The notes below the pieces were generated by a model. It had not been told where the DNA came from. It made no database searches and saw only the letters and a list, made by a program, of their open reading frames with translations. Shown here piece after piece: positions 1-64,000 of a DNA stretch of 64,000 bases. Source of the stretch: Saccharopolyspora shandongensis (GTDB taxonomy: Bacteria; Actinomycetota; Actinomycetes; Mycobacteriales; Pseudonocardiaceae); contig NZ_FNOK01000022.1 in the NCBI RefSeq assembly GCF_900106995.1, positions 1-64,000 of the forward strand, written 5' to 3'. The translations under genes were made by a program, and so were the position numbers. Position 1 is the stretch's first letter. Each line of letters opens with the position of its first letter.

Positions 1-129
1 CTGCAGTACCGCAATGTGAAGGCGGACTACGTCAAGCACCTGTGGAACGTCGTCGACTGGGACGAGGTTTCCAAGCGCTTCGCCGACGCCCGCGCCGGCT
101 ACAACGGCCTCCGCCTTCCCACCGCCTGA
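1..129 (+). CDS. sodA: Superoxide dismutase (Fe/Mn type), C-terminal fragment
   Basis: Only the last 42 codons lie in the window; the gene begins upstream. The reading frame open from base 1 gives LQYRNVKADYVKHLWNVVDW, the C-terminal signature of Fe/Mn superoxide dismutases: the helix after the metal-binding DxWEHAY motif, ending near the NVV-W-D sequence. The enzyme converts superoxide to oxygen and hydrogen peroxide in the cytoplasm. It ends at TGA and is followed by a palindrome and two GC-rich hairpins before the convergent transporter gene. Metal preference (Fe or Mn) cannot be read from this part. Confidence 0.88.
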   Translation: MQYRNVKADYVKHLWNVVDWDEVSKRFADARAGYNGLRLPTA

Positions 130-170
130 CAGGCAGAACCACCGCGCCTTCGGTTCTCGCTGGTCAGAAG

Positions 171-214
171 CCGTGAGTGCTTTGTGTCGCCATGGCAGCA
201 CAAAACACTCACGG
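171..214. repeat. Family-1 palindrome, copy A
   Basis: A 44-bp palindrome with 16-bp arms (171-186 and 199-214, one mismatch) around the 12-nt centre TCGCCATGGCAG. It is one of six intergenic elements in this window with the same design. It lies between the convergent 3' ends of sodA and the MFS gene, so it may end transcription from both sides. Confidence 0.8.
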
Positions 215-259
215 CCCCACCACTCGGCGGTGAGTGCTCCGACAAGCCCACTGCCGAAA

Positions 260-291
260 CTTCGGGGCCTTCCTCCGGGAGGGCCCCGAAG
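260..291 (+). terminator. GC-rich hairpin downstream of sodA
   Basis: CTTCGGGGCC (260-269) pairs with GGCCCCGAAG (282-291), with further inner pairing of CCTCC and GGAGG. It is followed by TCCTTT. A second hairpin (CGGGCCCCGG at 316-325 with its complement at 340-349) follows directly. Together they look like tandem terminators for the sodA transcript. Confidence 0.7.
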
Positions 292-396
292 TCCTTTCCC
301 GGGCCCGAATACGACCGGGCCCCGGCCTCCCGCAGGAGACCGGGGCCCGATCTGTTCCCGAACTGACTACCGCTCCCACCACGAAGCGGACGGATT

Positions 397-415
397 TTAG
401 GTTAGCCTAACCTTT
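397..415. promoter_or_regulatory. Iron box (IdeR/DtxR-type operator) over the MFS stop codon
   Basis: TTAGGTTAGCCTAACCTTT matches 17 of 19 positions of the DtxR/IdeR/DmdR consensus TTAGGTTAGSCTAACCTAA and contains the perfect 7-1-7 palindrome AGGTTAG-C-CTAACCT. The unusual part is its place: it covers the TAG stop (407-409) of the MFS gene, between two convergent genes, with no start codon nearby. It is AT-rich in a GC-rich setting. Confidence 0.65.
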
Positions 416-1723
416 TGACTCGGGCAACCTCGTTCGCCGCCGCCAGGCCAGCACCGCGACGCCGCCGAGCGCGGCGGCCAGCGACGCCAGCCCACCCAGC
501 AAGATCGGCCAGCGCGGCCCGAGCACCTCGGCGAGCCACCCCGAAGCCAGCCCGCCCAGCGGTTTTCCGCCCAGGAACAGCAGCATGTAGAGGCCCATGA
601 CCCGGCCGCGCATGGTCGGCTCCACGGCCAGCTGGACGGTCGCGTTCGCGCTCGTGGTGAACGTCATCACAGCGATCCCGACCGGCACCAGCGACGCCGC
701 GAACAGCTCGTAGGTCGGCATCAGCGCCGCCACGGCCTCCAGCACGCCGAAAACGCCGGCGCCCAGCAGCATCAGCCGCAGCCTTGGCACCCCGCGGCCG
801 CTACGCCGGGCCGCCAGCGCTGCCCCGGTCAGCGTGCCGACCGCGAGCATGGTGATCAGCAGGCCGTAGCCGTCGGCGTCGCGCCCGAAGACGTTGCGCG
901 CGATCACGGCGAAGGAGCTCTCGAAGTTCATCCCGAACGTGCCGATGAAGAACACCAGCACCATCACGACGATCAGGTCCGGCCGCCCGCGCACGTAACG
1001 CAGCCCGGCGCGCAGCTGGCCGCGTTCCTTCGGCGGCGGCTTGGCCCGGTGCAGCGCCGACGCGTCCATCAGCGCCAGCCCGGCGACCACGGCGACCGAG
1101 CTCAACCCGTTGAGCAGGAACACCCAGCCGGTGCCGATCGCGGTGATCAGCACCCCAGCGATGGCCGGGCCGACGATGCGCGCCAGGTTGAACGTCATCG
1201 AGTTCAGCGCGACGGCGTTGGTGAGCTGCCGGGACCCGACCATCTCGACGACGAACGACTGCCGCACCGGCGCGTCGATCGCGGCGAAGCAGCCGAGCAC
1301 GAAGCACAGCAGGTAGACGTGCCAGAGCAGCACGACACCGGTGACGTCGAGCAGCCCCAGCACGAGACCGCAGACGCCGAGCGCACTTTGGGTGGCGACG
1401 AGCATGCGCCGCTTGTCGAATCGGTCGGCGATGACGCCCGCCCACAGCGTCAGCAGCAGGGTCGGGGCGAACTGCAGCGCGACCGCCACGCCCAGCGCGG
1501 CCGGGCTGCCGCCGGAGAGTTCCAGCACCAGCCAGTCCTGCGCGGCGCGCTGCATCCACGTGCCGGTCAGCGAAACGACCTGGCCGGAGGCGTAGTAGCG
1601 GTAGTTGCGCTCCCGCAGCGAGCGGAACATGCCGCCGGATCGGTCCGATGTGGACGGCGGTTCGTGGTTGGCCGGGTCCCCGCCCGGGTCGGTTCCCGTG
1701 CGTGCCGCGGATCGGTCAACCAC
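407..1723 (-). CDS. MFS transporter (MFS_3 / EntS-like drug or siderophore exporter)
   Basis: A 438-aa major facilitator protein with about 12 hydrophobic segments. After a disordered N-terminus (residues 1-30) comes MFRSLRERNYRYYASGQ, typical of the MFS_3 family (EntS enterobactin exporter, tetracycline/macrolide-efflux-like proteins), then LTGTWMQ and the inter-helix loop ADRFDKRRML after helix 2. Its role is likely proton-coupled export of a small molecule across the cytoplasmic membrane. It starts 32 bp downstream of the marR gene on the same strand, so the two form an operon and MarR probably represses the exporter. A start at the internal ATG (1630) is also possible because the first 30 residues are not typical of the family. 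An iron box covers its stop codon, which makes a siderophore substrate thinkable but unproven. Confidence 0.82.
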   Translation of the reverse strand: MVDRSAARTGTDPGGDPANHEPPSTSDRSGGMFRSLRERNYRYYASGQVVSLTGTWMQRAAQDWLVLELSGGSPAALGVAVALQFAPTLLLTLWAGVIADRFDKRRMLVATQSALGVCGLVLGLLDVTGVVLLWHVYLLCFVLGCFAAIDAPVRQSFVVEMVGSRQLTNAVALNSMTFNLARIVGPAIAGVLITAIGTGWVFLLNGLSSVAVVAGLALMDASALHRAKPPPKERGQLRAGLRYVRGRPDLIVVMVLVFFIGTFGMNFESSFAVIARNVFGRDADGYGLLITMLAVGTLTGAALAARRSGRGVPRLRLMLLGAGVFGVLEAVAALMPTYELFAASLVPVGIAVMTFTTSANATVQLAVEPTMRGRVMGLYMLLFLGGKPLGGLASGWLAEVLGPRWPILLGGLASLAAALGGVAVLAWRRRTRLPESKG

Positions 1724-1755
1724 GCTCGTGCGTACCGCCTCTCACCGGACTCCGG

Positions 1756-2190
1756 TCATCGGCCGGCCAACCGGTCGATGATCTCCGCCGCCTGGCACAG
1801 CACGCGGCGGTCTTCCTCGGACAGGTCCGCGAGCTGCTGGTCCAGCCAGCGCTCCCGGATCGAGACCTCTTCGTCTATGCGGGCCTGGCCCGCCTCGGTC
1901 AGTTCCACGATGGCCTGCCGGCCGTCGGTGGGGTGCGCCCGACGTGCGACCAGCCCGGCGTCTTCCAGGGCGGAGATCACCCTGGTCATCGACGGTGGCT
2001 GGACGCCTTCCCGGGCCGCCAGCTCGCCAGGCGTCAACGCGCCGGCCTTGTGCAGACAGGACAGCGCCGACAGCTGGGACAGCGTGATCTTCGAGTCGTT
2101 GCTCTGCGCGCGCAGCCGCCGGTTCAGGCGGACGACGGCGAGCCGCAGCCGACTCGCCAGGGTGCGCTCGCGCTCCGCGATATCGGACAC
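1756..2190 (-). CDS. MarR family transcriptional regulator
   Basis: 144 aa, the normal MarR size. The winged-helix core is visible: LSALSCLHKAGALTPGELA, then EGVQPPSMTRVISALEDAGL as recognition helix and the wing with RRAHPTDGRQ (D-x-R-x signature). MarR proteins bind short palindromes as dimers and usually lose DNA affinity on binding an aromatic ligand or on oxidation. The GTG start lies exactly 6 nt after a -10 hexamer, so the mRNA is probably leaderless. It is first in an operon with the MFS exporter. From memory it resembles M. tuberculosis Rv0880. The ligand is not predictable. Confidence 0.88.
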   Translation of the reverse strand: MSDIAERERTLASRLRLAVVRLNRRLRAQSNDSKITLSQLSALSCLHKAGALTPGELAAREGVQPPSMTRVISALEDAGLVARRAHPTDGRQAIVELTEAGQARIDEEVSIRERWLDQQLADLSEEDRRVLCQAAEIIDRLAGR

Positions 2191-2202
2191 GTCGTTAGTC
2201 TA
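2191..2202 (-). promoter_or_regulatory. Leaderless promoter of marR with possible MarR operator
   Basis: On the minus strand the -10 hexamer TAGACT (2202-2197) is followed by 6 nt and then the GTG start. Around it TAGTCTACCAAACTA forms a short dyad (TAGT...ACTA), a plausible autoregulatory MarR site overlapping the promoter. Confidence 0.5.
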
Positions 2203-2350
2203 CCAAACTATTTCGGGGAATCGGACAAACTGATCAAGCCTGATCAGTGGCCGTCCACCATAGCCAGCCGACGACCCCGCACCTGGAATCGCAACCCAAT
2301 CGACGCACTACTCCGAACGGCCCAAAGCCCTCGTCTCGCCCGGCCAGGCC

Positions 2351-2394
2351 CCGTGCGCACTTTGTGCTGCTCTGGCGACACAAAACGCGCACGG
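2351..2394. repeat. Family-1 palindrome, copy B
   Basis: Arms CCGTGCGCACTTTGTG (2351-2366) and CACAAAACGCGCACGG (2379-2394) pair with two mismatches around the 12-nt centre CTGCTCTGGCGA; GCC/GGC extends the stem by 3 bp. It lies just after the 3' end of the purine permease gene and upstream of marR. Confidence 0.78.
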
Positions 2395-2418
2395 GCAATC
2401 ACCTGCGCGAACGGCCGA

Positions 2419-3885
2419 TCAGATGCCGAAGAGGGCGTGCAGCGGGCCGGAGCAGAAGTAGAGCACGAACGCCGCCGACACGACCCACATCAGCGGGTGC
2501 ACGGTGCGGATGCGGCCGGTGAAGACCCGCAGCAGCACGTAGCTGATGAAGCCCGCGCCGATGCCGTTGGCGATCGAGTACGTGAACGGCATGACCACGA
2601 TCGTCAGGAACGCGGGCAGCGCGATGCTGAAGTCGGACAGGTCGATCTGCCGGATCTGGGTGAGCATCATCGCCCCGACCACCACCAGCGCCGGAGCCGC
2701 CGCCTCCACCGGGATGATCTGGTAGAGCGGCGTGAAGAACATCGCCGCCAGGAACAGCAGGCCGGTGATCACGTTCGCCAGGCCGGTGCGCGCTCCCTCC
2801 GCGATGCCGGACGCGGACTCTACGAACACGGTGTTGGAGCTCGCCGAACCCAGCCCGCCGGCGACCGCGCCGACGCCCTCGACGGCCAGCGCCTTGCCGA
2901 TGCCCGGCAGGTTGCCGTCCTTGTCGGCGAGCCCGCCCTCCTTGCCGAGGCCGGTCATGGTGCCCATGGCGTCGAAGAAGTTCGCCAGCACCAGCGTGAA
3001 CACCAGCATCGCGGCGGCCAGCGCCGGCAGCCGCGTCCAGGCGCCGAAGGAGACGTCGCCGACCAGCGACAGGTCGGGCAGGCCGATGACCTGCTCCGGC
3101 ACCGCCGGGTAGCCGAGGTTCCAGCCGTAGGGGTTGGTGCCCTTCGACGGGCCCGCGTGGAAGACCGACTCGATGATGATCGACAGCACCGTGGTGACGG
3201 CCACGCTGATCAGGATCGCGCCCCGCACCTTGCGCGCCACCAGCACCGAGGTGAGCACCAGCCCGAACACGAACACCGCGGTCGGCCAGGAGGCGATCGA
3301 GCCGTCGATGCCCAGCCCGACCGGCACCGTCGTGTTGGCCGCGTCCGGCAGGCGCCGCACGAATCCGGAGTCGACCAGGCCGACGAAGGTGATGAACACG
3401 CCGACGCCGACCGCGATCGCGGCCTTGAGCTCGGGTGGCACCGCGTTGAACACCGCGGTCCGGAACCCGGTGGCGACCAGGATCAGGATGATGATGCCGT
3501 CCACCACCACCAGGCCCATCGCCTCGGGCCAGGTGACCTGCGGCGCGATGGTCACGGCCAGCAGCGTGTTGATGCCGAGCCCGGCGGCGATCGCGAACGG
3601 GTAGTTGGCGATCAGTCCGAACAGGATCGTCATCACGCCCGCGACCAGCGCGGTGGTGGCCGCGACCTGCGAAACCGGCAGGATGTTGCCCAGCACGTCG
3701 CGCTTGGCACCGGCGTCCTCGGCGGAGGTGCTGCCGAGGATCAGCGGGTTCAGCACGATGATGTACGCCACGGTGACGAACGTGACCACGCCGCCGCGAA
3801 CTTCCCGCCCTATGCTGGACCCGCGATCGGTGATCTTGAAATACCTGTCCAGCAGCGACTTCTTGGAAACGTCTCGATCCACCAT
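2419..3885 (-). CDS. NCS2-family purine permease (AzgA-type)
   Basis: 488 aa starting MVDRDVSKKSLLDRYF, with GGGAAG as ribosome-binding site. The N-terminus (RYFKITDRGSSIGREVRGG) and the segments VTFVTVAYIIVLNPLIL and FAIAAGLGINTLLAVTIAP are hallmarks of the AzgA branch of the NCS2 (nucleobase-ascorbate) transporters, which take up hypoxanthine, guanine and adenine with protons. The usual 14 membrane segments fit the length, and the conserved LVxANFFDAMGTMTGLG stretch is present. Divergent from the DUF2530 gene with 60 bp between. The open frame extends upstream to 4725, but that part is antisense noise: it has no hydrophobic pattern and covers two other genes. Confidence 0.9.
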   Translation of the reverse strand: MVDRDVSKKSLLDRYFKITDRGSSIGREVRGGVVTFVTVAYIIVLNPLILGSTSAEDAGAKRDVLGNILPVSQVAATTALVAGVMTILFGLIANYPFAIAAGLGINTLLAVTIAPQVTWPEAMGLVVVDGIIILILVATGFRTAVFNAVPPELKAAIAVGVGVFITFVGLVDSGFVRRLPDAANTTVPVGLGIDGSIASWPTAVFVFGLVLTSVLVARKVRGAILISVAVTTVLSIIIESVFHAGPSKGTNPYGWNLGYPAVPEQVIGLPDLSLVGDVSFGAWTRLPALAAAMLVFTLVLANFFDAMGTMTGLGKEGGLADKDGNLPGIGKALAVEGVGAVAGGLGSASSNTVFVESASGIAEGARTGLANVITGLLFLAAMFFTPLYQIIPVEAAAPALVVVGAMMLTQIRQIDLSDFSIALPAFLTIVVMPFTYSIANGIGAGFISYVLLRVFTGRIRTVHPLMWVVSAAFVLYFCSGPLHALFGI

Positions 3886-3945
3886 CAGTACTTCCCGATC
3901 ACCGCGCCTGCGCGCGCGTTCATTACCGGGAGTAGCCTGCCTGAC

Positions 3946-4233
3946 GTGGCACAGGACAGCGAATCCACCCCCTCGGCGCCGGGTCACCGGCCGGTCCCGC
4001 CGCTGCCGCGGAGGCTGGCGGACCCCACCCCGGTGGTGCTGTTCGGCACGGCCCTGTGGTTCGCCGGCGTAGTCCTGTTCGGCATCCGCGACTGGGCCGG
4101 CATCCAGTTCTGGACCTGCCTGGCCGGGGGCGTGCTCGGCATCATCGGCTACGGCGTGTTCCGCTGGCAGCGCTCGGCGGCGCGCCGCGGTTCCCGGGGC
4201 GCCTGGAAAGGCCTGTCCGGACTCGACGGCTGA
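3946..4233 (+). CDS. DUF2530 small membrane protein
   Basis: 95 aa with a GTG start. A proline-rich N-terminus (PPLPRRLADPTPVV) is followed by two membrane helices, residues about 30-47 and 53-72, and a basic C-terminal tail (RWQRSAARRGSRG). This is the layout of the DUF2530 family of actinobacteria, whose role is unknown. The start is supported by a -10 hexamer TAGCCT (3933-3938) ending 7 nt before GTG. Divergent from the purine permease. Confidence 0.75.
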   Translation: MAQDSESTPSAPGHRPVPPLPRRLADPTPVVLFGTALWFAGVVLFGIRDWAGIQFWTCLAGGVLGIIGYGVFRWQRSAARRGSRGAWKGLSGLDG

Positions 4234-4326
4234 GCCTGCCCGATTCTGCTCCGAACAGCCCCGCGCCCAGTTAGTCTGCACAGTCGACATCAAGTTCCGA
4301 TGCCCTAACGCGGGAGCGCAGCACCA

Positions 4327-5115
4327 GTGCCCAAGCTCGACGTCGACCGACTCGAATTCGCGATCCTGGCCGAACGCGCCGATCTCAGCCGGATCCCGAT
4401 GATCGCGTCGTACAGCAACTACGGGACGACCGTGAAAGACATGCCTCGCGAATTCGAGGCGGCGGAGCAGCGGGTCCGCGATCGCGGCCTGATCAACCCG
4501 AGCGGCGTGAACGACCGGGTCATGGAGCTGCTCGGCATCTACGCGCACGTGACGGTCGAGTACGACCTGCGGTTCTCCTCGCAGAAGGGCAGCGAACTGC
4601 GCGCCGCGGTGTCGAAGGCGAACAAGACGGCGGTACGCACGGTCGTCGACGGTGACCGGATCATCCTGGAGCCGGTGCATCCGAACGAACTGATCCCGTC
4701 GCTGGTGTCGGTGCTCCCGGAACACCCGCCGGCCCGCATCCGACCGGCGCTGAGCGTGGACCTCGCGGAGATGCGCGCGGCCATGGCCGACGTGCGCCGC
4801 CGCGGGGACGAAGACCCGCAGGCGATCGAGCAGAGCCTGCGAGCTCGCGGCGTGAACGTGGCGAGCTTCCGGAAGATGACGCAGTTGCTCGAAGGCCCGC
4901 GGCTGGGCCTCGGCGAGGCGGGCGTCACGATCTGGGACGACCGCCGCCGCGAGCGCCGGGGAGACCAGACGCTGCGGATCATCGACCTGCAGCAGGGCCG
5001 CACGGCGGTCTACAACAGCGGCACCCAGCGGATGTTCGCGGGGGCGGACATGAGCACGTTCACCCGGGTGCTCGGGGAGCTGACGACGAAGACCCAGCGC
5101 GAAGCGGCCTGGTAG
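4327..5115 (+). CDS. EspG family ESX secretion chaperone
   Basis: 262 aa. The order of elements (short N-terminal strand, the strand pair RAAVSKANKTAVRTVVDGDRI, LIPSLVSVLPEHPPAR, helical bundle RARGVNVASFRKMTQLLEG, C-terminal sheet) fits EspG proteins. These are cytosolic chaperones that bind the tip of PPE proteins in PE-PPE pairs before type VII secretion. The GTG start has GGGAG 8 nt upstream. Directly followed, in the same direction, by a PE-like, a DUF3558 and a PPE-like gene. No ESX core gene (EccB, EccC, EccD, MycP) is present in the window, so the machine must lie elsewhere. Confidence 0.8.
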   Translation: MPKLDVDRLEFAILAERADLSRIPMIASYSNYGTTVKDMPREFEAAEQRVRDRGLINPSGVNDRVMELLGIYAHVTVEYDLRFSSQKGSELRAAVSKANKTAVRTVVDGDRIILEPVHPNELIPSLVSVLPEHPPARIRPALSVDLAEMRAAMADVRRRGDEDPQAIEQSLRARGVNVASFRKMTQLLEGPRLGLGEAGVTIWDDRRRERRGDQTLRIIDLQQGRTAVYNSGTQRMFAGADMSTFTRVLGELTTKTQREAAW

Positions 5116-5268
5116 CGACCAACGTCACTCCGCCAAAGGGACTAATCCGGCAACGAGTTGGGAACCGATCCGCGCGAAGCATCGTCACACCTGTGCACGA
5201 ACGGGCAACGACCTGGCAAGCTAAGCGCGACGTGTACCTGTTTCAGGGGACAAAGGGGGTAGTGAAAG

Positions 5269-5682
5269 GTGTCATTCTTCGACGGTGTCGCCAACACGGT
5301 GGTCACCATGGGACAGAAGGCCGTGCGGTCGGCGACGATCCACACCGCGATCAACTCGGGCGGCTCTGCGCAGTCAGCGTCGTTCACTGTCGACATCGAG
5401 CAGATTCCGGGCCTGATCACCGAGTACCAGAAGGCCCAGGACAAGCTCGGCGAAATCCTGTTGGCCGCGCAGCAGCTGAAGAAGATCGCGCCGCCCGGCG
5501 ATGATGAGGTCAGCCAGCGGCTGTCCGATGCGCTTGGGGAAATGGCCGGCGAGAACGAAGGCTGCCTCTCCTGGGCCGTTAACGACGCGCGCGCTCGCAT
5601 CCAGACGCAGATCGACCAGTTGAAGGCTGCGCAGGGCGGCTACCAGGCCACCGACGAAAACGCTTCGATCCGCCAGGTTTAA
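5269..5682 (+). CDS. PE-like ESX substrate with YxxxD signal
   Basis: 137 aa, GTG start behind GTGAAAG. The central part (FTVDIEQIPGLITEYQKAQD...APPGDDEVS) is the helical hairpin typical of actinobacterial PE-like proteins. The C-terminus carries Y125-Q-A-T-D129, a match to the YxxxD/E type VII secretion signal placed just after the second long helix, as in EsxB and PE proteins. It lies 12 bp before the DUF3558 gene and in the same operon as a PPE-like gene, its likely partner. There is no WxG in the turn. Confidence 0.7.
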   Translation: MSFFDGVANTVVTMGQKAVRSATIHTAINSGGSAQSASFTVDIEQIPGLITEYQKAQDKLGEILLAAQQLKKIAPPGDDEVSQRLSDALGEMAGENEGCLSWAVNDARARIQTQIDQLKAAQGGYQATDENASIRQV

Positions 5683-5694
5683 GGAAGAGCTCAC

Positions 5695-6273
5695 GTGCTA
5701 CGCCGCGCAACGTTGACCGCTGTCTCGCTACTCGCCGTCCTTGGAGCGTCGGCGTGTTCGCCGGGGTCTACGACTCCGCCAAAGACACCTCCGACCGAGT
5801 CGGCCACCACCACTTCCTCCGCCGCGCCGAAGGTCGAGAACCCGAAGAACCTCAAGGCGATCACTGACGCATGTCAGCTGCTGACCAAGGATCAGATCTC
5901 GCAGCTCGGAGGCGATGCGGGCTCGCAGCCTCCCGAGGAGAGCAAGTCCAAGTACGACGAGTCGCAGTGCAAGTGGCGTAGCGATGCCTTCACGGCCTAC
6001 GCCGCGATCAACACGAAGGCTGGCGGCTTGGCGAAGATCATGGAAGCAGCCGAGTCGAGCGACAACTTCAAGCAGACGCAGGTCGGCGGCTACCAAGGCG
6101 CACGCGTCGACGAGCAGAGCAATCTCTGCCGGATCGAACTTGCAATCGCCGATGACCAGTCTCTTGAGGTCAACTACTTCAAGAACGCCGGCGGCACACC
6201 CGAAATGAACGACCCGTGCGGCTACGCCGAGAAGATCACCGGCGAAGCACTGAAGAACGTCCCGGACGCCTGA
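5695..6273 (+). CDS. DUF3558 lipoprotein
   Basis: 192 aa. A lipoprotein signal peptide (MLRRATLTAVSLLAVLGASAC, lipobox ASAC) is followed by a Thr/Ser/Pro-rich linker and a DUF3558 domain: TDACQLLTKDQISQLG, then YDESQCKWRS, with paired cysteines late in the domain (NLCRIEL, DPCGYAEKI). DUF3558 proteins are exported lipoproteins of actinobacteria, often beside ESX or PE/PPE-like genes; the function is unknown. GTG start with AAGGAAGAG. It sits between the PE-like and PPE-like genes, hinting at a surface role with that secreted pair. Confidence 0.85.
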   Translation: MLRRATLTAVSLLAVLGASACSPGSTTPPKTPPTESATTTSSAAPKVENPKNLKAITDACQLLTKDQISQLGGDAGSQPPEESKSKYDESQCKWRSDAFTAYAAINTKAGGLAKIMEAAESSDNFKQTQVGGYQGARVDEQSNLCRIELAIADDQSLEVNYFKNAGGTPEMNDPCGYAEKITGEALKNVPDA

Positions 6274-6319
6274 TCGCGCCCGCATCGACCACGACCATTA
6301 CTTACGAGGGGGTGTAACC

Positions 6320-7558
6320 ATGGTTTTACCGATTCTGGTTGGCGGCTACCTGCTCACGCGTGACTCAGACCATGGCAACACGGACGAGATCATGCAGAAG
6401 GTCGGGTTCAACCACCCGGAGAAATACAAGCAGATCCACGAGGGCAAGGGCACCACGGACATGACCGGTGCCGTGACCTCGTGGCAGAAGGACATCGGGG
6501 GGCAGTTCGACGAGGTCTCTTCGATCCTCGACGCTGCGAACAAGAAGGCCAACCTGGCTTGGACCGGTCAAGCGGCGGAAGCGCACGGCTCGTCGCTCCA
6601 GCCGATGTCCCAGTTCATCCAGGACGCCAAGGGCGTCTCTGACTCCGTCGCCAACTCTGCTGAGCAGCAGGTCCAGAACTTCGGCAAGGTCAAGCACAGC
6701 ATGCCCGAGCCGGTGAAGGTCGACGCGACCGACAACCTGCTCGAGAAGGGCGGCGCTTGGCTGGTCGGTGGCGAGACCGACCTGCAGAAGCAGGAACGCC
6801 AGGCCACTGAGAAGGCTCAGGAGGCCAAGCAGCACTACGACAACTACAGCAACAGCACCACGAACGTCTCGCAGAACCTGGCCTTCTACCCGAAGGCTCC
6901 GGAGATGGCGTACGACCAGGGCTCCGGCAACACCGGGACGAACCCGACCGTCGGCAGCATTCCGAACGGTTCCGGGATTCCCGGCGGCGGTCCTGGTGGT
7001 GGTGGCGGCGGTGGCGGCAGCTGGGGTGGCAGCCTCGGCGGCGGCAGCGGTAGTGGCGGCACCGGTGGCACCGGTGGGCCCGGCGACGGTGGTTACACGA
7101 CTCCGTCGCAGAACACGTCGCAGTGGTCCTCGCCGCCCGTCCCCAACGGTCCCGGCCTGCCCGTCAACCCCAGCCCCAACGTCAGCACGGGCCCGAACAT
7201 GGGCGGCGGCCTCGGCATGATGCCGCCCGGCGGCGGCTCCGGTTCCGGCGCAGGTGGTGCCGGTGGCGCTCGTGGGCTCGGTGCCGGTGGCGCCGGCGGC
7301 CGCGGTGCGGGCCTGGGTGCCGGTGGACGCGCCGGCCTCGGCGGTCTCGGCGGCGGTTCCGGTGCTGGTGCCGGTGGCGCTGCTGGTGCGGCCGGTCGTG
7401 GTGGCGCCGGCGGCATGGGCGCCGGTGGTGCTGGTCGCGGCCAGGGCAAGCAGGGCGAGGAAGACCAGGAGCACGAGGACAAGTACTGGGTCGACACGGA
7501 CGAGGCCTGGGACGACCTGGGCCTGCCCAAGGTCGCCCCGCCGGTCTTCGGCGAGTGA
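6320..7558 (+). CDS. PPE-like ESX substrate with glycine-rich tail
   Basis: 412 aa. The N-terminal ~190 residues are helical, with a WxG turn (W81-T-G83, in ANLAWTGQAAEAHGSSL), the signature shared by PPE and WXG100 proteins. Residues about 200-375 are almost only Gly, Ala, Ser and Pro, comparable to the long low-complexity tails of mycobacterial PPE proteins. The acidic end (EDKYWVDTDEAWDDLGLP) looks conserved and may be a secretion or docking tail. ATG start behind GAGGGGGTG. Last gene of the cassette with EspG, the PE-like and the DUF3558 genes, followed by a strong terminator. Confidence 0.78.
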   Translation: MVLPILVGGYLLTRDSDHGNTDEIMQKVGFNHPEKYKQIHEGKGTTDMTGAVTSWQKDIGGQFDEVSSILDAANKKANLAWTGQAAEAHGSSLQPMSQFIQDAKGVSDSVANSAEQQVQNFGKVKHSMPEPVKVDATDNLLEKGGAWLVGGETDLQKQERQATEKAQEAKQHYDNYSNSTTNVSQNLAFYPKAPEMAYDQGSGNTGTNPTVGSIPNGSGIPGGGPGGGGGGGGSWGGSLGGGSGSGGTGGTGGPGDGGYTTPSQNTSQWSSPPVPNGPGLPVNPSPNVSTGPNMGGGLGMMPPGGGSGSGAGGAGGARGLGAGGAGGRGAGLGAGGRAGLGGLGGGSGAGAGGAAGAAGRGGAGGMGAGGAGRGQGKQGEEDQEHEDKYWVDTDEAWDDLGLPKVAPPVFGE

Positions 7559-7588
7559 TCAACACCCGCTGAGGTCGACCGAAGCGAA

Positions 7589-7620
7589 CTGGCCGCGCAC
7601 CGATTCCGGTGCGCGGCCAG
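7589..7620. terminator. Bidirectional terminator hairpin
   Basis: A perfect 14-bp stem (CTGGCCGCGCACCG at 7589-7602, complement at 7607-7620) with an ATTC loop, followed by CGCTTTTA. It separates the convergent PPE-like and beta-propeller genes. Confidence 0.88.
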
Positions 7621-7632
7621 CGCTTTTAGGTG

Positions 7633-9063
7633 CTACCGCACGGCGAAGATCTGCGTTGGCGCAGTGCCGGGGCCCATGTAGGCGCCATAAACCGCGTGCT
7701 CGTCCCAATGCAGGTTGTAGTTGTCCACCAAGGTGCCCAGATCCGGGAACAGTCCGCTGATCTGCTTGGGCTTCCCACCGTTGAGCGGAATCTCGAACAC
7801 CTGCGACGGATTCTCGTACGTGTGCTGGTTGATCGTAAGCACGGCGTTGTCCGTAACGGCGAACGGCATACCGACGACTTCCGGCCCGAGTTCCGCAGCC
7901 CAACGCTGCTCGCCGGTTTTCAGATCGACTGCCACGATCTTGTTGGTTTCGCGGTACGCGCTTACAGGCTTGCTCATCGTCGGAGCGATGAGCAACCCAT
8001 CGGCAAGGACAACGCGATACCTCTTGCGCGATTTGTAGTCGACACGGTTGTTGATCGGCGCGATGTACAGACGCCCGGCGGGAACGTTCTCCGGAATGGC
8101 CACCGCCTGACGCCCCATCTCGTCGAAGACGAGCAGGGTTCGTGGGACCTCGTCATCATCGCTCGTCGCGATCTCGACGATCGGCGGGTCCGCGGAGATC
8201 ATCCCGACCGGGCTGTGCGATTCGTACGTCGCTCGCCCGCGTTCCGCCCCGTTCGCCGGGTCCAGGAAGAGAAGTTCCTGGGCGGGGCCGTCGGTGGTGC
8301 AGTCAAGCGGGACGGCCACGGTCCTCTCGCTGATGGCCGGCCCCAACACCATGCAGCCCCGGTTCGCTTCCTGGTCGTGGCGCCAGACCTCGTTCCCGCT
8401 GGTCAGGCTCATCCCGAACACAATGTCGTGCAGGGCGAAGACCACCACGTCGCCGACGATCTCCGGATCGGTGAAGTTCGTGGTGCTCCGGTTCTCGACG
8501 ATCGGCATGTCGAACTGCCGCTTGACGGCACCGGTTTTGACGTCGATGACGGCGATCGTCGAGCAGCCGGTGCCGCCGTACCAGTCCTTCTCGTACGGGC
8601 CGTAGGCGATGACGCCGAGGCCGTTCTTGACCTCGTGGCTCATGCCGCAGAACCGGCTCAGCTTGGCGTCGTCCCCGGCCCGCAGCGGCGGTTCCATGTC
8701 CCAGGCGTCTTCGCCGGAGTCCGCGTGGAACGCGTCGAGCCAGTCTTCGTGCATCACCGCGACGATGCCGTCGGAAGCCCAGCTGTTGAAGGGCTTCTCG
8801 TCCATCGTCGGGCTCTCTTTCCAGAGCAGCGTCGCCGCCTGCCGCTGGTCCTCATCCCGCGGACCGTACCTGGCGCGCAACGCGAGCCATCCGGCCACGC
8901 CGCCACCGACCAGGACGACGACGAGCCCGATGATCAGGAACGGCACCCAGGGCCGGCGCTTCTTGGGCGGCATCGCCGCCGGACCGGCCGGGTACCGCGG
9001 CGGGTACGGCTGCTGTGGATAGGGCTGCGGGCCTTGGTTTCCCGGCCAGCCTTGATGAGTCAC
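7633..9063 (-). CDS. Membrane-anchored PQQ-like beta-propeller protein
   Basis: 476 aa. The N-terminal 30 residues are Pro/Gln/Tyr-rich and cytoplasmic, followed by KKRRPW and one membrane helix (about residues 39-61), then an exported domain with propeller blade repeats such as VIDVKTGAVKRQF, FGMSLTSGNEVWRHD and VAVDLKTGEQRWAAEL. These are the (A/L)-D-x-x-T-G-x-x-x-W blades of the PQQ-like/BamB fold. It likely acts as an extracytoplasmic scaffold or sensor; catalytic residues of quinoprotein dehydrogenases are not evident. Convergent with the ESX cassette, so a functional link is only suggested by position. Confidence 0.8.
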   Translation of the reverse strand: MTHQGWPGNQGPQPYPQQPYPPRYPAGPAAMPPKKRRPWVPFLIIGLVVVLVGGGVAGWLALRARYGPRDEDQRQAATLLWKESPTMDEKPFNSWASDGIVAVMHEDWLDAFHADSGEDAWDMEPPLRAGDDAKLSRFCGMSHEVKNGLGVIAYGPYEKDWYGGTGCSTIAVIDVKTGAVKRQFDMPIVENRSTTNFTDPEIVGDVVVFALHDIVFGMSLTSGNEVWRHDQEANRGCMVLGPAISERTVAVPLDCTTDGPAQELLFLDPANGAERGRATYESHSPVGMISADPPIVEIATSDDDEVPRTLLVFDEMGRQAVAIPENVPAGRLYIAPINNRVDYKSRKRYRVVLADGLLIAPTMSKPVSAYRETNKIVAVDLKTGEQRWAAELGPEVVGMPFAVTDNAVLTINQHTYENPSQVFEIPLNGGKPKQISGLFPDLGTLVDNYNLHWDEHAVYGAYMGPGTAPTQIFAVR

Positions 9064-9192
9064 TCGGACATGCTCCCCTCAGCATGAATGCGCTCACGCA
9101 GAACTCGGAGCGCTCCCCCAAAACGGCCTGTCATCAGGCCAGACGGCATTATGCCCGACCCCGATGCCGGAAAAGTGGCCTTCAGCCGAACG

Positions 9193-9423
9193 TCACGACC
9201 GCAGATCTATTCGTCCACTTCGGACTTCGATGGCGCAGACGGAGCAGGTCGGGCGGCCATCTCGGGTGGCGACGTCTTCGGGGGCTGCCATAACGCCGCA
9301 CAGGGCGATCAGGTCGCTGCCCGTGCGGCGTGGGTCTTCGACCGGGATCATGTGGTTCTGGTAGCCGAAGGCCGCCCAGTAGCCGACTCGCCCTTCGGGG
9401 CCGTTCTCGGTCGATCGCGTCAT
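9193..9423 (-). CDS. Small Cys-motif protein
   Basis: 76 aa, ATG start 6 nt after AAGGAG (a GTG one codon upstream is the alternative). The sequence starts MTRSTENGPEGRVGYWAAFG and ends with one Cys (ALCGV) followed by a CSVC pair, which could hold a zinc ion with a histidine. Proteins of this kind occur beside XRE/DUF397 regulators in Pseudonocardiales (from memory, not checked). The C-terminal half resembles that of the 70-aa protein at 10013-10225 (FCGAE...TCMRCW). Function unknown. Confidence 0.6.
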   Translation of the reverse strand: MTRSTENGPEGRVGYWAAFGYQNHMIPVEDPRRTGSDLIALCGVMAAPEDVATRDGRPTCSVCAIEVRSGRIDLRS

Positions 9424-9557
9424 CACGTTCTCCTTGAGCCGCGGGGTTTTGGCCGGTGACCGGGCGCGTGGGGTCGGGGAGGTCGCGCCCGGTCACCGGG
9501 GTGGACCGGTGCGGGTGGGGGTTGGGGGGGAGGTCACCGCACCGGCCCTGCTCGGGT

Positions 9558-9603
9558 CTCGTGAGTGGTTTGGATTGCTCTAGCACTCCAAACCACTCAC
9601 GAG
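9558..9603. repeat. Family-1 palindrome, copy E
   Basis: Perfect 17-bp arms (CTCGTGAGTGGTTTGGA at 9558-9574, complement at 9587-9603) around the centre TTGCTCTAGCAC. The arms differ from copies A-D but stay fully complementary, the pattern expected if base pairing is selected. Confidence 0.82.
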
Positions 9604-9606
9604 CGG

Positions 9607-9885
9607 CTACGTGCGCAGGTGATGCCGCCCGGTCGGCTCATCGGGGTCGGCGGTGGGGAATCCCGGTGGTATGCGGGGATGTTCGCGCTCCGCCCCGCCC
9701 TCGTCTTGTCGGGTTTCGGCTTCGACGTCGGCGATGAGATGCCAGACCGTGTAAGCACCTTCGCCGCCTCCGGCGTGCTGCCCTGTTGTCGCGAACGCGA
9801 TGGCTCGTGCGGGGATCTGGGTGGTGAGCATGGCGAGGATCAGCAAGTTGAACAGGACGAACGTGCTGAGCTGAATCCAGAACAT
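9607..9885 (-). CDS. Small single-pass membrane protein (hypothetical)
   Basis: 92 aa from an ATG preceded by GGAAGGA. Residues 2-25 (FWIQLSTFVLFNLLILAML) form one membrane helix; the rest is polar and charged. Not recognised. It lies between two small Cys-motif genes on the same strand, just downstream of a long inverted repeat. Confidence 0.45.
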   Translation of the reverse strand: MFWIQLSTFVLFNLLILAMLTTQIPARAIAFATTGQHAGGGEGAYTVWHLIADVEAETRQDEGGAEREHPRIPPGFPTADPDEPTGRHHLRT

Positions 9886-9931
9886 GACGAGGGGTTTCCT
9901 TCCGTGATGCGGAGGTTGGGTTTCGGGTTGT

Positions 9932-9996
9932 CCGATTTTGCCTAAAATTGGGGACCTCTCCGCGGCACGGAACTTTCCAATTTTAGGCAAAATCGG
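9932..9996. repeat. Perfect 20-bp AT-rich inverted repeat
   Basis: CCGATTTTGCCTAAAATTGG (9932-9951) is exactly complementary to 9977-9996, with a 25-nt loop. It is strikingly AT-rich for this genome. It sits between two small genes on the minus strand and could be a terminator, an mRNA stabiliser or a protein-binding site. Confidence 0.75.
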
Positions 9997-10012
9997 GAGC
10001 CCTCCTGACCGG

Positions 10013-10225
10013 TCAGGGGTGGGTGGTGAGGACGTGCCAGCAGCGCATGCAGGTGTCCTCGCGGACCCAGTCCACTTCGGAACGATCGTGCAGCTCCGCT
10101 GCGTCCGCTTCCGCTCCGCAGAACGCCACCACCGGCACACCCGCAGGGGTTTTCGTTGCCGTGATCGGGAAAGCGTGGCGGCCTCCCGTGACCGGGCGCC
10201 AGACGTAGGTCAAGTAGTCGGACAC
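10013..10225 (-). CDS. Small CxxC protein
   Basis: 70 aa from a GTG start 5 nt after AAAGGAGG, the best ribosome-binding site of this area and the reason for choosing this start over the longer frame. Sequence VSDYLTYVWRPVTGGRHAFP, then a lone Cys (AFCGAE) and a CMRC pair with a following His: a likely small zinc-binding fold. Divergent from the XRE regulator with 116 bp between, so perhaps under its control. Function unknown. Confidence 0.6.
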   Translation of the reverse strand: MSDYLTYVWRPVTGGRHAFPITATKTPAGVPVVAFCGAEADAAELHDRSEVDWVREDTCMRCWHVLTTHP

Positions 10226-10242
10226 TGGGACCTCCTTTTTGC

Positions 10243-10335
10243 GGTCTCTAAGCAGATGAGACCGGTCCAACTATCTCCGATCAAGCCGGTTCACCTTTAT
10301 GTGTAATGGCGCAATCTCAGGTCCTGAAATAGCGT
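10243..10335. promoter_or_regulatory. Divergent promoter/operator region of the XRE regulator
   Basis: Contains two dyads: GGTCTC (10243-10248) with GAGACC (10258-10263), and TCAGGTCCTGA (10317-10327), a perfect 5-1-5 palindrome just upstream of the -10 hexamer TAGCGT (10330-10335). The hexamer ends 6 nt before the ATG, so the mRNA is probably leaderless. The second palindrome is well placed for autoregulation. Confidence 0.5.
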
Positions 10336-10341
10336 GGGCAT

Positions 10342-11202
10342 ATGACAACTGCACGTTCACGGGGGCTGGGTGCCGAGATTCGCAAGCTCCGCAAGGAAGC
10401 TGGCCTGCGACTAGAGGAACTGGCGGAGCAGTGCGATTGGTCAAGGGCGACTCTCGGCCGGATCGAGGTCGGGGCCAAGGTTCCTTCAGAAACTGAGATA
10501 GCAATCATCCTGGGAACACTCGGCATCAAGGGGCAGAAGCGAACGCGCATCCTTGAACTCGCCGAGGACGCACACAAGCCGCACTGGTGGGAAGTGGGAA
10601 ACCCAGGACTGCCACAGCAACTCGTTGCCCTGCTGGAGTTCGAGCGGAGCGCAACCGGGATCACCGACGTGTCAATTGGCTTTATCCCAGGCTTGCTTCA
10701 GATCGCCGACTACACTCGGGCGATCATGGTCGCAGGCGGACTCAAGGACAGCGATGTTGAATCCAGAGTCGCTCTGCGGCTCGGTCGGCAGAGCGTCCTA
10801 ACTGGAAAGAGCCCAGTGGAGTTCCACGCCCTGATCGATGAGTCAGTCCTGCACCGTCCGGTCGGGGGCAGCGACGTGATGGGAGAGCAGCTCAGGCACA
10901 TCATGCGCATGGCGCTTCGCCCACACATCACGGTCCAGGTAATCCCTTACGACCTTGGCGCGCATGTCGGCCTGAACGGCAACCAGCTGCTCATGAAGTT
11001 CCAACGGCAGCGAACCATCGTCTATTTGGAGCATCGCCGCGCTGGTACCTTCCTAGACGATCCGGCCGACACTTCCCCGTTCGTCGAGAGCGTGGCTAGT
11101 CTGGCTAAAGCAGCGTTGAGCCCTCACGAATCTGCCGATCTCATCGCTGCATGCGCGAAGAAGATGGAGGAGGGCAATGTCTCCGATCACGAACTGGCGT
11201 AA
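10342..11202 (+). CDS. XRE family regulator with DUF5753 domain
   Basis: 286 aa. The N-terminal helix-turn-helix (LGAEIRKLRKEAGLRLEELA, RATLGRIEVGAKVPS, residues about 8-65) is followed by a DUF5753 sensor domain (FIPGLLQIADYTRAIM, RQSVLTGKSPVEFHALIDESVL, VQVIPYDLGAH). This architecture is the activator half of the XRE/DUF397 pairs common in actinomycetes (whiJ-like loci and Scr1/Scr2 of S. coelicolor). The DUF397 partner overlaps its 3' end by 26 bp. Base composition is less GC-rich than in the neighbours. Confidence 0.88.
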   Translation: MTTARSRGLGAEIRKLRKEAGLRLEELAEQCDWSRATLGRIEVGAKVPSETEIAIILGTLGIKGQKRTRILELAEDAHKPHWWEVGNPGLPQQLVALLEFERSATGITDVSIGFIPGLLQIADYTRAIMVAGGLKDSDVESRVALRLGRQSVLTGKSPVEFHALIDESVLHRPVGGSDVMGEQLRHIMRMALRPHITVQVIPYDLGAHVGLNGNQLLMKFQRQRTIVYLEHRRAGTFLDDPADTSPFVESVASLAKAALSPHESADLIAACAKKMEEGNVSDHELA

Positions 11203-11365
11203 GCCCAGCTACAGCGGTGAAGAAGGCAACTGCGTCGAGATTGGTGCTGGTCCTGGTGTCGTCGGCGTTCGCGACACCAAGGATCGGGATGGTGGGACCT
11301 TGGCCTTCCGGCCGCAGGCTTGGGGCGTTTTCTTAGCCGCCGTCAAGGCCGAGCGGTTCGGGTGA
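11177..11365 (+). CDS. DUF397 protein, partner of the XRE regulator
   Basis: 62 aa: NWRKPSYSGEEGNCVEIGAG, VGVRDTKDRDGGTLAFRPQA, W-x-x-F-L-A-A-V-K. This is a complete DUF397 domain (W-x-K-S-S-x-S-x-x-x-x-C-V-E consensus). It overlaps the upstream regulator gene by 26 bp, pointing to coupled translation. In studied pairs the DUF397 protein antagonises its XRE partner; that role here is inferred from the family. Confidence 0.85.
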   Translation: MSPITNWRKPSYSGEEGNCVEIGAGPGVVGVRDTKDRDGGTLAFRPQAWGVFLAAVKAERFG

Positions 11366-11370
11366 ACCGC

Positions 11371-14349
11371 TCAGCGCAGGAGGGTTGCCGCTTCCGGGTC
11401 CGCCAGCAGGGCCGTTAGGGCGAACCTCTCGTGCCAGGATCCCGATGCCCAGGCCAGGGCTCGGGCCAGGCCGTCCGGGGTTCGCTCCGCGTGGACCGTC
11501 CCCGTCCTGTCGACCCACCAGTGCACCCGCTGCTCCCCCGTCGACGACCGGACTCGCAGCGTGTCGTGGAGCCTGACCTCGCCGGTCGGCACCGTGATCC
11601 CCAGCAGCTCGCACGCCGCCGGGACGCGCGCCACCTCCGGCCAGCTCTGGGCGCGGCCCTCGTCCACCACCTGCATCGTGTTCTCTTCCGATGCCAGCGG
11701 CAGATCCAGGAGTTCCGCCAGGGATTCCGCGTCGAACTGGTCCGGGCTGCCGCCCGCGATCACCAGCGGCGCTTCCAGCACGCTCAGCATCCACGGCTCG
11801 TCGAGCACCACCGCTCGCCCGGTGCTGACCACCGCGCCCGACACCGAGCGCACCATCTCCGGGAGATCGATCTCGGCCGGGTCCACGACACCCGACGCGA
11901 CCGCGTCCGCCAGCGCTTGGTGCGCGCGCAGCGCCGTTCCGGCGCGCACGGCGCGATCCGGGTCGCCGAGGCGTTCCAGCAGGTCCGCAGCGTCGTCGGA
12001 GTCGTCGATGACGAGCTCGCTGCGCACGCCCGTGATCCTCAGCTGCTCGTCGTCGAGGCCCACGTCGGGCACCGCGTCGAAGAGGCCCGCCAGTTCTCCG
12101 GCACTCGCGAGGCGCCAGTGCCTGGGCGGCTGGCCGCCGAGCAGCGCGTAGCGCGCGATCCACCAAGCCGAGTAGCTGTTCGGTTCGCGCAGGGCGCGCA
12201 GGGTTTCCGGATTCCGCACCAGCAGGCGGATCGCTGTCGGCCAGGCGTCGTCGGCGACCAGGTCCAGGTCCCGGATTCCCGCGAACCTGGCCGGTGGCCA
12301 GTTGTCGGGCTGCGCCGATTCCTGCTCCGCCCACCAGTGGCGCGAGTCCGGGAAGTCGTCGTCCGCCTCGACCGGGTCTTCCTCGACGTGCACCGCGAAG
12401 TCGTCCAGCACGCCGATCGCCCGCAGCAGCTCCGCGGGCCGCGCGGCGGCGAACGCCTCGTCCAGCACCGCGAGCGGCCCGTCCGCACCGATGTACTCGG
12501 CGTCGATGACCTCCAGCAGCGCCGCATCGGGCAGCAGGAGTTCGTCCGCACGGCGGAAGTCACCGTTCGCGTCCGGCAGCGCCAGCGCGCCCAGCCAGTC
12601 GCGCGGCTGCGCGCTCGCGACCAGCCGCAACACCGCCTCCGCCAACGGCCGCACGTCCGCTCCGGCTCGCGCGTCGGAGACGCTGCTACGCACCGCCTCC
12701 TCCAGCGACGGGGCGTCGAGCAGCTCCGCCGGGCCGGCCGGGTGCGCGCCGAGCTTCTCCAGCAGCGGATGCGTCGCTTCGGGGTGCGCGATGCGCAGGC
12801 CCGAGATGTCCAGAGTGGACAGCAGCGCCGCCGGGTCCGGGTCCGCGTCCCGGTGGCTGAGCAGGACATCCCGCACGCCCGTCACCGTTCGGCCGTCCGC
12901 CAGCGGCACGGGCAGCGCGGAGAACTCCTCGCGCGCCACGGGATCCGCGCTCTCGATCGGGACCAGCGCGTCGTAGAAGCGGTACCACCACTCCGGCGGT
13001 CGCTGCAGGCCGGTGACCGCGTCGACGATCTCCGCCGCGGCGAGCCGCCGGACCTCCAGCACGTGCAGCGACCTGCGGTGCCGGGCATCCGCGAGCTCCG
13101 CCGTGAGCAGGCCTGGGATCACGTCCTTGAGCAGGTCGGCGAGCTCCGGCGAGATGTATTCGAGGACCCGGGATTCCAGCGGCGCCACCAGATTCCCGTT
13201 CGCCGCGGGCAGCCACGCCGCGACCCGCAGCCGGTCGTTCACGCCCTGCCGCAGCTTGTCGTCCACATCGGACAGCGGGAAGCCCGGCAGCGGCACCAGC
13301 GCCGTCCGGTGCTCCACGGCGATCTTGCCGACCAGCCCGGGATAGGACTCGGCGGCGAACGTCAGCACCGCATCCGTGGCGGCCGACGCCGCCACCCGTC
13401 GCCGGTCCGGTTCCACCGGCACGCTCGCCAGCAACCGCGCAGGCAGCGACAGCCGCTCCTCGGTCGGTGTCGGCGCGTGCAGCACGTCTTCGGCCAACGG
13501 GATCGGCGTGCCGCTCTCGTCCAGCGGCACCGCCCATGCCACGCGCCACTCCGTGGCGTGCCGGGCCTCGACGCCCAGGCCGGCCAGCATCGTCTCGTTC
13601 AACGTGCCCGTCGCGCGGTGCACGAGCCACCGGTCGCTGCGGACCGGGCCGTGCACGACCAGCCGATCCGCGCCTTCGTCCACGCGCCGCCACGTCTTCT
13701 CGCCGATCCGGATCTCGGTCAGCGCGGGCAACGCGATAAGCAGGTCTGGCGCCTGGTCGGTGAACGCCGCCATCAGCGCGTCCGTGACCACGTCGGGGCG
13801 CAGCGGCAACCGCACCTCGGTGTCGAAGCCCTCCGGCGGCTCGTTGGCGACCGCCCACGGCAGTCGCAGCACCGGCACCGCGCCTTCCCGCGCCGCCATC
13901 TCCTCCGCCGGGCCTGCCAGCTCCGCCGCCGCTTCCCTGGTCCGCTCGGCGGAGAACGCGACGCCGCCGGACCTCGACAGGATCTGCGGCTCGTCGGACA
14001 CCGCCAGCACTGCGGCGAACCCGACGCCGAACCGGCCGACCGAGGCGCCCTCGCGCTTGGCCGACGCGCGCAGCGAAGCCAGGCCCGCCACGCCGTCCGC
14101 GGTCAGCGGCGACCCGGTGTTCGCGACTCGCAGCTCACGGCCGACGAGCTCGACGCGCAGCACACCGTCGGCGCCCGCCGCATCTGCGGCGTTCTGCGCC
14201 AGCTCGACCAGCAGCCGGTCGCGGTAGCCGCCGAGCCTGAGGTCTTCCTCGGCGTTGGCGTCCTCGCGGAACCGGGTCGGCGAGGACTCCCAGGACTGCA
14301 GCACGGCCCGCCGAAGCTCGGCCGTACCGAACGAATCCGCTCCGCTCAC
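11371..14349 (-). CDS. Sacsin-like protein with Hsp90-type ATPase domain
   Basis: 992 aa. The N-terminus has a GHKL/Hsp90 ATP-binding fold: N-box LLVELAQNAADAAG, G1-like RVANTGSPLTADGV, and G2 SVGRFGVGFAAVLAVSDEP with the GFGS-type glycines. This N-terminal domain matches the sacsin N-terminal ATPase-like family; the remaining ~700 residues are helical with no domain I recognise. It is likely an ATP-dependent chaperone-like protein of unknown client. The GTG start overlaps the stop of the DUF3027 gene (GTGA), so the two are translationally coupled. Bacterial proteins of this type have no settled function. Confidence 0.75.
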   Translation of the reverse strand: MSGADSFGTAELRRAVLQSWESSPTRFREDANAEEDLRLGGYRDRLLVELAQNAADAAGADGVLRVELVGRELRVANTGSPLTADGVAGLASLRASAKREGASVGRFGVGFAAVLAVSDEPQILSRSGGVAFSAERTREAAAELAGPAEEMAAREGAVPVLRLPWAVANEPPEGFDTEVRLPLRPDVVTDALMAAFTDQAPDLLIALPALTEIRIGEKTWRRVDEGADRLVVHGPVRSDRWLVHRATGTLNETMLAGLGVEARHATEWRVAWAVPLDESGTPIPLAEDVLHAPTPTEERLSLPARLLASVPVEPDRRRVAASAATDAVLTFAAESYPGLVGKIAVEHRTALVPLPGFPLSDVDDKLRQGVNDRLRVAAWLPAANGNLVAPLESRVLEYISPELADLLKDVIPGLLTAELADARHRRSLHVLEVRRLAAAEIVDAVTGLQRPPEWWYRFYDALVPIESADPVAREEFSALPVPLADGRTVTGVRDVLLSHRDADPDPAALLSTLDISGLRIAHPEATHPLLEKLGAHPAGPAELLDAPSLEEAVRSSVSDARAGADVRPLAEAVLRLVASAQPRDWLGALALPDANGDFRRADELLLPDAALLEVIDAEYIGADGPLAVLDEAFAAARPAELLRAIGVLDDFAVHVEEDPVEADDDFPDSRHWWAEQESAQPDNWPPARFAGIRDLDLVADDAWPTAIRLLVRNPETLRALREPNSYSAWWIARYALLGGQPPRHWRLASAGELAGLFDAVPDVGLDDEQLRITGVRSELVIDDSDDAADLLERLGDPDRAVRAGTALRAHQALADAVASGVVDPAEIDLPEMVRSVSGAVVSTGRAVVLDEPWMLSVLEAPLVIAGGSPDQFDAESLAELLDLPLASEENTMQVVDEGRAQSWPEVARVPAACELLGITVPTGEVRLHDTLRVRSSTGEQRVHWWVDRTGTVHAERTPDGLARALAWASGSWHERFALTALLADPEAATLLR

Positions 14350-15206
14350 CCGCGCGGCTCGAAGTCCAGGGTGGCGTCGTCGTAGACGACCTCGGCCACC
14401 GGCACCGTCGACGAGGTGTCCACCTCGACCTCCGAATGCGCGCCGCAGCCGAACTCCACGCTGACCACGCGACCGTCGGCGGGCGCGAGCTCGTTGGCGC
14501 AGACGCCGAACGCGCCGCCCATCGAACCCGCCAACTTCAGGAAGAAACCGCAGGTGCCGCAGGCTCCCGGCGCCAACTTGGCGATGTCGGCGCGCGGCCC
14601 GAAGTCGCCGCTGTGCCAGCGGTCGGCGGCCTCCAGCCGGCCCTCCAGGCTGAGCACCCGCTTGCGGCCGAGGCCGACCTCGTGGGCGACCTCCTCCACC
14701 GCGGGGTCGTCGCTGGTCAGGTAGCCGGGCGCCAGCCGCGGGTCGTCCGCGGTGGTCGGCAGCAGGTCACCCGCGCCGAGGTCGCCGGGGCGAACCCGCT
14801 GGTTCCACGGCACCCATTCCGGCGCGGTCAACGCGCTCGGGCCGGGCAGCAGCACAACCTCGCTGACCGTCACCGGCTCGCCCGGGCCGACGCTGGCGAC
14901 CGTGACCGCCCAGCGCCACCCGACGTAGCCCGGGTAGTTCGACTCGAAGTAGTGCGTGACCGCGTGCGGGCCCTCGGCTTCGATGCCGACGTGCGCCCCG
15001 ACCGGGGCGCCGGCCTCGGTGTCCAGGGTCAGCACCGGCGAGCCGATCGGGTCGTCCCCGGGCCGCGCCTCGTCCTCCGCCGCAGCTCGCGCGACGTCCT
15101 CGGCGGCGGCGAGCTCCGGGTTCGGCGGCACGGGCGCAGGCTGCCCCACGTCCTCGAACGGGGCATCCGCGCCTGGGCTGGTCATCGGAGCAGGCATAGG
15201 CGTCAC
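14346..15206 (-). CDS. DUF3027 protein
   Basis: About 286 aa from a GTG at 15206 (ATG at 15197 is an alternative; the open frame runs further upstream but overlaps the divergent cyclase gene). The conserved DUF3027 core is clear: AVTHYFESNYPGYVGWRW, VVLLPGPSALTAPEWVPWNQ, RPGDLGAGDLLPTTADDPRL. Near the C-terminus ACGTCGF, GVCANE and FGCGAHSE supply four cysteines, a probable zinc site. From memory it corresponds to M. tuberculosis Rv0877. It is the first gene of a coupled pair with the sacsin-like ATPase. Function unknown. Confidence 0.82.
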   Translation of the reverse strand: MTPMPAPMTSPGADAPFEDVGQPAPVPPNPELAAAEDVARAAAEDEARPGDDPIGSPVLTLDTEAGAPVGAHVGIEAEGPHAVTHYFESNYPGYVGWRWAVTVASVGPGEPVTVSEVVLLPGPSALTAPEWVPWNQRVRPGDLGAGDLLPTTADDPRLAPGYLTSDDPAVEEVAHEVGLGRKRVLSLEGRLEAADRWHSGDFGPRADIAKLAPGACGTCGFFLKLAGSMGGAFGVCANELAPADGRVVSVEFGCGAHSEVEVDTSSTVPVAEVVYDDATLDFEPRG

Positions 15207-15263
15207 ATGCTCGATTGTGCCGTACGTGGTCGTCGCTGCCGCCGCCCGTGTCAAGCTTTCGGG

Positions 15264-16106
15264 GTGCGACTCCTCGCGACTCGACGTGTGCTGTGCTGCT
15301 GGGTGCTCGCCATCGGGCTGGGGTTGGTGGCGTGCACGCCGCAGGTACCAGCGCAACACGACGGCCAGGACGACCGCGAGCAAACCGATCAGGGCGTTGG
15401 GCACGCGGGAAGCCTGCCACACCTCCGAGCGGAGGTGATCTCCGTGCTCCCGCACGACCGCTCCTCATTCACTCAGGGCCTCGAACTCGCCGCCGGCACC
15501 CTCTACGAAGGCACCGGCATGCACGGTTCTTCGCTGCTCCGCGCCACCGACCTCGCCACCGGCGAGGTGCGCCGCGAAGCCCGGCTCCCGGCCGAGCTCT
15601 TCGGTGAGGGCATCACCGTCACGGGTGACCGTATCTGGCAGCTCACCTGGCAGGAAGGGGTTGCGCTGGAGCGAGATCGGAAGACGCTGGACGAGCTCCG
15701 CCGTGTGGAGTACACGGGTGAGGGATGGGGCCTGTGCTTCGACGGGTCGCGGTTGGTCATGAGCGACGGCAGCGATCGGCTCACCTTCCGGGACCCGGCG
15801 ACGTTCGCGCCGGTCGGCGGCGTCGACGTGCGGCGCGGCGGATCCGCGGTGGAGAAGCTCAACGAGCTGGAGTGCGTCGGCGACCAGGTCTGGGCCAACG
15901 TCTGGGGCAGCGACGAGATCCTGCGCATCGACCCGGCGACCGGGCAGGTGACCGCGGTGGTGGACGCGTCCGGGCTGCTGAGCTCCTGGGAGCGGGCGGG
16001 CACCGACGTGCTCAACGGCATCGCCGCGATCCCCGGCACCGACGAGTTCCTGCTCACCGGCAAGTACTGGCCGACGATTTTCCGAGTTCGCTTCGTCCCG
16101 GCGTGA
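15264..16106 (+). CDS. Glutaminyl-peptide cyclotransferase, lipoprotein
   Basis: 280 aa, GTG start. A lipoprotein signal peptide (VLCCWVLAIGLGLVACTP, lipobox LVAC) is followed by the five-bladed propeller of the plant/bacterial-type glutaminyl cyclase family: FTQGLELAAGTLYEGTGMHG, GEGITVTGDRIWQLTW, EGWGLCFDGSRLVMSDGS, LNELECVGDQVWANVW, VLNGIAAIPGTDEFLLTGK. These enzymes convert N-terminal Gln to pyroglutamate on exported proteins; the acidic active-site residues (E in YEGTG and NELE) are present. Divergent from DUF3027 with under 60 bp between. Confidence 0.88.
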   Translation: MRLLATRRVLCCWVLAIGLGLVACTPQVPAQHDGQDDREQTDQGVGHAGSLPHLRAEVISVLPHDRSSFTQGLELAAGTLYEGTGMHGSSLLRATDLATGEVRREARLPAELFGEGITVTGDRIWQLTWQEGVALERDRKTLDELRRVEYTGEGWGLCFDGSRLVMSDGSDRLTFRDPATFAPVGGVDVRRGGSAVEKLNELECVGDQVWANVWGSDEILRIDPATGQVTAVVDASGLLSSWERAGTDVLNGIAAIPGTDEFLLTGKYWPTIFRVRFVPA

Positions 16107-16125
16107 TCGTTAGTACGGTCGCCGC

Positions 16126-16875
16126 ATGGATGATCACGAGGATCTGGTGGAGCCGTTGCACGTGCTCTGCGTGCTCGGTACCGGCATGGACTTCGACCTG
16201 GTCGAGGCGGCCGTCCGCGCGTACGGCGGGCCGTTCTTCTCGCTGGACCGGGAGTCCTCGGAGCACGAGCACGACCCGCGGATGCCCGACGCGTTCGAGG
16301 CCTGCCTCGCGCAGTTGACCTTCACCGACGACGACTGGGCCGCGGTCGACGAGCACGACTCGGTCGCGTACGTGCTCGCGAAGGGCGGGCAGGAGCACGC
16401 TTCCTTCATCTCCGAGCGGATGCTGGCGGTGGTCGCGGAGCTGTTCGAGCGCTGCGACGCCACCGCGATCAAGAGCGAGAGCAGCGGCCTCGCCCACGGC
16501 CGGGAGACGTGGCTGGCGCTGGCCGCCGACGCCGCCGAGCCCGACGTCCTCCGCCAGGCCTGGGTGAAGCGGCCGATCCACAGCGGCGAGGTGCTCCACA
16601 CCTGCGGCATGCACCTGCTCGGGGTGCCCGACGTGGAGCTGGAGGCCGAGGGGCTGCTGGACGAGGGCCGGCTCGGCGAGTGGGTCGAGCTGATCGACGG
16701 CCTGGCGGGCTACCTGCTGACCGAGCCGCGGGCGGCGGAGATCCGCGACGGCGAGGGCTTCCGGCTCACCGAGGACTCGCCGCGCTGGCTGCTGCGTCAG
16801 CAGTCGTGCGACCGCTACGACGACGAGGACATCTTCTTCAACCCCTACGGCTACTGGCGCCTCACGCCCGCCTGA
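16126..16875 (+). CDS. Hypothetical protein (conserved-looking, DUF4261-like at best)
   Basis: 249 aa, acidic, no signal peptide or membrane helix. Stretches that look conserved are LCVLGTGMDFDLVEAAV, GQEHASFISERMLAVVAELF, HSGEVLHTCGMHLLGVPDVE and ENPYGYWRL-type end (NPYGYWRLTPA). It vaguely recalls DUF4261 proteins, but I cannot confirm the family. The start is supported by a -10 hexamer TACGGT (16114-16119) exactly 6 nt upstream, so it probably has its own leaderless mRNA despite lying only 19 bp after the cyclase gene. Confidence 0.7.
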   Translation: MDDHEDLVEPLHVLCVLGTGMDFDLVEAAVRAYGGPFFSLDRESSEHEHDPRMPDAFEACLAQLTFTDDDWAAVDEHDSVAYVLAKGGQEHASFISERMLAVVAELFERCDATAIKSESSGLAHGRETWLALAADAAEPDVLRQAWVKRPIHSGEVLHTCGMHLLGVPDVELEAEGLLDEGRLGEWVELIDGLAGYLLTEPRAAEIRDGEGFRLTEDSPRWLLRQQSCDRYDDEDIFFNPYGYWRLTPA

Positions 16876-16906
16876 ACAGGCGTCGTGCTGGGCCGCTACA
16901 GCGGCT

Positions 16907-17037
16907 TGTTCGGGATGTGGTGACGCGGGGTTGCGGTGGGGCTCCGCTCTGCGGAGCGGCGAAGCCGCCTGTCCACACCTAGCTATCGGGGTGAACGGCC
17001 CGTTCACCTCGCCTATCGGCGCGAACGGTCCGTTCGC
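16907..17037. repeat. Composite family-2 repeat
   Basis: The 333-bp gap before the MFS gene holds a 36-bp block beginning TGTTCGGGATGT (16907-16942), a GC hairpin, and then two perfect 8-1-8 palindromes, GTGAACGGCCCGTTCAC (16991-17007) and GCGAACGGTCCGTTCGC (17021-17037), joined by CTCGCCTATCGG. The same blocks occur in the same relative order, inverted, at 44787-44978. The rest of the gap shows nothing else I can identify. Confidence 0.75.
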
Positions 17038-17208
17038 TCCACACGCGAGACCCGTCGAATCTTCTCGCCACCCGGGCGGGGTGGTTTCGGGCCGTTTATG
17101 TCGCTCGATGGTGTCCAGGTGTATCTGGCGGGCCGGTTCCGTCCTCTTTATTCGCGGGACCGCCGAAATCCGGCGGATGCCCGAACGGCCGGAGGCGGGT
17201 GAGGCAGG

Positions 17209-18897
17209 ATGAACGGCATGGGTTTGCGACGCCATGACCAGCGATCGGACGCCCCACGCGGCCGATCGGGCTGGGGCGCCGGGCAGCGCGGCAAGCGCGG
17301 TTCGTACGCCGAAGGCGGCCGGGAAGCGTCGCCCGAGCACGGCCCGGAGCAGCGCGACGAGCCCCAGCGCGCCGAGCACCGGTTCGAGGCGTCGAGCAGG
17401 GACGAGCGGGCCGACCGCCGGTATCCGTGGGAGGACGACCCGGACTACGACCGGCCGCGCAGCCGCACCCGGCGATTGCCGCCGCTGCCCGAAGACCACC
17501 CGGGCCGGACCGAGGAGGAACCCGAACCCGAGCAGCCCCGGGGCACGGCACCGCCCCGGAAGCTGACGGTCACCCGGGTCGCCGCGTGGCGCAGCCGGGA
17601 CCTGACGCAACGCGCGATGCGGATGTTCTTCTCGCTCGCGCACGCCGACGGCGCCGACCGGTCCGGGCTCGCGAAGTTCACCTACGCGGTGATGGGCAAC
17701 TACGCGGTGGACGCCGCGATGGCGGTCGCGCTGGCCAACACCCTGTTCTTCTCCGCCGCCACCGGCGAGAGCAAGGACAAGGTCGCGCTCTACCTGCTGA
17801 TCACGGTCGCGCCGTTCGCGGTGATCGCCCCAGTGATCGGCCCGGCGCTGGACCGGCTGCAGCAGGGCCGCCGCTTCGCGCTCGCCGCATCGTTCGCGGT
17901 CCGCGTGCTGCTCGCGGCCGTGATGGCGCTGAACTTCAACAGCTGGCTGCTCTACCCGGCGGCGCTGGGCTGCATGGTGCTGTCGAAGTCCTTCGGCGTG
18001 CTCAAGGCGGCGATGACGCCGCGGGTGCTGCCGACGCAGATCACGCTGACCAAGGCCAACTCCCGGTTGACCGCGTTCGGCATGGCCGCGGGCGGGATCT
18101 TCGGCGCGATCGCCTCCGGCTTCGCCTGGCTGCTGGGTTCCGAGGGCGCGCTGTGGTTCATGGCCGCGATGGCGGCCGGCGGCGTGTGGCTGTGCCTGCG
18201 GATCCCGGGCTGGGTGGAGAGCACCGAGGGCGAGGTGCCGACGTCGATCGGCTCGAACCCGGAGCAGACCAAGAAGGTTCCGCTGAGCGGGCACGTCGTG
18301 GTGGCGCTGTGGGGCAACGGCGGCATCCGGCTGCTGACCGGCTTCCTGACGCTGTTCGCGGCGTTCGTGATCAAGCAGAGCACCCAGCACGAGCCGTTCA
18401 TGCAGCTCGTGCTGCTCGGCCTGATCGGCGGCGCGGCCGGGGCCGGCAGCTTCCTCGGCAACGGGCTGGGTTCGAAGATGCACTTCGGCAAGCCGGACCG
18501 GGTGATCATCGCCTGCCTGGGCAGCGCGCTGGCGGTCGCGGTCTGCGCGGCGGTGCTGGCCGGGTTCCCGCTCGCGGTGGTGGTCGGCCTCGTCGGTGCG
18601 ACGGCCAGCGCCCTGGCCAAGGTCTGCCTGGACGCGGTGATCCAGCACGACATGCCGGAGCGATCGCGGGCCTCGGCGTTCGGCCGGTCCGAGACGATCT
18701 TGCAGCTCAGCTGGGTCTTCGGCGGCGCGCTGGGCGTCCTGCTGCCACCGGTCTACTGGATCGGGTTCGCGGTGGTCTCCGCCGCGCTGGCGCTGGTGCT
18801 GGCGCAGACGATCGCGGCCGGTCGCGGCGGCACGCTGCTGCCACGCCTCCGGCGCCGGTCCGCACCGGCCACCGCACGATTACGGACCAGGTCGTAG
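17209..18897 (+). CDS. MFS transporter with long disordered N-terminus (Rv0876c-like)
   Basis: 562 aa. Residues 1-115 are charged and disordered (rich in Arg, Glu, Pro), ending PPRKLTVTRVAAWRSR. A 12-helix major facilitator core follows, starting at FTYAVMGNYAVDAAMAVALA, with conserved VIGPALDRLQQGRR and MTPRVLPTQITLTKANSRLT. From memory M. tuberculosis Rv0876c has the same layout and lies next to a DUF2771 gene (Rv0875c), as here. The substrate is unknown. ATG start behind GAGGCAGG. The stop codon is part of the -10 hexamer of the next gene. Confidence 0.85.
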   Translation: MNGMGLRRHDQRSDAPRGRSGWGAGQRGKRGSYAEGGREASPEHGPEQRDEPQRAEHRFEASSRDERADRRYPWEDDPDYDRPRSRTRRLPPLPEDHPGRTEEEPEPEQPRGTAPPRKLTVTRVAAWRSRDLTQRAMRMFFSLAHADGADRSGLAKFTYAVMGNYAVDAAMAVALANTLFFSAATGESKDKVALYLLITVAPFAVIAPVIGPALDRLQQGRRFALAASFAVRVLLAAVMALNFNSWLLYPAALGCMVLSKSFGVLKAAMTPRVLPTQITLTKANSRLTAFGMAAGGIFGAIASGFAWLLGSEGALWFMAAMAAGGVWLCLRIPGWVESTEGEVPTSIGSNPEQTKKVPLSGHVVVALWGNGGIRLLTGFLTLFAAFVIKQSTQHEPFMQLVLLGLIGGAAGAGSFLGNGLGSKMHFGKPDRVIIACLGSALAVAVCAAVLAGFPLAVVVGLVGATASALAKVCLDAVIQHDMPERSRASAFGRSETILQLSWVFGGALGVLLPPVYWIGFAVVSAALALVLAQTIAAGRGGTLLPRLRRRSAPATARLRTRS

Positions 18898-18906
18898 GCT
18901 CGAACC

Positions 18907-19383
18907 GTGCATCGTGGACTGAAGCCGCTGCTGGCGGTGGCGGGCATCGCGCTCGCCGCCGGTTGTGCCGCCCCCAGCGAACCGCAGGTCACCTTCTACT
19001 CCCACGGGAACTCGGTGACCGTCAACCCCGCCCAGTACTGCGACGCGACGGGGCAGAACTGCGTGACGCCGCCGGAGAACACGGTCGGCGACCTGCGGGT
19101 GCCCGACCGCAACCCGCTGCAGATCTCGGTGCCCGGCGAGGTCGCGGCGGCGCCGTGGCAGGTGGTGTTCATCTACCGCGGGCTGGGCGGCGAGCAGCTC
19201 GACGGCCGCAGCCAGGTCTTCCCGCCCGACTCGCGTCACGCCTACACGCTGCAGCTGCCGCCGGACGGCGGCCGGCTGGAGCACGTGGAGGTCCAGAAGT
19301 TCTCGGCGGTGCTGACGCCCGGCGCCGACGGCGGCGTCGACTTCGGCATCGGCGGCAGCTGGATCCTGAACGTCCAGCAGTGA
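18907..19383 (+). CDS. DUF2771 lipoprotein
   Basis: 158 aa. A lipoprotein signal (LAVAGIALAAGCA, lipobox AAGC) precedes a compact exported domain: VTFYSHGNSVTVNPAQYCD, VPGEVAAAPWQVVFIYRG, FPPDSRHAYTLQLP. This matches DUF2771, a family linked to the preceding MFS gene in actinobacteria, so the two may act together at the membrane. A GTG start stands 6 nt after TAGGCT (18895-18900), so a leaderless internal promoter is likely in addition to read-through. Confidence 0.82.
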   Translation: MHRGLKPLLAVAGIALAAGCAAPSEPQVTFYSHGNSVTVNPAQYCDATGQNCVTPPENTVGDLRVPDRNPLQISVPGEVAAAPWQVVFIYRGLGGEQLDGRSQVFPPDSRHAYTLQLPPDGGRLEHVEVQKFSAVLTPGADGGVDFGIGGSWILNVQQ

Positions 19384-19413
19384 CATCCGGCGGGTCTCAC
19401 CTGCCGCGCCGCG

Positions 19414-20067
19414 TCAGTCGTCGACCAGCCCGGCCTCGTACGCGGTGATCGCGGCCTGGACGCGGTTGTTCGCGGACAGGCGCTGCAGGATCGTGCTGAC
19501 GTGCGCCTTGACGGTGCCTTCGGCCAGGAACAGCCGCCGCGCGATGTCCTGATTGGACAGTCCCGCGCCGACCAGCGCCAGGACCTCGCGTTCTCGCGCG
19601 GTCAGGGTCGCCACCCGGTCGCGGGCGGCGTTCCGCCGGGCGGCCTGGCCGCCGCGCATCCCGGCGATCACCCGCTGCGCGATCCGGGGCGACAGGTACG
19701 CCGCGCCGTCGGCCACGGCGCGAACGCCGATGAGGAGTTCGCGCGGATCGGCGGCCTTGAGCAGGAACCCGCGGGCGCCGTCGCCGAGCGCCCGCGCCAC
19801 GAACTCGTCCTCGTCGAAGGTGGTGAGCACAACGACCTTGACCTCCGGCTGCGCGCGGGCCAGCTCCGCGGCGGCGGCGAGCCCGTCGAGCCGGGGCATC
19901 CGGATGTCCAGCAGGACGACGTCCGGTCGGTGCTCGGCGGCCAGATCGATGGCCTGCCGCCCATCCTCGGCCTCGGCGACCACGTCGATCTCCGGGTCGG
20001 TCGCCAGGATCGACCGGACCCCGGCGCGGATCATGGCCTCGTCATCGGCCAACAACACGCGGATCAT
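19414..20067 (-). CDS. LuxR/NarL family response regulator
   Basis: 217 aa. The receiver domain shows the acidic pair D8-D9, phospho-acceptor D54 (VVLLDIRMPRLDG), T82-region VVVLTTFDED and K104-region LLKAADP; a LuxR-type HTH follows (LTAREREVLALVGAGLSNQDIARRL, EGTVKAHVSTIL). It is the output of the histidine kinase encoded just upstream; ATG of this gene and TGA of the kinase overlap by 4 bp. Targets are not visible, but the operon promoter is a candidate. Confidence 0.92.
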   Translation of the reverse strand: MIRVLLADDEAMIRAGVRSILATDPEIDVVAEAEDGRQAIDLAAEHRPDVVLLDIRMPRLDGLAAAAELARAQPEVKVVVLTTFDEDEFVARALGDGARGFLLKAADPRELLIGVRAVADGAAYLSPRIAQRVIAGMRGGQAARRNAARDRVATLTAREREVLALVGAGLSNQDIARRLFLAEGTVKAHVSTILQRLSANNRVQAAITAYEAGLVDD

Positions 20068-21050
20068 TCGTCTTCCTTCGTCGCAGGCACAACCGGGCAG
20101 GGCAGCCGAGCGGTCACGGTGAAGCCGTCGCCGGGCTCGGCGCTGAAGGTTCCGCCGAGCAACCGGACCCGCTCAGCCCGCGCCAACAGCCCGCTGCCGT
20201 TTCCGCCGTCGACCACCGGCGGCGCGTCGACGACGGAGTTTCGCACGATGACGTTGAGCCCCTTGGGGAATCGCTCGACCCGCACGGTCACCTCCGCCCC
20301 GGGCGCGTAGCGGGCGGCGTTGGTCAGCGCCTCCTGCACCACCCGGTGTGCTGCGCGGTCCACCTCCGGCGGCACCGCGAGCGGCTCGCCGCTGCGCAGC
20401 AGCGACACCGCCATCCCGGCGCTGCGCGCGCGGTCGACCAGTGCCTCCACCGGCTCGTCCGGCGGCTCGACGCTCGGGGTGCCGTTCTCCCGCAGCACAC
20501 CGATCGTCTGCCGGAGCCGGTCGGTGGCGGCGACGGCGGTGGCGCGCAGCTCGGCGGCCGCTTGCCGGTTGGCGTCGGTCATTTCCGGGGCCAGTTCGAG
20601 GGATCCGGCGCGCAGCGCGATCAGCGCCAGGTCGTGGCCGAGCGAGTCGTGCATGTCCGCGGCGATCCGGGCGCGTTCCCGCAGCCTCGCGCGTTCGGCG
20701 ACGAATTCCTGCTCCCGCTCCATCTGCTCGACCCGCTGCCGACCGGCGACGATCAACTCGGCCTGCTGTCGCCGGAACTGCCCGGCCAGCCACGGCAGGA
20801 CCACGAAAACGGCCAAGCACAGCAGGGAGCTGAAGCCGGCCCAGAAGTCGACGACCGCGCCGACGAGCCCGCCCAGCGCGGCGACCGAGAGCCAGGCCCA
20901 GCCTCGGCGAACCGGCAGGTGCCGGCCGTGGAGGTAACCCATCACGGCCAGCGCCACGAGCAGCAGCAGCCGCCACACCGCGCCATCGAGCCCGTAAGCG
21001 GCGAGCTCGCAAACCCCGGCGATGATCAGCAGAGCCGCACCGTTGCTCAC
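20064..21050 (-). CDS. Sensor histidine kinase (HisKA_3 type)
   Basis: 328 aa from a GTG start that overlaps the stop of the serine hydrolase gene. There are about four membrane segments in residues 1-92, a coiled coil (97-130), the dimerisation/phosphoacceptor box RIAADMHDSLGHDLALIALR with H134, and an HATPase domain (VVQEALTNAARYAPGAEVTV, GNGSGLLARAERVRLLGG). It is a typical NarL-class partner of the next gene. It has no large extracellular sensor, so it may sense within the membrane or via the serine hydrolase-like protein made from the same mRNA. Confidence 0.9.
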   Translation of the reverse strand: MSNGAALLIIAGVCELAAYGLDGAVWRLLLLVALAVMGYLHGRHLPVRRGWAWLSVAALGGLVGAVVDFWAGFSSLLCLAVFVVLPWLAGQFRRQQAELIVAGRQRVEQMEREQEFVAERARLRERARIAADMHDSLGHDLALIALRAGSLELAPEMTDANRQAAAELRATAVAATDRLRQTIGVLRENGTPSVEPPDEPVEALVDRARSAGMAVSLLRSGEPLAVPPEVDRAAHRVVQEALTNAARYAPGAEVTVRVERFPKGLNVIVRNSVVDAPPVVDGGNGSGLLARAERVRLLGGTFSAEPGDGFTVTARLPCPVVPATKEDE

Positions 21051-22474
21051 CCGGCCGACCTTACGGCCCGCAACCGAAGCAGCCGGAACACCGCGGTGCT
21101 GAGCCCGGCGAGCGCCGCGACCAGCAGCACGACCGTCAAGGGCAGCGGGAAGTACGTCATCTGCGCCCAGGTGACCGTGCGGCCGTTGCTGATGAACGAG
21201 ATCAGGCTCGGGTAGGCCAGGAACACCGCGACCGGGATCAGCACCGGCACCAGGCGCAACGCGATCCGCCAAGCCGGCCGCCCGGCGCGCTTGGCCGCCC
21301 AGCGACGGGAACGCATCGCGCCAAGTACGCCGAGCCCCACGGCCGCCAGCCCGATCAGGCCCAGCACCAGCTCGAACTGCTGCCGCACGCCGCCGGGAGC
21401 CTCGGGCGTCTTCCCCTCGCTCAGCGCCACCAGCCCGGTGAGGATGTCGTAGTAGTCGCCGTTGAGCGAAGCGTTGTTCGTCATGACGGCGAAGCCGTAA
21501 CCGGTCTCCGGGATGACCATCTCCGTCGCGGCGTAGGTGAACAGGTTCCCGTCGTGCACCAGCCTTTCCGGGCCGTCGGCGGGCTTCTCGATGCCCCAGC
21601 CCATGCCGTATTCGTGCACGTCGGAAGGGCTGTGCATGGCTCGCAGGCTCTCCGGTGCGACGAGCTGGCGCCCGTGACCGCCCTGCGTGATCAGCCACTT
21701 GCCCATGTCGGCGGCGGTGGTGATGACGCCGCCGCCACCGCTGCCGTCGAGGAATCCGGGTAGCTCCGGGCGGGAGATCCACACGCCGAACAGCGAGTTG
21801 TAGCCGTTGGCGGGCCGGAGCACGTCGTCGCGAACCGCGCTGCGGCTCATCCCGAGCGGCCCGAACACGTGCTGCCGCAGGTAGTCGTCGAAGGTCTGGC
21901 CGCTGGCGACCTCGACGAGCCGGGCCGCCAGGTCGTAGTTGACGTTGCAGTACTCCCAGTGCGTGCCCGGCTCGGCGGCCGGCGAACCGGTGCTCAGCCG
22001 CGAGGTGTACTCGGCGAGCGAGCCCGCGTCCTCCAGCGCGTTGATGTCGATGGTGCGGTCGGAGAACCCGGAGGTCTGGTTCAGCAGCTGCCGCACGGTC
22101 ACGGCGCGGAAGCGCGGATCGGCCATGCCGAAGCCGGGCAGCTGCTCGACGACCGGCCGGTCCAGCGCGATCTTGCCGGCGTCGGCGAGCGTCATGACCG
22201 CCATGGCCGTGAACGACTTGCTGACCGACGCGACCCGCATCGGGGTGTCGGCCGTGACCGGCCGCCCGTCGGAATCGTGGCCGTAACCGGCGGCGTGCAC
22301 GATCCTGTCGTCCTTGGTGACCACCACCGAGAACCCGGGCAGGTCGGTGGATTCCAGCGCGCGGGTCAGGTAGTCGTCGATGGTCTGCGTGGTCGGTTCG
22401 GGCGCGGCGTGTGCGGTGGCGGGGCCGATGGAGACCCCGATGGCCACCGCAAGCGCGATGATCTTGGCTTTCAT
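21047..22474 (-). CDS. Serine hydrolase (beta-lactamase class C / PBP4* fold) with membrane-anchored C-terminus
   Basis: 475 aa. A signal peptide (AVAIGVSIGPATAHA) is followed by the beta-lactamase fold with catalytic S83-V-S-K86 (SxxK), Y175-C-N177 (YxN motif) and HDG as third motif. After residue ~370 come three hydrophobic segments (LVLGLIGLAAVGLGVLGAM and two more), anchoring it to the membrane. Family members are esterases, DD-peptidases or penicillin-binding sensors. A -10 hexamer TAGGTT ends 7 nt before the ATG (leaderless). First gene of a three-gene operon with kinase and regulator, all junctions overlapping by 4 bp, which suggests a sensor or effector role for that system. Confidence 0.85.
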   Translation of the reverse strand: MKAKIIALAVAIGVSIGPATAHAAPEPTTQTIDDYLTRALESTDLPGFSVVVTKDDRIVHAAGYGHDSDGRPVTADTPMRVASVSKSFTAMAVMTLADAGKIALDRPVVEQLPGFGMADPRFRAVTVRQLLNQTSGFSDRTIDINALEDAGSLAEYTSRLSTGSPAAEPGTHWEYCNVNYDLAARLVEVASGQTFDDYLRQHVFGPLGMSRSAVRDDVLRPANGYNSLFGVWISRPELPGFLDGSGGGGVITTAADMGKWLITQGGHGRQLVAPESLRAMHSPSDVHEYGMGWGIEKPADGPERLVHDGNLFTYAATEMVIPETGYGFAVMTNNASLNGDYYDILTGLVALSEGKTPEAPGGVRQQFELVLGLIGLAAVGLGVLGAMRSRRWAAKRAGRPAWRIALRLVPVLIPVAVFLAYPSLISFISNGRTVTWAQMTYFPLPLTVVLLVAALAGLSTAVFRLLRLRAVRSAG

Positions 22475-22550
22475 GCAGGTGAACCTATGGATCAGGACAC
22501 CCCGGCCGGATCTGCCGACCGACCACGACCACCCCTGACGAAAGACATAA

Positions 22551-22584
22551 GAGGGCCGAGCGCACCGCGATGCGCCCGGCCCTC
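22551..22584 (-). terminator. Hairpin terminator upstream of the serine hydrolase gene
   Basis: GAGGGCCG (22551-22558) pairs with CGGCCCTC (22577-22584), with inner GCGC/GCGC pairing. On the minus strand it is followed by TTATGTCTTT, so it ends transcripts coming from cspB and shields the operon promoter downstream. Confidence 0.7.
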
Positions 22585-22635
22585 GTGGTCTGTTCAGTAA
22601 GCGGCGTCAGCCGCTTGCGGTGTGGGACGCAGCTT

Positions 22636-22760
22636 GCACCGCCGCGGGTTCTCAGGGGTCTTCTCGCGAGGACAGCCCCGACGTGGTGAATTGGCATTCA
22701 TGATGTCGGGGATCCCACAGCGAGAAGGCACCTGAGGTTCCGCCACCCGCACCGCCACGC
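22636..22760. repeat. Family-4 element, copy 1
   Basis: Left end GCACCGCCGCGGGTTCTCAG, right end CACCCGCACCGCCACGC, with inner inverted segments (GGGGTCTTCTCGC near the left; AGAAGGCACCTGAGG near the right). It fills the 320-bp gap between the serine hydrolase and cspB genes. An outer hairpin (AAGCGGC...GCCGCTT, 22599-22616) flanks the left side as in the other copies. Confidence 0.72.
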
Positions 22761-22794
22761 AAAACGCGCCTGGAAACAGTGTTTGTGCAGCTCG

Positions 22795-23187
22795 TCAGTT
22801 GCCCGGGTCGAGCTCCCTGGCGACCGCGCGCACTACCTCGCCGATCCGCTTCGACATCTTGCGGTCCGGGTAGCGGCCGCGGCGCAGGTCGGGCTGGATC
22901 TTCAGCTCCAAGAGCTTGATCATGTCCTCGACCATGCCGTGCAGTTCGTCGGCGGAACGCCGGTGCGCCTCCGCCACCGACGGCAGCGGGTCCAACAGCT
23001 TGACCTTGAGTGCCTGCGGGCCGCGGCGCCCCTGCGCCATGTCGAAGTCGACGCGTTGGCCCGTCTTGAGCGCCTCCACACCCGACGGCAGCGCCGAGGA
23101 CCGCACGTACACGTCCTCCCCGCCGTCCTGGGTCAGGAAGCCGAAGCCCTTCTCCGCGTCGAACCACTTGACCCTGCCGGTCGGCAC
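22795..23187 (-). CDS. cspB: Cold-shock domain protein (CspB, Rv0871-like)
   Basis: 130 aa. The cold-shock domain fills residues 1-65: [18 protein letters not shown] with RNP1 (KGFGFL), then [10 protein letters not shown] as RNP2 and [18 protein letters not shown]. The remaining half is a basic helical extension absent from classical 70-aa Csp proteins but present, from memory, in M. tuberculosis CspB (Rv0871, 135 aa). The GTG at 23187 is chosen because it gives the family N-terminus. It binds single-stranded RNA/DNA as an RNA chaperone. Divergent from a small membrane protein gene. Confidence 0.88.
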
Positions 23188-23429
23188 TGTCCTCACCGTT
23201 CCCTGTCGAATGTGCTGGCCCGGTCTCCGGGTCCTCGTCGTCCCTCTGGCTGTTCGCCGAGCGGAACCGAATGGCCCCGGCACGACGAAAGCGCCCCGAA
23301 AACGCCGCATTGTTGGGCGCGCCGGGACGCGTCACACCAAGCGTACCGCGTACCCAGCCGATAACACCCGTCCTTATCGACCAAGGCCCGCTGCGACACT
23401 CGGCGCAGTCGCTGAATACGCTGCTCAGC

Positions 23430-23636
23430 ATGGCAGCTGCTACGCCCAGGTCCGCGATCCTCCCGGTTTCGATGATCCTGTTCGGGCTGGGCCTGCTCGC
23501 GATCATCGCGATCTTCGCGCTGTTCGCCGCCGGCTACGAGAACATGCCGGTCTGGCTCAACCTCGCGACGCTGCTGTGCCCGGCCGGGTTGATCTTCGGC
23601 GTGATCGCCACGATCCTGCGCAGCCGCAGGCGCTGA
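23430..23636 (+). CDS. Small two-helix membrane protein
   Basis: 68 aa: two membrane helices (ILPVSMILFGLGLLAIIAIF and LATLLCPAGLIFGVIATIL) joined by a short loop, ending in basic RSRRR. The ATG at 23430 is chosen because the longer open frame upstream is antisense to the cspB leader. Not assigned to a family. It stops one base before the convergent HAD gene's stop codon. Confidence 0.6.
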   Translation: MAAATPRSAILPVSMILFGLGLLAIIAIFALFAAGYENMPVWLNLATLLCPAGLIFGVIATILRSRRR

Positions 23637-23637
23637 T

Positions 23638-24258
23638 TCAGGCCCGCTGCGCGAGCCATGCCGGGAACTCGGTGAGGTCGCGCAGCGCGACGTCGGCACC
23701 GGCTGCCGCCAGCTCGTCGACGCCGTAGGGACCGGTGGCCACGCCGACCGCGACCGCGCCCGCGGCCTTCGCGCCGATGATGTCGCCGAGGTGGTCGCCC
23801 ACGTAGATCGTCGCGCCCTCCTCGCGCAGCACTTCGCCCTTCGCCGCGGCGAAGACGTCACCGGCGAGCCGGTCGACGTCCCAGCCGAACGCCTTCAGGT
23901 GCAGGTCCGCGCTCGGCTCGTACTTCCCGGTGATCACCAGGATCCGGCCGCCCGCTTCGCGGACCGCGTCCAGCGCCCGCTCGGCGCCCGGCATCGGCTC
24001 GGTCAGCCCGACCACCACGGCCGGGTAGATCTCGCGGAAGTGGCCGACCAGCCGCTCGACCATCGGCTCGTCGAAGCCGTAGCCGCGCATCGTGTCGGCC
24101 AGCGGCGGCCCCAGGTGCGCCGCGACTGCCTCGCCGTCCAGCGACAACGCGAACTCCTCGTTCAGGGCCTCGATCGCGCGGACCACGCCCGGTCGCGGAT
24201 CGATCAGGGTCATGTCCAGGTCGAAGCCGACCACCGGCGCGCTGCGCTGTTCTGCCAC
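23638..24258 (-). CDS. HAD-family phosphatase (phosphoglycolate phosphatase-like)
   Basis: 206 aa. Motif [15 protein letters not shown] (nucleophile and acid/base Asp), motif II ITGKY, motif III Lys (AKGEV) and motif [19 protein letters not shown] are all in order, with a helical cap between residues about 20 and 80, as in Gph/PhnX-type HAD hydrolases. Substrate unknown. The GTG at 24258 (VAEQRSAP) is preferred over 24267 because a -10 hexamer TAGGGT ends 7 nt before it, the leaderless pattern seen across this window. Confidence 0.85.
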
Positions 24259-24367
24259 ACGCACCACCCTACGTTCGGGTGACGCGCGCCCCCTTGACTC
24301 GAAACTGCGCAGTATCGAAAATCACGGTCATAATATTCCTCACAATTTGGCGAGCTGGAGTCGTTCA

Positions 24368-25342
24368 ATGACGAGCACCACCGCGCACCCCGCCCACCGC
24401 GAAGGTTTCCACTCACTGCAGGCCAGCGGCCTGAACTGGGACTCGCTGCCGCTGCGGCTGTTCAACAAGGGCAACGCCAAGTTCTGGAACCCCGCCGACA
24501 TCGACTTCAGCAAGGACGTCGAGGACTGGCAGCGGCTCGACGAGGCCGAGCAGCGCAGCGTGGCGGGCCTGTGCGCGCAGTTCATCGCCGGCGAGGAAGC
24601 CGTGACGCAGGACCTCCAGCCGTTCGTGTCCGCGATGGCCGCCGAGGGCCGGTTCGGCGACGAGATGTACCTGACGCAGTTCGTGTTCGAGGAGGCCAAG
24701 CACACCCAGGTCTTCCGGCTGTGGCTGGACGCCGTCGGGCTCACCGAAGACCTGCACGGGCTCGTCGAGGACAACCCCGGCTACCGCGAGATCTTCTACC
24801 GGGCGCTGCCCGAATCGCTGCACGCGCTGCACGCCGACCCGAGCCCGGAGAACCAGGTGCGCGCGTCGGTCACCTACAACCACGTCGTCGAGGGCACCTT
24901 GGCCCTGACCGGCTACTACGCCTGGCACAAGATCTGCGTCAGCCGCGGCATCCTGCCCGGCATGCAGCAGGTCATCCGGCGCATCGGCGACGACGAGCGC
25001 CGCCACATGGCGTGGGGCACCTTCACCTGCCGTCGCCACGTGGCCGCCGACGAGCGCAACTGGGACGTGGTGCAGGACCAGATGGCCAAGCTGCTGCCGC
25101 ACGCCATCGCCCAGGTCGAGTGGATGCCGGAGGACGCGCCCGAGGTGCTGCCCTTCGAGCTGGACAAGGACGAGCTCACGGCCTACGCGTCGGACCGCGC
25201 GACCCGCCGCCTCGGCGCGATTTCCAGCGCCCGCGGCGTGCCGCTGGCCCAGATCGACGTCGACGCCTCTCCCGAGCAGCTGGAAGACCAGTTCGGCGCC
25301 GAGGACGCCGCCGAACTCGCCAAGCTCGACGCCCAGCGCTGA
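24368..25342 (+). CDS. R2-like ligand-binding oxidase (R2lox)
   Basis: 324 aa. A ferritin-like four-helix fold with a complete Mn/Fe site: E76, E109 and H112 (FEEAKH), E175 (VVEGTLAL), E210 and H213 (DDERRH). The residues that form the Val-Tyr ether cross-link in studied R2lox proteins (Geobacillus R2lox; M. tuberculosis Rv0233) are also in register: V79 three residues after E76, and Y170 five before E175. It is thus an R2lox and not a true ribonucleotide reductase R2: the family binds a fatty-acid-like ligand and is thought to oxidise it; the true substrate is unknown. It is followed by a perfect terminator shared with the acyl-CoA ligase gene. Confidence 0.9.
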
Positions 25343-25387
25343 TCCAGCGGTGGGCGCCTTCGACCGAAGGCGCCCACCGCTGGATCA
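25340..25387. terminator. Perfect bidirectional terminator containing both stop codons
   Basis: A perfect inverted repeat with 23-bp arms (25340-25362 and 25365-25387) and a 2-nt centre. Its first three bases are the TGA of R2lox and its last three, read on the minus strand, the TGA of the acyl-CoA ligase, so both convergent genes end inside one hairpin. Confidence 0.9.
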
Positions 25388-27010
25388 GTCGAGGTCGAGG
25401 AGCTTCTTCGCGGTTTCGCGCATCTCGATCTTGCGGATCTTGCCGGTGACAGTCATCGGGAACTCGTCGACGACATGGACGTAGCGCGGCACCTTGTAGT
25501 GCGCGAGCTTGCCCGTGCAGAACTCGCGCAGCGTGTCGGCGGTCAGCGGCGTGGAGCCGTCGCGCAGCCGCACCCAGGCCATCAGCTCCTCGCCGTACTT
25601 CGCGTCCGGGACGCCGATGACCTGCGCGTCGAGGATGTCCGGGTGCGTGTAGAGGAACTCCTCGATCTCGCGCGGGTAGACGTTCTCACCACCCCGGATG
25701 ACCATGTCCTTGATCCGGCCGGTGATGCTCACGTAACCGTCCTCGTCCATGACGGCGAGGTCGCCGGTGTGCATCCAGCGCGCCGCGTCCACCACCTCGG
25801 CGGTCTTCTCCGGCTGCTCCCAGTAGCCGAGCATCACCGAGTAGCCGCGGGTGCAAAGCTCGCCCGGCGTGCCGCGCGGCACGGTCAGGCCGGTGGCCGG
25901 ATCGACGATCTTGATCTCCAGGTGCGGCCCGACCCGGCCCACCGTGGACACCCGCCGCTCCAGCGAGTCGTCGGCGCGGGTCTGCGTCGACACCGGCGAG
26001 GTCTCGGTCATGCCGTAGCAGATCGACACCTCGCCCATCCCCATCCGGCCGATGACCTGCTTCATCACCTCCACCGGGCAGGGCGAGCCGGCCATGATCC
26101 CGGTGCGCAGCGAGGACAGGTCGAAGGAGTCGAAGTCCGGGTGGTCGAGCTCGGCGATGAACATCGTCGGCACCCCGTACAGCGAGGTGCAGCGCTCCGC
26201 GGCGACGGCCGACAGCGCCGCCTCCGGGTCGAAGCCCTCCGACGGGATGACCATCGCCGACCCGTGGCTGGTGCACGCCAGGTTGCCCATCACCATGCCG
26301 AAGCAGTGGTAGAACGGCGGCACGATCGCTACCCGGTCGACCTCGGTGTAGCCGCACAGCTCGCCGACGAAGAACCCGTTGTTCAGGATGTTGTGGTGCG
26401 ACAGCGTCGCGCCCTTCGGGAAACCGGTGGTGCCCGAGGTGTACTGGATGTTGATCGGGTCGTCGGCCGACAGCCGGATCGCCGCCAGCCGCTGCGGATC
26501 GCCGGTGCCGCCGGCCAGCTCCGCCCACTCCGGGGAGTCCAGGAACACCACCTGCTCCAGGCCCGGGCACTTCCCCCGCACCTGCTCCACCATCGCCACG
26601 TAGTCCGACGACTTGAACGACCGCGCCGACACCAGCAGCCGCACCCCGGCCTGGTTGAGCACGTACTCCAGCTCGTGCATCCGGTACGCCGGGTTGATGT
26701 TGACCAGGATCGCGCCGATCTTCGCCGTCGCGTACTGGGTGATGGTCCACTCGGCGCGGTTCGGCGCCCAGATCCCGACCCGGTCGCCCTTGCCGATCCC
26801 GGCGTCCAGCAGGCCGACCGCCAGCGCGTCCACCTCGGCGACGAACTCCCGGTAGGACCAGCGGCGCCCGGTCGCGAACTCCACGAGCGCGTCGCGGTCG
26901 GGGAAGCGCGCCGCCGTCCGGTCGAGGTTCTCGCCGATGGTGTCGCCCAACATCGGCACGTCCGAGACACCCGAGGCGTAGCTGGGCTGAGCTGGTTCGA
27001 CGGCATCCAC
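25385..27010 (-). CDS. Fatty-acid--CoA ligase (AMP-binding, FadD type)
   Basis: 541 aa. Adenylation core: P-loop [26 protein letters not shown], motor motif [21 protein letters not shown] and the C-terminal catalytic lysine region [12 protein letters not shown]. The N-terminus ([21 protein letters not shown]) resembles FadD35-like actinobacterial acyl-CoA synthetases. It activates a carboxylic acid to the acyl-AMP and then acyl-CoA. Start GTG 27010, 8 nt after CGGGAGG; the long upstream open frame overlaps phzF and is not coding. Convergent with R2lox, whose ligand is also a fatty acid, so a shared lipid theme is possible but unproven. Confidence 0.88.
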
Positions 27011-27125
27011 GTCGACGACCTCCCGAAACTCAGTGATGCAGGTCACCCATCTTGTCCTGGCCGGATGCCCGTCGACCACCCCCGGATGCGGGTAGTGGCG
27101 GGCCGGGGTTGAGTACCGTTCAGGG

Positions 27126-27914
27126 ATGCGTGCTTTCGTCGTGGATTCCTTCACCGACAGCGCCTTCACCGGCAATCCCGCCGGTGTCGTGCTGCTGGAC
27201 GCCCCTGCCGAGGCGGTGTGGATGCAGTCGGTCGCGGCCGAGCTGCGGCACTCCGAGACGGCGTTCGTCGTGACCGGCGGCCCGGATGACGAACCCAAGC
27301 CGCTGCGCTGGTTCACCCCCGAGACCGAGGTGCCGCTGTGCGGGCACGCCACCCTGGCGACGGCGCACGTGCTCGGCGGCGACCAGCGCTTCGACACCCG
27401 CAGCGGCGTGCTCACCTGCACCGCGCAGGGCGACGGCTGGATCGAGATGGACTTCCCGGTCGACCACGCCGAGCCGGTGGAGCCGCCCACGGCGCTGGCC
27501 GCCGGGCTGCCCGGCATCACCATCGAGGAGGCCGCGGAGGGCGAGACCAAGGTGCTGGCGCTAGCGGCATCCGCCGCGGAGGTCCGCGCGGTGCGGCCGG
27601 ACTTCGCGATGCTGGCGGACGTCCCATCGCGCGGGGTGATCGTCACCGCGCCGGGAGACCGACCGGGCATCGACTTCGTCAGCCGGGTGTTCGCCCCGCA
27701 GGTCGGCATCCCGGAGGACCCGGTGACCGGCTCGGCCCACTGCACGCTGGCGAGCTGGTGGGCGGCGAAGCTCGGGAGGGACGAGCGCGACGCGACGTTC
27801 GTCGGCGAACAGGCGTCCCAGCGCGGCGGCATCGTCCAGATGGCCCTCCGAGGAAACCGCGTAGGCCTCCGCGGCCGAGCGGTCACGATCCTCAGCGGGG
27901 ACCTCCTCGTCTGA
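27126..27914 (+). CDS. PhzF family isomerase/epimerase
   Basis: 262 aa with the two-lobed PhzF fold: N-terminal [20 protein letters not shown], catalytic glutamate E44 in [22 protein letters not shown], and C-terminal [20 protein letters not shown]. PhzF proteins are isomerases related to diaminopimelate epimerase; most, as probably here, have nothing to do with phenazines and no known substrate. A -10 hexamer TACCGT (27114-27119) ends 6 nt before the ATG (leaderless). Divergent from the acyl-CoA ligase gene. Confidence 0.9.
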
Positions 27915-27928
27915 GAGCGCCGTTCCGC

Positions 27929-27996
27929 CAGGTCAGGGCCCGTGCACGTTTCGTGTCGCCATGGCAGCACAACGCACGCACGGTCCCTGACCTGGC
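27929..27996. repeat. Family-1 palindrome, copy C (extended arms)
   Basis: Core 27940-27983 has the centre TCGCCATGGCAG as in copy A. The arms extend outward with CCAGGTCAGGG (left) and CCCTGACCTGG (right), giving a stem of about 28 bp with a few mismatches. It lies between phzF and yccF. Confidence 0.78.
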
Positions 27997-28067
27997 CAAA
28001 CACCGGATCGACACTGATCCACTACCTCGGCTCCGCGGCCGGGTTGGCGGCCTGGCACCGTGGAGGC

Positions 28068-28469
28068 ATGCGGCTACTGCTGAACATCATCTGGCTGGTG
28101 CTCTGCGGGTTCTGGATGGCCTTCGGCTACGCGGTCGCCGGGGTCGTCCTGGCGATCACGATCATCGGCATCCCGTTCTCCATCGCGTCGTTCCGGATGG
28201 CCAACTTCGCGCTGTGGCCGTTCGGCAGGCGGCTGATCGACGAGCCCACCTCGGGCGCGATGGCGGGTATCGGCAACATCCTCTGGCTGGTGCTGGCCGG
28301 CTGGTGGCTGGCGCTCGGGCACATCTTCACCGGCATCGCCCTGTGCGTCACGATCGTCGGCATCCCGCTGGGCATCGCGAACTTCAAGCTCGTCCCGGTC
28401 TCGCTGCTGCCGCTGGGCAAGCGCATCGTGGACGCCGACGACGTGTACGCGTTCATGCGCTCCAAGTGA
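28068..28469 (+). CDS. YccF domain membrane protein
   Basis: 133 aa, ATG start behind TGGAGG. It contains two copies of the YccF unit: LLLNIIWLVLCGFWMAFGYAV...IIGIPFSIASFRMANFALWPFGR and IGNILWLVLAGWWLALGHIF...IVGIPLGIANFKLVPVSLLPLGK. About four membrane helices. YccF proteins are inner-membrane proteins of unknown function. Transcribed alone, downstream of a family-1 palindrome. Confidence 0.88.
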   Translation: MRLLLNIIWLVLCGFWMAFGYAVAGVVLAITIIGIPFSIASFRMANFALWPFGRRLIDEPTSGAMAGIGNILWLVLAGWWLALGHIFTGIALCVTIVGIPLGIANFKLVPVSLLPLGKRIVDADDVYAFMRSK

Positions 28470-28548
28470 CGTACGACACATCGGCGTACGAACGATCGGC
28501 CGAATGCAGTCCCACAGTCATCGGGGAATCGGCGACTTGGGGATTCGG

Positions 28549-28818
28549 ATGATCACGGAACTGGAGCTGGAGCGGGTCGCGGCGGCGATCGAACGCGCCT
28601 TCCGCGGTCCGGCGCGGCAGGACTGGGCGCACGTCGAACGGCTGCGGCTGCAGGCGGACCTGCTCGACCGCTTGGCGGCGGCGCAGCGCCACTGGTCCGG
28701 TTCGCTGAGCCGCCGCGCCGAGCTCGCGCGCGACGCCGCCGAACGCCTGGCCGACGAGCTCAACCAAGTCACCAGCGCCATCACCGCCGGCGACGCCGTC
28801 GTGGAGATCAGGCCTTGA
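28549..28818 (+). CDS. Hypothetical small helical protein
   Basis: 89 aa from ATG 28549 (a start at 28504 is possible). Highly charged and helical (ELELERVAAAIERAF, AHVERLRLQADLLDRLAAAQ, RRAELARDAAERLADELNQV), consistent with a coiled-coil or helical bundle. No family recognised. Its 3' end overlaps the convergent HAD-IIA gene by 11 bp. Confidence 0.5.
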   Translation: MITELELERVAAAIERAFRGPARQDWAHVERLRLQADLLDRLAAAQRHWSGSLSRRAELARDAAERLADELNQVTSAITAGDAVVEIRP

Positions 28819-29602
28819 ACGGATCCAGGACGTGACCGGTGAGGTCGGCGATCGAGTTGATCACCTTCGTCGGCCGGTACGGGAACAGGTCCGCGGTGTG
28901 CTCGTCGGAGATCCCGGACAGCACCAGGATCGTCTGCATGCCCGATTCCAGGCCGGACCGCACGTCGGTGTCCATCCGGTCGCCGATCATCAGGGTGTTC
29001 TCCGAGTGCGCGCCCAGGTGGCGCAGCGCGGACCGCATCATCAGCGGGTTCGGCTTGCCCACGTAGTACGGCGCGCGGCCGGTCACCCGCTCGATCAACG
29101 CGGCGACGGCACCGGTGGCGGGCAGCGTGCCCTCCCGGCTCGGCCCCTTCTCGTCGGGGTTGGTGGCGATGAACCGCGCGCCGCCCTCGACCAGCCGGAT
29201 CGCCTTGGTTATCGCCTCGAAGCTGTAGGTGCGGGTCTCGCCGAGGATGACGTAGTCCGGATCGCGATCGGTCAGCACGTAGCCGATGTTGTGCAGCGCC
29301 GTGGTCAGCCCCGACTCGCCGACCACGTAGGCCGTGCCGCCGGGCCGCTGCTTCTCCAGGAACTGCGCGGTGGCCAGCGCGGAGGTCCAGATCGCGCCCT
29401 CCGGGACGTCCAGCCCGGTGCGCGCCAGCCTGGCGCGCAGGTCGCGCGGGGTGTAGATCGAGTTGTTGGTGAAGACCATGAACGGGATGCCGTTCTCGCG
29501 CAGCGCCGCCACGAAGGCGTCCGCACCCGGCACCATGTGCTCCTCGTGGACGAGCACGCCGTCCATGTCCATCAGGTACGTCCAGGGGGATGGCTCAGTC
29601 AC
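28808..29602 (-). CDS. HAD-IIA family hydrolase (NagD-like)
   Basis: 264 aa, GTG start. Motif I TYLMDMDGVLVHE (D12, D14), motif II FMVFTNNSIYTPRDL, cap-type C2 domain, motif III Lys in YYVGKPNPLMMRSAL and motif IV LMIGDRMDTDVRSG. This is the NagD branch, acting on small phosphomonoesters such as UMP, GMP or p-nitrophenyl phosphate. Its GTG overlaps the modC stop (GTGA), making it the last gene of the molybdate transport operon, an unusual partner whose role there is unknown. Confidence 0.88.
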   Translation of the reverse strand: MTEPSPWTYLMDMDGVLVHEEHMVPGADAFVAALRENGIPFMVFTNNSIYTPRDLRARLARTGLDVPEGAIWTSALATAQFLEKQRPGGTAYVVGESGLTTALHNIGYVLTDRDPDYVILGETRTYSFEAITKAIRLVEGGARFIATNPDEKGPSREGTLPATGAVAALIERVTGRAPYYVGKPNPLMMRSALRHLGAHSENTLMIGDRMDTDVRSGLESGMQTILVLSGISDEHTADLFPYRPTKVINSIADLTGHVLDPFKA

Positions 29603-30687
29603 GCCCCAGATGATCCACCTGATGTGGGGTGAATTGCTACTTCGGCGGCCTTCACCACGAACCAGACCTCGTCGTCCGGGGCGAGCCGCAGGTCGGCGAC
29701 GGCCGCCGGAGTCACGTCGGCGGCCAGCGAGCACTCCCGCACCACGCCGCGCACCCGCACGACGTCGCCGCGCGGTTCGAGCGCCGCCAACCGCACCGGG
29801 ATCGCGTTGCGCGGGCTGCCGTGCGGGCGCTCGCGGTGCACAGCGACGGCCGACGGCGCGAACACCGCAGCAGCGGCTTCGCCCTGCTCCAGCTCCTCGG
29901 CGATCCGGCCGCTGATCGTGCTGTCGCCGAACGAAACACCGTCCGCCGCTGCTACCCCGGGCACCAGGTTCAGCCCGGCCACCCGCGCCGTGAACGCCTC
30001 CTTCGGGCGGGCCAGCACCTCGCGGGTCGGGCCCTGCTCGACGACGCAGCCGTCGAGCAGCACCAGGAGCCAGTCGGCGAGCACGACCGCGTCCAGCACG
30101 TCGTGCGTGACCAGCACGGTCGGTTTCTCCTGGCGCCGCAGCACCTGGTGCAGCAGTCCGCGCATGGCCGGAGCGGCATCGACGTCGAGCGCGGCCAGCG
30201 GCTCGTCGAGCAGCAGCAACCGCGGATTCGCCGCCAGCGCCCGGGCCAGCGCCACGCGCTGCGCCTGACCGCCGGAGAGCTGCCCGGGCTTGCGCTCCGC
30301 CAGCCCGGCGACGCCCACCTCGGACAGCCAGCGCTTGGCCGCTTCCCGCGCCTCGGCCTTGCGGACTCCGGCCGCGCGCGGGCCGAATGCGACGTTCTCC
30401 AGCGCTGTGAGGTTCGGGAACAGCAGGGCGTTCTGCGCGAGCAGCCCGACACCGCGACGGTGCGTCGGCACGCTGAGCCCGCGCTCGGTGTCCAGCCACG
30501 CGGTGCCGTCCAGCTCGACGCGCCCGCGGTGCGGAACGAGCTGCCCGGCCAGCACCGACAGCAGCGTCGACTTGCCCGCCCCGTTCGGCCCGAGCACCGC
30601 CAGGACCTCGCCGGGCGCCACCTCGAACTCCGCGCGCAGCGTGAAGTCGGGGCGCCGGAACTCGATGTCGGCGCGCATTCCGCTCAC
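29599..30687 (-). CDS. modC: Molybdate ABC transporter ATP-binding protein
   Basis: 362 aa. ATPase domain with Walker A LGPNGAGKST, Q-loop LLAQNALLFPNL, signature LSGGQAQRVALARAL, Walker B LLLLDEP and switch His in VTHD. The C-terminal region (about 265-345: NAIPVRLAALEPRGDVVRVR, LRLAPDDEVWFVVKAAEVAI) is the Mop/TOBE-type domain of ModC that senses cytoplasmic molybdate. It overlaps both neighbours by 4 bp (modB stop / modC GTG; modC stop / HAD start). Energises molybdate import through ModB. Confidence 0.9.
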   Translation of the reverse strand: MSGMRADIEFRRPDFTLRAEFEVAPGEVLAVLGPNGAGKSTLLSVLAGQLVPHRGRVELDGTAWLDTERGLSVPTHRRGVGLLAQNALLFPNLTALENVAFGPRAAGVRKAEAREAAKRWLSEVGVAGLAERKPGQLSGGQAQRVALARALAANPRLLLLDEPLAALDVDAAPAMRGLLHQVLRRQEKPTVLVTHDVLDAVVLADWLLVLLDGCVVEQGPTREVLARPKEAFTARVAGLNLVPGVAAADGVSFGDSTISGRIAEELEQGEAAAAVFAPSAVAVHRERPHGSPRNAIPVRLAALEPRGDVVRVRGVVRECSLAADVTPAAVADLRLAPDDEVWFVVKAAEVAIHPTSGGSSGA

Positions 30688-31487
30688 AGCCGTCCCTCCA
30701 CCGCCTTGGGCCGGGCCACCACGATCACCAGCAGCGCGACCACCACCAGCAGCAACGACATCGCTACCGCAGCGTCCACATCGGACTGCGATGTGGTGTA
30801 GATGGCCAGCGGCAGGGTCCGGGTGGTGCCCTGCAAGCTACCGGCGAAGGTGATCGTCGCGCCGAACTCCCCCAGCGCCCGCGCGAAGGTCAGCACCAGG
30901 CTCGACCCGAGCGCGGGCAGCAGCAGCGGCACGGTGACGCGCCGGAAGGTCAGCCAGGGCCCGGCGCCCAGCGTCGCGGCGACCTGCTCGTACCGCCCGC
31001 CGGCGGTCCGCAGCGCGCCTTCCAGGCCGACCACGAGGAACGGCATCGCGACGAACGTCTGCGCGATCACCACGGCGGTTGTCGTGTACGGCAAGCGGAT
31101 TCCCACGACGTCGAGCAGTTGTCCGATCGGCCCGGTGCGGCCCAGCAGGTAGAGCAGGGCGAGGCCGCCGACGACCGGCGGCAGCACCAGCGGCAGCAGC
31201 ACGAAGGCCCGCACCACGCGGAGCCCGCGCATCCGGGACCGCGCGAGCACCAGCGCCAGCGGGCCGCCGAGGAGCAGCGCGAGCGCGGTGGAGATCAGCC
31301 CGGTGATCACCGAGAGCCACAGCGCGTCGAGCGCGGCGGGGCTGAGCAGCAGCTCCGGCAGGCGCGCGGGATCGACGCGCGTCAGCAGCCCCAGGACCGG
31401 CAGGACCACGAGGGCCAGCGCGAGCACGGCAGGCACCCACAGCACCGCCGGCACCTGGGATGCCCGCAGTTTCAATTGAAACCTCAC
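30684..31487 (-). CDS. modB: Molybdate ABC transporter permease
   Basis: 267 aa with five to six membrane helices and the EAA-type loop ALGAGPWLTFRRVTVPLLLPAL plus LGEFGATITFAGSLQGTTRTLP, characteristic of ModB/CysU-type permeases. The GTG start (MRFQLKLRA) has only a weak ribosome site; a TTG four codons later sits 6 nt after GAGG and may be used instead. The first codons contain GTTTCAATTGAAAC, a copy of the centre of the palindrome that lies just upstream. Confidence 0.9.
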   Translation of the reverse strand: MRFQLKLRASQVPAVLWVPAVLALALVVLPVLGLLTRVDPARLPELLLSPAALDALWLSVITGLISTALALLLGGPLALVLARSRMRGLRVVRAFVLLPLVLPPVVGGLALLYLLGRTGPIGQLLDVVGIRLPYTTTAVVIAQTFVAMPFLVVGLEGALRTAGGRYEQVAATLGAGPWLTFRRVTVPLLLPALGSSLVLTFARALGEFGATITFAGSLQGTTRTLPLAIYTTSQSDVDAAVAMSLLLVVVALLVIVVARPKAVEGRL

Positions 31488-31500
31488 CTCACACCCGGGT

Positions 31501-31530
31501 CGTCCGCAGTTTCAATTGAAACTGCGGACG
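31501..31530. repeat. Perfect 30-bp palindrome between modA and modB
   Basis: 15-bp arms (CGTCCGCAGTTTCAA and its exact complement) with no loop, in the 66-bp gap between modA and modB. The 14-bp centre GTTTCAATTGAAAC is repeated at 31469-31482 inside the modB start region, so mutually exclusive pairings are possible. It may adjust modB expression relative to modA. Confidence 0.85.
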
Positions 31531-31553
31531 GTCCACACCTGACGGAGCGCTGC

Positions 31554-32309
31554 TCACGGAGCGCCGAAGCCGTGCTTGCCGAGGACGTCCCGGCCGATCG
31601 GGCCGCGCACGAACGCCATGAACTCCGCCGCCAGCTGCGCCTCCGGCGCGGCGGTGACCGTCGCGATCGGATAGGTGTTGATCGCCTGCTGCGACTCCGG
31701 GAAGTCCACCGCCTGCACCTGGGCTCCGGCCGCCTTCGCGTCGGTGACGTACACCAGCCCGGCGTCCGCCTCGCCCGCAACGACCTTCTGCAGCACCGAC
31801 TTCACGTCGCTCTCCTCGCTGGCGGGCTTCAGCTGCACGCCGGAGGCCTGCGCCACCTTCTGCGTGGCCGATCCGCACGGCACCTGCGGCGCGCAGACCA
31901 CGACCGTCCGGCCGGGCGCCGCGAGGTCGGCGAGCGAGGCGATCCCGGCCGGGTTGCCCGGCGGGACCACGATCGTCAGCTGATTCGTAGCGAGGACCTC
32001 CGGCGTGCCGACCAGGTCCCGCACCTTGTCCATGTTCTTGGTGTCCGCCGAGGCGAACACGTCCGCGGCGCGGCCCTGCTTGATCTGCTCGGCGAGCGTC
32101 GACGAGCCCTGGTAGTCGAACTGCACCCGCACGTCGGGGTGCTGCTCGGTGAACCGGGTGCCGAGCTCGTCGAAGGACTCGGTGAGGGACGCGGCCGCGA
32201 GCACGGTCAGCGTGCGCTGCGGCTGGGCCTGCTGCCCGGCCTGCCCGCACCCGGCCAGCACCACGAGCGCGACCAGCGCGCCGATGATCATCTTGAGCTT
32301 CGACATCAT
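31554..32309 (-). CDS. modA: Molybdate-binding lipoprotein
   Basis: 251 aa. Lipoprotein signal (MIIGALVALVVLAGCGQ, lipobox LAGC), then a periplasmic-binding fold typical of ModA: LTVLAAASLTESFDELGTRF, FDYQGSSTLAEQIKQGRAAD, VFASADTKNMDKVRDLV, GEADAGLVYVTDAKAAG, AAEFMAFVRGPIGRDVLGKHGF. The S-S-type oxyanion ligands (AAASL, GSST) are present. Its ATG overlaps the stop of the regulator gene (ATGA); a second in-frame ATG directly follows. It captures molybdate or tungstate for ModBC. Confidence 0.92.
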   Translation of the reverse strand: MMSKLKMIIGALVALVVLAGCGQAGQQAQPQRTLTVLAAASLTESFDELGTRFTEQHPDVRVQFDYQGSSTLAEQIKQGRAADVFASADTKNMDKVRDLVGTPEVLATNQLTIVVPPGNPAGIASLADLAAPGRTVVVCAPQVPCGSATQKVAQASGVQLKPASEESDVKSVLQKVVAGEADAGLVYVTDAKAAGAQVQAVDFPESQQAINTYPIATVTAAPEAQLAAEFMAFVRGPIGRDVLGKHGFGAP

Positions 32310-32719
32310 CCTTCTCCCGGTGTTTCCACCACGACGTTGGTCGACTTGACCACGGCGACCGCCAGCGCCCCGGGCACCAGCCCGAGTTCGCGCACCGCCT
32401 CGGTGCTCATCAGCGAGACGATCCGGTGCGGGCCGCACTGGATCTCCACCTGCGACATGACCCGGTCCGAGATCACCTCGGTGACCAGCCCGACGAGCCG
32501 GTTGCGCGCCGACCGGCCGATGCCGGACGGGTCCGGTGTCGAGCGGGCCTGGGCGCGGGCGAACTCGGCGAGCGCGGCGCCGTCCACGGTTAGCCGGCCG
32601 GCGGCGTCCCGCTCCGAAGGGAGCTGCCCGCCTTCGACCCACCGGCGCACCGTGTCGTCGCTGACGCCGAGCAGTCCGGCGGCCTCCGAAATCCGATAGT
32701 GCGGCACAGCCGCCAACAT
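32306..32719 (-). CDS. HTH/TOBE molybdate-responsive regulator
   Basis: 137 aa. An N-terminal MerR/excisionase-type HTH (YRISEAAGLLGVSDDTVRRW, VEGGQLPSERDAAGR, residues about 10-50) is joined to a single Mop/TOBE domain (RNRLVGLVTEVISDRVMSQVEIQCGPHRIVSLMSTEAVRELG, shown here in pieces: RNRLVGLVTEV, VSLMSTEAV, GLVPGALAVAVVKSTNVVV). This is the usual actinobacterial replacement for ModE. It is first in the operon regulator-modA-modB-modC-HAD and probably controls it and the divergent moaA according to molybdate. Confidence 0.85.
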   Translation of the reverse strand: MLAAVPHYRISEAAGLLGVSDDTVRRWVEGGQLPSERDAAGRLTVDGAALAEFARAQARSTPDPSGIGRSARNRLVGLVTEVISDRVMSQVEIQCGPHRIVSLMSTEAVRELGLVPGALAVAVVKSTNVVVETPGEG

Positions 32720-32891
32720 TACTTCCGCAGCTGCGTGCAAAACCAGCTAAATCGTCCGCAAACCCGGATCTTGCAACGACTTTGTGCCTTCCTCCGACCA
32801 CTCCGGACGATGCGGCGGATCACTCGGCGATTCCGCACAAATTGGGGCCGCGCGATCGAAATCCACCGCCGCTAGGCGCTAGGGTCGTGGA

Positions 32892-33950
32892 GTGACCGCG
32901 GTGGACCTGGGAATCCCGCTCGTGCGCCGCACGACCGACACGTCCGCACGCCCGGACACGACCCGGCTGGTGGACCGATTCGGCCGCATTGCGACCGACC
33001 TGCGCGTTTCCCTCATCGACAAGTGCAATCTGCGCTGCACCTACTGCATGCCCGCCGAGGGCCTGCCCTGGCTGAAGCGCGCGGAACTGCTCGACACCGA
33101 CGAGATGAACCGGCTGATCCGCATCGCCGTGGAGGAGCTGGGCGTCACCACGGTGCGCTTCACCGGCGGCGAGCCGCTGCTGCGACAGGACCTGGTGGAC
33201 ATCATCGCGGCGACCGCGGCGCTGCCGAGTCGCCCGAAGACCTCGCTGACCACCAACGGCATCAACCTAGGCGGCTTCGCCGAACCGCTGATGCGGGCCG
33301 GGCTGAACCGGGTCAACGTCTCGCTGGACACCCTCGACCGCGACGTGTTCAAGCAGCTCACCCGCCGCGACCGGCTGGACGACGTGCTGACCGGGCTCGC
33401 CGCGGCGAAGGAGATGCGGATGGAGCCGGTCAAGGTCAACGCGGTGCTGATGCGCGGGATCAACGACCACGAGGCCGGCGACCTGCTGCGCTTCTGCATC
33501 GAGCGCGGCTACCAGCTGCGGTTCATCGAGCAGATGCCGCTGGACGCCCAGCACGAGTGGGACTGCAGCCAGATGATCACCGCGGAGGAGATCCTGGACC
33601 GCCTCCGCCGCGAGTTCACCCTCGCCCCGGACGTCGCCGAGCGCGGCTCCGCACCCGCGGAGCGCTGGCTGGTCGACGGCGGGCCCGCGACGGTCGGCGT
33701 GATCGCCTCGGTGACCAGGCCGTTCTGCGCGGCCTGCGACCGCACCCGGCTCACCGCCGACGGCCAGCTGCGCTCGTGCCTGTTCTCGACGACCGAGACG
33801 GACCTGCGCGGGCCGATGCGGGCCGGGGCCGAGGACGCCGAACTGATGCGGCTGTGGCAGGAGACGATGTGGGCGAAGGCCGCCGGGCACGGGATGGATT
33901 CGGGCGAGTTCGCCCAGCCGTCCCGGCCGATGAGCGCAATCGGGGGTTGA
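32892..33950 (+). CDS. moaA: GTP 3',8-cyclase
   Basis: 352 aa. Radical-SAM cluster C45-x3-C49-x2-C52 (DKCNLRCTYCM), SAM-binding RFTGGEPLLRQDLV, and the C-terminal second 4Fe-4S motif FCAACDRTRLTADGQLRSCLF. It ends in Gly-Gly, which in MoaA enters the active site. It performs the first step of molybdenum cofactor synthesis, GTP to 3',8-cyclo-7,8-dihydro-GTP. The -10 hexamer TAGGGT (32880-32885) ends 6 nt before the GTG (leaderless). Divergent from the mod operon with 172 bp between; moaD follows 4 bp after its stop. Confidence 0.95.
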   Translation: MTAVDLGIPLVRRTTDTSARPDTTRLVDRFGRIATDLRVSLIDKCNLRCTYCMPAEGLPWLKRAELLDTDEMNRLIRIAVEELGVTTVRFTGGEPLLRQDLVDIIAATAALPSRPKTSLTTNGINLGGFAEPLMRAGLNRVNVSLDTLDRDVFKQLTRRDRLDDVLTGLAAAKEMRMEPVKVNAVLMRGINDHEAGDLLRFCIERGYQLRFIEQMPLDAQHEWDCSQMITAEEILDRLRREFTLAPDVAERGSAPAERWLVDGGPATVGVIASVTRPFCAACDRTRLTADGQLRSCLFSTTETDLRGPMRAGAEDAELMRLWQETMWAKAAGHGMDSGEFAQPSRPMSAIGG

Positions 33951-33954
33951 GCGG

Positions 33955-34248
33955 ATGACGGCTCTGCCGGAGCAGATCGGGACCGTGGCGGTGCAGGTGC
34001 GCTACTTCGCGGGCGCCCGCGCCGCCGCCGGAGTTCCGGAGGAGACGGTGCACGTCACGCGCCCGGACGGCGCCGTCGTGACCGCCGCGGACGTCATCGC
34101 CGCCGCGCTCGGCCGGCACGACGAGAAGCTGGCGAACGTGCTGCCCGCGTGCAGCTTCCTGCTCGACGGAGTCGCCGTCCGGGACCGCGGCATCGCGGTG
34201 CCCGACGACGCGACCCTCGACGTCCTCCCGCCGTTCGCGGGCGGCTGA
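33955..34248 (+). CDS. moaD: Molybdopterin synthase sulfur-carrier subunit
   Basis: 97 aa, ubiquitin-like fold: VQVRYFAGARAAAGVPEETV, ADVIAAALGRHDEKLANVL, SFLLDGVAV, and the end LDVLPPFAGG with the C-terminal Gly-Gly that carries the thiocarboxylate. It gives sulfur to precursor Z together with MoaE, here part of the fused gene at 37674-38588. Translated 4 bp after moaA. Confidence 0.93.
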   Translation: MTALPEQIGTVAVQVRYFAGARAAAGVPEETVHVTRPDGAVVTAADVIAAALGRHDEKLANVLPACSFLLDGVAVRDRGIAVPDDATLDVLPPFAGG

Positions 34249-34744
34249 ACCCCCACGTCCGCGGCCTCGCGAGGCGACACTGCATTACTGCGCGCGCGGG
34301 CGTGCGCGCGCACGCGAATACAACATGCGTTGGCGTGTCGTACACGCTCAGCCAGGTGACATTTCGGTCTCGCTTCCGACCATGTCGATCTTGACTAACG
34401 TGCCGTGTCCTTCGGCAGCCTTAACAGTCCCTGATCTGGCGACACAGATCACTACCGTGCGCATTGACGCGAATCCTCTTCGCTATCACCACGATGGGGT
34501 CGTGGCACGCCTGAGCGAAAGCCCGGACGGGTCGCCGGGGCGGCGAACCGCCGCGACGGGGGCGCCCCAGAGGGAGCAATGAGGTGACCCACGACTCACT
34601 TACGGTGATCGATATCGGCCTGGAAACGACTTGATAACGACGCTCTGATCAGCAAAAACAACCCGGATCGGAGCATTGATCCCAGTTGTTACGTGACCAG
34701 CGTCACATGATCTCAGGTTTCCGATCTCCCCGATGGTTACGTAG
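34249..34744 (+). other. Structured intergenic leader upstream of the c-di-AMP riboswitch
   Basis: About 500 bp between moaD and the riboswitch. A small open frame at 34382-34582 (66 codons, MSILTNVPCPSAALTVPD start) cannot be confirmed as coding. Within it lie strong GC hairpins around 34530-34575 (GGGGCG pairing with CGCCCC). The remainder (34583-34744) is AT-richer and likely holds the rpfA promoter. No known riboswitch class recognised in the first part. Confidence 0.35.
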
Positions 34745-34962
34745 TGTCGCTCCTCGGTCGGCCCCGAACCGATCAGCAAGGAGCGGAAGCTCGCAGCGCC
34801 GAACCCTGTCCGGCGGGCTTCCAGACCCCGAAACGAAAAAACCGGACAGGGGCGGGGGACCCAACACCCGGGCTCCCCGAAGCCCTAGGGGTGAAGCCGG
34901 CTCCCCCGAGCCGGCCGGGCTGCCTCTCAGCCCGAACCCGACAGCTGACCTCGCAGGCGCGG
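34745..34962 (+). promoter_or_regulatory. Cyclic di-AMP riboswitch (ydaO-yuaA class)
   Basis: The 3' part has the signature of this class: GGGGTGAAGCCGG, then CCCGAACCCGACAGCTGACC followed by TCGCAGGCG (34931-34959). The 5' part begins with CGCTCCT pairing with AGGAGCG. It ends 15 nt before the rpfA start. In S. coelicolor a c-di-AMP riboswitch of this class controls rpfA; ligand binding lowers expression. Limits are approximate. Confidence 0.85.
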
Positions 34963-34976
34963 CAGGAGAGAGGAAC

Positions 34977-35606
34977 ATGGCTCGCTATCTAGGCAAGCAC
35001 CGCAAACCTTCCAGTACCGGCCGTACCCTGGCCCGCGTCGCCGTCGCCGGCGCGGTGGTCGCCACCCCGATGGCGATCGCCGCCCCCGCCAACGCGGCCC
35101 CGAACTGGGACAAGCTCGCCCAGTGCGAGAGCAGCGGCAACTGGAGCATCAACAGCGGCAACGGCTACTACGGCGGACTCCAGTTCAGCGCGTCCACCTG
35201 GGCCGCCTACGGCGGCACCCAGTACGCCGGCAGCGCGCACCAGGCGACCCGAGAGCAGCAGATCTCCGTCGCCGAGAAGGTCCTCGCCTCGCAGGGCGCC
35301 AACGCGTGGCCGGGCTGCACCGCCAAGCTGAACTGGACCAGCGGCGGCACCAAGGTCGCCACCAAGGTGACCACGCCGAAGCAGGTCACCACGCCGAAGA
35401 AGACCACCACGCCGAAGGTCAAGACCGAGGCACCGAAGCCGACGGTGAAGACCAACGGCGCGGACTACACGGTCCAGCTCGGTGACACGCTGAGCAAGAT
35501 CGGCGAGCAGTTCGGCGTGAGCTACCACAACATCGCGCAGCGCAACTCGAACATCATCAGCGACCCGAACCTGATCTTCCCGGGCCAGCAGCTCGACATC
35601 AAGTGA
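34977..35606 (+). CDS. rpfA: Resuscitation-promoting factor with LysM domain
   Basis: 209 aa. Signal peptide cleaved after ANA (residue 40), then the Rpf lysozyme-like domain with C50-E51 (LAQCESSGNWSINSGNGYYG, E51 catalytic) and its second cysteine (WPGCTAKL). A Thr/Lys/Pro linker (TPKKTTTPKVKTEAPKPT) leads to a C-terminal LysM domain (YTVQLGDTLSKIGEQFGVSY...DPNLIFPGQQLDI). It is a secreted peptidoglycan hydrolase for regrowth and spore germination. ATG behind AGGAGAGAGG. Controlled by the upstream c-di-AMP riboswitch. Confidence 0.93.
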   Translation: MARYLGKHRKPSSTGRTLARVAVAGAVVATPMAIAAPANAAPNWDKLAQCESSGNWSINSGNGYYGGLQFSASTWAAYGGTQYAGSAHQATREQQISVAEKVLASQGANAWPGCTAKLNWTSGGTKVATKVTTPKQVTTPKKTTTPKVKTEAPKPTVKTNGADYTVQLGDTLSKIGEQFGVSYHNIAQRNSNIISDPNLIFPGQQLDIK

Positions 35607-35680
35607 TCTGGTCGGCCGGCTGAGCCGGCCGGCGAGGAGTACGTGTCGTACCCCCGACACGGCACGTGCTCCGCACCTCT

Positions 35681-35724
35681 CGGAACCCCCACCGCACCCC
35701 CCAGCGGCGGGGGTTCCGTCTTTT
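35681..35724 (+). terminator. rpfA terminator
   Basis: CGGAACCCCCACCGC (35681-35695) pairs with GCGGCGGGGGTTCCG (35704-35718) with one mismatch, followed by TCTTTTC. Confidence 0.88.
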
Positions 35725-35746
35725 CAACGAATGGAGGGGCTCGTTC

Positions 35747-35792
35747 TGCGTAGCGGTGCGGGTAGGTGGGCTGAGCGGCTGCGCCGCTTCAA
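35747..35792. repeat. Probable deletion derivative of family 4
   Basis: GCGTAGCGGTGCGGGTAGG is joined directly to GTGGGCTGAGCGGCTGCGCC. The first part matches the outer end of family-4 elements, the second matches the hairpin that flanks the other end of copy 3 (GTGGGCTGAACGGCTCCGCC at 41726). The middle of the element is missing. The rest of 35793-35890 shows nothing identifiable. Confidence 0.45.
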
Positions 35793-35890
35793 GGACAAAG
35801 TCCGCCCTACCGCAGTCCACATGCATCCAGAGCAGCCTCTGCATCAGCCGAGAAGACTTGCGCCTCCGGTCTTGCCCGGGGCACTTCCGC

Positions 35891-36721
35891 CTACTCGGCC
35901 TTGCGGCTGAGGGACTCCCACTTGGCCAGCTCCGCCGTCATGGCCTTGGTCATCCCGTCGACCATGTCGTAGGCCGCCGATCCCAGGATCAGGCGCTTCG
36001 GCGGCTCTTCCATGGCCACCACCTGGAGCACCACCTCCGCCGCCTTCGCCGGGTCGAAGTCCTCCGACTCCGCCCACAGGCCGGCCAGCCACTCGCGCAG
36101 CGGCGCGTAGGCCTCGTGCTCGGTCGTCTGCGTCAGGCCGCGGGTGAACAGGTCGGTCTGGTAGCCGCCCGGCTGCAGGATCGTCACCTTGATCCCGAAC
36201 CGCTCGACCTCCATCTGCAGCGCCTCGCTCATCGAGTCCAGCGCCGCCTTGCCCGCGCTGTACATGCCGGTCGCCGCGAAGCCGCCGGCCGAGCCCATCG
36301 AGGACACCTGCAGGATGTGACCCGAGCCCTGCGCCCGCAGATGCGGGACGACGGCCTGGCTCACCCACAGCGCGCCGAAGAAGTTGGTGTCCAGGTGGGC
36401 CCTCGCCAGCTCCTCGGTGACCTCCTCGACCATGCCGAGCACGACGCCGCCGGCGTTGTTCACGACGACGTCCAGGCGGCCGAAGGCCGCGATCGCCCGC
36501 TCGACGCCCGCGAAGACGGCGTCGCGGTCGGCGACGTCGAGCGGGAACGCGACCAGGCGGCCGTCGGAGGCGGCGACGAGCTCCTCCAGCGGCGCGATGT
36601 CGCGGGCGACGCCGACCACCTGATCGCCCGCCGCCAGCGCGGCTTCGGCGAACGCCCGCCCGAGGCCGCGGGAGGCGCCGGTGATGAACCAGGTGCGGGG
36701 TTCGGTGGATGCGTGTTGCAC
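35891..36721 (-). CDS. SDR family NAD(P)-dependent oxidoreductase
   Basis: 276 aa. Classical short-chain dehydrogenase: cofactor loop TGASRGLGRAFAEAAL, NNAGGVVLG, catalytic Ser in ILQVSSMGSAGG and Y-x-x-x-K in GMYSAGKAALDSM, then PGGYQTDLF. The TGASRGLG type with a following R at the end of strand 2 (GVARD) suggests NADP. Substrate unknown. Divergent from a TetR regulator with dyads between, so it is likely the main target of that regulator. Confidence 0.9.
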   Translation of the reverse strand: MQHASTEPRTWFITGASRGLGRAFAEAALAAGDQVVGVARDIAPLEELVAASDGRLVAFPLDVADRDAVFAGVERAIAAFGRLDVVVNNAGGVVLGMVEEVTEELARAHLDTNFFGALWVSQAVVPHLRAQGSGHILQVSSMGSAGGFAATGMYSAGKAALDSMSEALQMEVERFGIKVTILQPGGYQTDLFTRGLTQTTEHEAYAPLREWLAGLWAESEDFDPAKAAEVVLQVVAMEEPPKRLILGSAAYDMVDGMTKAMTAELAKWESLSRKAE

Positions 36722-36740
36722 GGGCTCTCCTCACATTTCA

Positions 36741-36812
36741 GAGACGATACGTTCCGTCTCGTTGTTGCAGAGCATGCATCAGCTTCCGGACGGTTGTCAA
36801 GACGGACCGTCT
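36741..36812. promoter_or_regulatory. Two TetR-type operators between SDR and tetR
   Basis: GAGACGATACGTTCCGTCTC (36741-36760) is an imperfect 20-bp palindrome, and AGACGGACCGTCT (36800-36812) a perfect 6-1-6 palindrome. Both share the half-site GACGG/CCGTC, so one protein, probably the TetR regulator, may bind both and control both directions. Confidence 0.65.
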
Positions 36813-36834
36813 CGTCGCGCGCTATCGTGTGGGC

Positions 36835-37437
36835 ATGGCATCCCGGAAGACGCCGGACGCGACCCGCCGCAGCGAGCGGTCCCGGGTGGCGATCCTGACC
36901 GCCGCCCGCGAACTCATCGCCGAGGTCGGCTACGCCAAGCTGTCCATCGAGGCCATCGCCGCCCGCGCCGGAGTCGGCAAGCAGACGATCTACCGCTGGT
37001 GGCCGTCGAAGGGCGCGGTCGTCTTCGACTCCCTGCTGGTGCTCAGCGAAGGCGCGGACGGCGAGGGCATCGTGCTGCCGGACACCGGCGACATCGAGGC
37101 GGACCTCAAGACCGTGCTGCGCGCGACGGCGGCAGAGTTCGCCGACCCCGAGTTCGAGGCGCCGATCCGGGCGCTCAACAGCGAGATCATCAACGATGCC
37201 GAACTCGCCGCGATCTACCGCGAGAAGATGGCGGCGCCGGTGGAGGAAGCGAAGAAGCAGCGTCTGCGCAGCGCGCAGCGCGCGGGCCAGCTCGCGGCCG
37301 ACGCGGACCTGGACCTGCTCCTGGAGGTGCTGTACGCCCCGCTGGCCCAGCGCTGGCTGCTGCGCTCCGGCCCGCTCGACGACGCCTTCGCCGACGCCCT
37401 GGTCGACGCGACGCTCCGCGCCTTCCGCCCGGAGTGA
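36835..37437 (+). CDS. TetR/AcrR family regulator
   Basis: 200 aa. N-terminal HTH: RVAILTAARELIAEVGYAKL, SIEAIAARAGVGKQTIYRWW, PSKGAVVFDSLL. The C-terminal ligand domain (residues 60-200) is helical. It has the W-W-P-S-K motif of the AcrR-like TetR subgroup with a TetR_C_11-like end. The ATG at 36835 is supported by the -10 hexamer TATCGT (36823-36828) 6 nt upstream (leaderless). Probably represses itself and the divergent SDR gene; the effector is likely the SDR substrate or product. Confidence 0.9.
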   Translation: MASRKTPDATRRSERSRVAILTAARELIAEVGYAKLSIEAIAARAGVGKQTIYRWWPSKGAVVFDSLLVLSEGADGEGIVLPDTGDIEADLKTVLRATAAEFADPEFEAPIRALNSEIINDAELAAIYREKMAAPVEEAKKQRLRSAQRAGQLAADADLDLLLEVLYAPLAQRWLLRSGPLDDAFADALVDATLRAFRPE

Positions 37438-37453
37438 CGAGGCCGCGGGGCGG

Positions 37454-37514
37454 CGATTTCGCGCGAAATCGGCGTCCTCGTGAGGGCTGGGCGGCGATTT
37501 CGCGCGAAATCGCC
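37454..37514. repeat. Family-3 palindromes (two copies)
   Basis: CGATTTCGCGCGAAATCG (37454-37471) and a 22-bp perfect palindrome with the same core (37493-37514), in the gap after tetR. The shared centre is TTTCGCGCGAAA. Three more copies are at 63333-63434. Confidence 0.78.
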
Positions 37515-37600
37515 ACGGTCTCAGGCGCGCCGGGGGCCCTCGGGATGAGCTGGGCGGAGCCGCTCTGGAACGACCCCTTGGGCGAAAATGGGCCCTGGTC

Positions 37601-37665
37601 GGCAGGTGTCGTGAGCGGGTTGGGGTGCTCTGGCGCCCCAAAGCGCTCACGGGCGTTCACCTGCC
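37601..37665. repeat. Family-1 palindrome, copy F (extended arms)
   Basis: Outer arms GGCAGGTG (37601-37608) and CACCTGCC (37658-37665) enclose GTGAGCGGGTTGGGG and CCCCAAAGCGCTCAC around the centre TGCTCTGGCG. It lies between the convergent tetR and mogA-moaE genes and probably ends both transcripts. Confidence 0.75.
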
Positions 37666-37673
37666 CAGCCGGC

Positions 37674-38588
37674 TCAGGGGCAGTTGACCCATTCTTCGGT
37701 GTTGTCCTCGAAGACCTGGCGCTTCCAGATCGGCAGCCGCCTCTTCACCTCGTCGACCAGCTCCGAACAGGCGCTGAACGCTTGCTTGCGGTGCTCCGCC
37801 GCCACCGCGCAGCCGAGCGCCACGTCGCCGATCTTGAGCAGGCCGATCCGGTGCGACACCGCGACGGCGCGCACTCCTTCGAAGCGCGCCGCGATGTCCT
37901 GGGCCACCTCGGCGATCACGTCGGACGCGCTGGGGTGCCCGACGTACTCCAGCTCGCGGACGCCGCGCCCGCCGTCGTGGTCGCGGACCACCCCGCCGAA
38001 GGTCACCACGGCGCCCGCCGCCCGGTGCTCCACCGACCTGGCCAGGTCGTCGACGTCGATCACCTGCTCGGTCACGTCGGCCCGCAGGACCTCCGCCGCC
38101 GCCCGGTTCGGCGCGGCGTGGTCGCCGCCGTGCAGCTGGTCGACGGCGTGGTCCAGGACCCCGTCCAGCACGCCGAGCCCGTCCTTGACGCCGCCGCGCG
38201 AGCCCGGCAGGTTCACGATCAGCGTCCGGCCGCTGACGCCGGCCAGCCCGCGGGAGAGCACCGCCGTCGGGACCTCCGGCAAGCCCGCCGAGCGGATCGC
38301 CTCCGCCAGTCCCGGAATCGGGTAGTCCAGGACCGCCGCCGTGACCTCGGGCGTGCGGTCGGTCGGGCTGATCCCGGTGCCGCCGGTGGTGATCACGACG
38401 TCCGCGCCGGCGGCGACCGCCCGGCGCAGCTCCTCGCCCACCGGGTCGCCGTCCGGCACCACGACGGGGTCCGGCACCTCGTAGCCGCGCCCGCGCAACC
38501 ACTCGACGATCACCGGGCCGGTGCGGTCGGGGTAGACGCCGGCCGAAGCGCGGTTGGACGCGGCGATCACTCGCGCTGTCCTCGTCAT
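37674..38588 (-). CDS. MogA-MoaE fusion: molybdopterin adenylyltransferase / molybdopterin synthase large subunit
   Basis: 304 aa as one open frame. Residues 1-165 are a MogA/MoaB domain (AASNRASAGVYPDRTGPVIV, ITTGGTGISPTDRTPE, IVNLPGSRGGVKDGL), which adenylates molybdopterin. Residues about 167-304 are MoaE (GAVVTFGGVVRDHDGGRGV, VSHRIGLLKIGDVALGCAV, EHRKQAFSACSELVDEVKRR, PIWKRQ with the catalytic lysines), which makes molybdopterin together with MoaD. ATG behind AGGAGG. M. tuberculosis has separate mog and moaE2 genes side by side in this region, so this looks like a fusion of those neighbours. Two successive-but-one steps of one pathway are thus joined in one chain. Confidence 0.92.
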   Translation of the reverse strand: MTRTARVIAASNRASAGVYPDRTGPVIVEWLRGRGYEVPDPVVVPDGDPVGEELRRAVAAGADVVITTGGTGISPTDRTPEVTAAVLDYPIPGLAEAIRSAGLPEVPTAVLSRGLAGVSGRTLIVNLPGSRGGVKDGLGVLDGVLDHAVDQLHGGDHAAPNRAAAEVLRADVTEQVIDVDDLARSVEHRAAGAVVTFGGVVRDHDGGRGVRELEYVGHPSASDVIAEVAQDIAARFEGVRAVAVSHRIGLLKIGDVALGCAVAAEHRKQAFSACSELVDEVKRRLPIWKRQVFEDNTEEWVNCP

Positions 38589-38819
38589 GAAGACCTCCTG
38601 TGTGTTGGCGCCGGAGTCCGATCGGCGGCCGCAGGGCCATCTTCCGCGACCGACCGACACGGCCTCAAGCGCGCCCGCTCCGCGGCACCGCGCCGACCGC
38701 CCGCCCGCGATTTCCATTGAGCCTTTCTCAACCTGGTCAGCCCGCAGCCGCGAGCCGCAAAGCTGCACGTCGATGGGGTGCCGCATGCGCCGCAGGCGCA
38801 TAACCCACCCACGACACCT

Positions 38820-38955
38820 GCACCGCCGCGGGTTCACGGCGCCTACCCCTCCGGGGTTCCCTCGGCGAGGACGGCCCTGACACCGTGGACATACATAAGT
38901 CAGGGCACCCACAGACCAGGGAGCCTCTGAGGTTCCGCCACCCGCACCGCCACGC
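38820..38955. repeat. Family-4 element, copy 2
   Basis: Left end GCACCGCCGCGGGTTCACGG, right end CACCCGCACCGCCACGC, in the 413-bp gap between the mogA-moaE gene and moaC. In its middle GACTTATGTATGTCC (read on the minus strand) resembles the middle of copies 3 and 4. A flanking hairpin lies at 38770-38803 (ATGCGCC...GGCGCAT). The rest of the gap holds nothing recognised. Confidence 0.7.
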
Positions 38956-39001
38956 GAACTGAGGTTGGAAAACCTCACTGAAACCGCGGATCCACGAGGG
39001 G

Positions 39002-39475
39002 TCAGCGGGTCCAGGTGCCGGTCTTGCCGCCTTCTTTGCGTTCCACCCGGACCTCGTCGAGGACAGCGGCCGGGTCCACCGCCTTGATCATGTCGTGCAG
39101 GGTGAGGCCGGCGCCCGCCACCGCGGTCAGCGCCTCCATCTCGACGCCGGTGCGGTCGGTGGTCTTCACCGTGGCGGTGATCCGCACCTCCGACTCGCCG
39201 AGCTCCAGCTCGACCTTGGCGCCCGAGATCGCGATCGGGTGGCACAGCGGGATGAGGTCCGGGGTCCGCTTCGCGGCCATGATCCCGGCGATCCGGGCGG
39301 TGGCGATCGCGTCGCCCTTCGGCAGCCCGTCACGGCGCAGCAGGGCGATCACCTCGGCCGTCGTGCGCACCACGCCGCTGGCGACCGCGACGCGAGCGGT
39401 GGGCTGCTTGCCGGAGACGTCGACCATGCGAGCGGCGCCCGCCTCGTCGACATGCGTGAGCTCGTCCTGCGCCAT
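39002..39475 (-). CDS. moaC: Cyclic pyranopterin monophosphate synthase
   Basis: 157 aa. Complete MoaC: LTHVDEAGAARMVDVSGKQP, KGDAIATARIAGIMAAKRTP, LIPLCHPIAISGAKVELE, TDRTGVEMEALTAVAGAGLT, LHDMIKAVD, ending in the Lys/Gly-rich KEGGKTG loop. It converts the MoaA product to cyclic pyranopterin monophosphate. Downstream of the malic enzyme gene on the same strand but separated by a terminator, and upstream of mogA-moaE with a repeat element between. Confidence 0.95.
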   Translation of the reverse strand: MAQDELTHVDEAGAARMVDVSGKQPTARVAVASGVVRTTAEVIALLRRDGLPKGDAIATARIAGIMAAKRTPDLIPLCHPIAISGAKVELELGESEVRITATVKTTDRTGVEMEALTAVAGAGLTLHDMIKAVDPAAVLDEVRVERKEGGKTGTWTR

Positions 39476-39517
39476 GCCCCGAGCCTAGTCCCCGCCCTCC
39501 GCGGCCCGAGAACACGA

Positions 39518-39551
39518 GTGCGGGGCGTCCCCGGCAGAGGACGCCCCGCAC
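39518..39551 (-). terminator. Malic enzyme terminator
   Basis: GTGCGGGGCGTCC (39518-39530) pairs perfectly with GGACGCCCCGCAC (39539-39551), 8-nt loop. It ends the malic enzyme mRNA 9 bp after its stop and precedes moaC. Confidence 0.85.
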
Positions 39552-39560
39552 CTCGGTGGA

Positions 39561-41018
39561 TCAGTAGTCGACGTCGTCGGCCATGGACCACGGCATGGAG
39601 GATCCGCCGCCGTTCGGCTCCGGGTCGCCGGCCTTCGACGCGATCGCCGCCTTCTTCACCGCTTCCGCGACCGCCGGGGCCACCGCCGAGTCGAACACGC
39701 TCGGCACGATGAACGAGGCGTTGAGCCGGTCCCCGTCCACGACGTCGGCGATCGCGTTCGACGCCGCGATCATCATCTCGTCGGTGATCTTGTGCGCGTG
39801 CGCGTCCAGCAGGCCGCGGAACACGCCCGGGAACGCCAGCACGTTGTTGATCTGGTTCGGGTAGTCGCTGCGGCCGGTCGCCACGATGGTGGCGTGCTTC
39901 TGCGCCTCCAGCGGGTCGATCTCCGGGTCCGGGTTGGCCAGCGCGAACACGATCGAATCGGTGTTCATCGTCGCCACGTCGTCCGCGGTGAGCAGGTTCG
40001 GCGCGGACACGCCGATGAACACGTCCGCCTCGCGCACCGCGTCGGAGAGCGTGCCGGTGCGGCCGTCCTTGTTGGTGCCCGCGGCGATGGACTGCAGGTT
40101 CGGGTCGGTGTCGCCGCGCCCGGTGTGCACGATGCCGTCGATGTCGACGGCGATGATGTCGGCCGGCTTCTTGTGCTGCAGCAGGCGGATGATCGCCGAA
40201 CCGGCGGCGCCGACACCGCACACCACGATGCGGCAGTCGGCGATGTCCTTGTTCACCACGCGCAGCGCGTTGCGCAGCGCGCCCAGCACCACGATCGCGG
40301 TGCCGTGCTGGTCGTCGTGGAAGACCGGGATGTTCAGCTTCTCCCGCAGCCGGGCCTCGATCTCGAAGCAGCGCGGCGCGGCGATATCCTCGAGGTTGAT
40401 GCCGCCGTAGACCGGGGCGATCAGCTCGACGGCGCGGATGATCTCCTCGGTGTCCTGGGTGTCCAGGCAGACCGGCCAGGCGTTGACGCCGGCGAACTTC
40501 TTGAACAGCGCGGCCTTGCCCTCCATCACCGGCAGCGCGGCCTCCGGGCCGATGTTGCCCAGGCCGAGCACGGCGGAACCGTCGGTGACCACCGCGACGG
40601 CGTTGCGCTTGATGGTCAGGCGGCGCGCGTCCTCGGGGTTTTCCGCGATCGCGGTGCAGACCCGGGCGACGCCGGGCGTGTACGCGCGGGAGAGGTCGTC
40701 GCGGTTGTTGAGCGCGACCCGCGAGTTGACCTCGATCTTGCCGCCGAGGTGCACCAGGAAGGTCCGGTCGGAGATCTTGCGGACCCGGACGCCGGGCAGC
40801 GTCCCGAGGACCTCGGCGAGGTCGTTGGCATGATCGGCCGACAGCGCGTTGCAGGTGATGTCGACGACGATGCGGTCGGCGTGCGACTCCACGACGTCGA
40901 ACGCCGTGATGACGCCGCCCGCACGACCGATAGCGCTCGTCAGGTCGCCCGCCGCGGTCGTCGACGGCGGGGCCTCGACGCGAACGGTGATCGAATAACC
41001 CGGACCTGGAACCGGCAT
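39561..41018 (-). CDS. NAD(P)-dependent malic enzyme with N-terminal ACT-like domain
   Basis: 485 aa. Residues 1-85 ([40 protein letters not shown]) are an ACT-like regulatory domain. The malic enzyme core follows: [31 protein letters not shown], catalytic Lys in [11 protein letters not shown], metal ligands in [12 protein letters not shown] and FHDDQHGTA, Rossmann loop GVGAAGSAI. It decarboxylates malate to pyruvate. ATG behind AGGGG; the longer upstream frame is excluded because the family N-terminus begins at this Met. Confidence 0.92.
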
Positions 41019-41308
41019 GGCACACCCCTGTCGAGCTGATCGGCTATGGACTTGGCGGGCGTCCGTCCTCGGGCGGCCCGGGGGCCGCAGCAGATCGCTC
41101 ATCCGGGATGCAAGCCCTTCGGGCCCGCTAAGCGACCGGAACTTCACCCAGCACGAAAAAGCCTAAAACTTTCCCGAGTGTGAGCGACGTCCGGTCCCGT
41201 TACCGGCCGGTTCCCCTTGACAAAACCCGCCCCGAAGCGGCACGGCCACGACGGAGCGGGTCTACGGGCGATCGCCGATCCGCGCTGTGGCGGATGCCGG
41301 CAGGGGGG

Positions 41309-41494
41309 TCACTTGTTGATGCGCGTGACCGGGTGGACGTAGGGAACGGCGTCCTGGCGGAGCGGGAAGTTGCTGTCGCCGTACGGCGACAGCGCGCCCT
41401 GCAGGTCGGACAGGAGCTCGCTCACCGGGTGTTCGCCGTCGGCGACCTTCGGCCAAGACGGGTCAATGCGGTCCTTTTTGGTCTTGCCGGCCAC
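41309..41494 (-). CDS. Small conserved-looking hypothetical protein
   Basis: 61 aa from a GTG 6 nt after AGGAGG. Sequence VAGKTKKDRIDPSWPKVADG, then HPVSELLSDLQGALSPYGDS and a basic end. No membrane segment. The strong ribosome-binding site and single well-defined start argue for a real gene; the family is not recognised. Upstream of it lies a family-4 repeat. Confidence 0.62.
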   Translation of the reverse strand: MAGKTKKDRIDPSWPKVADGEHPVSELLSDLQGALSPYGDSNFPLRQDAVPYVHPVTRINK

Positions 41495-41598
41495 GTCGTT
41501 CCTCCTGGGCATTCCGGCTACGGTGCACTTCCAGTTTGCCGGATCCGGCCCAGAACCTCATCCAAGGGTGCGCAGCGCAACGTTCGGCAGTGATTCTG

Positions 41599-41714
41599 TG
41601 CGACGGTGCAGGTGGCGGAACCTCAGGCGCCTTCTTCCGGGATCCCGACACACGTATGTCCAGTCGCGGTGCGGCTGTCCTCTCGAGAAGACACCTGAGA
41701 ACCCGCGGCGGCGC
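41599..41714. repeat. Family-4 element, copy 3 (inverted)
   Basis: Reads GGTGCAGGTGGCGGAACCTC at the left and CCTGAGAACCCGCGGCGGCG at the right, the reverse of copy 1. Inside lies GGGATCCCGACACACGTATG. A hairpin flank (GGCTGAACGGCTCCGCC) follows. It lies in the 391-bp gap between the 61-aa gene and the Rv0862c-like gene. Confidence 0.72.
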
Positions 41715-41885
41715 AAGTTTCCAGGGTGGGCTGAACGGCTCCGCCGCTCGCGACGGCTTGGGCACGTGCGCCCCACAGCATCGCGGTTGCGGGTGCAGGC
41801 CCAGTGCGATGCATCTCTCACCGGGGCGCCCGCCCGGTATTCGAGACGCCCCGCCGCCGCTGCCCGGCTGGGTATCGTGGAGCCG

Positions 41886-44138
41886 ATGTCATCACTGGCG
41901 GATTGGCTGCGGGAGCGCAGCGACGAACAGCTGGTCGCGCTGCTTCGCGCTCGGCCCGACCTCGCGACCCCGCCGCCGGCCGACACCTCGGTGCTGGCGA
42001 CGCGGCTCGGCGTGCGCTCGTCGGTCGCGCGGGCCTGCGAGGACCTCGACTCCTTCGCCCTCGCCACGCTCGAAGCGCTGGTGCTGCTCGACGCCGATGG
42101 CGCGCCGGCGTCGCTGGACGCCGTCGCCGCGATGCTCGGCTCCGATGTCACGGTCGAGCGCGCCCGCCGGTCGGTCGCGCAGCTGCGCGACCTCGCGCTG
42201 GCTTGGGGCGAGGACGCGGAGCTCGCCGTGCCCTCGGCCGCGCGGGAGGCGCTGCCGACCTTCCCCGCCGGGCTCGGACGCCCGGCCGAAGACCTCACCG
42301 AGTCCGTCGCGGAGGCCGCGCTGGCCGAGCTCGGCGAGGAAGAGCGGCGGTTGGTCGAGAAGCTCGCGGGCGGAGCGCCGATCGGCCGCACCAAGGACGC
42401 GGCCCAGCAGGTTCCGCTGGAGCAGGCGACCAACCCGGTGCAACGGCTGCTCGCCAAGGGCCTGCTGCTGCGGCGCGACGCGGAGACCGTCGAGCTGCCG
42501 CGCCAGCTCGCGCTGGTCGTGCGCGGCGACCGGCCGATGGGCGCGGTCGAACCCGACGAGCCGATCCCGGACCTGGCGGGCTCCGATCAATCCACTGTGG
42601 ACAAGACGGCCGGCGGCGCGGCGCTGGAACTGCTGCGGCACGTCGAAGGGCTGCTGAACGCCTGGGGCGAGGAGCCGCCGGACGTGCTGCGCTCCGGCGG
42701 CGTCGGGGTGCGCGACCTGCGCCGCACCGCCAAGGCCATCGAGGTCGACGAGAACCTCCTCGGCCTGCTCGTGGAGGTCGCGGTCGCGGCCAACCTCATC
42801 GCCAACAGCGAGGGCGCGGAACCGCAGTGGGTGCCGACCATCCAGTCCGACACCTGGCTGGCCTCGCCGCCCGAACAGCGTTGGGCCGCGCTGGCCCAGG
42901 CCTGGCTGGACCTGCCGCGCCTGCCGGGCCTGGTCGGTGCCCGCGACGAGAAGGACCGGCTGCTCAACCCGCTGTCCGAGGACCTGCGCCGGCCGCTCGC
43001 GCCGAAGGACCGCCGCCGCATCCTCGACTACCTCGACGAACTGCCCGGCGGGTACGGCGCCCGGCCGGACGACGTCGCCGCCGTGCTCGGCTGGCGCGCG
43101 CCGCGCCGCGGCGGTCGGCTGCGCGACGACCTGGTCCGTTGGACGCTCGCCGAAGCGACCTCTCTCGGTGTCGTGGCGCTGCACGCGCTGACCACCGCCG
43201 GACGCGTGCTGCTCGCCGACGGCGCCGCCGAAGCGGCCCGCCTGCTCGCCGACGCGCTGCCCGAACCGCTCGACCACGTCCTGGTGCAGGCCGACCTCAC
43301 CATCGTCGCGCCGGGCCGCCTCGAACCCGACCTCGCGATCGAGATGAAGCTCATCGCGGACGTCGAATCCGCTGGCAGCGCAACGGTTTACCGCGTCGGC
43401 GACGGCAGCATCCGGCGCGCGCTCGACGCCGGCTACACCGCCGACGACCTGCACGCGCTGTTCCGGACCCGCTCGCGCACGCCGATCCCGCAGTCGCTGA
43501 CCTACCTCATCGACGACGTCGCGCGCCGCCACGGCCGGCTCCGCGCGGGCACCGCCGCGGCCTTCCTGCGCTGCGACGATCCGTTGCTGCTGGCCGAAAT
43601 CCTGGCCAAGCCCGAAGCCGAGGAACTCGAACTCCGCCGCATCGCGCCCACCGTGCTGGTCAGCCCGCTGCCGCTGGCCGACGTGGTCACCGTGCTGCGC
43701 GCGGCCGGGTTCGCGCCGGTCGCCGAAGGCCCGGACGGCAACGTGCTCGACCTCCGGGAGAGCGGGCGGCGCGTGCGCGGCAAGAGCCGCTCGGCCCCGC
43801 CGGCGGCGATCGCCGCGCCGAGCGCGGAGCAGCTCGGCGAGCTCGTGGCGCAGCTGCGAGCCGGCGACCGGGCGGGCACGGCGCGGCGCGGCAGCGCCGT
43901 GAGCCCCGAACGCGGGCGGCCGAGCGCCGAGGCGACGCTGCAGCTGCTGCGCGACGCGGCGCGTCAGCAGCGGAGCGTGTGGCTGGGATTCGTCGACACG
44001 CACGGAGTGCGGAGCCAGCGCGTGGTGCGGCCGGTGCGCGTCGGCGGCGGGATCCTGCAAGGCGTCGACACCAGCAGCGACGAGGTGGGCAACTTCCCGC
44101 TGCACCGAATCATGTCCGTCGCACTCGTCGAGGACTGA
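41886..44138 (+). CDS. Helicase-associated (XPB/Ssl2-N-like) protein, Rv0862c-like
   Basis: 750 aa. N-terminus SLADWLRERSDEQLVALLRARPDLATPPP, then winged-helix-like units (RLLAKGLLLRRDAETVELPRQ), and a C-terminal part with VQADLTIVAPGRLEPDL, YRVGDGSIRRALDAGYTADD, PQSLTYLIDDVARRHGRLR and a WYL-like end (SVWLGFVDTHGVRSQRVVRP). This is the helicase-associated/XPB-Ssl2-N family that in actinobacteria lies beside the XPB-type helicase; from memory Rv0862c next to ercc3 (Rv0861c). Here the helicase is 15 kb away. It has no ATPase motifs of its own. The -10 hexamer TATCGT ends 7 nt before ATG (leaderless). Confidence 0.82.
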   Translation: MSSLADWLRERSDEQLVALLRARPDLATPPPADTSVLATRLGVRSSVARACEDLDSFALATLEALVLLDADGAPASLDAVAAMLGSDVTVERARRSVAQLRDLALAWGEDAELAVPSAAREALPTFPAGLGRPAEDLTESVAEAALAELGEEERRLVEKLAGGAPIGRTKDAAQQVPLEQATNPVQRLLAKGLLLRRDAETVELPRQLALVVRGDRPMGAVEPDEPIPDLAGSDQSTVDKTAGGAALELLRHVEGLLNAWGEEPPDVLRSGGVGVRDLRRTAKAIEVDENLLGLLVEVAVAANLIANSEGAEPQWVPTIQSDTWLASPPEQRWAALAQAWLDLPRLPGLVGARDEKDRLLNPLSEDLRRPLAPKDRRRILDYLDELPGGYGARPDDVAAVLGWRAPRRGGRLRDDLVRWTLAEATSLGVVALHALTTAGRVLLADGAAEAARLLADALPEPLDHVLVQADLTIVAPGRLEPDLAIEMKLIADVESAGSATVYRVGDGSIRRALDAGYTADDLHALFRTRSRTPIPQSLTYLIDDVARRHGRLRAGTAAAFLRCDDPLLLAEILAKPEAEELELRRIAPTVLVSPLPLADVVTVLRAAGFAPVAEGPDGNVLDLRESGRRVRGKSRSAPPAAIAAPSAEQLGELVAQLRAGDRAGTARRGSAVSPERGRPSAEATLQLLRDAARQQRSVWLGFVDTHGVRSQRVVRPVRVGGGILQGVDTSSDEVGNFPLHRIMSVALVED

Positions 44139-44146
44139 TCTTCCCC

Positions 44147-44177
44147 TTGACCTCACACCGATGTGAAGGTCGATGAT
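44147..44177 (+). promoter_or_regulatory. MerR/SoxR-type promoter candidate
   Basis: TTGACC (44147-44152) is followed by a 19-nt spacer holding the dyad ACCT-CACA...TGTG-A-AGGT, then GATGAT as weak -10. An overlong 19-nt spacer with a centred dyad is the mark of MerR-class promoters, including SoxR. A 31-codon frame (44184-44279) follows whose TGA overlaps the next GTG, a possible leader peptide. No merR gene is nearby. Confidence 0.4.
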
Positions 44178-44275
44178 CGAGCGGTGACCACCAACCGTTC
44201 GAAGCCGAGTCTCCTGCGCGGGGACGATCGCGCGGCGATGATCGAGCGGTTCCGCAAGCTCTCGGAGGTTCGACC

Positions 44276-44707
44276 GTGACCACCACACCGTTCAACCCAC
44301 ACGCGCTGCTCGCGGAGAGCCGGCTCGGCGTGCTCGCGACGATCAAGTCGGACGGCCGCCCGCAGCTCTCCCCCGTCATGCCCTCCTACGACGAGGAGTC
44401 CGGGGTCATCCGCATCTCGACGAGGGCGGGGCTGGCCAAGACGGCGAACCTGCGCCGGGATCCGCGGGCCGCGCTGGAAGTCACCGGCCCCGACGGCTTC
44501 ACGTGGGCCACCGCCGAGGGCACCGCGACGCTCACCGGGCCGGGCACCGATCCGCACGGCCCCGAGGTCGAGGCGCTGGTGGACTACTACCGCGAGGCCG
44601 CCGGGGAGCACCCGGACTGGGACGAGTACCGGTCGGTGATGGTGTCCGATCGAAGGGTGCTCATCACGATCGCGGTCGAGCGCGTGTACGGCGCCGAAAT
44701 CCGCTGA
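44276..44707 (+). CDS. PPOX-class F420-dependent flavoprotein/oxidoreductase
   Basis: 143 aa, GTG start. Split-barrel FMN/F420-binding fold: ALLAESRLGVLATIKSDGRP, QLSPVMPSYDEESGVIRIST, KTANLRRDPRAALEVTG, then YREAAGEHPDWDEYRSVMV. This fits the Rv1155-like PPOX family of F420-dependent reductases, usually dimeric and cytoplasmic. The substrate is unknown. Its GTG overlaps a possible 31-codon leader frame, and a MerR/SoxR-like promoter lies 100 bp upstream, suggesting redox or drug control. Confidence 0.82.
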   Translation: MTTTPFNPHALLAESRLGVLATIKSDGRPQLSPVMPSYDEESGVIRISTRAGLAKTANLRRDPRAALEVTGPDGFTWATAEGTATLTGPGTDPHGPEVEALVDYYREAAGEHPDWDEYRSVMVSDRRVLITIAVERVYGAEIR

Positions 44708-44786
44708 CAGCACGCCGAAAGCTCCGAGGCCAGAACTCGCGAGAACTCGTTCCGCGCACTGGTTCGCCCCCGCTGGCTGACGTGAG

Positions 44787-44978
44787 GTGAACGGCCCGTT
44801 CGCCTCGATAGGAGAGGTGAACGGCCCGTTCACCTCATCCGCCCGAGGCCGGTGGACACCGTTGGAGTTGAGGCGAACGGCCTGTTCGTCTCGATAGGCG
44901 AGGCGAACAGGCCGTTGACTCCACCGTCCGGAAGGCGCCGCCGCCCTACGGCGACCCCACTTGACGACATCCCGAACA
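44787..44978. repeat. Composite family-2 repeat (four hairpins plus TGTTCGGGATGT block)
   Basis: Four 17-bp palindromes of the GTGAACGGCCCGTTCAC type at 44787-44803, 44817-44833, 44873-44889 and 44903-44919, the last two slightly degraded. Pairs are joined by CTCGATAGG(A/C)GAG. A 36-bp block at 44943-44978 matches 29 of 36 positions of 16907-16942 in reverse orientation. It fills the gap between the PPOX gene and the conservon. Confidence 0.78.
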
Positions 44979-45018
44979 GCCTCAGCCGCAGTCCAAGACG
45001 CTCACGAGCGCTGCGAGA

Positions 45019-45615
45019 TCAGCGTGCCGTGGCCATGCGCTGGCGCATGGCGTGCTCCACCAGGGTGATCAGGGCGTGCTTGGTGGATTCGCGGTTCCGG
45101 GCGTCGCAGGTGATCATCGGGACCGAGGCGTCGATCGTCAACGCCTCCCGGATGTCCTCCTGGCGGTGGTGCATCACGCCGTCGAAGGTGTTCACCGCGA
45201 TGATGTAGGGCAGGCCGCGGTCGTCGAAGAAGTCGATCGAGGCGAACGCGTCGGCCAGTCGCCGGGTGTCCACCAGCACCACCGCGCCGATCGCGCCGCG
45301 CACCAAGTCGTCCCACATGAACCAGAACCGGTGCTGCCCGGGCGTGCCGAACAGGTAGAGGATCAGGTCCGAATCAAGCGAAACCCGGCCGAAGTCCATC
45401 GCCACCGTGGTCGTGACCTTGCCCGGCGTCGCGCTGAGGTCGTCGACCCCGACGCTCGCCTCGGTCATGACCGCCTCGGTGGTCAACGGCACGATCTCGG
45501 ACACCGAGCCGACGAAAGTCGTCTTCCCGACCCCGAAACCACCGGCGACCACGATCTTCGTCGAGGTCTTCTGGCCGGCCGCATTCGATCGGGGATCAGA
45601 GCCTGCGAAGCCCAC
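45019..45615 (-). CDS. cvnD: Conservon GTPase
   Basis: 198 aa. G1/Walker A VVAGGFGVGKTTFVGS, switch region TVAMDFGRV, G3 LFGTPGQHRFWFMWDDL, G4-like AVNTFDG. This is the Ras-like GTPase of the cvn operons (CvnD of S. coelicolor), peripheral to the membrane complex formed with CvnA-C. The GTG at 45615 overlaps the cvnC end by 20 bp, and its position gives the family start VGFAGSDPR. Last gene of the operon. Confidence 0.9.
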   Translation of the reverse strand: MGFAGSDPRSNAAGQKTSTKIVVAGGFGVGKTTFVGSVSEIVPLTTEAVMTEASVGVDDLSATPGKVTTTVAMDFGRVSLDSDLILYLFGTPGQHRFWFMWDDLVRGAIGAVVLVDTRRLADAFASIDFFDDRGLPYIIAVNTFDGVMHHRQEDIREALTIDASVPMITCDARNRESTKHALITLVEHAMRQRMATAR

Positions 45616-46339
45616 TGAGCACCCTTTCCAAGAACTCCATGGACGGCCGATCACCCACGACCATGCCACTGTCATGAATCAGAACCAGGCCGGTGTCGGC
45701 CATGTCGCCGATCAGCACCCGAACCACGCCCAACGGCAGGCGCAGGTGCGCGGCCACCTCGGCCACCGAGCGAGCCTCCAGGCACAACTCGGAGATCGAC
45801 CGGTGCTCGGACCTGGTCTGGGTCGCCTGTGTGCGACCGCGTTCGCTGGTGGTCACCAGCGTCTCGATAGCAAGATCATAATCGGTGCGGGTGCGCCCGC
45901 GCGTGCGGGCGTACGGCCGCACCAACGACCCGCCGTCGAAGCCGTCGGACTCCTCCGGGTCGATGGCCGGGATCGCCGGCATCGACCCCGAAATCGACGG
46001 CATGGACTGCGAAATCGCTGACATCGGCTGGGAAATCGACGGCATCGACTGGGAAATCGGCGACATCGACTGCGAGATCGACGGCATCGACACCGAAGGC
46101 GGCCCGCCGTCGGCCGGCCTGGGGGGACCAGCGACCTCGGGCACCGAGTTGTAGCTGGAGCCGAACAGGTCCGCGCCCGGGCCGCCGAACAGCGCTCGGT
46201 CGTACCCGCCGATCGACTCGCCGCCCTGTCCGGCGGCGCCGTCGTCGACGAAGTCGTCCTGCCAGGAATCGGCGCTCAGCCGCTTGTTGTAGAGGCGGAA
46301 CAGGTCACCGTCCCAGCTGGGCTCGGAACCGGTGTTCAT
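45596..46339 (-). CDS. cvnC: Conservon DUF742 protein with internal Ser/Met/Ile repeats
   Basis: 247 aa. The C-terminal DUF742 domain (residues about 135-247) is typical: LVRPYARTRGRTRTDYDLAI, ELCLEARSVAEVAAHLRLPL, VRVLIGDMADTGLVLIH. It is a winged-helix-like domain. The N-terminal half is a long extension; residues 83-126 are about six copies of a 7-8 residue unit, (I/M)SQSMPS. Standard DUF742 proteins are near 120-140 aa, so this one is about twice as long. CvnC is thought to bridge CvnA and the GTPase. Confidence 0.9.
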   Translation of the reverse strand: MNTGSEPSWDGDLFRLYNKRLSADSWQDDFVDDGAAGQGGESIGGYDRALFGGPGADLFGSSYNSVPEVAGPPRPADGGPPSVSMPSISQSMSPISQSMPSISQPMSAISQSMPSISGSMPAIPAIDPEESDGFDGGSLVRPYARTRGRTRTDYDLAIETLVTTSERGRTQATQTRSEHRSISELCLEARSVAEVAAHLRLPLGVVRVLIGDMADTGLVLIHDSGMVVGDRPSMEFLERVLSGLRRL

Positions 46340-46371
46340 GGCGAGCTCCCCTCAGCGTTCCGCAACCGGAC

Positions 46372-46803
46372 TCACCGGCGAACCATGCCTTGCAGCTGCG
46401 CCCGCAGTTCCGGCGTGAGCTGCCGGCCGACCCGCTCCACCAGCAAGGTCATCTCGTAGGCGACCAAGCCGATGTCGGCGTTCGGCGCGGCCAGCACCGC
46501 GAGGCAGGAACCGTCGCTGATGGACATCAGGAACAGGTAGCCCTGCTCCATCTCGACCACGGTCTGGGTGACCTCACCGGCTTCGAAGCAGCGCGCTGCG
46601 CCCTGCGTGAGGCTGACCAGCCCGGAGGCGACAGCGGACAACTGCTCGGCTCGGTCCCGCGGCAAACCCTGGGACCCGGCGAGCAGCAGGCCATCCGCGG
46701 AGACGACCACCGAGTGCGCCACGCCGGGGACGCGACGCACGAAGTCGGTGATCAGCCAGCTGAAGCTGTTGCTGCTCGTCGGTTGCTGCACGGACCCGTT
46801 CAC
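46372..46803 (-). CDS. cvnB: Conservon roadblock/LC7 protein
   Basis: 143 aa. Roadblock/LC7 fold: [60 protein letters not shown], and a C-terminal helix [20 protein letters not shown]. Such proteins act as regulators of small GTPases. ATG overlaps the cvnA stop by 4 bp (ATGA), so translation is coupled. Confidence 0.93.
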
Positions 46804-49800
46804 TCCTGCTCCTCGGGACGGCTCGGATTCGAGCGGGGTGTTTCGGTGGAAACCGGTTCGGCCTTGGAATGCCTACCGCGTGTGACACCCTGCTGGAAGT
46901 TCGCCATCCGGCCGCGCACGGCGTCTGCCGAACGCGGGGTGGCGGGCTTGCGGCGGGGGGTCTGCGGGGTGCGCGGTGCGGCGGAGCCGGGCACCAGGTT
47001 CGTCTTGGGCACGCGCTTGGGCAGCCCGGCGGAGGTGGTCTCCTGGACCTGCTGGGTCTGCAGCAGCGCCTCGGCGGCCCGCCAGCCGTCGTCGGCCGAA
47101 CCCCAGCCGGGATCCGGGGTTTTGGTGCGCGGCACCTCGTCGACGACGGTTTCTTCCAGAATGCTGGGCTGCTCCGGCTCGACCGGCGCTTCGGCCGGGA
47201 CCGGGGCCGGCGGCGCGGCCGGGGTCGCCGACGCAGCCGCGGAATCGTCCACATCGGACTCGCGGAACCACTGCGAGAGCACGGCTTCGTAGATAGGCAG
47301 ACGTTGAGTCGGCGCGTCGTCCATGTCCCAGGCGGCCCCTCTCGGCTCGTCGTCGGCGAACGCCGGCGCCTGGCCGTCGGTGCCTTCGACTGGGCCGCCC
47401 CCTCGGGCCCAGGACACCGAGGCCGGCTCCTGCCGGGTTCCGTTGTCCGTTGCGCCATCGGAGTCCGCGGTGCCGAAGAGGCCACCGCTCAAGCCTGATC
47501 CGTTCAGTCCGCTGCCGTTGTACGCCGGTTCGAACGGCTCGGCGGCCGGGAATTCGGCCGGCACGAAGTTGGCCGTCTTCTCCGCCTCGAACGGGCTGTG
47601 GAACAGGTCCGCCGGCCCGGTGGGCTCGACAGGTGCCCCGCACTGTCCGTCGTGGGAATCCGCGAACCGGTCCCCGGTGCTCTCCTCGCTCGGCCACTGC
47701 TCGGCGTGGACGTCGTCCGCGGGCGCCTTCGACGCGTCGTCCCACTCCGGAACGTCGGTGGCGCCGAAGGAATCGCCGCTGGACACCGTCACCGAGTACT
47801 GGGTCGACAGCTCGGTGTCGTCGACGTCCGGTTCGTCTTCCTGCTGCGGCATCGGCGTGAACGCGGTGGCCTGCTCGATGCCGGCCAGCGACGGCAGCGG
47901 CGCGCGCTCGGTGGGCGGGTCGATCCCGCGGTCGGAACCGGCGGCGCGGCCGCCGAAGGCCGCGGCCAGCCCGAGGTGCGTGCCGGTCTCGCTGAACTCC
48001 TGGCGCCGCTCCTCGGCGAGCGCCGCGCGCGGCACGTCGGGCATCGGCTTCGGGCCGTCCGGCGTCAGCTGGACGACGAGCTCGCCGGCCAGGTGCACCG
48101 TCGCGGTGACGCCGCCTTCCAGGTTGTCGTTGTTGTGCAGCTCGACCCGGATGTCGTGGCGCCGGGACAGCTGCCCGACCACGAACAGACCCATCCGGCG
48201 GGACACCGCGACGTCGATCTCCGGCGGCCGGGTGAGCCGGTCGTTGATCTCGTCGATCTCGCTGGCGTCGATGCCCACGCCGCGGTCGCGGATCTCGATG
48301 ACGAGTTCCTGCCTGCGGTAGGCGGTCCGGACGGTGACCTCGGTGTCCGGGTTGGAGAACACCGTGGCGTTCTCCAACAGCTCGGCGACCAGGTGCACGA
48401 AGTCGTTGACCACGCGGCCCTGGATGGCCAGGTCGGGCGCGTCGACCACGGCGACCCGCGCGTACTGCTCGACCTCGGACACCGCGGCGCCGAGCACCTC
48501 GTTGAGCGGCACCGGGCGCATCATCCGGCGGGTCAGGTCGGTGCCGCCGAGGATCAGCAGGTTCTCGTTGTTCCGGCGCATGCGGGTCGCCAGGTGGTCC
48601 AGCTCGAACAGGCTGCTCAGCTGGTCCGGGTCCTGCTCGTCCTGCTCCAGCCGGTCGATCAGGGCCAGCTGCCGCTGCACCAGGGTCTGGCTGCGGCGCG
48701 CCAGGTTGACGAACAGGTCGTTGACGTTGGTGCGCAGCAGCGCCTGCTCGGCGGCCAGCCGCAGCGCCTGCTGGTGCACCGCGTCGAAGGTGCGGGCCAC
48801 CTGCCCGATCTCCTCGCTGGAGTGCACCGGCACCGGCGGCACCGTGATCTGAGTGGCGGCGCTCGGGTTCTCGTTCACCTTCTCGATCGCTTCGGGCAGG
48901 CTCTTCTGCGCGATCTCCAGGGCCCCGTAGCGGAGGGTGCGCAGCGGCCGCAGCATCGAGCGCGCGATGTAGGCCGCGACGCCGAAGGCGACCAGCAGCA
49001 GCAGCAACAGCAGCGCCGAGTCGCGGACCACCGACCACCAGGCGGAATCGGCGAGCTCGGTGGCGTCGTCGTGGAAGTCGGCGAGCACCGAGTCCTCCAC
49101 CGAGCGGACCAGGTCGGTGCGCTTGCCCGACTGCGTGCCCCACTCCAGCGGGTTGATGCCCAGCGACTGCTGCTTGCGGTCGGCCGCGATCAGCGCGCTC
49201 TGCTCGATCTGCTCCGAGTCGTCCACCTCGGCGCCGGCGACACGCGCCGAGTAGAGGGCGCGCTGTTCGGGCGTGGCGGCGTTCTCGAACTCTGCGTAGG
49301 CGGCCTCGAAGCGGGCGTTCGCGGCGCGGACCGCGTCGGTCTGCCCGGTGAGGAAGCGGTTGAGCAGCCCGGCGCTGAGCAGGATCGAGCGCTGCTGGGC
49401 CAGCTGCTCCTTGGCCCGGCCGAGCGCCTCGGCGGCCCGGGCGGTCTGGCTGACCTGGGTGTTGACCGCAGAGGTCGCGATCATCCGGTTGATCTGCAGC
49501 AGGTTGTCGAGCACCGAGTTGTAGGCGACCAACGTCTGCGGGCCGGTGAACCGGTCGTTGATGGTGGCGCGCAGGGCGCTGAGGCTGTCGAGCCGGTGGG
49601 TCGCGCTCTGGTAGGCGCTGCGGACCTCCGGCGAGAAGTCCACCACCCGGTCGTCGTAGGCGCGGAGCTGCTGGACCGCGGCGTCGACGCGCTGACCCTG
49701 CGCGGCGTAGTCGGCGCCCGCGTTGCCGCCGTTGGCGGTGGTGAACACGATCGCGAAGTCACGCTCGCGCTGCAGCTCGTGCGTCAGGTTCGAGGCCTGC

Positions 49801-50021
49801 TGGCCGAGTTCGACCTGCTCGACGATGGTGTTCAGCCGGGACTGGGTGGCGAGGCCGTCGTACACCCGGATACCGCCGACGCCGAGCGCGGCCAAGGTCG
49901 GGACGAGCAGGACGGCGGCCATCTTGTACCGGAGGCGCCAGTTGCGCAGCCACCACGTCTTGGACCGGCCAGCCGGTTCGGTGGCTGCGTCGGCTCCGGT
50001 AGCGGGGTCGTTGTTGAGCAT
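46800..50021 (-). CDS. cvnA: Conservon sensor kinase-like protein
   Basis: 1073 aa from ATG 50021 (AGGAAACAGGG upstream; a Met further upstream has no ribosome site). TM1 residues 34-54, a ~280-residue extracellular NIT-type helical sensor, TM2 334-353, HAMP ([20 protein letters not shown]), coiled coil, then an HATPase domain: [46 protein letters not shown]. No clear H-box histidine, as is common in CvnA proteins. The last ~400 residues are acidic and disordered. Upstream the 639-bp gap to the binding-protein gene contains its promoter, which I could not place exactly. Confidence 0.9.
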
Positions 50022-50396
50022 CCCTGTTTCCTGCGCTGCGGCGGACATGTGCGGCACCGCCACGGCTAGCTGCCTCTCCGCGCCGCGACAGTGTTGATCC
50101 TCGTGCTGGGAACGTGCCCGCGATCCGACGCGGCGGCGCCAGGTACCCACAAGCGGGTCGGTGGTTCTCCGGCTCGCGCCAAATCCCCAGCGACCCAGAC
50201 TCTGTCAGCCCGGCTTGCCATCACACTCCCTGGTCACAACGTGCATCCCCCGAAGCAGAGGCCAGTCACCTCGACGGGCGAGACTATACTTAACTGGCCG
50301 TCACAAGTCAGGCCCCCAGAGAGAGAGTTCATCACTCGGGAGAGTGGTATGACCAACACTGGGCCATCCGTGTGACCTGTGCCTAGTTACGCCCAG

Positions 50397-50425
50397 TTGT
50401 CGGGCTTAGTTCAACGTTCTACAGT
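50397..50425 (+). promoter_or_regulatory. Promoter of the first binding-protein gene
   Basis: TTGTCG (50397-50402), 17-nt spacer, TACAGT (50420-50425): a good housekeeping-type promoter. The same hexamers and spacing recur at 51904-51932 ahead of the second binding protein, with a matching upstream stretch (CTAGTTACGCCC here, CTAATTACACC there). Confidence 0.72.
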
Positions 50426-50660
50426 TCATGGGCACCCGCACCCCGCCACAGCCCGGGAGACGTAAAACTTCGCACAAGGGCCGAAACACCCCCGGCGCAC
50501 GCGACCGGCGGGGCTCGCCCGATTCGTGGCTCAGTCCACTGTGCACCTGCGCTCCTCCCGGACTTCTCGAGGGGTGAACTTCGCGCCGTCTCGGCAAAGC
50601 TGCGCCACCGACACCGCCGCAGCCGCCGCTCCACGTCGCACCCAATGCAAGGAGGAACAG

Positions 50661-51680
50661 ATGAGCCCCGCCCTCGCCCACCGCTCCCTGCCACGCAGGA
50701 GTCTGCTGAAGCTCGCTGGCGGCGCCGTCACCGCTGGTGCGCTGCTGGGCACGAGCGGCTGCGGACTCCTCGGTGGATCGCAGGCGGAAAGCGGCGGAAA
50801 CGGGCTGGTGGAAAAGGCGAACCTCCGCGTCGGCGCCCTGCCGATCAACGACCTCGCCCCGCTGCACCTGGCCGTCCGCAACGGCTACTTCCAGCAGGAG
50901 GGCCTGACGGTCGAGATCGTCACCGCCCCGGACGGCAGCGCCGCGCTGAACAGCACCATCGGCGGCGACTACGACATCACCTACAGCAGCTACGTACCGT
51001 TCTTCCAGGCGCAAGCCAAGGGCATCGCGGACCTGAAGATCGTCGCGGACTGCGCGTCGGCCACGTCGAACACGACCATGATCATGACCTCGCCGGGCTC
51101 CAAGGTCCACCTGCCGCAGGACCTGGCGGGCAAGAAGATCGCGATCAGCGGCCCGAACACCATCACCGAGCTGCTGGTCAAGGCCACCATGCACGCCCAC
51201 GGCGTGGACTACAGCAAGGTGCAGCTGGCGCCGATCCCGTTCATCAACATGCCCGCCGCGCTGCAGCAGGGCCAGGTCGACGCCGCCATCGTCACCGAGC
51301 CCTTCCTCACCCTGGCCGCCCGCAACAGCGGCGCCGTGCCGGTGGTGGACACCGCCACCGGTCCGCTGGAGGACCTGCCGCTGACCGGCTACGGGGCGAC
51401 CGCGAAGTTCTGCCAGGAGAACCCGAAGACCGTCGCGGCGTTCCAGCGTGCCTTGGACCGCGCCGTCGCCGAGGCGCAGGACCGCAGCAAGATCGAGCCG
51501 CTGCTGCCGGAATTCGCCAAGATCGACAGGGACACCGCGGCGATCATCACGCTGCTGAAGTTCAACTCGCGCGCCGACGCCACCCGCCTGCAGCGGGTGC
51601 CGCGCCTGATGAAGGATTTCGGCTTCATCACCGCCGACCTGGACGTCGCCAGCATGATCGCGACGCCGCCGCAGGCCTGA
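50661..51680 (+). CDS. ABC transporter substrate-binding lipoprotein 1 (NrtA/SsuA/TauA-like)
   Basis: 339 aa, ATG behind AAGGAGG. Twin-arginine-type signal with lipobox (PRRSLLKLAGG...LLGTSGCG). The mature part is an NMT1/OpuAC-type binding fold: LRVGALPINDLAPLHLAVRN, GYFQQEGLTVEIVTAPDG, STIGGDYDITYSSYVPFFQA, QVDAAIVTEPFLTLAA, and TGYGATAKFCQENPKTVAAF. Families of this fold bind nitrate, sulfonates, taurine or pyrimidine precursors; which one here is not readable. About 235 nt of leader lie between its promoter and ATG. Closely similar to the next gene. Confidence 0.88.
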   Translation: MSPALAHRSLPRRSLLKLAGGAVTAGALLGTSGCGLLGGSQAESGGNGLVEKANLRVGALPINDLAPLHLAVRNGYFQQEGLTVEIVTAPDGSAALNSTIGGDYDITYSSYVPFFQAQAKGIADLKIVADCASATSNTTMIMTSPGSKVHLPQDLAGKKIAISGPNTITELLVKATMHAHGVDYSKVQLAPIPFINMPAALQQGQVDAAIVTEPFLTLAARNSGAVPVVDTATGPLEDLPLTGYGATAKFCQENPKTVAAFQRALDRAVAEAQDRSKIEPLLPEFAKIDRDTAAIITLLKFNSRADATRLQRVPRLMKDFGFITADLDVASMIATPPQA

Positions 51681-51903
51681 CGTTCTCGCTGGTCCCGCCG
51701 CCGCGAGCGGCTCGGATCGCCGCGGCGGTCCGGAACGCTCGCGCCCGGCGGGCTCGCCGTTGGTCCAGACGACATTTCTCGTTCGCTCGAATTGCCCAGC
51801 GCTATTCAGCTCACCGTCACAATTCGCCGCCGGCCATGACCTGAGTGGCGTGAATCACCCAGCGCATGTGAGTGACTCGCGACAACGAGCTAATTACACC
51901 TGG

Positions 51904-51932
51904 TTGTCGCATGTGATCCGACCTTCTACAGT
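51904..51932 (+). promoter_or_regulatory. Promoter of the second binding-protein gene (duplicate)
   Basis: TTGTCG (51904-51909), 17-nt spacer, TACAGT (51927-51932), then a downstream stretch (GACCCGCCACCGCACCGGGAGA) resembling that after the first promoter (CACCCCGCCACAGCCCGGGAGA). The leader is about 239 nt, nearly equal to the first. The region 51681-51903 upstream shows nothing else recognised. Confidence 0.72.
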
Positions 51933-52171
51933 TCGGGAACCAAGACCCGCCACCGCACCGGGAGAAACGACGCACCGCCGCCGGGACGCGGCACCACCGT
52001 GCCCGGAGTCGTTGCTCACCAGCACTTCCTCCCGGGTCACCATCGCGACGAGACCGGCCACCCCGCACCAGAAACACCCCGTGGCAACGGAATCGACGCC
52101 GACCCGTACCGCTCCCGGCGCAGGGCACAACGGAACACCGCGCACCGCACCCCGATGCCAGGAGGATCCAG

Positions 52172-53185
52172 ATGAGTCCCCTTCCCCGCGCCCTTCCACG
52201 CCGCAACCTGTTGAAACTCGCCGGCGGGATGGTCACGGCAGGCGCCCTGATGGGCACCAGCGGTTGCGGACTCCTGGGCGGTTCAGAGGAGCAGAAGGGC
52301 GGCAACGCGCAGGTGGAGAAGGCGCACCTGCGGATCGGCGGGCTGCCCACCAGCGAACTCGCGCCGCTGCACCTGGCGGCGAAGAACGGCCACTTCCAGC
52401 GGGAGGGCCTCACCGTCGAGATCATCAACGCGCCCGACGGCGCCACCGCGCTGAACAGCACCATCGGCGGCGACTACGACATCACCTTCAGCAGCTACGT
52501 GCCCATCTTCGCCGCCCAGGCCAAGGGCATCGCACAGCTGAAGATCGTCGCGGACTGCGCGTCGAGCAATCCGAACACCTGCATGATCATGGCGTCGCCG
52601 GAGTCCAGCGTCCGCACGCCGCAGGACCTGGCCGACAAGCGGATCGCGATCAGCGGCAGCGGCACCATCTCCGAACTCCTGGTCAAGGCATCGATGAAGG
52701 CCAACGGCGTGGACTACGACGGCGTCCAGTGGATGCCGCTGGGGTTCATCAACATGCCCAACGCGCTGCGCACCAACCAGGTCGACGCGGCGTTCGTGGT
52801 CGAGCCGTTCCTGACGCTGTCCGCCCGCGACGCGGGCGCCGTCCCGGTGGTGGACACCGTCACCGGGCCGCTGGAGGACCTGCCGCTGGGCGGCTACGTG
52901 TCGGCGGCCAAGTTCGCCGAGGAGAACCCCAAGACCGTGGCGGCGTTCCAGCGCGCCATGGACTCCGCCGTCACCGAGGCGCAGGACCGCAGCAAGATCG
53001 AACCGCTGCTGCCCGAATTCGCCAAGATCGACAAGGAGACTGCGGCGATCATCACGCTGCTGAAGATGAATTCCCGCGCCGACGCCACCCGCTTGCAGCG
53101 CATTCCGCGGCTGATGCTGGAATTCGGTTACATCGACAAGGAAATCGACGTGGCGAGCATGATCTTCGCGCCGCCGCAGAGCTGA
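52172..53185 (+). CDS. ABC transporter substrate-binding lipoprotein 2 (paralogue)
   Basis: 337 aa, ATG behind AGGAGG. Same design as the preceding gene: signal PRRNLLKLAGG with lipobox (GTSGCGLLGGS), LRIGGLPTSELAPLHLAAKN, GHFQREGLTVEIINAPDGAT, STIGGDYDITFSSYVPIFAA, QVDAAFVVEPFLTLSARDAG, PLEDLPLGGYVSAAKFAEEN. Clearly a tandem duplicate that has diverged, perhaps to widen the substrate range. The permease gene starts 10 bp after its stop, so this copy is in the same operon as the transporter; copy 1 may be transcribed apart. Confidence 0.88.
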   Translation: MSPLPRALPRRNLLKLAGGMVTAGALMGTSGCGLLGGSEEQKGGNAQVEKAHLRIGGLPTSELAPLHLAAKNGHFQREGLTVEIINAPDGATALNSTIGGDYDITFSSYVPIFAAQAKGIAQLKIVADCASSNPNTCMIMASPESSVRTPQDLADKRIAISGSGTISELLVKASMKANGVDYDGVQWMPLGFINMPNALRTNQVDAAFVVEPFLTLSARDAGAVPVVDTVTGPLEDLPLGGYVSAAKFAEENPKTVAAFQRAMDSAVTEAQDRSKIEPLLPEFAKIDKETAAIITLLKMNSRADATRLQRIPRLMLEFGYIDKEIDVASMIFAPPQS

Positions 53186-53195
53186 ACTCGGGGAA

Positions 53196-53963
53196 ATGAC
53201 GAAAACACTCCGGGGATTGGTCGGCCTGGTGGGCTTCCTGATTCTGTGGGAAGCCTTCAGCCGGTCCGAAATCGTCCCCCAGCAATACTTTCCGCCACCG
53301 TCCACAGTGCTCGCCCAGTTCGCCGAACTGCTCGGCGATAGCGGCTTCCTCCTCGACCTGATCGCCACCGTGCTGGCCTGGGCGATCGCGCTGGGCATCT
53401 CCATCGCCATCGCGGTGCCCGCCGGGCTGCTGCTCGGCAGCGTGCGCTGGATCCGGGTCGCGACCCGGGCGATCATCGAGTTCCTCCGGCCGATCCCGTC
53501 GGTGGCGCTGATCCCGCTGGCGATCGTGCTGGTCGGCGCGGGGCCGGAAACCAAGATCACGCTCGCGGTCTACGCCGCGGTGTGGCCGATCCTGTTCAAC
53601 ACCATCTACGCGTTGGACGAGATCGACCCGGTGATGGTGGACACCGCGCGCTCCTTCGGGCTGGGCCGGGGCCGGATCATGTTCACGGTGGCGCTGCCGA
53701 ACGCGGCGCCGTTCGTGCTCACCGGCATCCGGATGTCCGCCGCGGTGGCGCTGATCCTGGTGGTCAGCACCGAGTTCCTGGCCGGCGGCGGCAGCGGCCT
53801 CGGCAGCTTCGTGCTCGACGCGAGCACCGGCGCCGGGCGGATGGACCTGGTGCTGGCCGGGACGCTGGTGGCGGGGATCGTCGGCTACCTCATCAACGAG
53901 GTGCTGGAACAGGTGCACAAGCGCGGCCTCCGGTGGAGCGCGGTCGATCGGGAGGCGGCGTGA
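53196..53963 (+). CDS. ABC transporter permease 1 (SsuC/NrtB/TauC-like)
   Basis: 255 aa, ATG behind GGGGAA. Six membrane helices; the EAA loop VDTARSFGLGRGRIMFTVAL, PNAAPFVLTGIRMSAAVALI and the N-terminal FLILWEAFSRSEIVPQQYFPPP are those of binding-protein-dependent permeases for nitrate/sulfonate/taurine. Its stop overlaps the start of the second permease (GTGA), so the two probably form a heterodimer, whereas SsuC-type systems normally use one permease gene. Confidence 0.9.
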   Translation: MTKTLRGLVGLVGFLILWEAFSRSEIVPQQYFPPPSTVLAQFAELLGDSGFLLDLIATVLAWAIALGISIAIAVPAGLLLGSVRWIRVATRAIIEFLRPIPSVALIPLAIVLVGAGPETKITLAVYAAVWPILFNTIYALDEIDPVMVDTARSFGLGRGRIMFTVALPNAAPFVLTGIRMSAAVALILVVSTEFLAGGGSGLGSFVLDASTGAGRMDLVLAGTLVAGIVGYLINEVLEQVHKRGLRWSAVDREAA

Positions 53964-54760
53964 TCAAGATGCGCGGATTCCTGCAGCGCTGGGTGGTGTT
54001 CATCGGCGCGATCGTGGCCTGGGAGCTGCTCACCCGCGCCGCGCAGAGCCCGTTCTTCCCGACCCCGACCACGATCGTCGGCACGGCCGCGGAGAAGTGG
54101 TTCAGCGGGCCGGCGTCGTCGCTGTTCCTGACCGACGAGGCGTTCTCCGACCTGCTGGCCAGCCTCGGGCGGATCGCCGCGGGCTGGGTCATCGCCGTGG
54201 TGCTCGGCGTCGCGCTGGGCACCCTGCTCGGCCGCTCCCGCACCGCGCTGGACTACTTCGGGCCGCTGATGGCGTTCATGCGGGCCATCCCGCCGCCCGT
54301 GCTGGTGCCGGTCTTCCTGGTGCTGCTGGGCATCGGCACGCAGATGCAGATCACCGTGATCGTCTTCGGCGTGATGTGGCCGATCCTGCTGAACACCGTC
54401 GACGGGGTCCGCTCCGTCGACCAGGTCAAGGTGGACACCGCCCGCTCGTTCCGCATCCCGCGCGCGCACTGGATCTTCGGCGTGGTGCTGCCCGCGGCGA
54501 CGCCGAAGATCTTCGCCGGGCTGCGGGTGAGCCTGTCGCTGGCGCTGGTGCTGATGGTCGTCTCCGAGCTAGTCGGCTCCACCAACGGCATCGGCTACCG
54601 GCTGATGTTCGACCAGCGGCAGTTCGACTTCCCCGCGATGTGGGCGGGCATCGTGCTCCTGGGCATCCTCGGATACCTGCTCAACACCCTGCTGCTCGTG
54701 GTGGAGCGCCGCGCGCTGAGCTGGCAACCCTCGCAGGCGCACCAAGTAGTCGGAGGCTGA
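53960..54760 (+). CDS. ABC transporter permease 2
   Basis: 266 aa from a GTG (behind GGGAGGCGG) overlapping the first permease stop by 4 bp. Six helices with the EAA loop VDTARSFRIPRAHWIFGVVL and PAATPKIFAGLRVSLSLALV; N-terminus VVFIGAIVAWELLTRAAQSP, FFPTPTTIVGTA. About one third identical by eye to permease 1 in conserved parts. ATPase gene follows 6 bp later. Confidence 0.9.
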   Translation: MIKMRGFLQRWVVFIGAIVAWELLTRAAQSPFFPTPTTIVGTAAEKWFSGPASSLFLTDEAFSDLLASLGRIAAGWVIAVVLGVALGTLLGRSRTALDYFGPLMAFMRAIPPPVLVPVFLVLLGIGTQMQITVIVFGVMWPILLNTVDGVRSVDQVKVDTARSFRIPRAHWIFGVVLPAATPKIFAGLRVSLSLALVLMVVSELVGSTNGIGYRLMFDQRQFDFPAMWAGIVLLGILGYLLNTLLLVVERRALSWQPSQAHQVVGG

Positions 54761-54766
54761 ACTTCC

Positions 54767-55666
54767 ATGACTGAAACCAAGATCATGCTCGACGTCTCCG
54801 CGCTCGGGCACCGCTACGGCGGCGCAAACGGCCACCAGGCCATCGCCGACCTGACGTTCCAGGTGCGCACCGGCGAACTCGCCTGCATCGTCGGCCCGTC
54901 CGGTTGCGGCAAGTCCACCATGCTGCGCTCCATCTCCGGCCTGATCAAGCCGACCACCGGCGACGTCAAGCTGGGCGGCAACCCGGTGAACGGCGTGCCG
55001 GAGGACCTGGCCGTCGTGTTCCAGGACTACAGCCGGTCGCTGTTCCCCTGGCTGTCGGTGCGGTCCAACGTCGAGTTCCCGCTTCGCTCCAGGGGTTTGA
55101 GCAAGGCGGAGCGGCGCAGCCGGGCCGACGAGGTGCTCGAATGGGTCGGCCTGAGCGCGGCGGCCAAGAAGTACCCGTGGCAGCTCTCCGGCGGCATGCA
55201 GCAGCGCGTGTCGATCGCCCGGGCGCTGGCCTGCCGGCCGGCGCTGCTGCTGATGGACGAGCCGTTCGCCTCGGTGGACGCCCAGACCCGCTTCGAGCTG
55301 GAAGACCTGCTGCTGCGGGTCCGCAAGCAGTTCGACAGCACGGTCCTGCTGGTCACCCACGACATCGACGAGAGCATCTACCTGGCGGACCGGGTCTTCG
55401 TGCTCTCGAAGTCCCCGGCGTCGATCGTGGCGGACCTGGAGATCCCGCTCGGCGACGAGCGCGACCAGATCACGACCCGCGAGTCGGAGACGTTCGTCCA
55501 CCTCCGCAGCGAGGTGGCCCGCCTCCTCGACGTCCGCAGCGCCCACGCCCCGGCGAAGGACGACGCCGCCCCGGCGGAGTCCGATGTGGACAACGCGGAG
55601 TCCACCGCGAAGCAGTGGGCCGAGGCGGAGAAGGCGGAGGCCGCGAAGGCCGACGCCCGCAACTGA
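54767..55666 (+). CDS. ABC transporter ATP-binding protein (SsuB/NrtD-like)
   Basis: 299 aa. Walker A VGPSGCGKSTMLRSI, Q-loop VFQDYSRSLFPWLSV, signature QLSGGMQQRVSIARAL, Walker B LLLMDEPFASVDAQ, switch VTHDIDES. The order ISGLIKPTTGDVKLGG and FPWLSV is typical for nitrate/sulfonate/taurine importers. The C-terminal 55 residues are an acidic/Ala-rich helical tail (ESTAKQWAEAEKAEAAKADA) not normal for the family. Last gene of the importer operon. Confidence 0.92.
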   Translation: MTETKIMLDVSALGHRYGGANGHQAIADLTFQVRTGELACIVGPSGCGKSTMLRSISGLIKPTTGDVKLGGNPVNGVPEDLAVVFQDYSRSLFPWLSVRSNVEFPLRSRGLSKAERRSRADEVLEWVGLSAAAKKYPWQLSGGMQQRVSIARALACRPALLLMDEPFASVDAQTRFELEDLLLRVRKQFDSTVLLVTHDIDESIYLADRVFVLSKSPASIVADLEIPLGDERDQITTRESETFVHLRSEVARLLDVRSAHAPAKDDAAPAESDVDNAESTAKQWAEAEKAEAAKADARN

Positions 55667-55770
55667 CGCAGCACGCGCGGAAAGGCGCCTCCCGCCGATC
55701 GATTCGGCCGGGGGCGCCCTTCGCGTTCACCCGCCGGTCCGATGTGGACCGGTGGTTCCGCTGGCCATGG

Positions 55771-55816
55771 CCCGTGTGCACTTTGTGTTGCTATAGCAGC
55801 ACAAAGTGCACACGGG
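55771..55816. repeat. Family-1 palindrome, copy D
   Basis: Perfect 17-bp arms (CCCGTGTGCACTTTGTG at 55771-55787, complement at 55800-55816) around TTGCTATAGCAG. It lies between the convergent ABC ATPase and decarboxylase genes; a second GC hairpin (55684-55730) precedes it. Confidence 0.82.
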
Positions 55817-55831
55817 TCCTGAGCAGGCGGA

Positions 55832-57427
55832 TCAGTACAGGTAGCGCTGGCCCGGGTCGACCTTGACGTGCAGCAGGGTCGGGCCGGTCTTGCCTGTGAA
55901 CTCCTCGGCGAGCGCCGCGTCGAGTTCCGCAGGCGTCCGCACCAGCTTCGACGGGCAGCCCAGGCTGGTCGCCAGCGCGCCGAAGTCGATGCCGCCGAGC
56001 TCCACGCCCGGCAGCCTGTCGCCGCCCGCCGCCTCGCCCAGCACCGCCACCGCCGCGTACCGCGAGTTGTCCATGATCACGAACGTGACCGGCGCCTGCT
56101 CGCGGACCGCCGTCCACACCGACTGGATCCCGTACATGCTGGAGCCGTCGCCGATCAGCGCGACCGTGCGCCGCGACGGGTCCGCCATGGCCACCCCGAC
56201 CGCCGCGCCGATGCCGTACCCGAGCGCGCCGGAGAACCCGGTGAAGAACCCGCCGTCGGTGGACCGGATCGGGAAGTGCTCGTGCAAGTCGTTGCGGTGG
56301 CTGGGAGTTTCCTCCACGACGGCCGCGTCCGCGGGCAGCACCCCGGCGATCGTGTCGAAGACGTAGGAAGCGGTCATCGGCGTCGACGCGGTCGGCTTGG
56401 CCGGTCGCGCGTAGCCCGCCGGCGCGCTCCGCCGCTGCGCCTCGACCTGGCCGTTGACCTCCCGCACCGAGTGCGCCAGCGTGCCCAGCACGCCGCTGCC
56501 CCACCGGGCCCTGGCGAGCACGTCCGGGTCGTCGTGCACCAGGAAGATCTCGGGCAGCGCGGCCTCGTTCTCGCCGCGGTACACGTGGTAGGTGAAAGCC
56601 GGCGCGCCCCACACGACGACGAGATCGTGCTTGGCGAGCTCCTCGCCGAGCAACCGCTGCTCGGGCTGCAGGAAACCGGCGAACTGCGGGTGATCCTCGG
56701 GGAACGAGCAGCGCGGCGACATCGGCGCCGCGTAAACCGCCGCCTGCGTCTTCTCCACCAGCTCCACCAGCTCCGCGACCACGCCGTCGGCGTCCACCGC
56801 CGGGCCGACGACGAACGCCGGGCGCTCGCAGCCGCGCAGCGCCTCGGCCAGACCGGCGACGGCCGCGGGGTCGGGGGCGAAGCCGGGAGTGCGCGAGCGC
56901 GCGGTCACCGGCACGCCGGGCTGATCCCAGTCGTCGGCCGGGATCGACACGAACACCGGGCCGTACGGCGGGGTCGTCGCCAGCTGGTAGGCGCGCACCA
57001 GGGCCGCGGGCACGTCCTCGGCGCGAGCCGGTTCGTAGCTCCACTTCACGTACGGCTTCGGGAAGGTCGCGGCGTCGGTGGCACCGAGGAAGGGCTCGTC
57101 GAACATCAGGGTGCGGGTCTGCTGCCCGGCCGTGATGATCATCGGCGTCCGGTTGCGGTAGGCGGTGAAGATCGCGCCCAGCGCGTGCCCTACACCGCCC
57201 GCGGAGTGCAGGTTGACCAGCACCGGTTCCCGGCAGGACTGCGCGTAGCCGTCGGCCATCGCGACCACCACTGATTCCTGCAGGCCCAACACGTAGCGGA
57301 AGTCGTCCGGCCATCCCGTCAGGAACGGCACCTCGGTCGTACCCGGGTTGCCGAACACGGTCGTCAGCCCGAGTTCCCGCATCAAACCCCGGGTGATGTC
57401 ACGGACCGTACGGTCCTCGCTGCGCAT
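55832..57427 (-). CDS. Thiamine-diphosphate enzyme, benzoylformate decarboxylase-like
   Basis: 531 aa. Strongly resembles P. putida benzoylformate decarboxylase: VFGNPGTTEVPFLTGWPDDF, E51 (cofactor-activating, LQESVVV), H74 (VNLHSAGGVG), AGQQTRTLM, KPYVKWSYEPARAEDVP, H281 (PAFTYHVY), and the ThDP/Mg motif GDGSSMYGIQSVWTAVREQ...MDNSRYAAV. The known active-site Ser26 is replaced by Thr30. Likely a decarboxylase of an aromatic or branched 2-oxo acid; the Ser to Thr change makes the exact substrate uncertain. ATG start; transcribed alone. Confidence 0.85.
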   Translation of the reverse strand: MRSEDRTVRDITRGLMRELGLTTVFGNPGTTEVPFLTGWPDDFRYVLGLQESVVVAMADGYAQSCREPVLVNLHSAGGVGHALGAIFTAYRNRTPMIITAGQQTRTLMFDEPFLGATDAATFPKPYVKWSYEPARAEDVPAALVRAYQLATTPPYGPVFVSIPADDWDQPGVPVTARSRTPGFAPDPAAVAGLAEALRGCERPAFVVGPAVDADGVVAELVELVEKTQAAVYAAPMSPRCSFPEDHPQFAGFLQPEQRLLGEELAKHDLVVVWGAPAFTYHVYRGENEAALPEIFLVHDDPDVLARARWGSGVLGTLAHSVREVNGQVEAQRRSAPAGYARPAKPTASTPMTASYVFDTIAGVLPADAAVVEETPSHRNDLHEHFPIRSTDGGFFTGFSGALGYGIGAAVGVAMADPSRRTVALIGDGSSMYGIQSVWTAVREQAPVTFVIMDNSRYAAVAVLGEAAGGDRLPGVELGGIDFGALATSLGCPSKLVRTPAELDAALAEEFTGKTGPTLLHVKVDPGQRYLY

Positions 57428-57522
57428 CGAAGCCCTCCCTCATCGCGCGAACAACCCCGCTCACCTGCGAGGTTGCCCTGACACGACATCACAAGGATGG
57501 CCGCCGAACCAGATCGCCTTCG

Positions 57523-58023
57523 TCACTCTGCGGAAGGACCGGTGCACACCGTCCGCGCCGGTTCCGGATAAACGGTGTTCCGGACCGTCCCTGGTGGGCA
57601 CGCCGCCGCGCCGGTGGTGTTCGAGGCCACGCCGGTGACGCGCTCGTTCGCACCGGGTTCGCCGCAGCGCGCCTTGATCTCGATGCCCGCCGCCGGAACG
57701 CGCAGGCAGTCGCCGACCACCACGTCCGGCACCAGGCACAGCCGCAGCCCGCTGTCGCGGCGGACCGTCGCGTACCCCGGCCGGCACCCCTCGGAGACCT
57801 CGGCGATCAGGAAGTCCGACTCGGCGCTGCCGCAGCCGACCTGCCGCCAGTCGGGATCCGCCGCGCCTACGTCGGTGATGTCCACGCAGTCCCCGGCCTC
57901 CGGCCGGTCGGCGCCGAGGGCGAAGTAGGCGCCGATGACGATGGCGAATCCGATGGCGAGCACGCCGACGTAGGCGACGCGCCCGACCACCTTTCCGGCC
58001 CGGCTGCGCGGCGGATGGCTCAT
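57523..58023 (-). CDS. LppU/SCO3897-type exported protein (short)
   Basis: 166 aa. Short basic N-terminus, one membrane helix (VAYVGVLAIGFAIVIGAYFAL), then an exported Cys-rich domain: AGDCVDITDVGAADPDWRQVGCGSAES, CRPGYATV, LCLVPDVVVGDCLRV. Two units of the C-x(n)-C-G-S-A/DCL pattern place it in the LppU family, of unknown function. It resembles the domain of the 253-aa protein at 58380-59141, so the two are likely paralogues. Confidence 0.75.
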   Translation of the reverse strand: MSHPPRSRAGKVVGRVAYVGVLAIGFAIVIGAYFALGADRPEAGDCVDITDVGAADPDWRQVGCGSAESDFLIAEVSEGCRPGYATVRRDSGLRLCLVPDVVVGDCLRVPAAGIEIKARCGEPGANERVTGVASNTTGAAACPPGTVRNTVYPEPARTVCTGPSAE

Positions 58024-58130
58024 GGACCCCTCCGGAAACGATCTTGCCGCGCAAACTTAGCGGAAATCGCCGTCCGACCACCGCCGATCAGCACAAATGG
58101 TCCGATTTACCCCGGTTTCGGGATGGGCTT

Positions 58131-58275
58131 GCGTGGCGGTGCGGGTGGCGGCCCCCCTGCGGGAGTTGCGGACGCCGCCCGGACTCCGGGATCCCGACTT
58201 GTGCATGACCGCGGTACGCAGCTTCGGGGGCTGGCCTCAGCAGGGCGGGCACAGCCTGAGAACCCACGGCGGTGC
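58131..58275. repeat. Family-4 element, copy 4 (inverted)
   Basis: Left end GCGTGGCGGTGCGGGTGGCGG, right end CCTGAGAACCCACGGCGGTG, same orientation as copy 3; the middle has GGGATCCCGACTTGTGCATG. It lies in the 356-bp gap between the two LppU-type genes; a hairpin flank (CCGCATGCGG) follows. Confidence 0.72.
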
Positions 58276-58344
58276 GAGCCGAGTCCCACACCGCATGCGG
58301 CCAACGCCGCGTCCTAAAAGGACTCCTCGGGAGGAATCCGAGAA

Positions 58345-58374
58345 GGTCGTGAGCGCGCAACGGCGCTCACGACC
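58345..58374 (-). terminator. Terminator of the longer LppU-type gene
   Basis: GGTCGTGAGCGC (58345-58356) pairs perfectly with GCGCTCACGACC (58363-58374), 6-nt loop, 5 bp after the stop codon on the minus strand. Confidence 0.8.
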
Positions 58375-58379
58375 GATCA

Positions 58380-59141
58380 CTACTGCACGTTGCCGAAGCA
58401 GACGGTGCGCTTCTCGAACACGTAGTAGCCCTCGCCCTCGGCGCACGCGGTCTTCGGGTCGGTGCTGTCGGCGACCTTGGTCACCTGGTCCTCGGCCTTG
58501 CTGCACTCGATCTTCAGCGGCACGCTGTCCTCCGCTTCGCTGAAGTTCGTCAGGCAGTCGCCCTGCTTGACGTCCAACTCGATGCAGTAGGTCTTGCCGC
58601 CGACGACGTTGGTGTAGTCGTCGAGGCAGAGGCTCCGGTTGTTGCCCGACACGACGTCGGTGATCTTGTAGTCCGAGTCCGCGGAACCGCAGTCCGCGGC
58701 GTTCATCTCGCCGCCCTTCTCGCTGACCAGCGAGACGCAGCTGCCGGCCGCGAACGTGCTGCCCGAGCTCTCGGTGGTGCTCTCGGTGATGCGTTCGGTG
58801 GTGCGCGTCGTGCTGCGTTCAGTGGTGGGCGCGGTGGTCGGGCCGGCTTCGTTCCGGCCGCCGCCGCTGTTGACCGCCAGCAGGATGATCGTCACCACGA
58901 TGCCGATGACCACCACCGCGCCGACGCTGACCAGGCCGATGATCAGGCCGGTGCGGTTCTTCTTCGGCGGCATCGAAGGCGGCTGACTGCCCGCGACGTG
59001 GCGCCAGAAGTCGTCCGAGGCGTTCGGCGGCGGGTACTGGCCCGACGGGTACGACCCGGAGGGATAGGACCCCGGGGGGCCCGGCTGCGATCCGTACGGC
59101 CCGGACTGCGATCCGTACGGATCCTGCGGTGGATAACTCAC
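58380..59141 (-). CDS. LppU/SCO3897-type membrane-anchored protein (long)
   Basis: 253 aa from a GTG 4 nt after GGAGGAG. The N-terminal 60 residues are cytoplasmic and made of Pro/Gly/Ser/Tyr (YGSQSGPYGSQPGPPGSYPS), followed by KKNR and one membrane helix (TGLIIGLVSVGAVVVIGIVV), a Thr/Ser stalk and an exported domain with paired Cys motifs (GSCVSLV...DCGSADSDY, SLCLDDY, YCIELDVKQGDCLTNF, CFGNVQ end). Disulfides are likely. Function unknown; paralogue of the 166-aa protein downstream. Confidence 0.75.
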   Translation of the reverse strand: MSYPPQDPYGSQSGPYGSQPGPPGSYPSGSYPSGQYPPPNASDDFWRHVAGSQPPSMPPKKNRTGLIIGLVSVGAVVVIGIVVTIILLAVNSGGGRNEAGPTTAPTTERSTTRTTERITESTTESSGSTFAAGSCVSLVSEKGGEMNAADCGSADSDYKITDVVSGNNRSLCLDDYTNVVGGKTYCIELDVKQGDCLTNFSEAEDSVPLKIECSKAEDQVTKVADSTDPKTACAEGEGYYVFEKRTVCFGNVQ

Positions 59142-59164
59142 TGCTCCTCCGTTTTTTGTGCGCA

Positions 59165-59560
59165 ATGAGCAACTTAGCCGAGCCCACCCCGTCATTAGTG
59201 CCCGAACGGGCGACAACGCCGAGCACCGAACACGCCACGGATTCACCCGATCACCGTTCGCAGCGAACCCGCATCCGTCGCGCGGCGCTTCCAAAGTTCT
59301 TCCCAGAGACGCGGCCGAGACTCGACGACGTGCGATCGGAACAGCGCAGGACCAGAGCGGGAGACGCGCGATGGTGGCTGCTGGCGCTCAGCTCCGGCGC
59401 TGGGCCGGTTGGCCGGTCTCGGCGGCGCGCTGGCGCTGGTGCTGCAACTGGTGCTCATCGCCCGGGCGCCCTGGTTGGAACGACGGTCGCGCGGACGCCG
59501 AACTGCCCCGGCCGGGACGGTGGAATACTGGGTGCGGAGTCCGGCCGCCGCCACCGGCAC
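59165..59560 (+). pseudogene. Possible remnant of a ferric-reductase/FNR-type membrane protein
   Basis: In the 468-bp gap before the XPB gene, one frame from ATG 59165 ends in RPRLDDV...ARWWLLALSSGAG. From about 59409 another frame gives GLGGALALVLQLVLIARAPW followed by LERR, which recalls the first helix of ferric-reductase-like proteins (L-x-x-Q-x-x-L-x-A-R-x-P-W-x-E-R). Neither frame goes on as a protein. It may be a frameshifted and deleted N-terminus, but the evidence is thin. Confidence 0.28.
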
Positions 59561-59609
59561 CGCTGATCACCTGCGAAGAAGCCGTCCGACCCGAGGGAGC
59601 TGCGCACCC

Positions 59610-61271
59610 GTGACCGACGGACCCCTGATCGTCCAGTCCGACAAGACCCTGCTGCTCGAGGTCGATCACGACCTCGCCGACGATGCCCGCACCTCCATCG
59701 CGCCGTTCGCCGAGCTGGAACGCGCCCCGGAGCACGTGCACACCTACCGCATCACGCCGCTCGCGCTGTGGAACGCGCGCGCCGCCGGACACGACGCGGA
59801 ACAGGTCGTGGATGCTCTGGTGCGCTTCTCGCGCTACCCGGTGCCGCAGCCGCTGCTGGTGGACATCGTCGAGACGATGGGCCGCTTCGGCCGCCTGCAG
59901 CTGGTCAACGACCCGGCGCACGGCCTGGTGCTGAACTCGCTGGACCGCGCGGTGCTGGAAGAGATCCTGCGGCACAAGAAGATCGCGCCGATGCTGGGCG
60001 CGCGCATCGACGACGACACCGTGGTGGTGCACCCCAGCGAGCGCGGGCGGCTCAAGCAGATGCTGCTGAAGGTCGGCTGGCCCGCCGAGGACCTGGCCGG
60101 CTACGTCGACGGCGAGGCGCACGCGATCGCGCTGCAGCAGGACGGCTGGACGCTGCGCGACTACCAGCAGCAGGCCGTGCAGTCGTTCTGGGCGGGCGGC
60201 TCGGGCGTCGTGGTGCTGCCATGCGGCGCGGGCAAGACGCTGGTCGGCGCGGCGGCGATGGCCGAGGCGCAGGCGACGACGTTGATCCTGGTCACCAACA
60301 CCGTCGCCGGGCGGCAGTGGAAGCGCGAGCTGATCGAGCGGACCTCGCTGACCGAGGAGGAGATCGGCGAGTACTCCGGGGAGAAGAAGGAGATCCGGCC
60401 GGTCACCATCGCGACCTACCAGGTGATCACCCGCCGCTCCAAGGGCGAGTACAAGCACCTGGAGCTGTTCGACTCCCGCGACTGGGGGCTGGTGGTCTAC
60501 GACGAGGTGCACCTGCTGCCCGCGCCGGTGTTCCGGATGACCGCCGACCTGCAGTCCCGGCGGCGCCTGGGGCTCACCGCGACGCTGGTCCGCGAGGACG
60601 GCCGCGAGGGCGACGTGTTCTCCCTGATCGGGCCCAAGCGCTACGACGCGCCGTGGAAGGACATCGAGGCGCAGGGCTGGATCGCGCCCGCCGAGTGCAT
60701 CGAGGTCCGGGTGACGCTGACCGACAACGAGCGGCTGGAGTACGCCACGGCCGACGCCGACGAGCGCTACAAGATGTGCTCGACGGCGCGCACCAAGGCC
60801 CCGGTGGTCAAGGCGATCCTGGACCGGCACCCGGGCGAGCCCGCCCTGGTCATCGGCGCGTACCTGGACCAGCTGCACGAGCTGGGCGAGGCGCTGGACG
60901 CGCCGATCGTGGAGGGCTCGACGAAGAACAAGGAGCGCGAGGAGCTCTTCGACGCCTTCCGGCGCGGCGAGATCAGCCGGCTCGTGGTGTCGAAGGTCGC
61001 GAACTTCTCCATCGACCTGCCGGAGGCGTCGGTCGCCGTGCAGGTGTCCGGGACGTTCGGGTCGCGGCAGGAGGAGGCGCAGCGGCTCGGCCGGCTGCTG
61101 CGGCCGAAGGCCGACCGCAAGCAGGCGCACTTCTACTCGGTGGTGTCGCGGGACACCCTGGACACCGACTACGCGGCGCACCGGCAGCGCTTCCTCGCCG
61201 AGCAGGGCTACGCGTACAAGATCGTCGACGCCGATGACCTGCTCGGGCCGGCGATCCCGGACGTCGGGTGA
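59610..61271 (+). CDS. ercc3: XPB/Ercc3-type DNA repair helicase
   Basis: 553 aa, GTG start behind GAGGGAG. N-terminal damage-recognition-like part (TDGPLIVQSDKTLLLEVDHD, FAELERAPEHVHTYRITPLA), helicase domain 1 with LPCGAGKTLVGAAAMAEA (Walker A), VVYDEVHLLPAPVF (DEVH box), GLTATLVREDGREGD, and domain 2 with VIGAYLDQL, VVSKVANFSIDLPEA and QVSGTFGSRQEEAQRLGRLL. Highly similar, from memory, to M. tuberculosis Ercc3 (Rv0861c), a 3'-5' ATP-dependent helicase. Probably acts in nucleotide excision repair or related DNA processing. Confidence 0.95.
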   Translation: MTDGPLIVQSDKTLLLEVDHDLADDARTSIAPFAELERAPEHVHTYRITPLALWNARAAGHDAEQVVDALVRFSRYPVPQPLLVDIVETMGRFGRLQLVNDPAHGLVLNSLDRAVLEEILRHKKIAPMLGARIDDDTVVVHPSERGRLKQMLLKVGWPAEDLAGYVDGEAHAIALQQDGWTLRDYQQQAVQSFWAGGSGVVVLPCGAGKTLVGAAAMAEAQATTLILVTNTVAGRQWKRELIERTSLTEEEIGEYSGEKKEIRPVTIATYQVITRRSKGEYKHLELFDSRDWGLVVYDEVHLLPAPVFRMTADLQSRRRLGLTATLVREDGREGDVFSLIGPKRYDAPWKDIEAQGWIAPAECIEVRVTLTDNERLEYATADADERYKMCSTARTKAPVVKAILDRHPGEPALVIGAYLDQLHELGEALDAPIVEGSTKNKEREELFDAFRRGEISRLVVSKVANFSIDLPEASVAVQVSGTFGSRQEEAQRLGRLLRPKADRKQAHFYSVVSRDTLDTDYAAHRQRFLAEQGYAYKIVDADDLLGPAIPDVG

Positions 61272-61450
61272 CGACAATTGGGGGACACACCCGGTCGGCT
61301 GTCATCCAAAAGTGTCCGAGCTCGACCCCGCAGCCGCTACCGTTGCGATGAACGCACGCAGCACCCGAATCGCAGGTCGTCCCGGGTCCGGGGTGCGCGG
61401 GCGCCAGGAGTAACGCAGGTGCGGGTGTCCCACGAGATGCTGGAGGTGGC

Positions 61451-62119
61451 ATGAGCGAAACTTCGCCATTCCTCGCTCATGCGAGCCGGTCCGACGCGGG
61501 TGTCGAGCGAGGTACTGGAGATCGGATGGGCACCGAGCAGGAACGCGCGGCGATGGGCGGCGCGCACCGGTTCGTCGGACTCGCGGAAAGCCTCGAACAC
61601 CACGCCGGGACGCCGACCGGTGCCGAACCGCCGAACGTGCACGGCACCAACCGCGGCTACGGGCTGGTGTTCTTCCACCTGCAGCAGTACCACCTGACCA
61701 CGGTGATCAGCACCGGCCTGCGGTTCCAGCCGCTGGGCGCCGAACCGGCCCAGGAACTCGCCTGCACGGTCTACAAGGAGCAGGCCGAAGCCGCCCGGCA
61801 CCTGGTCGACCTCACCGCCGGTCTGCTGGTGCAGCAGCGCACCCACCTGGTGCCGGACCAGATAGTGCCGAACGAGCAACCGCTGCTGCCGGGCACCGAG
61901 TTCCACGGGGTGCTGGCCAGCGGCCACCCGCTGTTCCCGCCGGAGTTCACCAGGTTCACCGATCCGGACGGGGTGGAGCAGCTGCAGGTGTTCACGCTGC
62001 TGCCGGTCACCCTCGGCGAGCTGAACTACATCCTGGACAACGGCGTCACCTCGCTGCGCCAGCAGTGGGCCCGGTTCGAGGTGGACGTCTTCGACCTCGG
62101 CCGCCCCAGCGTGGTCTGA
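61451..62119 (+). CDS. Suppressor-of-fused domain protein
   Basis: 222 aa, ATG 6 nt after GGAGG. Stretches GYGLVFFHLQQYHLTTVIST, TEFHGVLASGHPLFPPEFTR, TDPDGVEQLQVFTLLPVTLG, ELNYILDNG and VDVFDLGRPSVV fit the SUFU family as it occurs in actinobacteria. Bacterial SUFU proteins are often immunity proteins in polymorphic toxin loci, but single copies such as this one have no known role. The first 40 residues may be an artefact of start choice; a Met at residue 26 is an alternative. Confidence 0.68.
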   Translation: MSETSPFLAHASRSDAGVERGTGDRMGTEQERAAMGGAHRFVGLAESLEHHAGTPTGAEPPNVHGTNRGYGLVFFHLQQYHLTTVISTGLRFQPLGAEPAQELACTVYKEQAEAARHLVDLTAGLLVQQRTHLVPDQIVPNEQPLLPGTEFHGVLASGHPLFPPEFTRFTDPDGVEQLQVFTLLPVTLGELNYILDNGVTSLRQQWARFEVDVFDLGRPSVV

Positions 62120-62260
62120 CCGAGCGCGATCTCCGTGGGAATCGAGGAGGTCCCCGTTGCGGCCGGATCTCTGATTTCCGGGTGATCGCGGCGCCACCGG
62201 CGGGCGGTGGTCGCGTTCCCTTGCTCCGCGGTGACGGCGACGGGCTGAAAGGATCAGGCC

Positions 62261-63250
62261 ATGGACTCGGCGACGATCGACCTGGCGGAGTTGGACGCGG
62301 TTCGGGTGTACGCGCTGCCCATGCGCAACAAGTTCCGGGGCGTCACGGTGCGGCGCGGAGTCCTGCTGAGCGGCCCGGCCGGCTGGGGCGAGTTCTGCCC
62401 GTTCGAGGACTACGACGACGCCCAGTCGGTGCCGTGGCTCCGAGCGGCGCTGGAGGCGTGCACCGAGGAATGGCCGGAGCCGGTGCGCGACCGCATCCCG
62501 GTGAACTGCACGGTGCCCGCGGTGCCGGCGGAGAAGGCGGCGGCGATCGTCGCGGCGTCCGGCTGCCGCACGGCGAAGGTCAAGATCGCCGAGCCCGGCC
62601 AGTCCCCCGGCGACGACGTCGAGCGCGTGGCGGCGGTCCGCGACGCGCTGGGGCCCGACGGCGCGATCCGGGTGGACGCGAACGCGGCCTGGGACGTCGA
62701 CACGGCGGTCACCAGGATCCGCGAGCTGGACAAGGCCGCGGAAGGCCTGGAGTACGCGGAACAACCGTGCCCGACGATCGACGAGCTGGCCGCGGTCCGC
62801 CGCCGCGTGAACGTCCGGATCGCGGCCGACGAGAGCATCCGCCGCGCCGACGACCCGCTCCGCGTGGCGGTCGCCGGAGCGGCCGACGTGGCGATCATCA
62901 AGGCCACGCCGCTAGGCGGCGTCCGCCGCGCGCTGCGCGTCGCCGAGGCCTGCGGCCTGCCCTGCGTCGTGTCCTCCGCAGTGGAGAGCAGCGTCGGCCT
63001 CGCCGCGCAGCTCGCCCTGGCGGGCTCGCTGCCCGAGCTCCCCTTCGCCTGCGGCCTGGGCACGGTGGCGCTGCTCGACGGCGACGTCGTCGCCGACTCG
63101 CTGCTTCCCGTGGACGGCCACCTGCCGGTGCTCCGCCGTCCGCCGGAGCCGGATCCCGCGCTCGTCGCGGCGGCTACGCCGACCGCCGACGTGCAGCGCT
63201 ACTGGCTCGACCGGCTCCGCCGGGTCCACGACCTGCTCGCACGGCCCTAG
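62261..63250 (+). CDS. menC: o-Succinylbenzoate synthase
   Basis: 329 aa, ATG behind GAAAGGA. Enolase-superfamily barrel with all active residues: K106-V-K108 (acid/base Lys), metal ligands D139 (VDANAAW), E167 (LEYAEQPC) and D190 (IAADESI), and K214 (AIIKATPLGG) opposite. N-terminal capping domain LDAVRVYALPMRNKFRGVTV, RGVLLSGPAGWGEFCPFEDY. It matches actinobacterial MenC, which dehydrates SHCHC to o-succinylbenzoate in menaquinone synthesis. No other men gene is in the window. Confidence 0.92.
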   Translation: MDSATIDLAELDAVRVYALPMRNKFRGVTVRRGVLLSGPAGWGEFCPFEDYDDAQSVPWLRAALEACTEEWPEPVRDRIPVNCTVPAVPAEKAAAIVAASGCRTAKVKIAEPGQSPGDDVERVAAVRDALGPDGAIRVDANAAWDVDTAVTRIRELDKAAEGLEYAEQPCPTIDELAAVRRRVNVRIAADESIRRADDPLRVAVAGAADVAIIKATPLGGVRRALRVAEACGLPCVVSSAVESSVGLAAQLALAGSLPELPFACGLGTVALLDGDVVADSLLPVDGHLPVLRRPPEPDPALVAAATPTADVQRYWLDRLRRVHDLLARP

Positions 63251-63332
63251 CCTTCGGCCGCGCGGGCACCTGGTTCCAGCGGCGTTCCAGGATGGCTCCG
63301 CCCGACTCGCCGGAAGGCCTCCGGCGCCTGGC

Positions 63333-63434
63333 GGCGGTTTCGCGCGAAACCGCCACGCCACCCCACGAGAATCGGCGGTTTCGCGCGAAATCGCCCTCCC
63401 GGCCCCACGCGAAGTGGCGATTTCGTGCGAAATC
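63333..63434. repeat. Family-3 palindromes (three copies)
   Basis: Perfect 22-bp palindrome 63333-63354, a second copy 63374-63395 with one mismatch, and a third, GGCGATTTCGTGCGAAATC (63416-63434), less perfect. All share the TTTCG(C/T)GCGAAA centre. They fill the 483-bp gap after menC; the rest (63435-63733) has weak GC hairpins only. Confidence 0.78.
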
Positions 63435-63733
63435 AGCGCCTCGGGCCGCCATGTCCCACGCGTGCCCGCGCACCGTTCTGAAGCGCCCCCGCAGGCAAAG
63501 TCGGAAACCCCGGATCTAGGCGGAAGCGCCATCGGGATTCGGGTGTTCACGATCCCGGTGGAGTGGTTCCGATTTTGGGCAGAACCGGACGCCCGCCACT
63601 CGCCTCCTTGACGTTTTCGCAGCTCTTGAAGGCCGTGGGCGTTGAACCCCAGCGGAGGAACTCGGGCAGGCCGACGCTCCGGGGAGGGACGCGGCCGCCA
63701 CCTGGGGCGAGCCCCTGGTGACGGCCGGGTGGA

Positions 63734-64000
63734 TCAGCGGCGGCGGCGCCGACGGCGGATGATGCGGAACGCGAGGCCCAGCACCACGACCGCCACCGCG
63801 ACCGGGGCCAGGCGCTTGAGCAGCGGTGCTCCCGCCGTGCCGAGGAGGTCGATGGCCTCGTCCGCCGGTGCCGTGCCGCCGGTCACGACCGCGTCCGCCT
63901 TGCGCGCCGGTTCTTCCTTCGCCGTGCTGGTGAAAGCCGTGTCGTGGCTGCCCGCCGGCGTGACCCGCCAACTGGCCTTGTCCTCCGCCGCAGTCGCCGC
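63734..64000 (-). CDS. C-terminal part of an exported, membrane-anchored protein
   Basis: 88 codons up to the TGA; the gene begins beyond the window. The visible part has a Thr/Ala-rich stalk (WRVTPAGSHDTAFTSTAKEE), a short helix, one membrane helix (LAPVAVAVVVLGLAFRII) and a tail of seven arginines. This is the end of a type I-like protein with its main domain outside the cell. Family not determinable from this fragment. Convergent with menC. Confidence 0.6.
   Translation of the reverse strand, partial: AATAAEDKASWRVTPAGSHDTAFTSTAKEEPARKADAVVTGGTAPADEAIDLLGTAGAPLLKRLAPVAVAVVVLGLAFRIIRRRRRRR

Follow-up and report, generated by a model that had tools for sequence, protein, structure and literature searches.

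A dispersed REP-like palindromic repeat of Pseudonocardiaceae, probably kept at the 3' ends of genes

Folded-strand recombination sites, for example integron attC, have constant ends and a variable interior which keeps its pairing. The classes of REPs, or palindromic units, described in the accessible parts of two sources carry a one-sided GTAG or CGTC tag, and one of the classes has a dedicated transposase (PMC3733652, PMC2817692). REPs also serve as targets of insertion sequences, according to the accessible part of another source (PMC1525189). For Streptomyces clavuligerus, the part consulted of a further paper describes U-less (I-shaped) terminators, or structured 3' ends that are poor in U (PMC8269248).

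The palindromes of the window and their common hairpin

The window is the whole stretch of 64,000 nucleotides of Saccharopolyspora shandongensis that was analysed. The initial annotation reported six palindromes in it, and all of them are real and found in place (171-214, 2351-2394, 9558-9603, 27929-27996, 37601-37665 and 55771-55816). They have in common an ungapped 42-nt core whose arms are paired as reported, whereas the longer arms given for 27929-27996 and 37601-37665 extend beyond it. The core at 172-213 is of subtype A (CACAAA arms) with the centre TCGCCATGGCAG, and has 14 of its 15 arm pairs Watson-Crick, a recognisable left outer arm (13/16) and a decayed right one. Likewise of subtype A are the core at 2352-2393 (13/15 pairs), whose centre lies 46 nt from the 3' end of a permease gene (2419-3885, minus strand), the core at 27941-27982 (10/15), where both outer arms are recognisable (12/16 and 12/16) and give the longer palindrome 27929-27996, and the core at 55773-55814 (15/15), flanked by convergent ABC-transporter and TPP-enzyme genes. 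Subtype B (CTCGTGAG...TTTGGA) is represented at 9560-9601 (15/15), and a B-like form (GGTTGGGG arms) at 37610-37651 (13/15) precedes the 3' end of a MoaE-domain gene (37674-38570, minus strand). Placement just after 3' ends is supported for five copies by neighbours with Pfam matches, but the gene adjoining the copy at 9558-9603 is uncertain, the nearest ORF (9607-10140, minus strand) having no Pfam match and being left out by the gene caller. A probable broken copy on the minus strand (44988-45006; 19.2 bits, a weak match) consists of a 19-nt part of one arm and GC, followed by GAGGCTGTTCGG-type sequence as beside other interrupted copies. An Rfam scan of the window at gathering score matched a c-di-AMP riboswitch alone and no known RNA family on the hairpin.

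Within the six cores 89.8% of the cells pair, and six pairs differ on both sides. Their covariation score (0.285 versus 0.145 when shuffled) is reached in 1 of 500 shuffles, and slid structures give a lower one. With six rows only, neither the pairs with two-sided change nor the further pair types rise above chance (57 and 209 of 500 shuffles, respectively, reach the values).

The hairpin measures 42 nt. Its foot is a constant outer stem of 8 bp, which in the common form reads CGTGAGTG; above it come a paired inner stem of about 9 bp that is largely free in sequence, a G-C pair that hardly varies, a short Y-R pair and finally a 4-nt loop. The mean folding energy of the 42-mer is -27.2 kcal/mol (103 copies). 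A pattern in which the outer 8 bp alone were fixed and the length was free gave exactly 42 nt at 42 of 49 places with different inner arms, and the element lengths in genomes G074 and G036 are hand counts among the matches listed (50 places and 21, respectively). The nearly fixed 12-nt centre of the initial annotation is accordingly the mark of one subfamily only.

Arm pairing, whose loss in additional copies had been named beforehand as counter-evidence, is kept in further copies. Among 85 distinct sequences the variable pairs 5, 7, 8, 9, 14 and 15 are 80-99% paired, each above all 500 shuffles, and among 68 sequences from ten genomes the inner pairs 9-17 are 82-91% paired versus 28-47%; shuffle significance is overstated for both sets because their members are related. 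The 68 are distinct plus-strand rows among the matches listed, leaving out G074, the own genome and most duplicates, and a few of them are each other's reverse complements. For 28 own cores of the CGTGAGTG form, collapsed by strand, every inner pair from 9 to 17 except pair 16 outdoes all 500 shuffles. Subtype A has, in addition, outer arms in the form of a 16-nt inverted repeat exactly 19 nt beyond the core edge (25/30 on the left, 21/25 on the right). These decay while the core arms remain paired, and they have no pairing excess of the kind seen in the core.

Genomic placement and comparison between species

A profile search of 1.264 Mb of the own genome gave 33 copies above 40 bits and, with the same profile, no match even above 8 bits in the reversed sequence; hence, chance is excluded as the origin of the copies. 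Pattern matches number 137 genome-wide. Placement inside genes had been named beforehand as the finding that would speak against the element, and all 33 copies are intergenic, while one of 103 in an enlarged set lies inside a predicted gene, the genes being called with a codon-usage script that missed some. Only the 1.264 Mb were chosen independently of the pattern; a pattern hit was the ground for including another 40 own stretches and those of G074. Convergent gene pairs host 19 of the 33 copies, yet hold 17% of the intergenic bases, and in G074, which belongs to another genus, 15 of 20 copies lie between convergent genes. Among co-directional own copies the upstream stop is closer than the next start in 34 of 36, and across four genomes the median distance from stop codon to core is 21 nt, for 94 of the 99 intergenic copies.

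The restriction to a lineage proposed earlier is borne out. The CGTGAGTG-type form was found in 85 of 249 genomes of Pseudonocardiaceae, which belong to 18 of 46 genera when the own genome is counted; leaving the own genome aside, none of 295 sampled from the phylum has it. Sampled genomes of the family have up to 443 copies, with patchy numbers that go from 0 to hundreds inside one genus. A strict 46-nt pattern, too stringent for survey use, matched three stretches among named genomes, all of S. elongata, and viral contigs gave no exact match to the pattern.

Between the own genome and its closest relative, seven of eight two-sided changes that keep a pair are concentrated in two of the 15 orthologous copies compared, a set without low-scoring profile matches; in both, a different subtype seems to have replaced the copy as a block. 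Another 20 changes are one-sided, making or breaking a pair, and have been tolerated. Subtype block swaps with largely common flanks are also seen at loci C127:293610 and C58:69510, and C49:165198 in genome G006 keeps its register with a different centre. Since the two arms are at times exchanged together between close species, stepwise compensation alone does not account for the covariation. The earlier interpretation stands in its paired arms, in the intergenic position just after 3' ends and in the lineage restriction, but its argument from compensatory change to a structure that matters was too simple.

Orthologous 3' ends vary in what they carry. The one at the core 55773-55814 has the core in G002, G004, G011 and G013 as well, and in G014 with another interior. 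In G017 the core is present at 18 of 27 orthologous 3' ends (16 by profile, plus C49:165198, which overlaps the stop, and C58:7392, which has the other centre). Several of the same 3' ends in relatives carry other hairpins; seven of the nine ends without core in G017 do so, a share not clearly above that of convergent sides there in general (39/74), and functional replacement was rejected as proof. Relatives of G074 have places free of the element, but the flank junctions are too unclean to define a unit or a duplication.

Competing explanations for the repeat

The explanation favoured here, with moderate confidence, is a dispersed REP-like palindromic repeat of Pseudonocardiaceae that is probably maintained behind genes in the role of a U-less terminator or a block to exonucleases. 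Copies would spread or homogenise as DNA and would be retained where they are transcribed into RNA hairpins at the 3' ends of transcripts. Between convergent genes the hairpin could act from both sides, as a U-less terminator or as a barrier to 3'-5' exonucleases. Support comes from the intergenic and convergent bias, the proximity to stop codons, the kept core pairing, the outer arms without a pairing excess, the folding energy and the other hairpins that relatives have at several of these 3' ends, and the placement of the predicted hairpin fits a U-less terminator or 3'-end hairpin. An intrinsic terminator with a U-tract is not what is seen, at least 3 U within the next 8 nt being present at 11 of 115 3' sides. 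The excess of G.U over A.C on the sense strand is suggestive only: the own co-directional copies give 21:11 (p=0.11; 10 versus 7 by copy), and a four-genome pool gives 49:22 (24 versus 12 per copy, p=0.065) but includes orthologues, as did an earlier pooled count of 40:18. Against this reading, besides the merely suggestive G.U excess, the scarcity of U-rich 3' sides and the unremarkable share of other hairpins in G017, block replacement makes the kept pairing explicable without selection, and many orthologous 3' ends of relatives lack both the core and any other strong hairpin.

It is possible, though rather unlikely, that the repeat is a selfish or neutral REP-like DNA element which spreads and is tolerated behind genes as the least harmful site. 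Its arms would then be matched not through a use of RNA pairing but because intact copies overwrite others by gene conversion, which a break in the palindrome may set off, or because of template switching within the palindrome. The block swaps, the changed centre in unchanged register, the tolerance of one-sided changes (20 versus 8) and the patchy copy number are all in line with this. The very tight link to stop codons, even among co-directional copies, is not, nor is the failure of that palindrome's outer arms to stay paired, which an older age of these arms could explain. Block-wise exchange of inner stems would also follow from a putative enzyme of Pseudonocardiaceae that recognises the folded strand by its 8-bp foot, loop and fixed length, regardless of the inner stem, and copies or overwrites the hairpin; such an enzyme is considered improbable.

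A duplex site bound by a dimeric or tetrameric protein, involved in chromosome organisation, supercoiling or a transcription roadblock, would have its contacts in the 8-bp ends and the centre, 42 bp being four helical turns. Constant ends, fixed length and a centre constant inside a subfamily agree with such a site, as does the indifference of the central asymmetry to transcription (7 C.A versus 6 T.G in co-directional copies), which also rules out orienting the element by it. Such a site is nevertheless very unlikely, as inner bases without contact are complementary without need, the free but paired inner arms are not explained by it alone, and the centre is wholly different between subfamilies. 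Least credible is a MITE or RAYT-type REP whose ends are read by a known kind of transposase, through terminal inverted repeats with target duplication or through Y1 acting on the folded strand. The outer repeat of subtype A does look as if an 80-bp unit was once copied whole, but the outer arms are limited to that subtype and absent from 20 copies of G074, and among 24 copies retaining both outer arms none showed a target-site duplication. The ends, CGTG...CACG on both sides, lack the GTAG tag and do not place the repeat among GTAG- or CGTC-class REPs. Matches to Y1 (PF01797) were found in 9 of 26 genomes searched, the own among them with 5 matches, and none in seven element-bearing genomes (G002, G004, G013, G034, G036, G057 and G074), which speaks against RAYT-driven mobility.

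Breakage and likeness to known systems

Broken copies peak at the centre, where several hold insertion sequences. Breaks after positions 23-25 account for 15 of 47 broken copies, while a reversed control gave 5 copies and none at 23-25. The centre is a recurrent insertion point whether the repeat serves transcripts or is selfish. If copies end or protect transcripts, they offer a ready-made set of bidirectional 3'-end elements, whose hundreds of variants amount to a natural experiment; if they are purely selfish, they would spread without the usual transposase; and if shape and length are read by an enzyme, the repeat would be a REP-like system without RAYT.

Among the matches listed, titles and abstract openings gave no paper naming the 42-nt element. 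It resembles integron attC in its constant ends and variable paired interior and differs in its fixed length. Unlike for attC, we know of no integrase linked to it. Strong GC-rich hairpins right after a gene, with a U-poor tail, are shared with the U-less terminators of Streptomyces clavuligerus; as far as the part consulted describes them, those are individual hairpins, whereas here there is one repeat family, seen at the sequence level, of fixed length and constant ends (PMC8269248). Like REPs that are insertion-sequence targets in the accessible part of their source, the palindrome receives IS110-type and DDE elements, but it is interrupted mostly at the loop, short MITE-like inserts also occur, and a serine-recombinase gene adjoins one junction (PMC1525189). 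As short high-copy palindromes outside genes, the repeats agree with REPs in general, and, with the GTAG and CGTC classes as the available parts present them, they share extragenic position beside genes and several subfamilies per genome. They differ from these in their 42-nt length, the 8-bp constant foot on both sides, the sequence-free inner stem and several rich genomes without Y1 transposase (PMC3733652, PMC2817692), and look like a new variety of REPs.

The 42-nt hairpin unit

The six palindromes of the window were found at the places and in the form given by the initial annotation, which had described them as covarying intergenic elements with a nearly fixed 12-nt centre and had suggested a terminator/RNA-stability element or a protein-binding site. 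Their 42-nt cores align without gaps; by pair count, 89.8% of the cells are paired, and six pairs have changed on both sides. The covariation score of the six cores was equalled by 1 of 500 shuffles and exceeds all slid controls; two of five covariation measures were no higher than chance with six rows. A profile search of 1.264 Mb of the Saccharopolyspora shandongensis genome (the window plus four contig stretches) returned 33 copies above 40 bits, and the reversed sequence gave zero matches, even above 8 bits. By extrapolation, about 265 copies would be expected in 10.15 Mb, and a stricter pattern applied to the whole genome has 137 forward matches with 0 in the control.

Among 85 distinct sequences of the profile-found family in this genome, pairs 1-4, 6, 10-13, 18 and 19 show almost no sequence variation, and pairs 5, 7, 8, 9, 14 and 15 are variable yet complementary (80-99% Watson-Crick), the pairing at each of them exceeding that of 500/500 shuffles; Watson-Crick pairing at 16-27 reaches just 34%. 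Likewise, in 68 sequences typed from ten family genomes bearing the fixed 42-nt pattern, inner pairs 9-17 are 82-91% paired versus 28-47% when shuffled, all four pair types are common at several of these pairs, and G18-C25 is almost constant. When only CGTGAGTG and its complement were required and the total length was left free from 30 to 56, the total length came to exactly 42 nt at 42 of 49 places in the S. shandongensis genome. A subfamily with a second centre, CCGGTAAGAACCGG, has the same 42-nt frame with very unlike inner arms. On the basis of the constant and variable pairs and the length counts, the unit consists of a constant 8-bp foot, a largely free, paired inner stem, a near-constant G-C pair and a 4-nt loop. 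A 30-nt palindrome, GGTCGTGAGCGC...GCGCTCACGACC, at window positions 58345-58374 has the foot of the 42-mer but is shorter.

Subtype A, the form with CACAAA arms, carries an additional inverted repeat, GTTTCCGCTGGTCAGG. Among arms scoring at least 12/16, its distance outward from the core edge is exactly 19 nt in 25 of 30 on the left and 21 of 25 on the right. Both outer arms are recognisable in 34 of 103 copies, and in these their columns pair no better than shuffled ones, save at the position next to the core; the outer arms decay independently and core pairing is retained. In G074, a genome of another genus, 20 copies have no such arms, and the conserved stretch reaches just one or two bases past the core.

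Gene ends and insertions into the core

All 33 copies are intergenic in sequence that is 81% predicted coding, and 19 lie between convergent genes, in gaps that make up 17% of intergenic bases. The enlarged set of 103 copies from the same genome comprises 56 convergent, 36 co-directional and 8 divergent copies, 1 in a predicted gene and 2 at a stretch end; the upstream stop is closer than the next start in 34/36 co-directional cases. In four genomes taken together, a 3' end adjoins 94 of 99 intergenic copies, with a median stop-to-core distance of 21 nt, and 15/20 copies in G074 are convergent. A bias towards 3' ends is general among strong palindromes of the S. shandongensis genome, which occur on 150/260 convergent sides, on 112/414 3' versus 71/414 5' co-directional sides, and on 19/410 divergent sides.

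Other palindrome families, GATTTCGCGCGAAATC, GTTTCAATTGAAAC and GTGAACGGCCCGTTCAC, lie near gene ends in the window (37452-37514, 31501-31530, 44783-44837, 44876-44916) and recur elsewhere in the genome; in relatives, hairpins of these kinds stand at 3' ends where S. shandongensis bears the 42-mer. One stretch of another genome (L246, G587) has a truncated and an almost complete 42-mer in succession behind one gene. The window also holds a c-di-AMP (ydaO/yuaA) riboswitch at 34816-34975 (+), which reaches the Rfam gathering score with 55.7 bits.

Broken copies peak at the centre, with 15 of 47 broken after profile positions 23-25; the reversed sequence yields 5 broken copies, 0 of them there. 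Both core halves flank a DDE transposase gene (PF13701) at two places in the genome G006 (~1.7 kb each) and an IS110-type gene in the same genome (~1.7 kb). Similarly, short MITE-like inserts of ~220-245 bp with ends AGAGCYTGTT... sit inside 42-mer centres (C127:152686-152970 in S. shandongensis; stretches L161 and L154 in genome G017), two of them apparently with an AT duplication. Near 9.6 kb on the minus strand of stretch L116 in genome G013, a large serine-recombinase reading frame starts beside a 42-mer centre, as though an integrating element had used that centre as its attachment site. REPs, dispersed extragenic palindromes, are targets of several insertion-sequence families according to PMC1525189, and such targeting matches the breakage of 42-mers here.

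History and possible role

At 18 of 27 orthologous 3' ends, G017, the closest of 16 compared genomes over one 2.6-kb locus (94%), has a core of one subtype or another, whether whole or worn; cores occur at 6/21 in G006 and 5/24 in G013, with a sixth visible in the sequence at C49:165198. The window copy at 55773 is old: the corresponding 3' end bears a core in G002, G004, G011 and G013 and a 42-mer with a different interior in G014; G005 and G006 have half copies, and G017 appears to have lost it by deletion. Over 15 cores orthologous between S. shandongensis and G017, 20 one-sided pair-making or pair-breaking changes stand against 8 two-sided pair-keeping ones, 7 of which fall in two loci where subtype A lies opposite subtype B with largely shared flanks. 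At C49:165198, where the stop codon of the gene lies within the foot, subtype B is found in S. shandongensis and G017, and the other centre, in unchanged register, in G006. One complete core can thus take the place of another at a given site. Related species of genus g16 differ at matching 3' ends, where some have the element, some a hairpin of another kind, and some lack both.

The most likely site of action of the hairpin is the end of the transcript, where, as RNA, it would either terminate transcription in the U-less manner or shield the message from exonucleases. The excess of G.U over A.C that such a role would leave on the sense strand is suggestive at best: G.U:A.C pairs number 21:11 in co-directional copies of S. 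shandongensis (p=0.11) and 20:21 in convergent ones; pooled over four genomes, orthologues included, they number 49:22 (24 versus 12 when counted by copy, p=0.065), and 23:29 in the pooled convergent copies. A U-rich tail follows at only 11 of 115 3' sides, and therefore a canonical U-tract terminator is not supported. Structured, U-poor 3' ends have been mapped as a class in Streptomyces clavuligerus, according to PMC8269248. A selfish repeat whose pairing is maintained by copying is a serious rival to this RNA role, since cores are replaced as blocks and many 3' ends manage without one.

Spread and kinship with known REPs

The fixed 42-nt pattern occurs in 85 of 249 sampled Pseudonocardiaceae genomes and in 18 of 46 sampled genera, S. 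shandongensis included in both counts, with up to 443 matches per genome and 0 in the reversed control among the matches listed; S. shandongensis apart, it is found in 0/295 genomes of the phylum sample. By hand count, the length matches at 50/50 places listed of the 196 in G074 and at 14/21 places listed in G036. In Saccharopolyspora elongata 7K502, three stretches match a strict form of the pattern.

The transposase that usually accompanies REPs did not come to light: no match to PF01797 turned up in G002, G004, G013, G034, G036, G057 or G074. No target duplication was seen in 24 copies with both outer arms. G006 has 19 matches to this Y1 transposase and many interrupted 42-mers; its pattern matches number 51, versus 146 in G002 and 130 in G013, both with zero Y1. 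Among the literature matches listed, as far as their text was available, no description of the 42-nt repeat was found. The known GTAG/CGTC and RAYT-associated classes have defining features that, as far as tested, the 42-nt repeat does not share; it is a REP in the general, broad sense, which by the features tested stands outside both of these classes.
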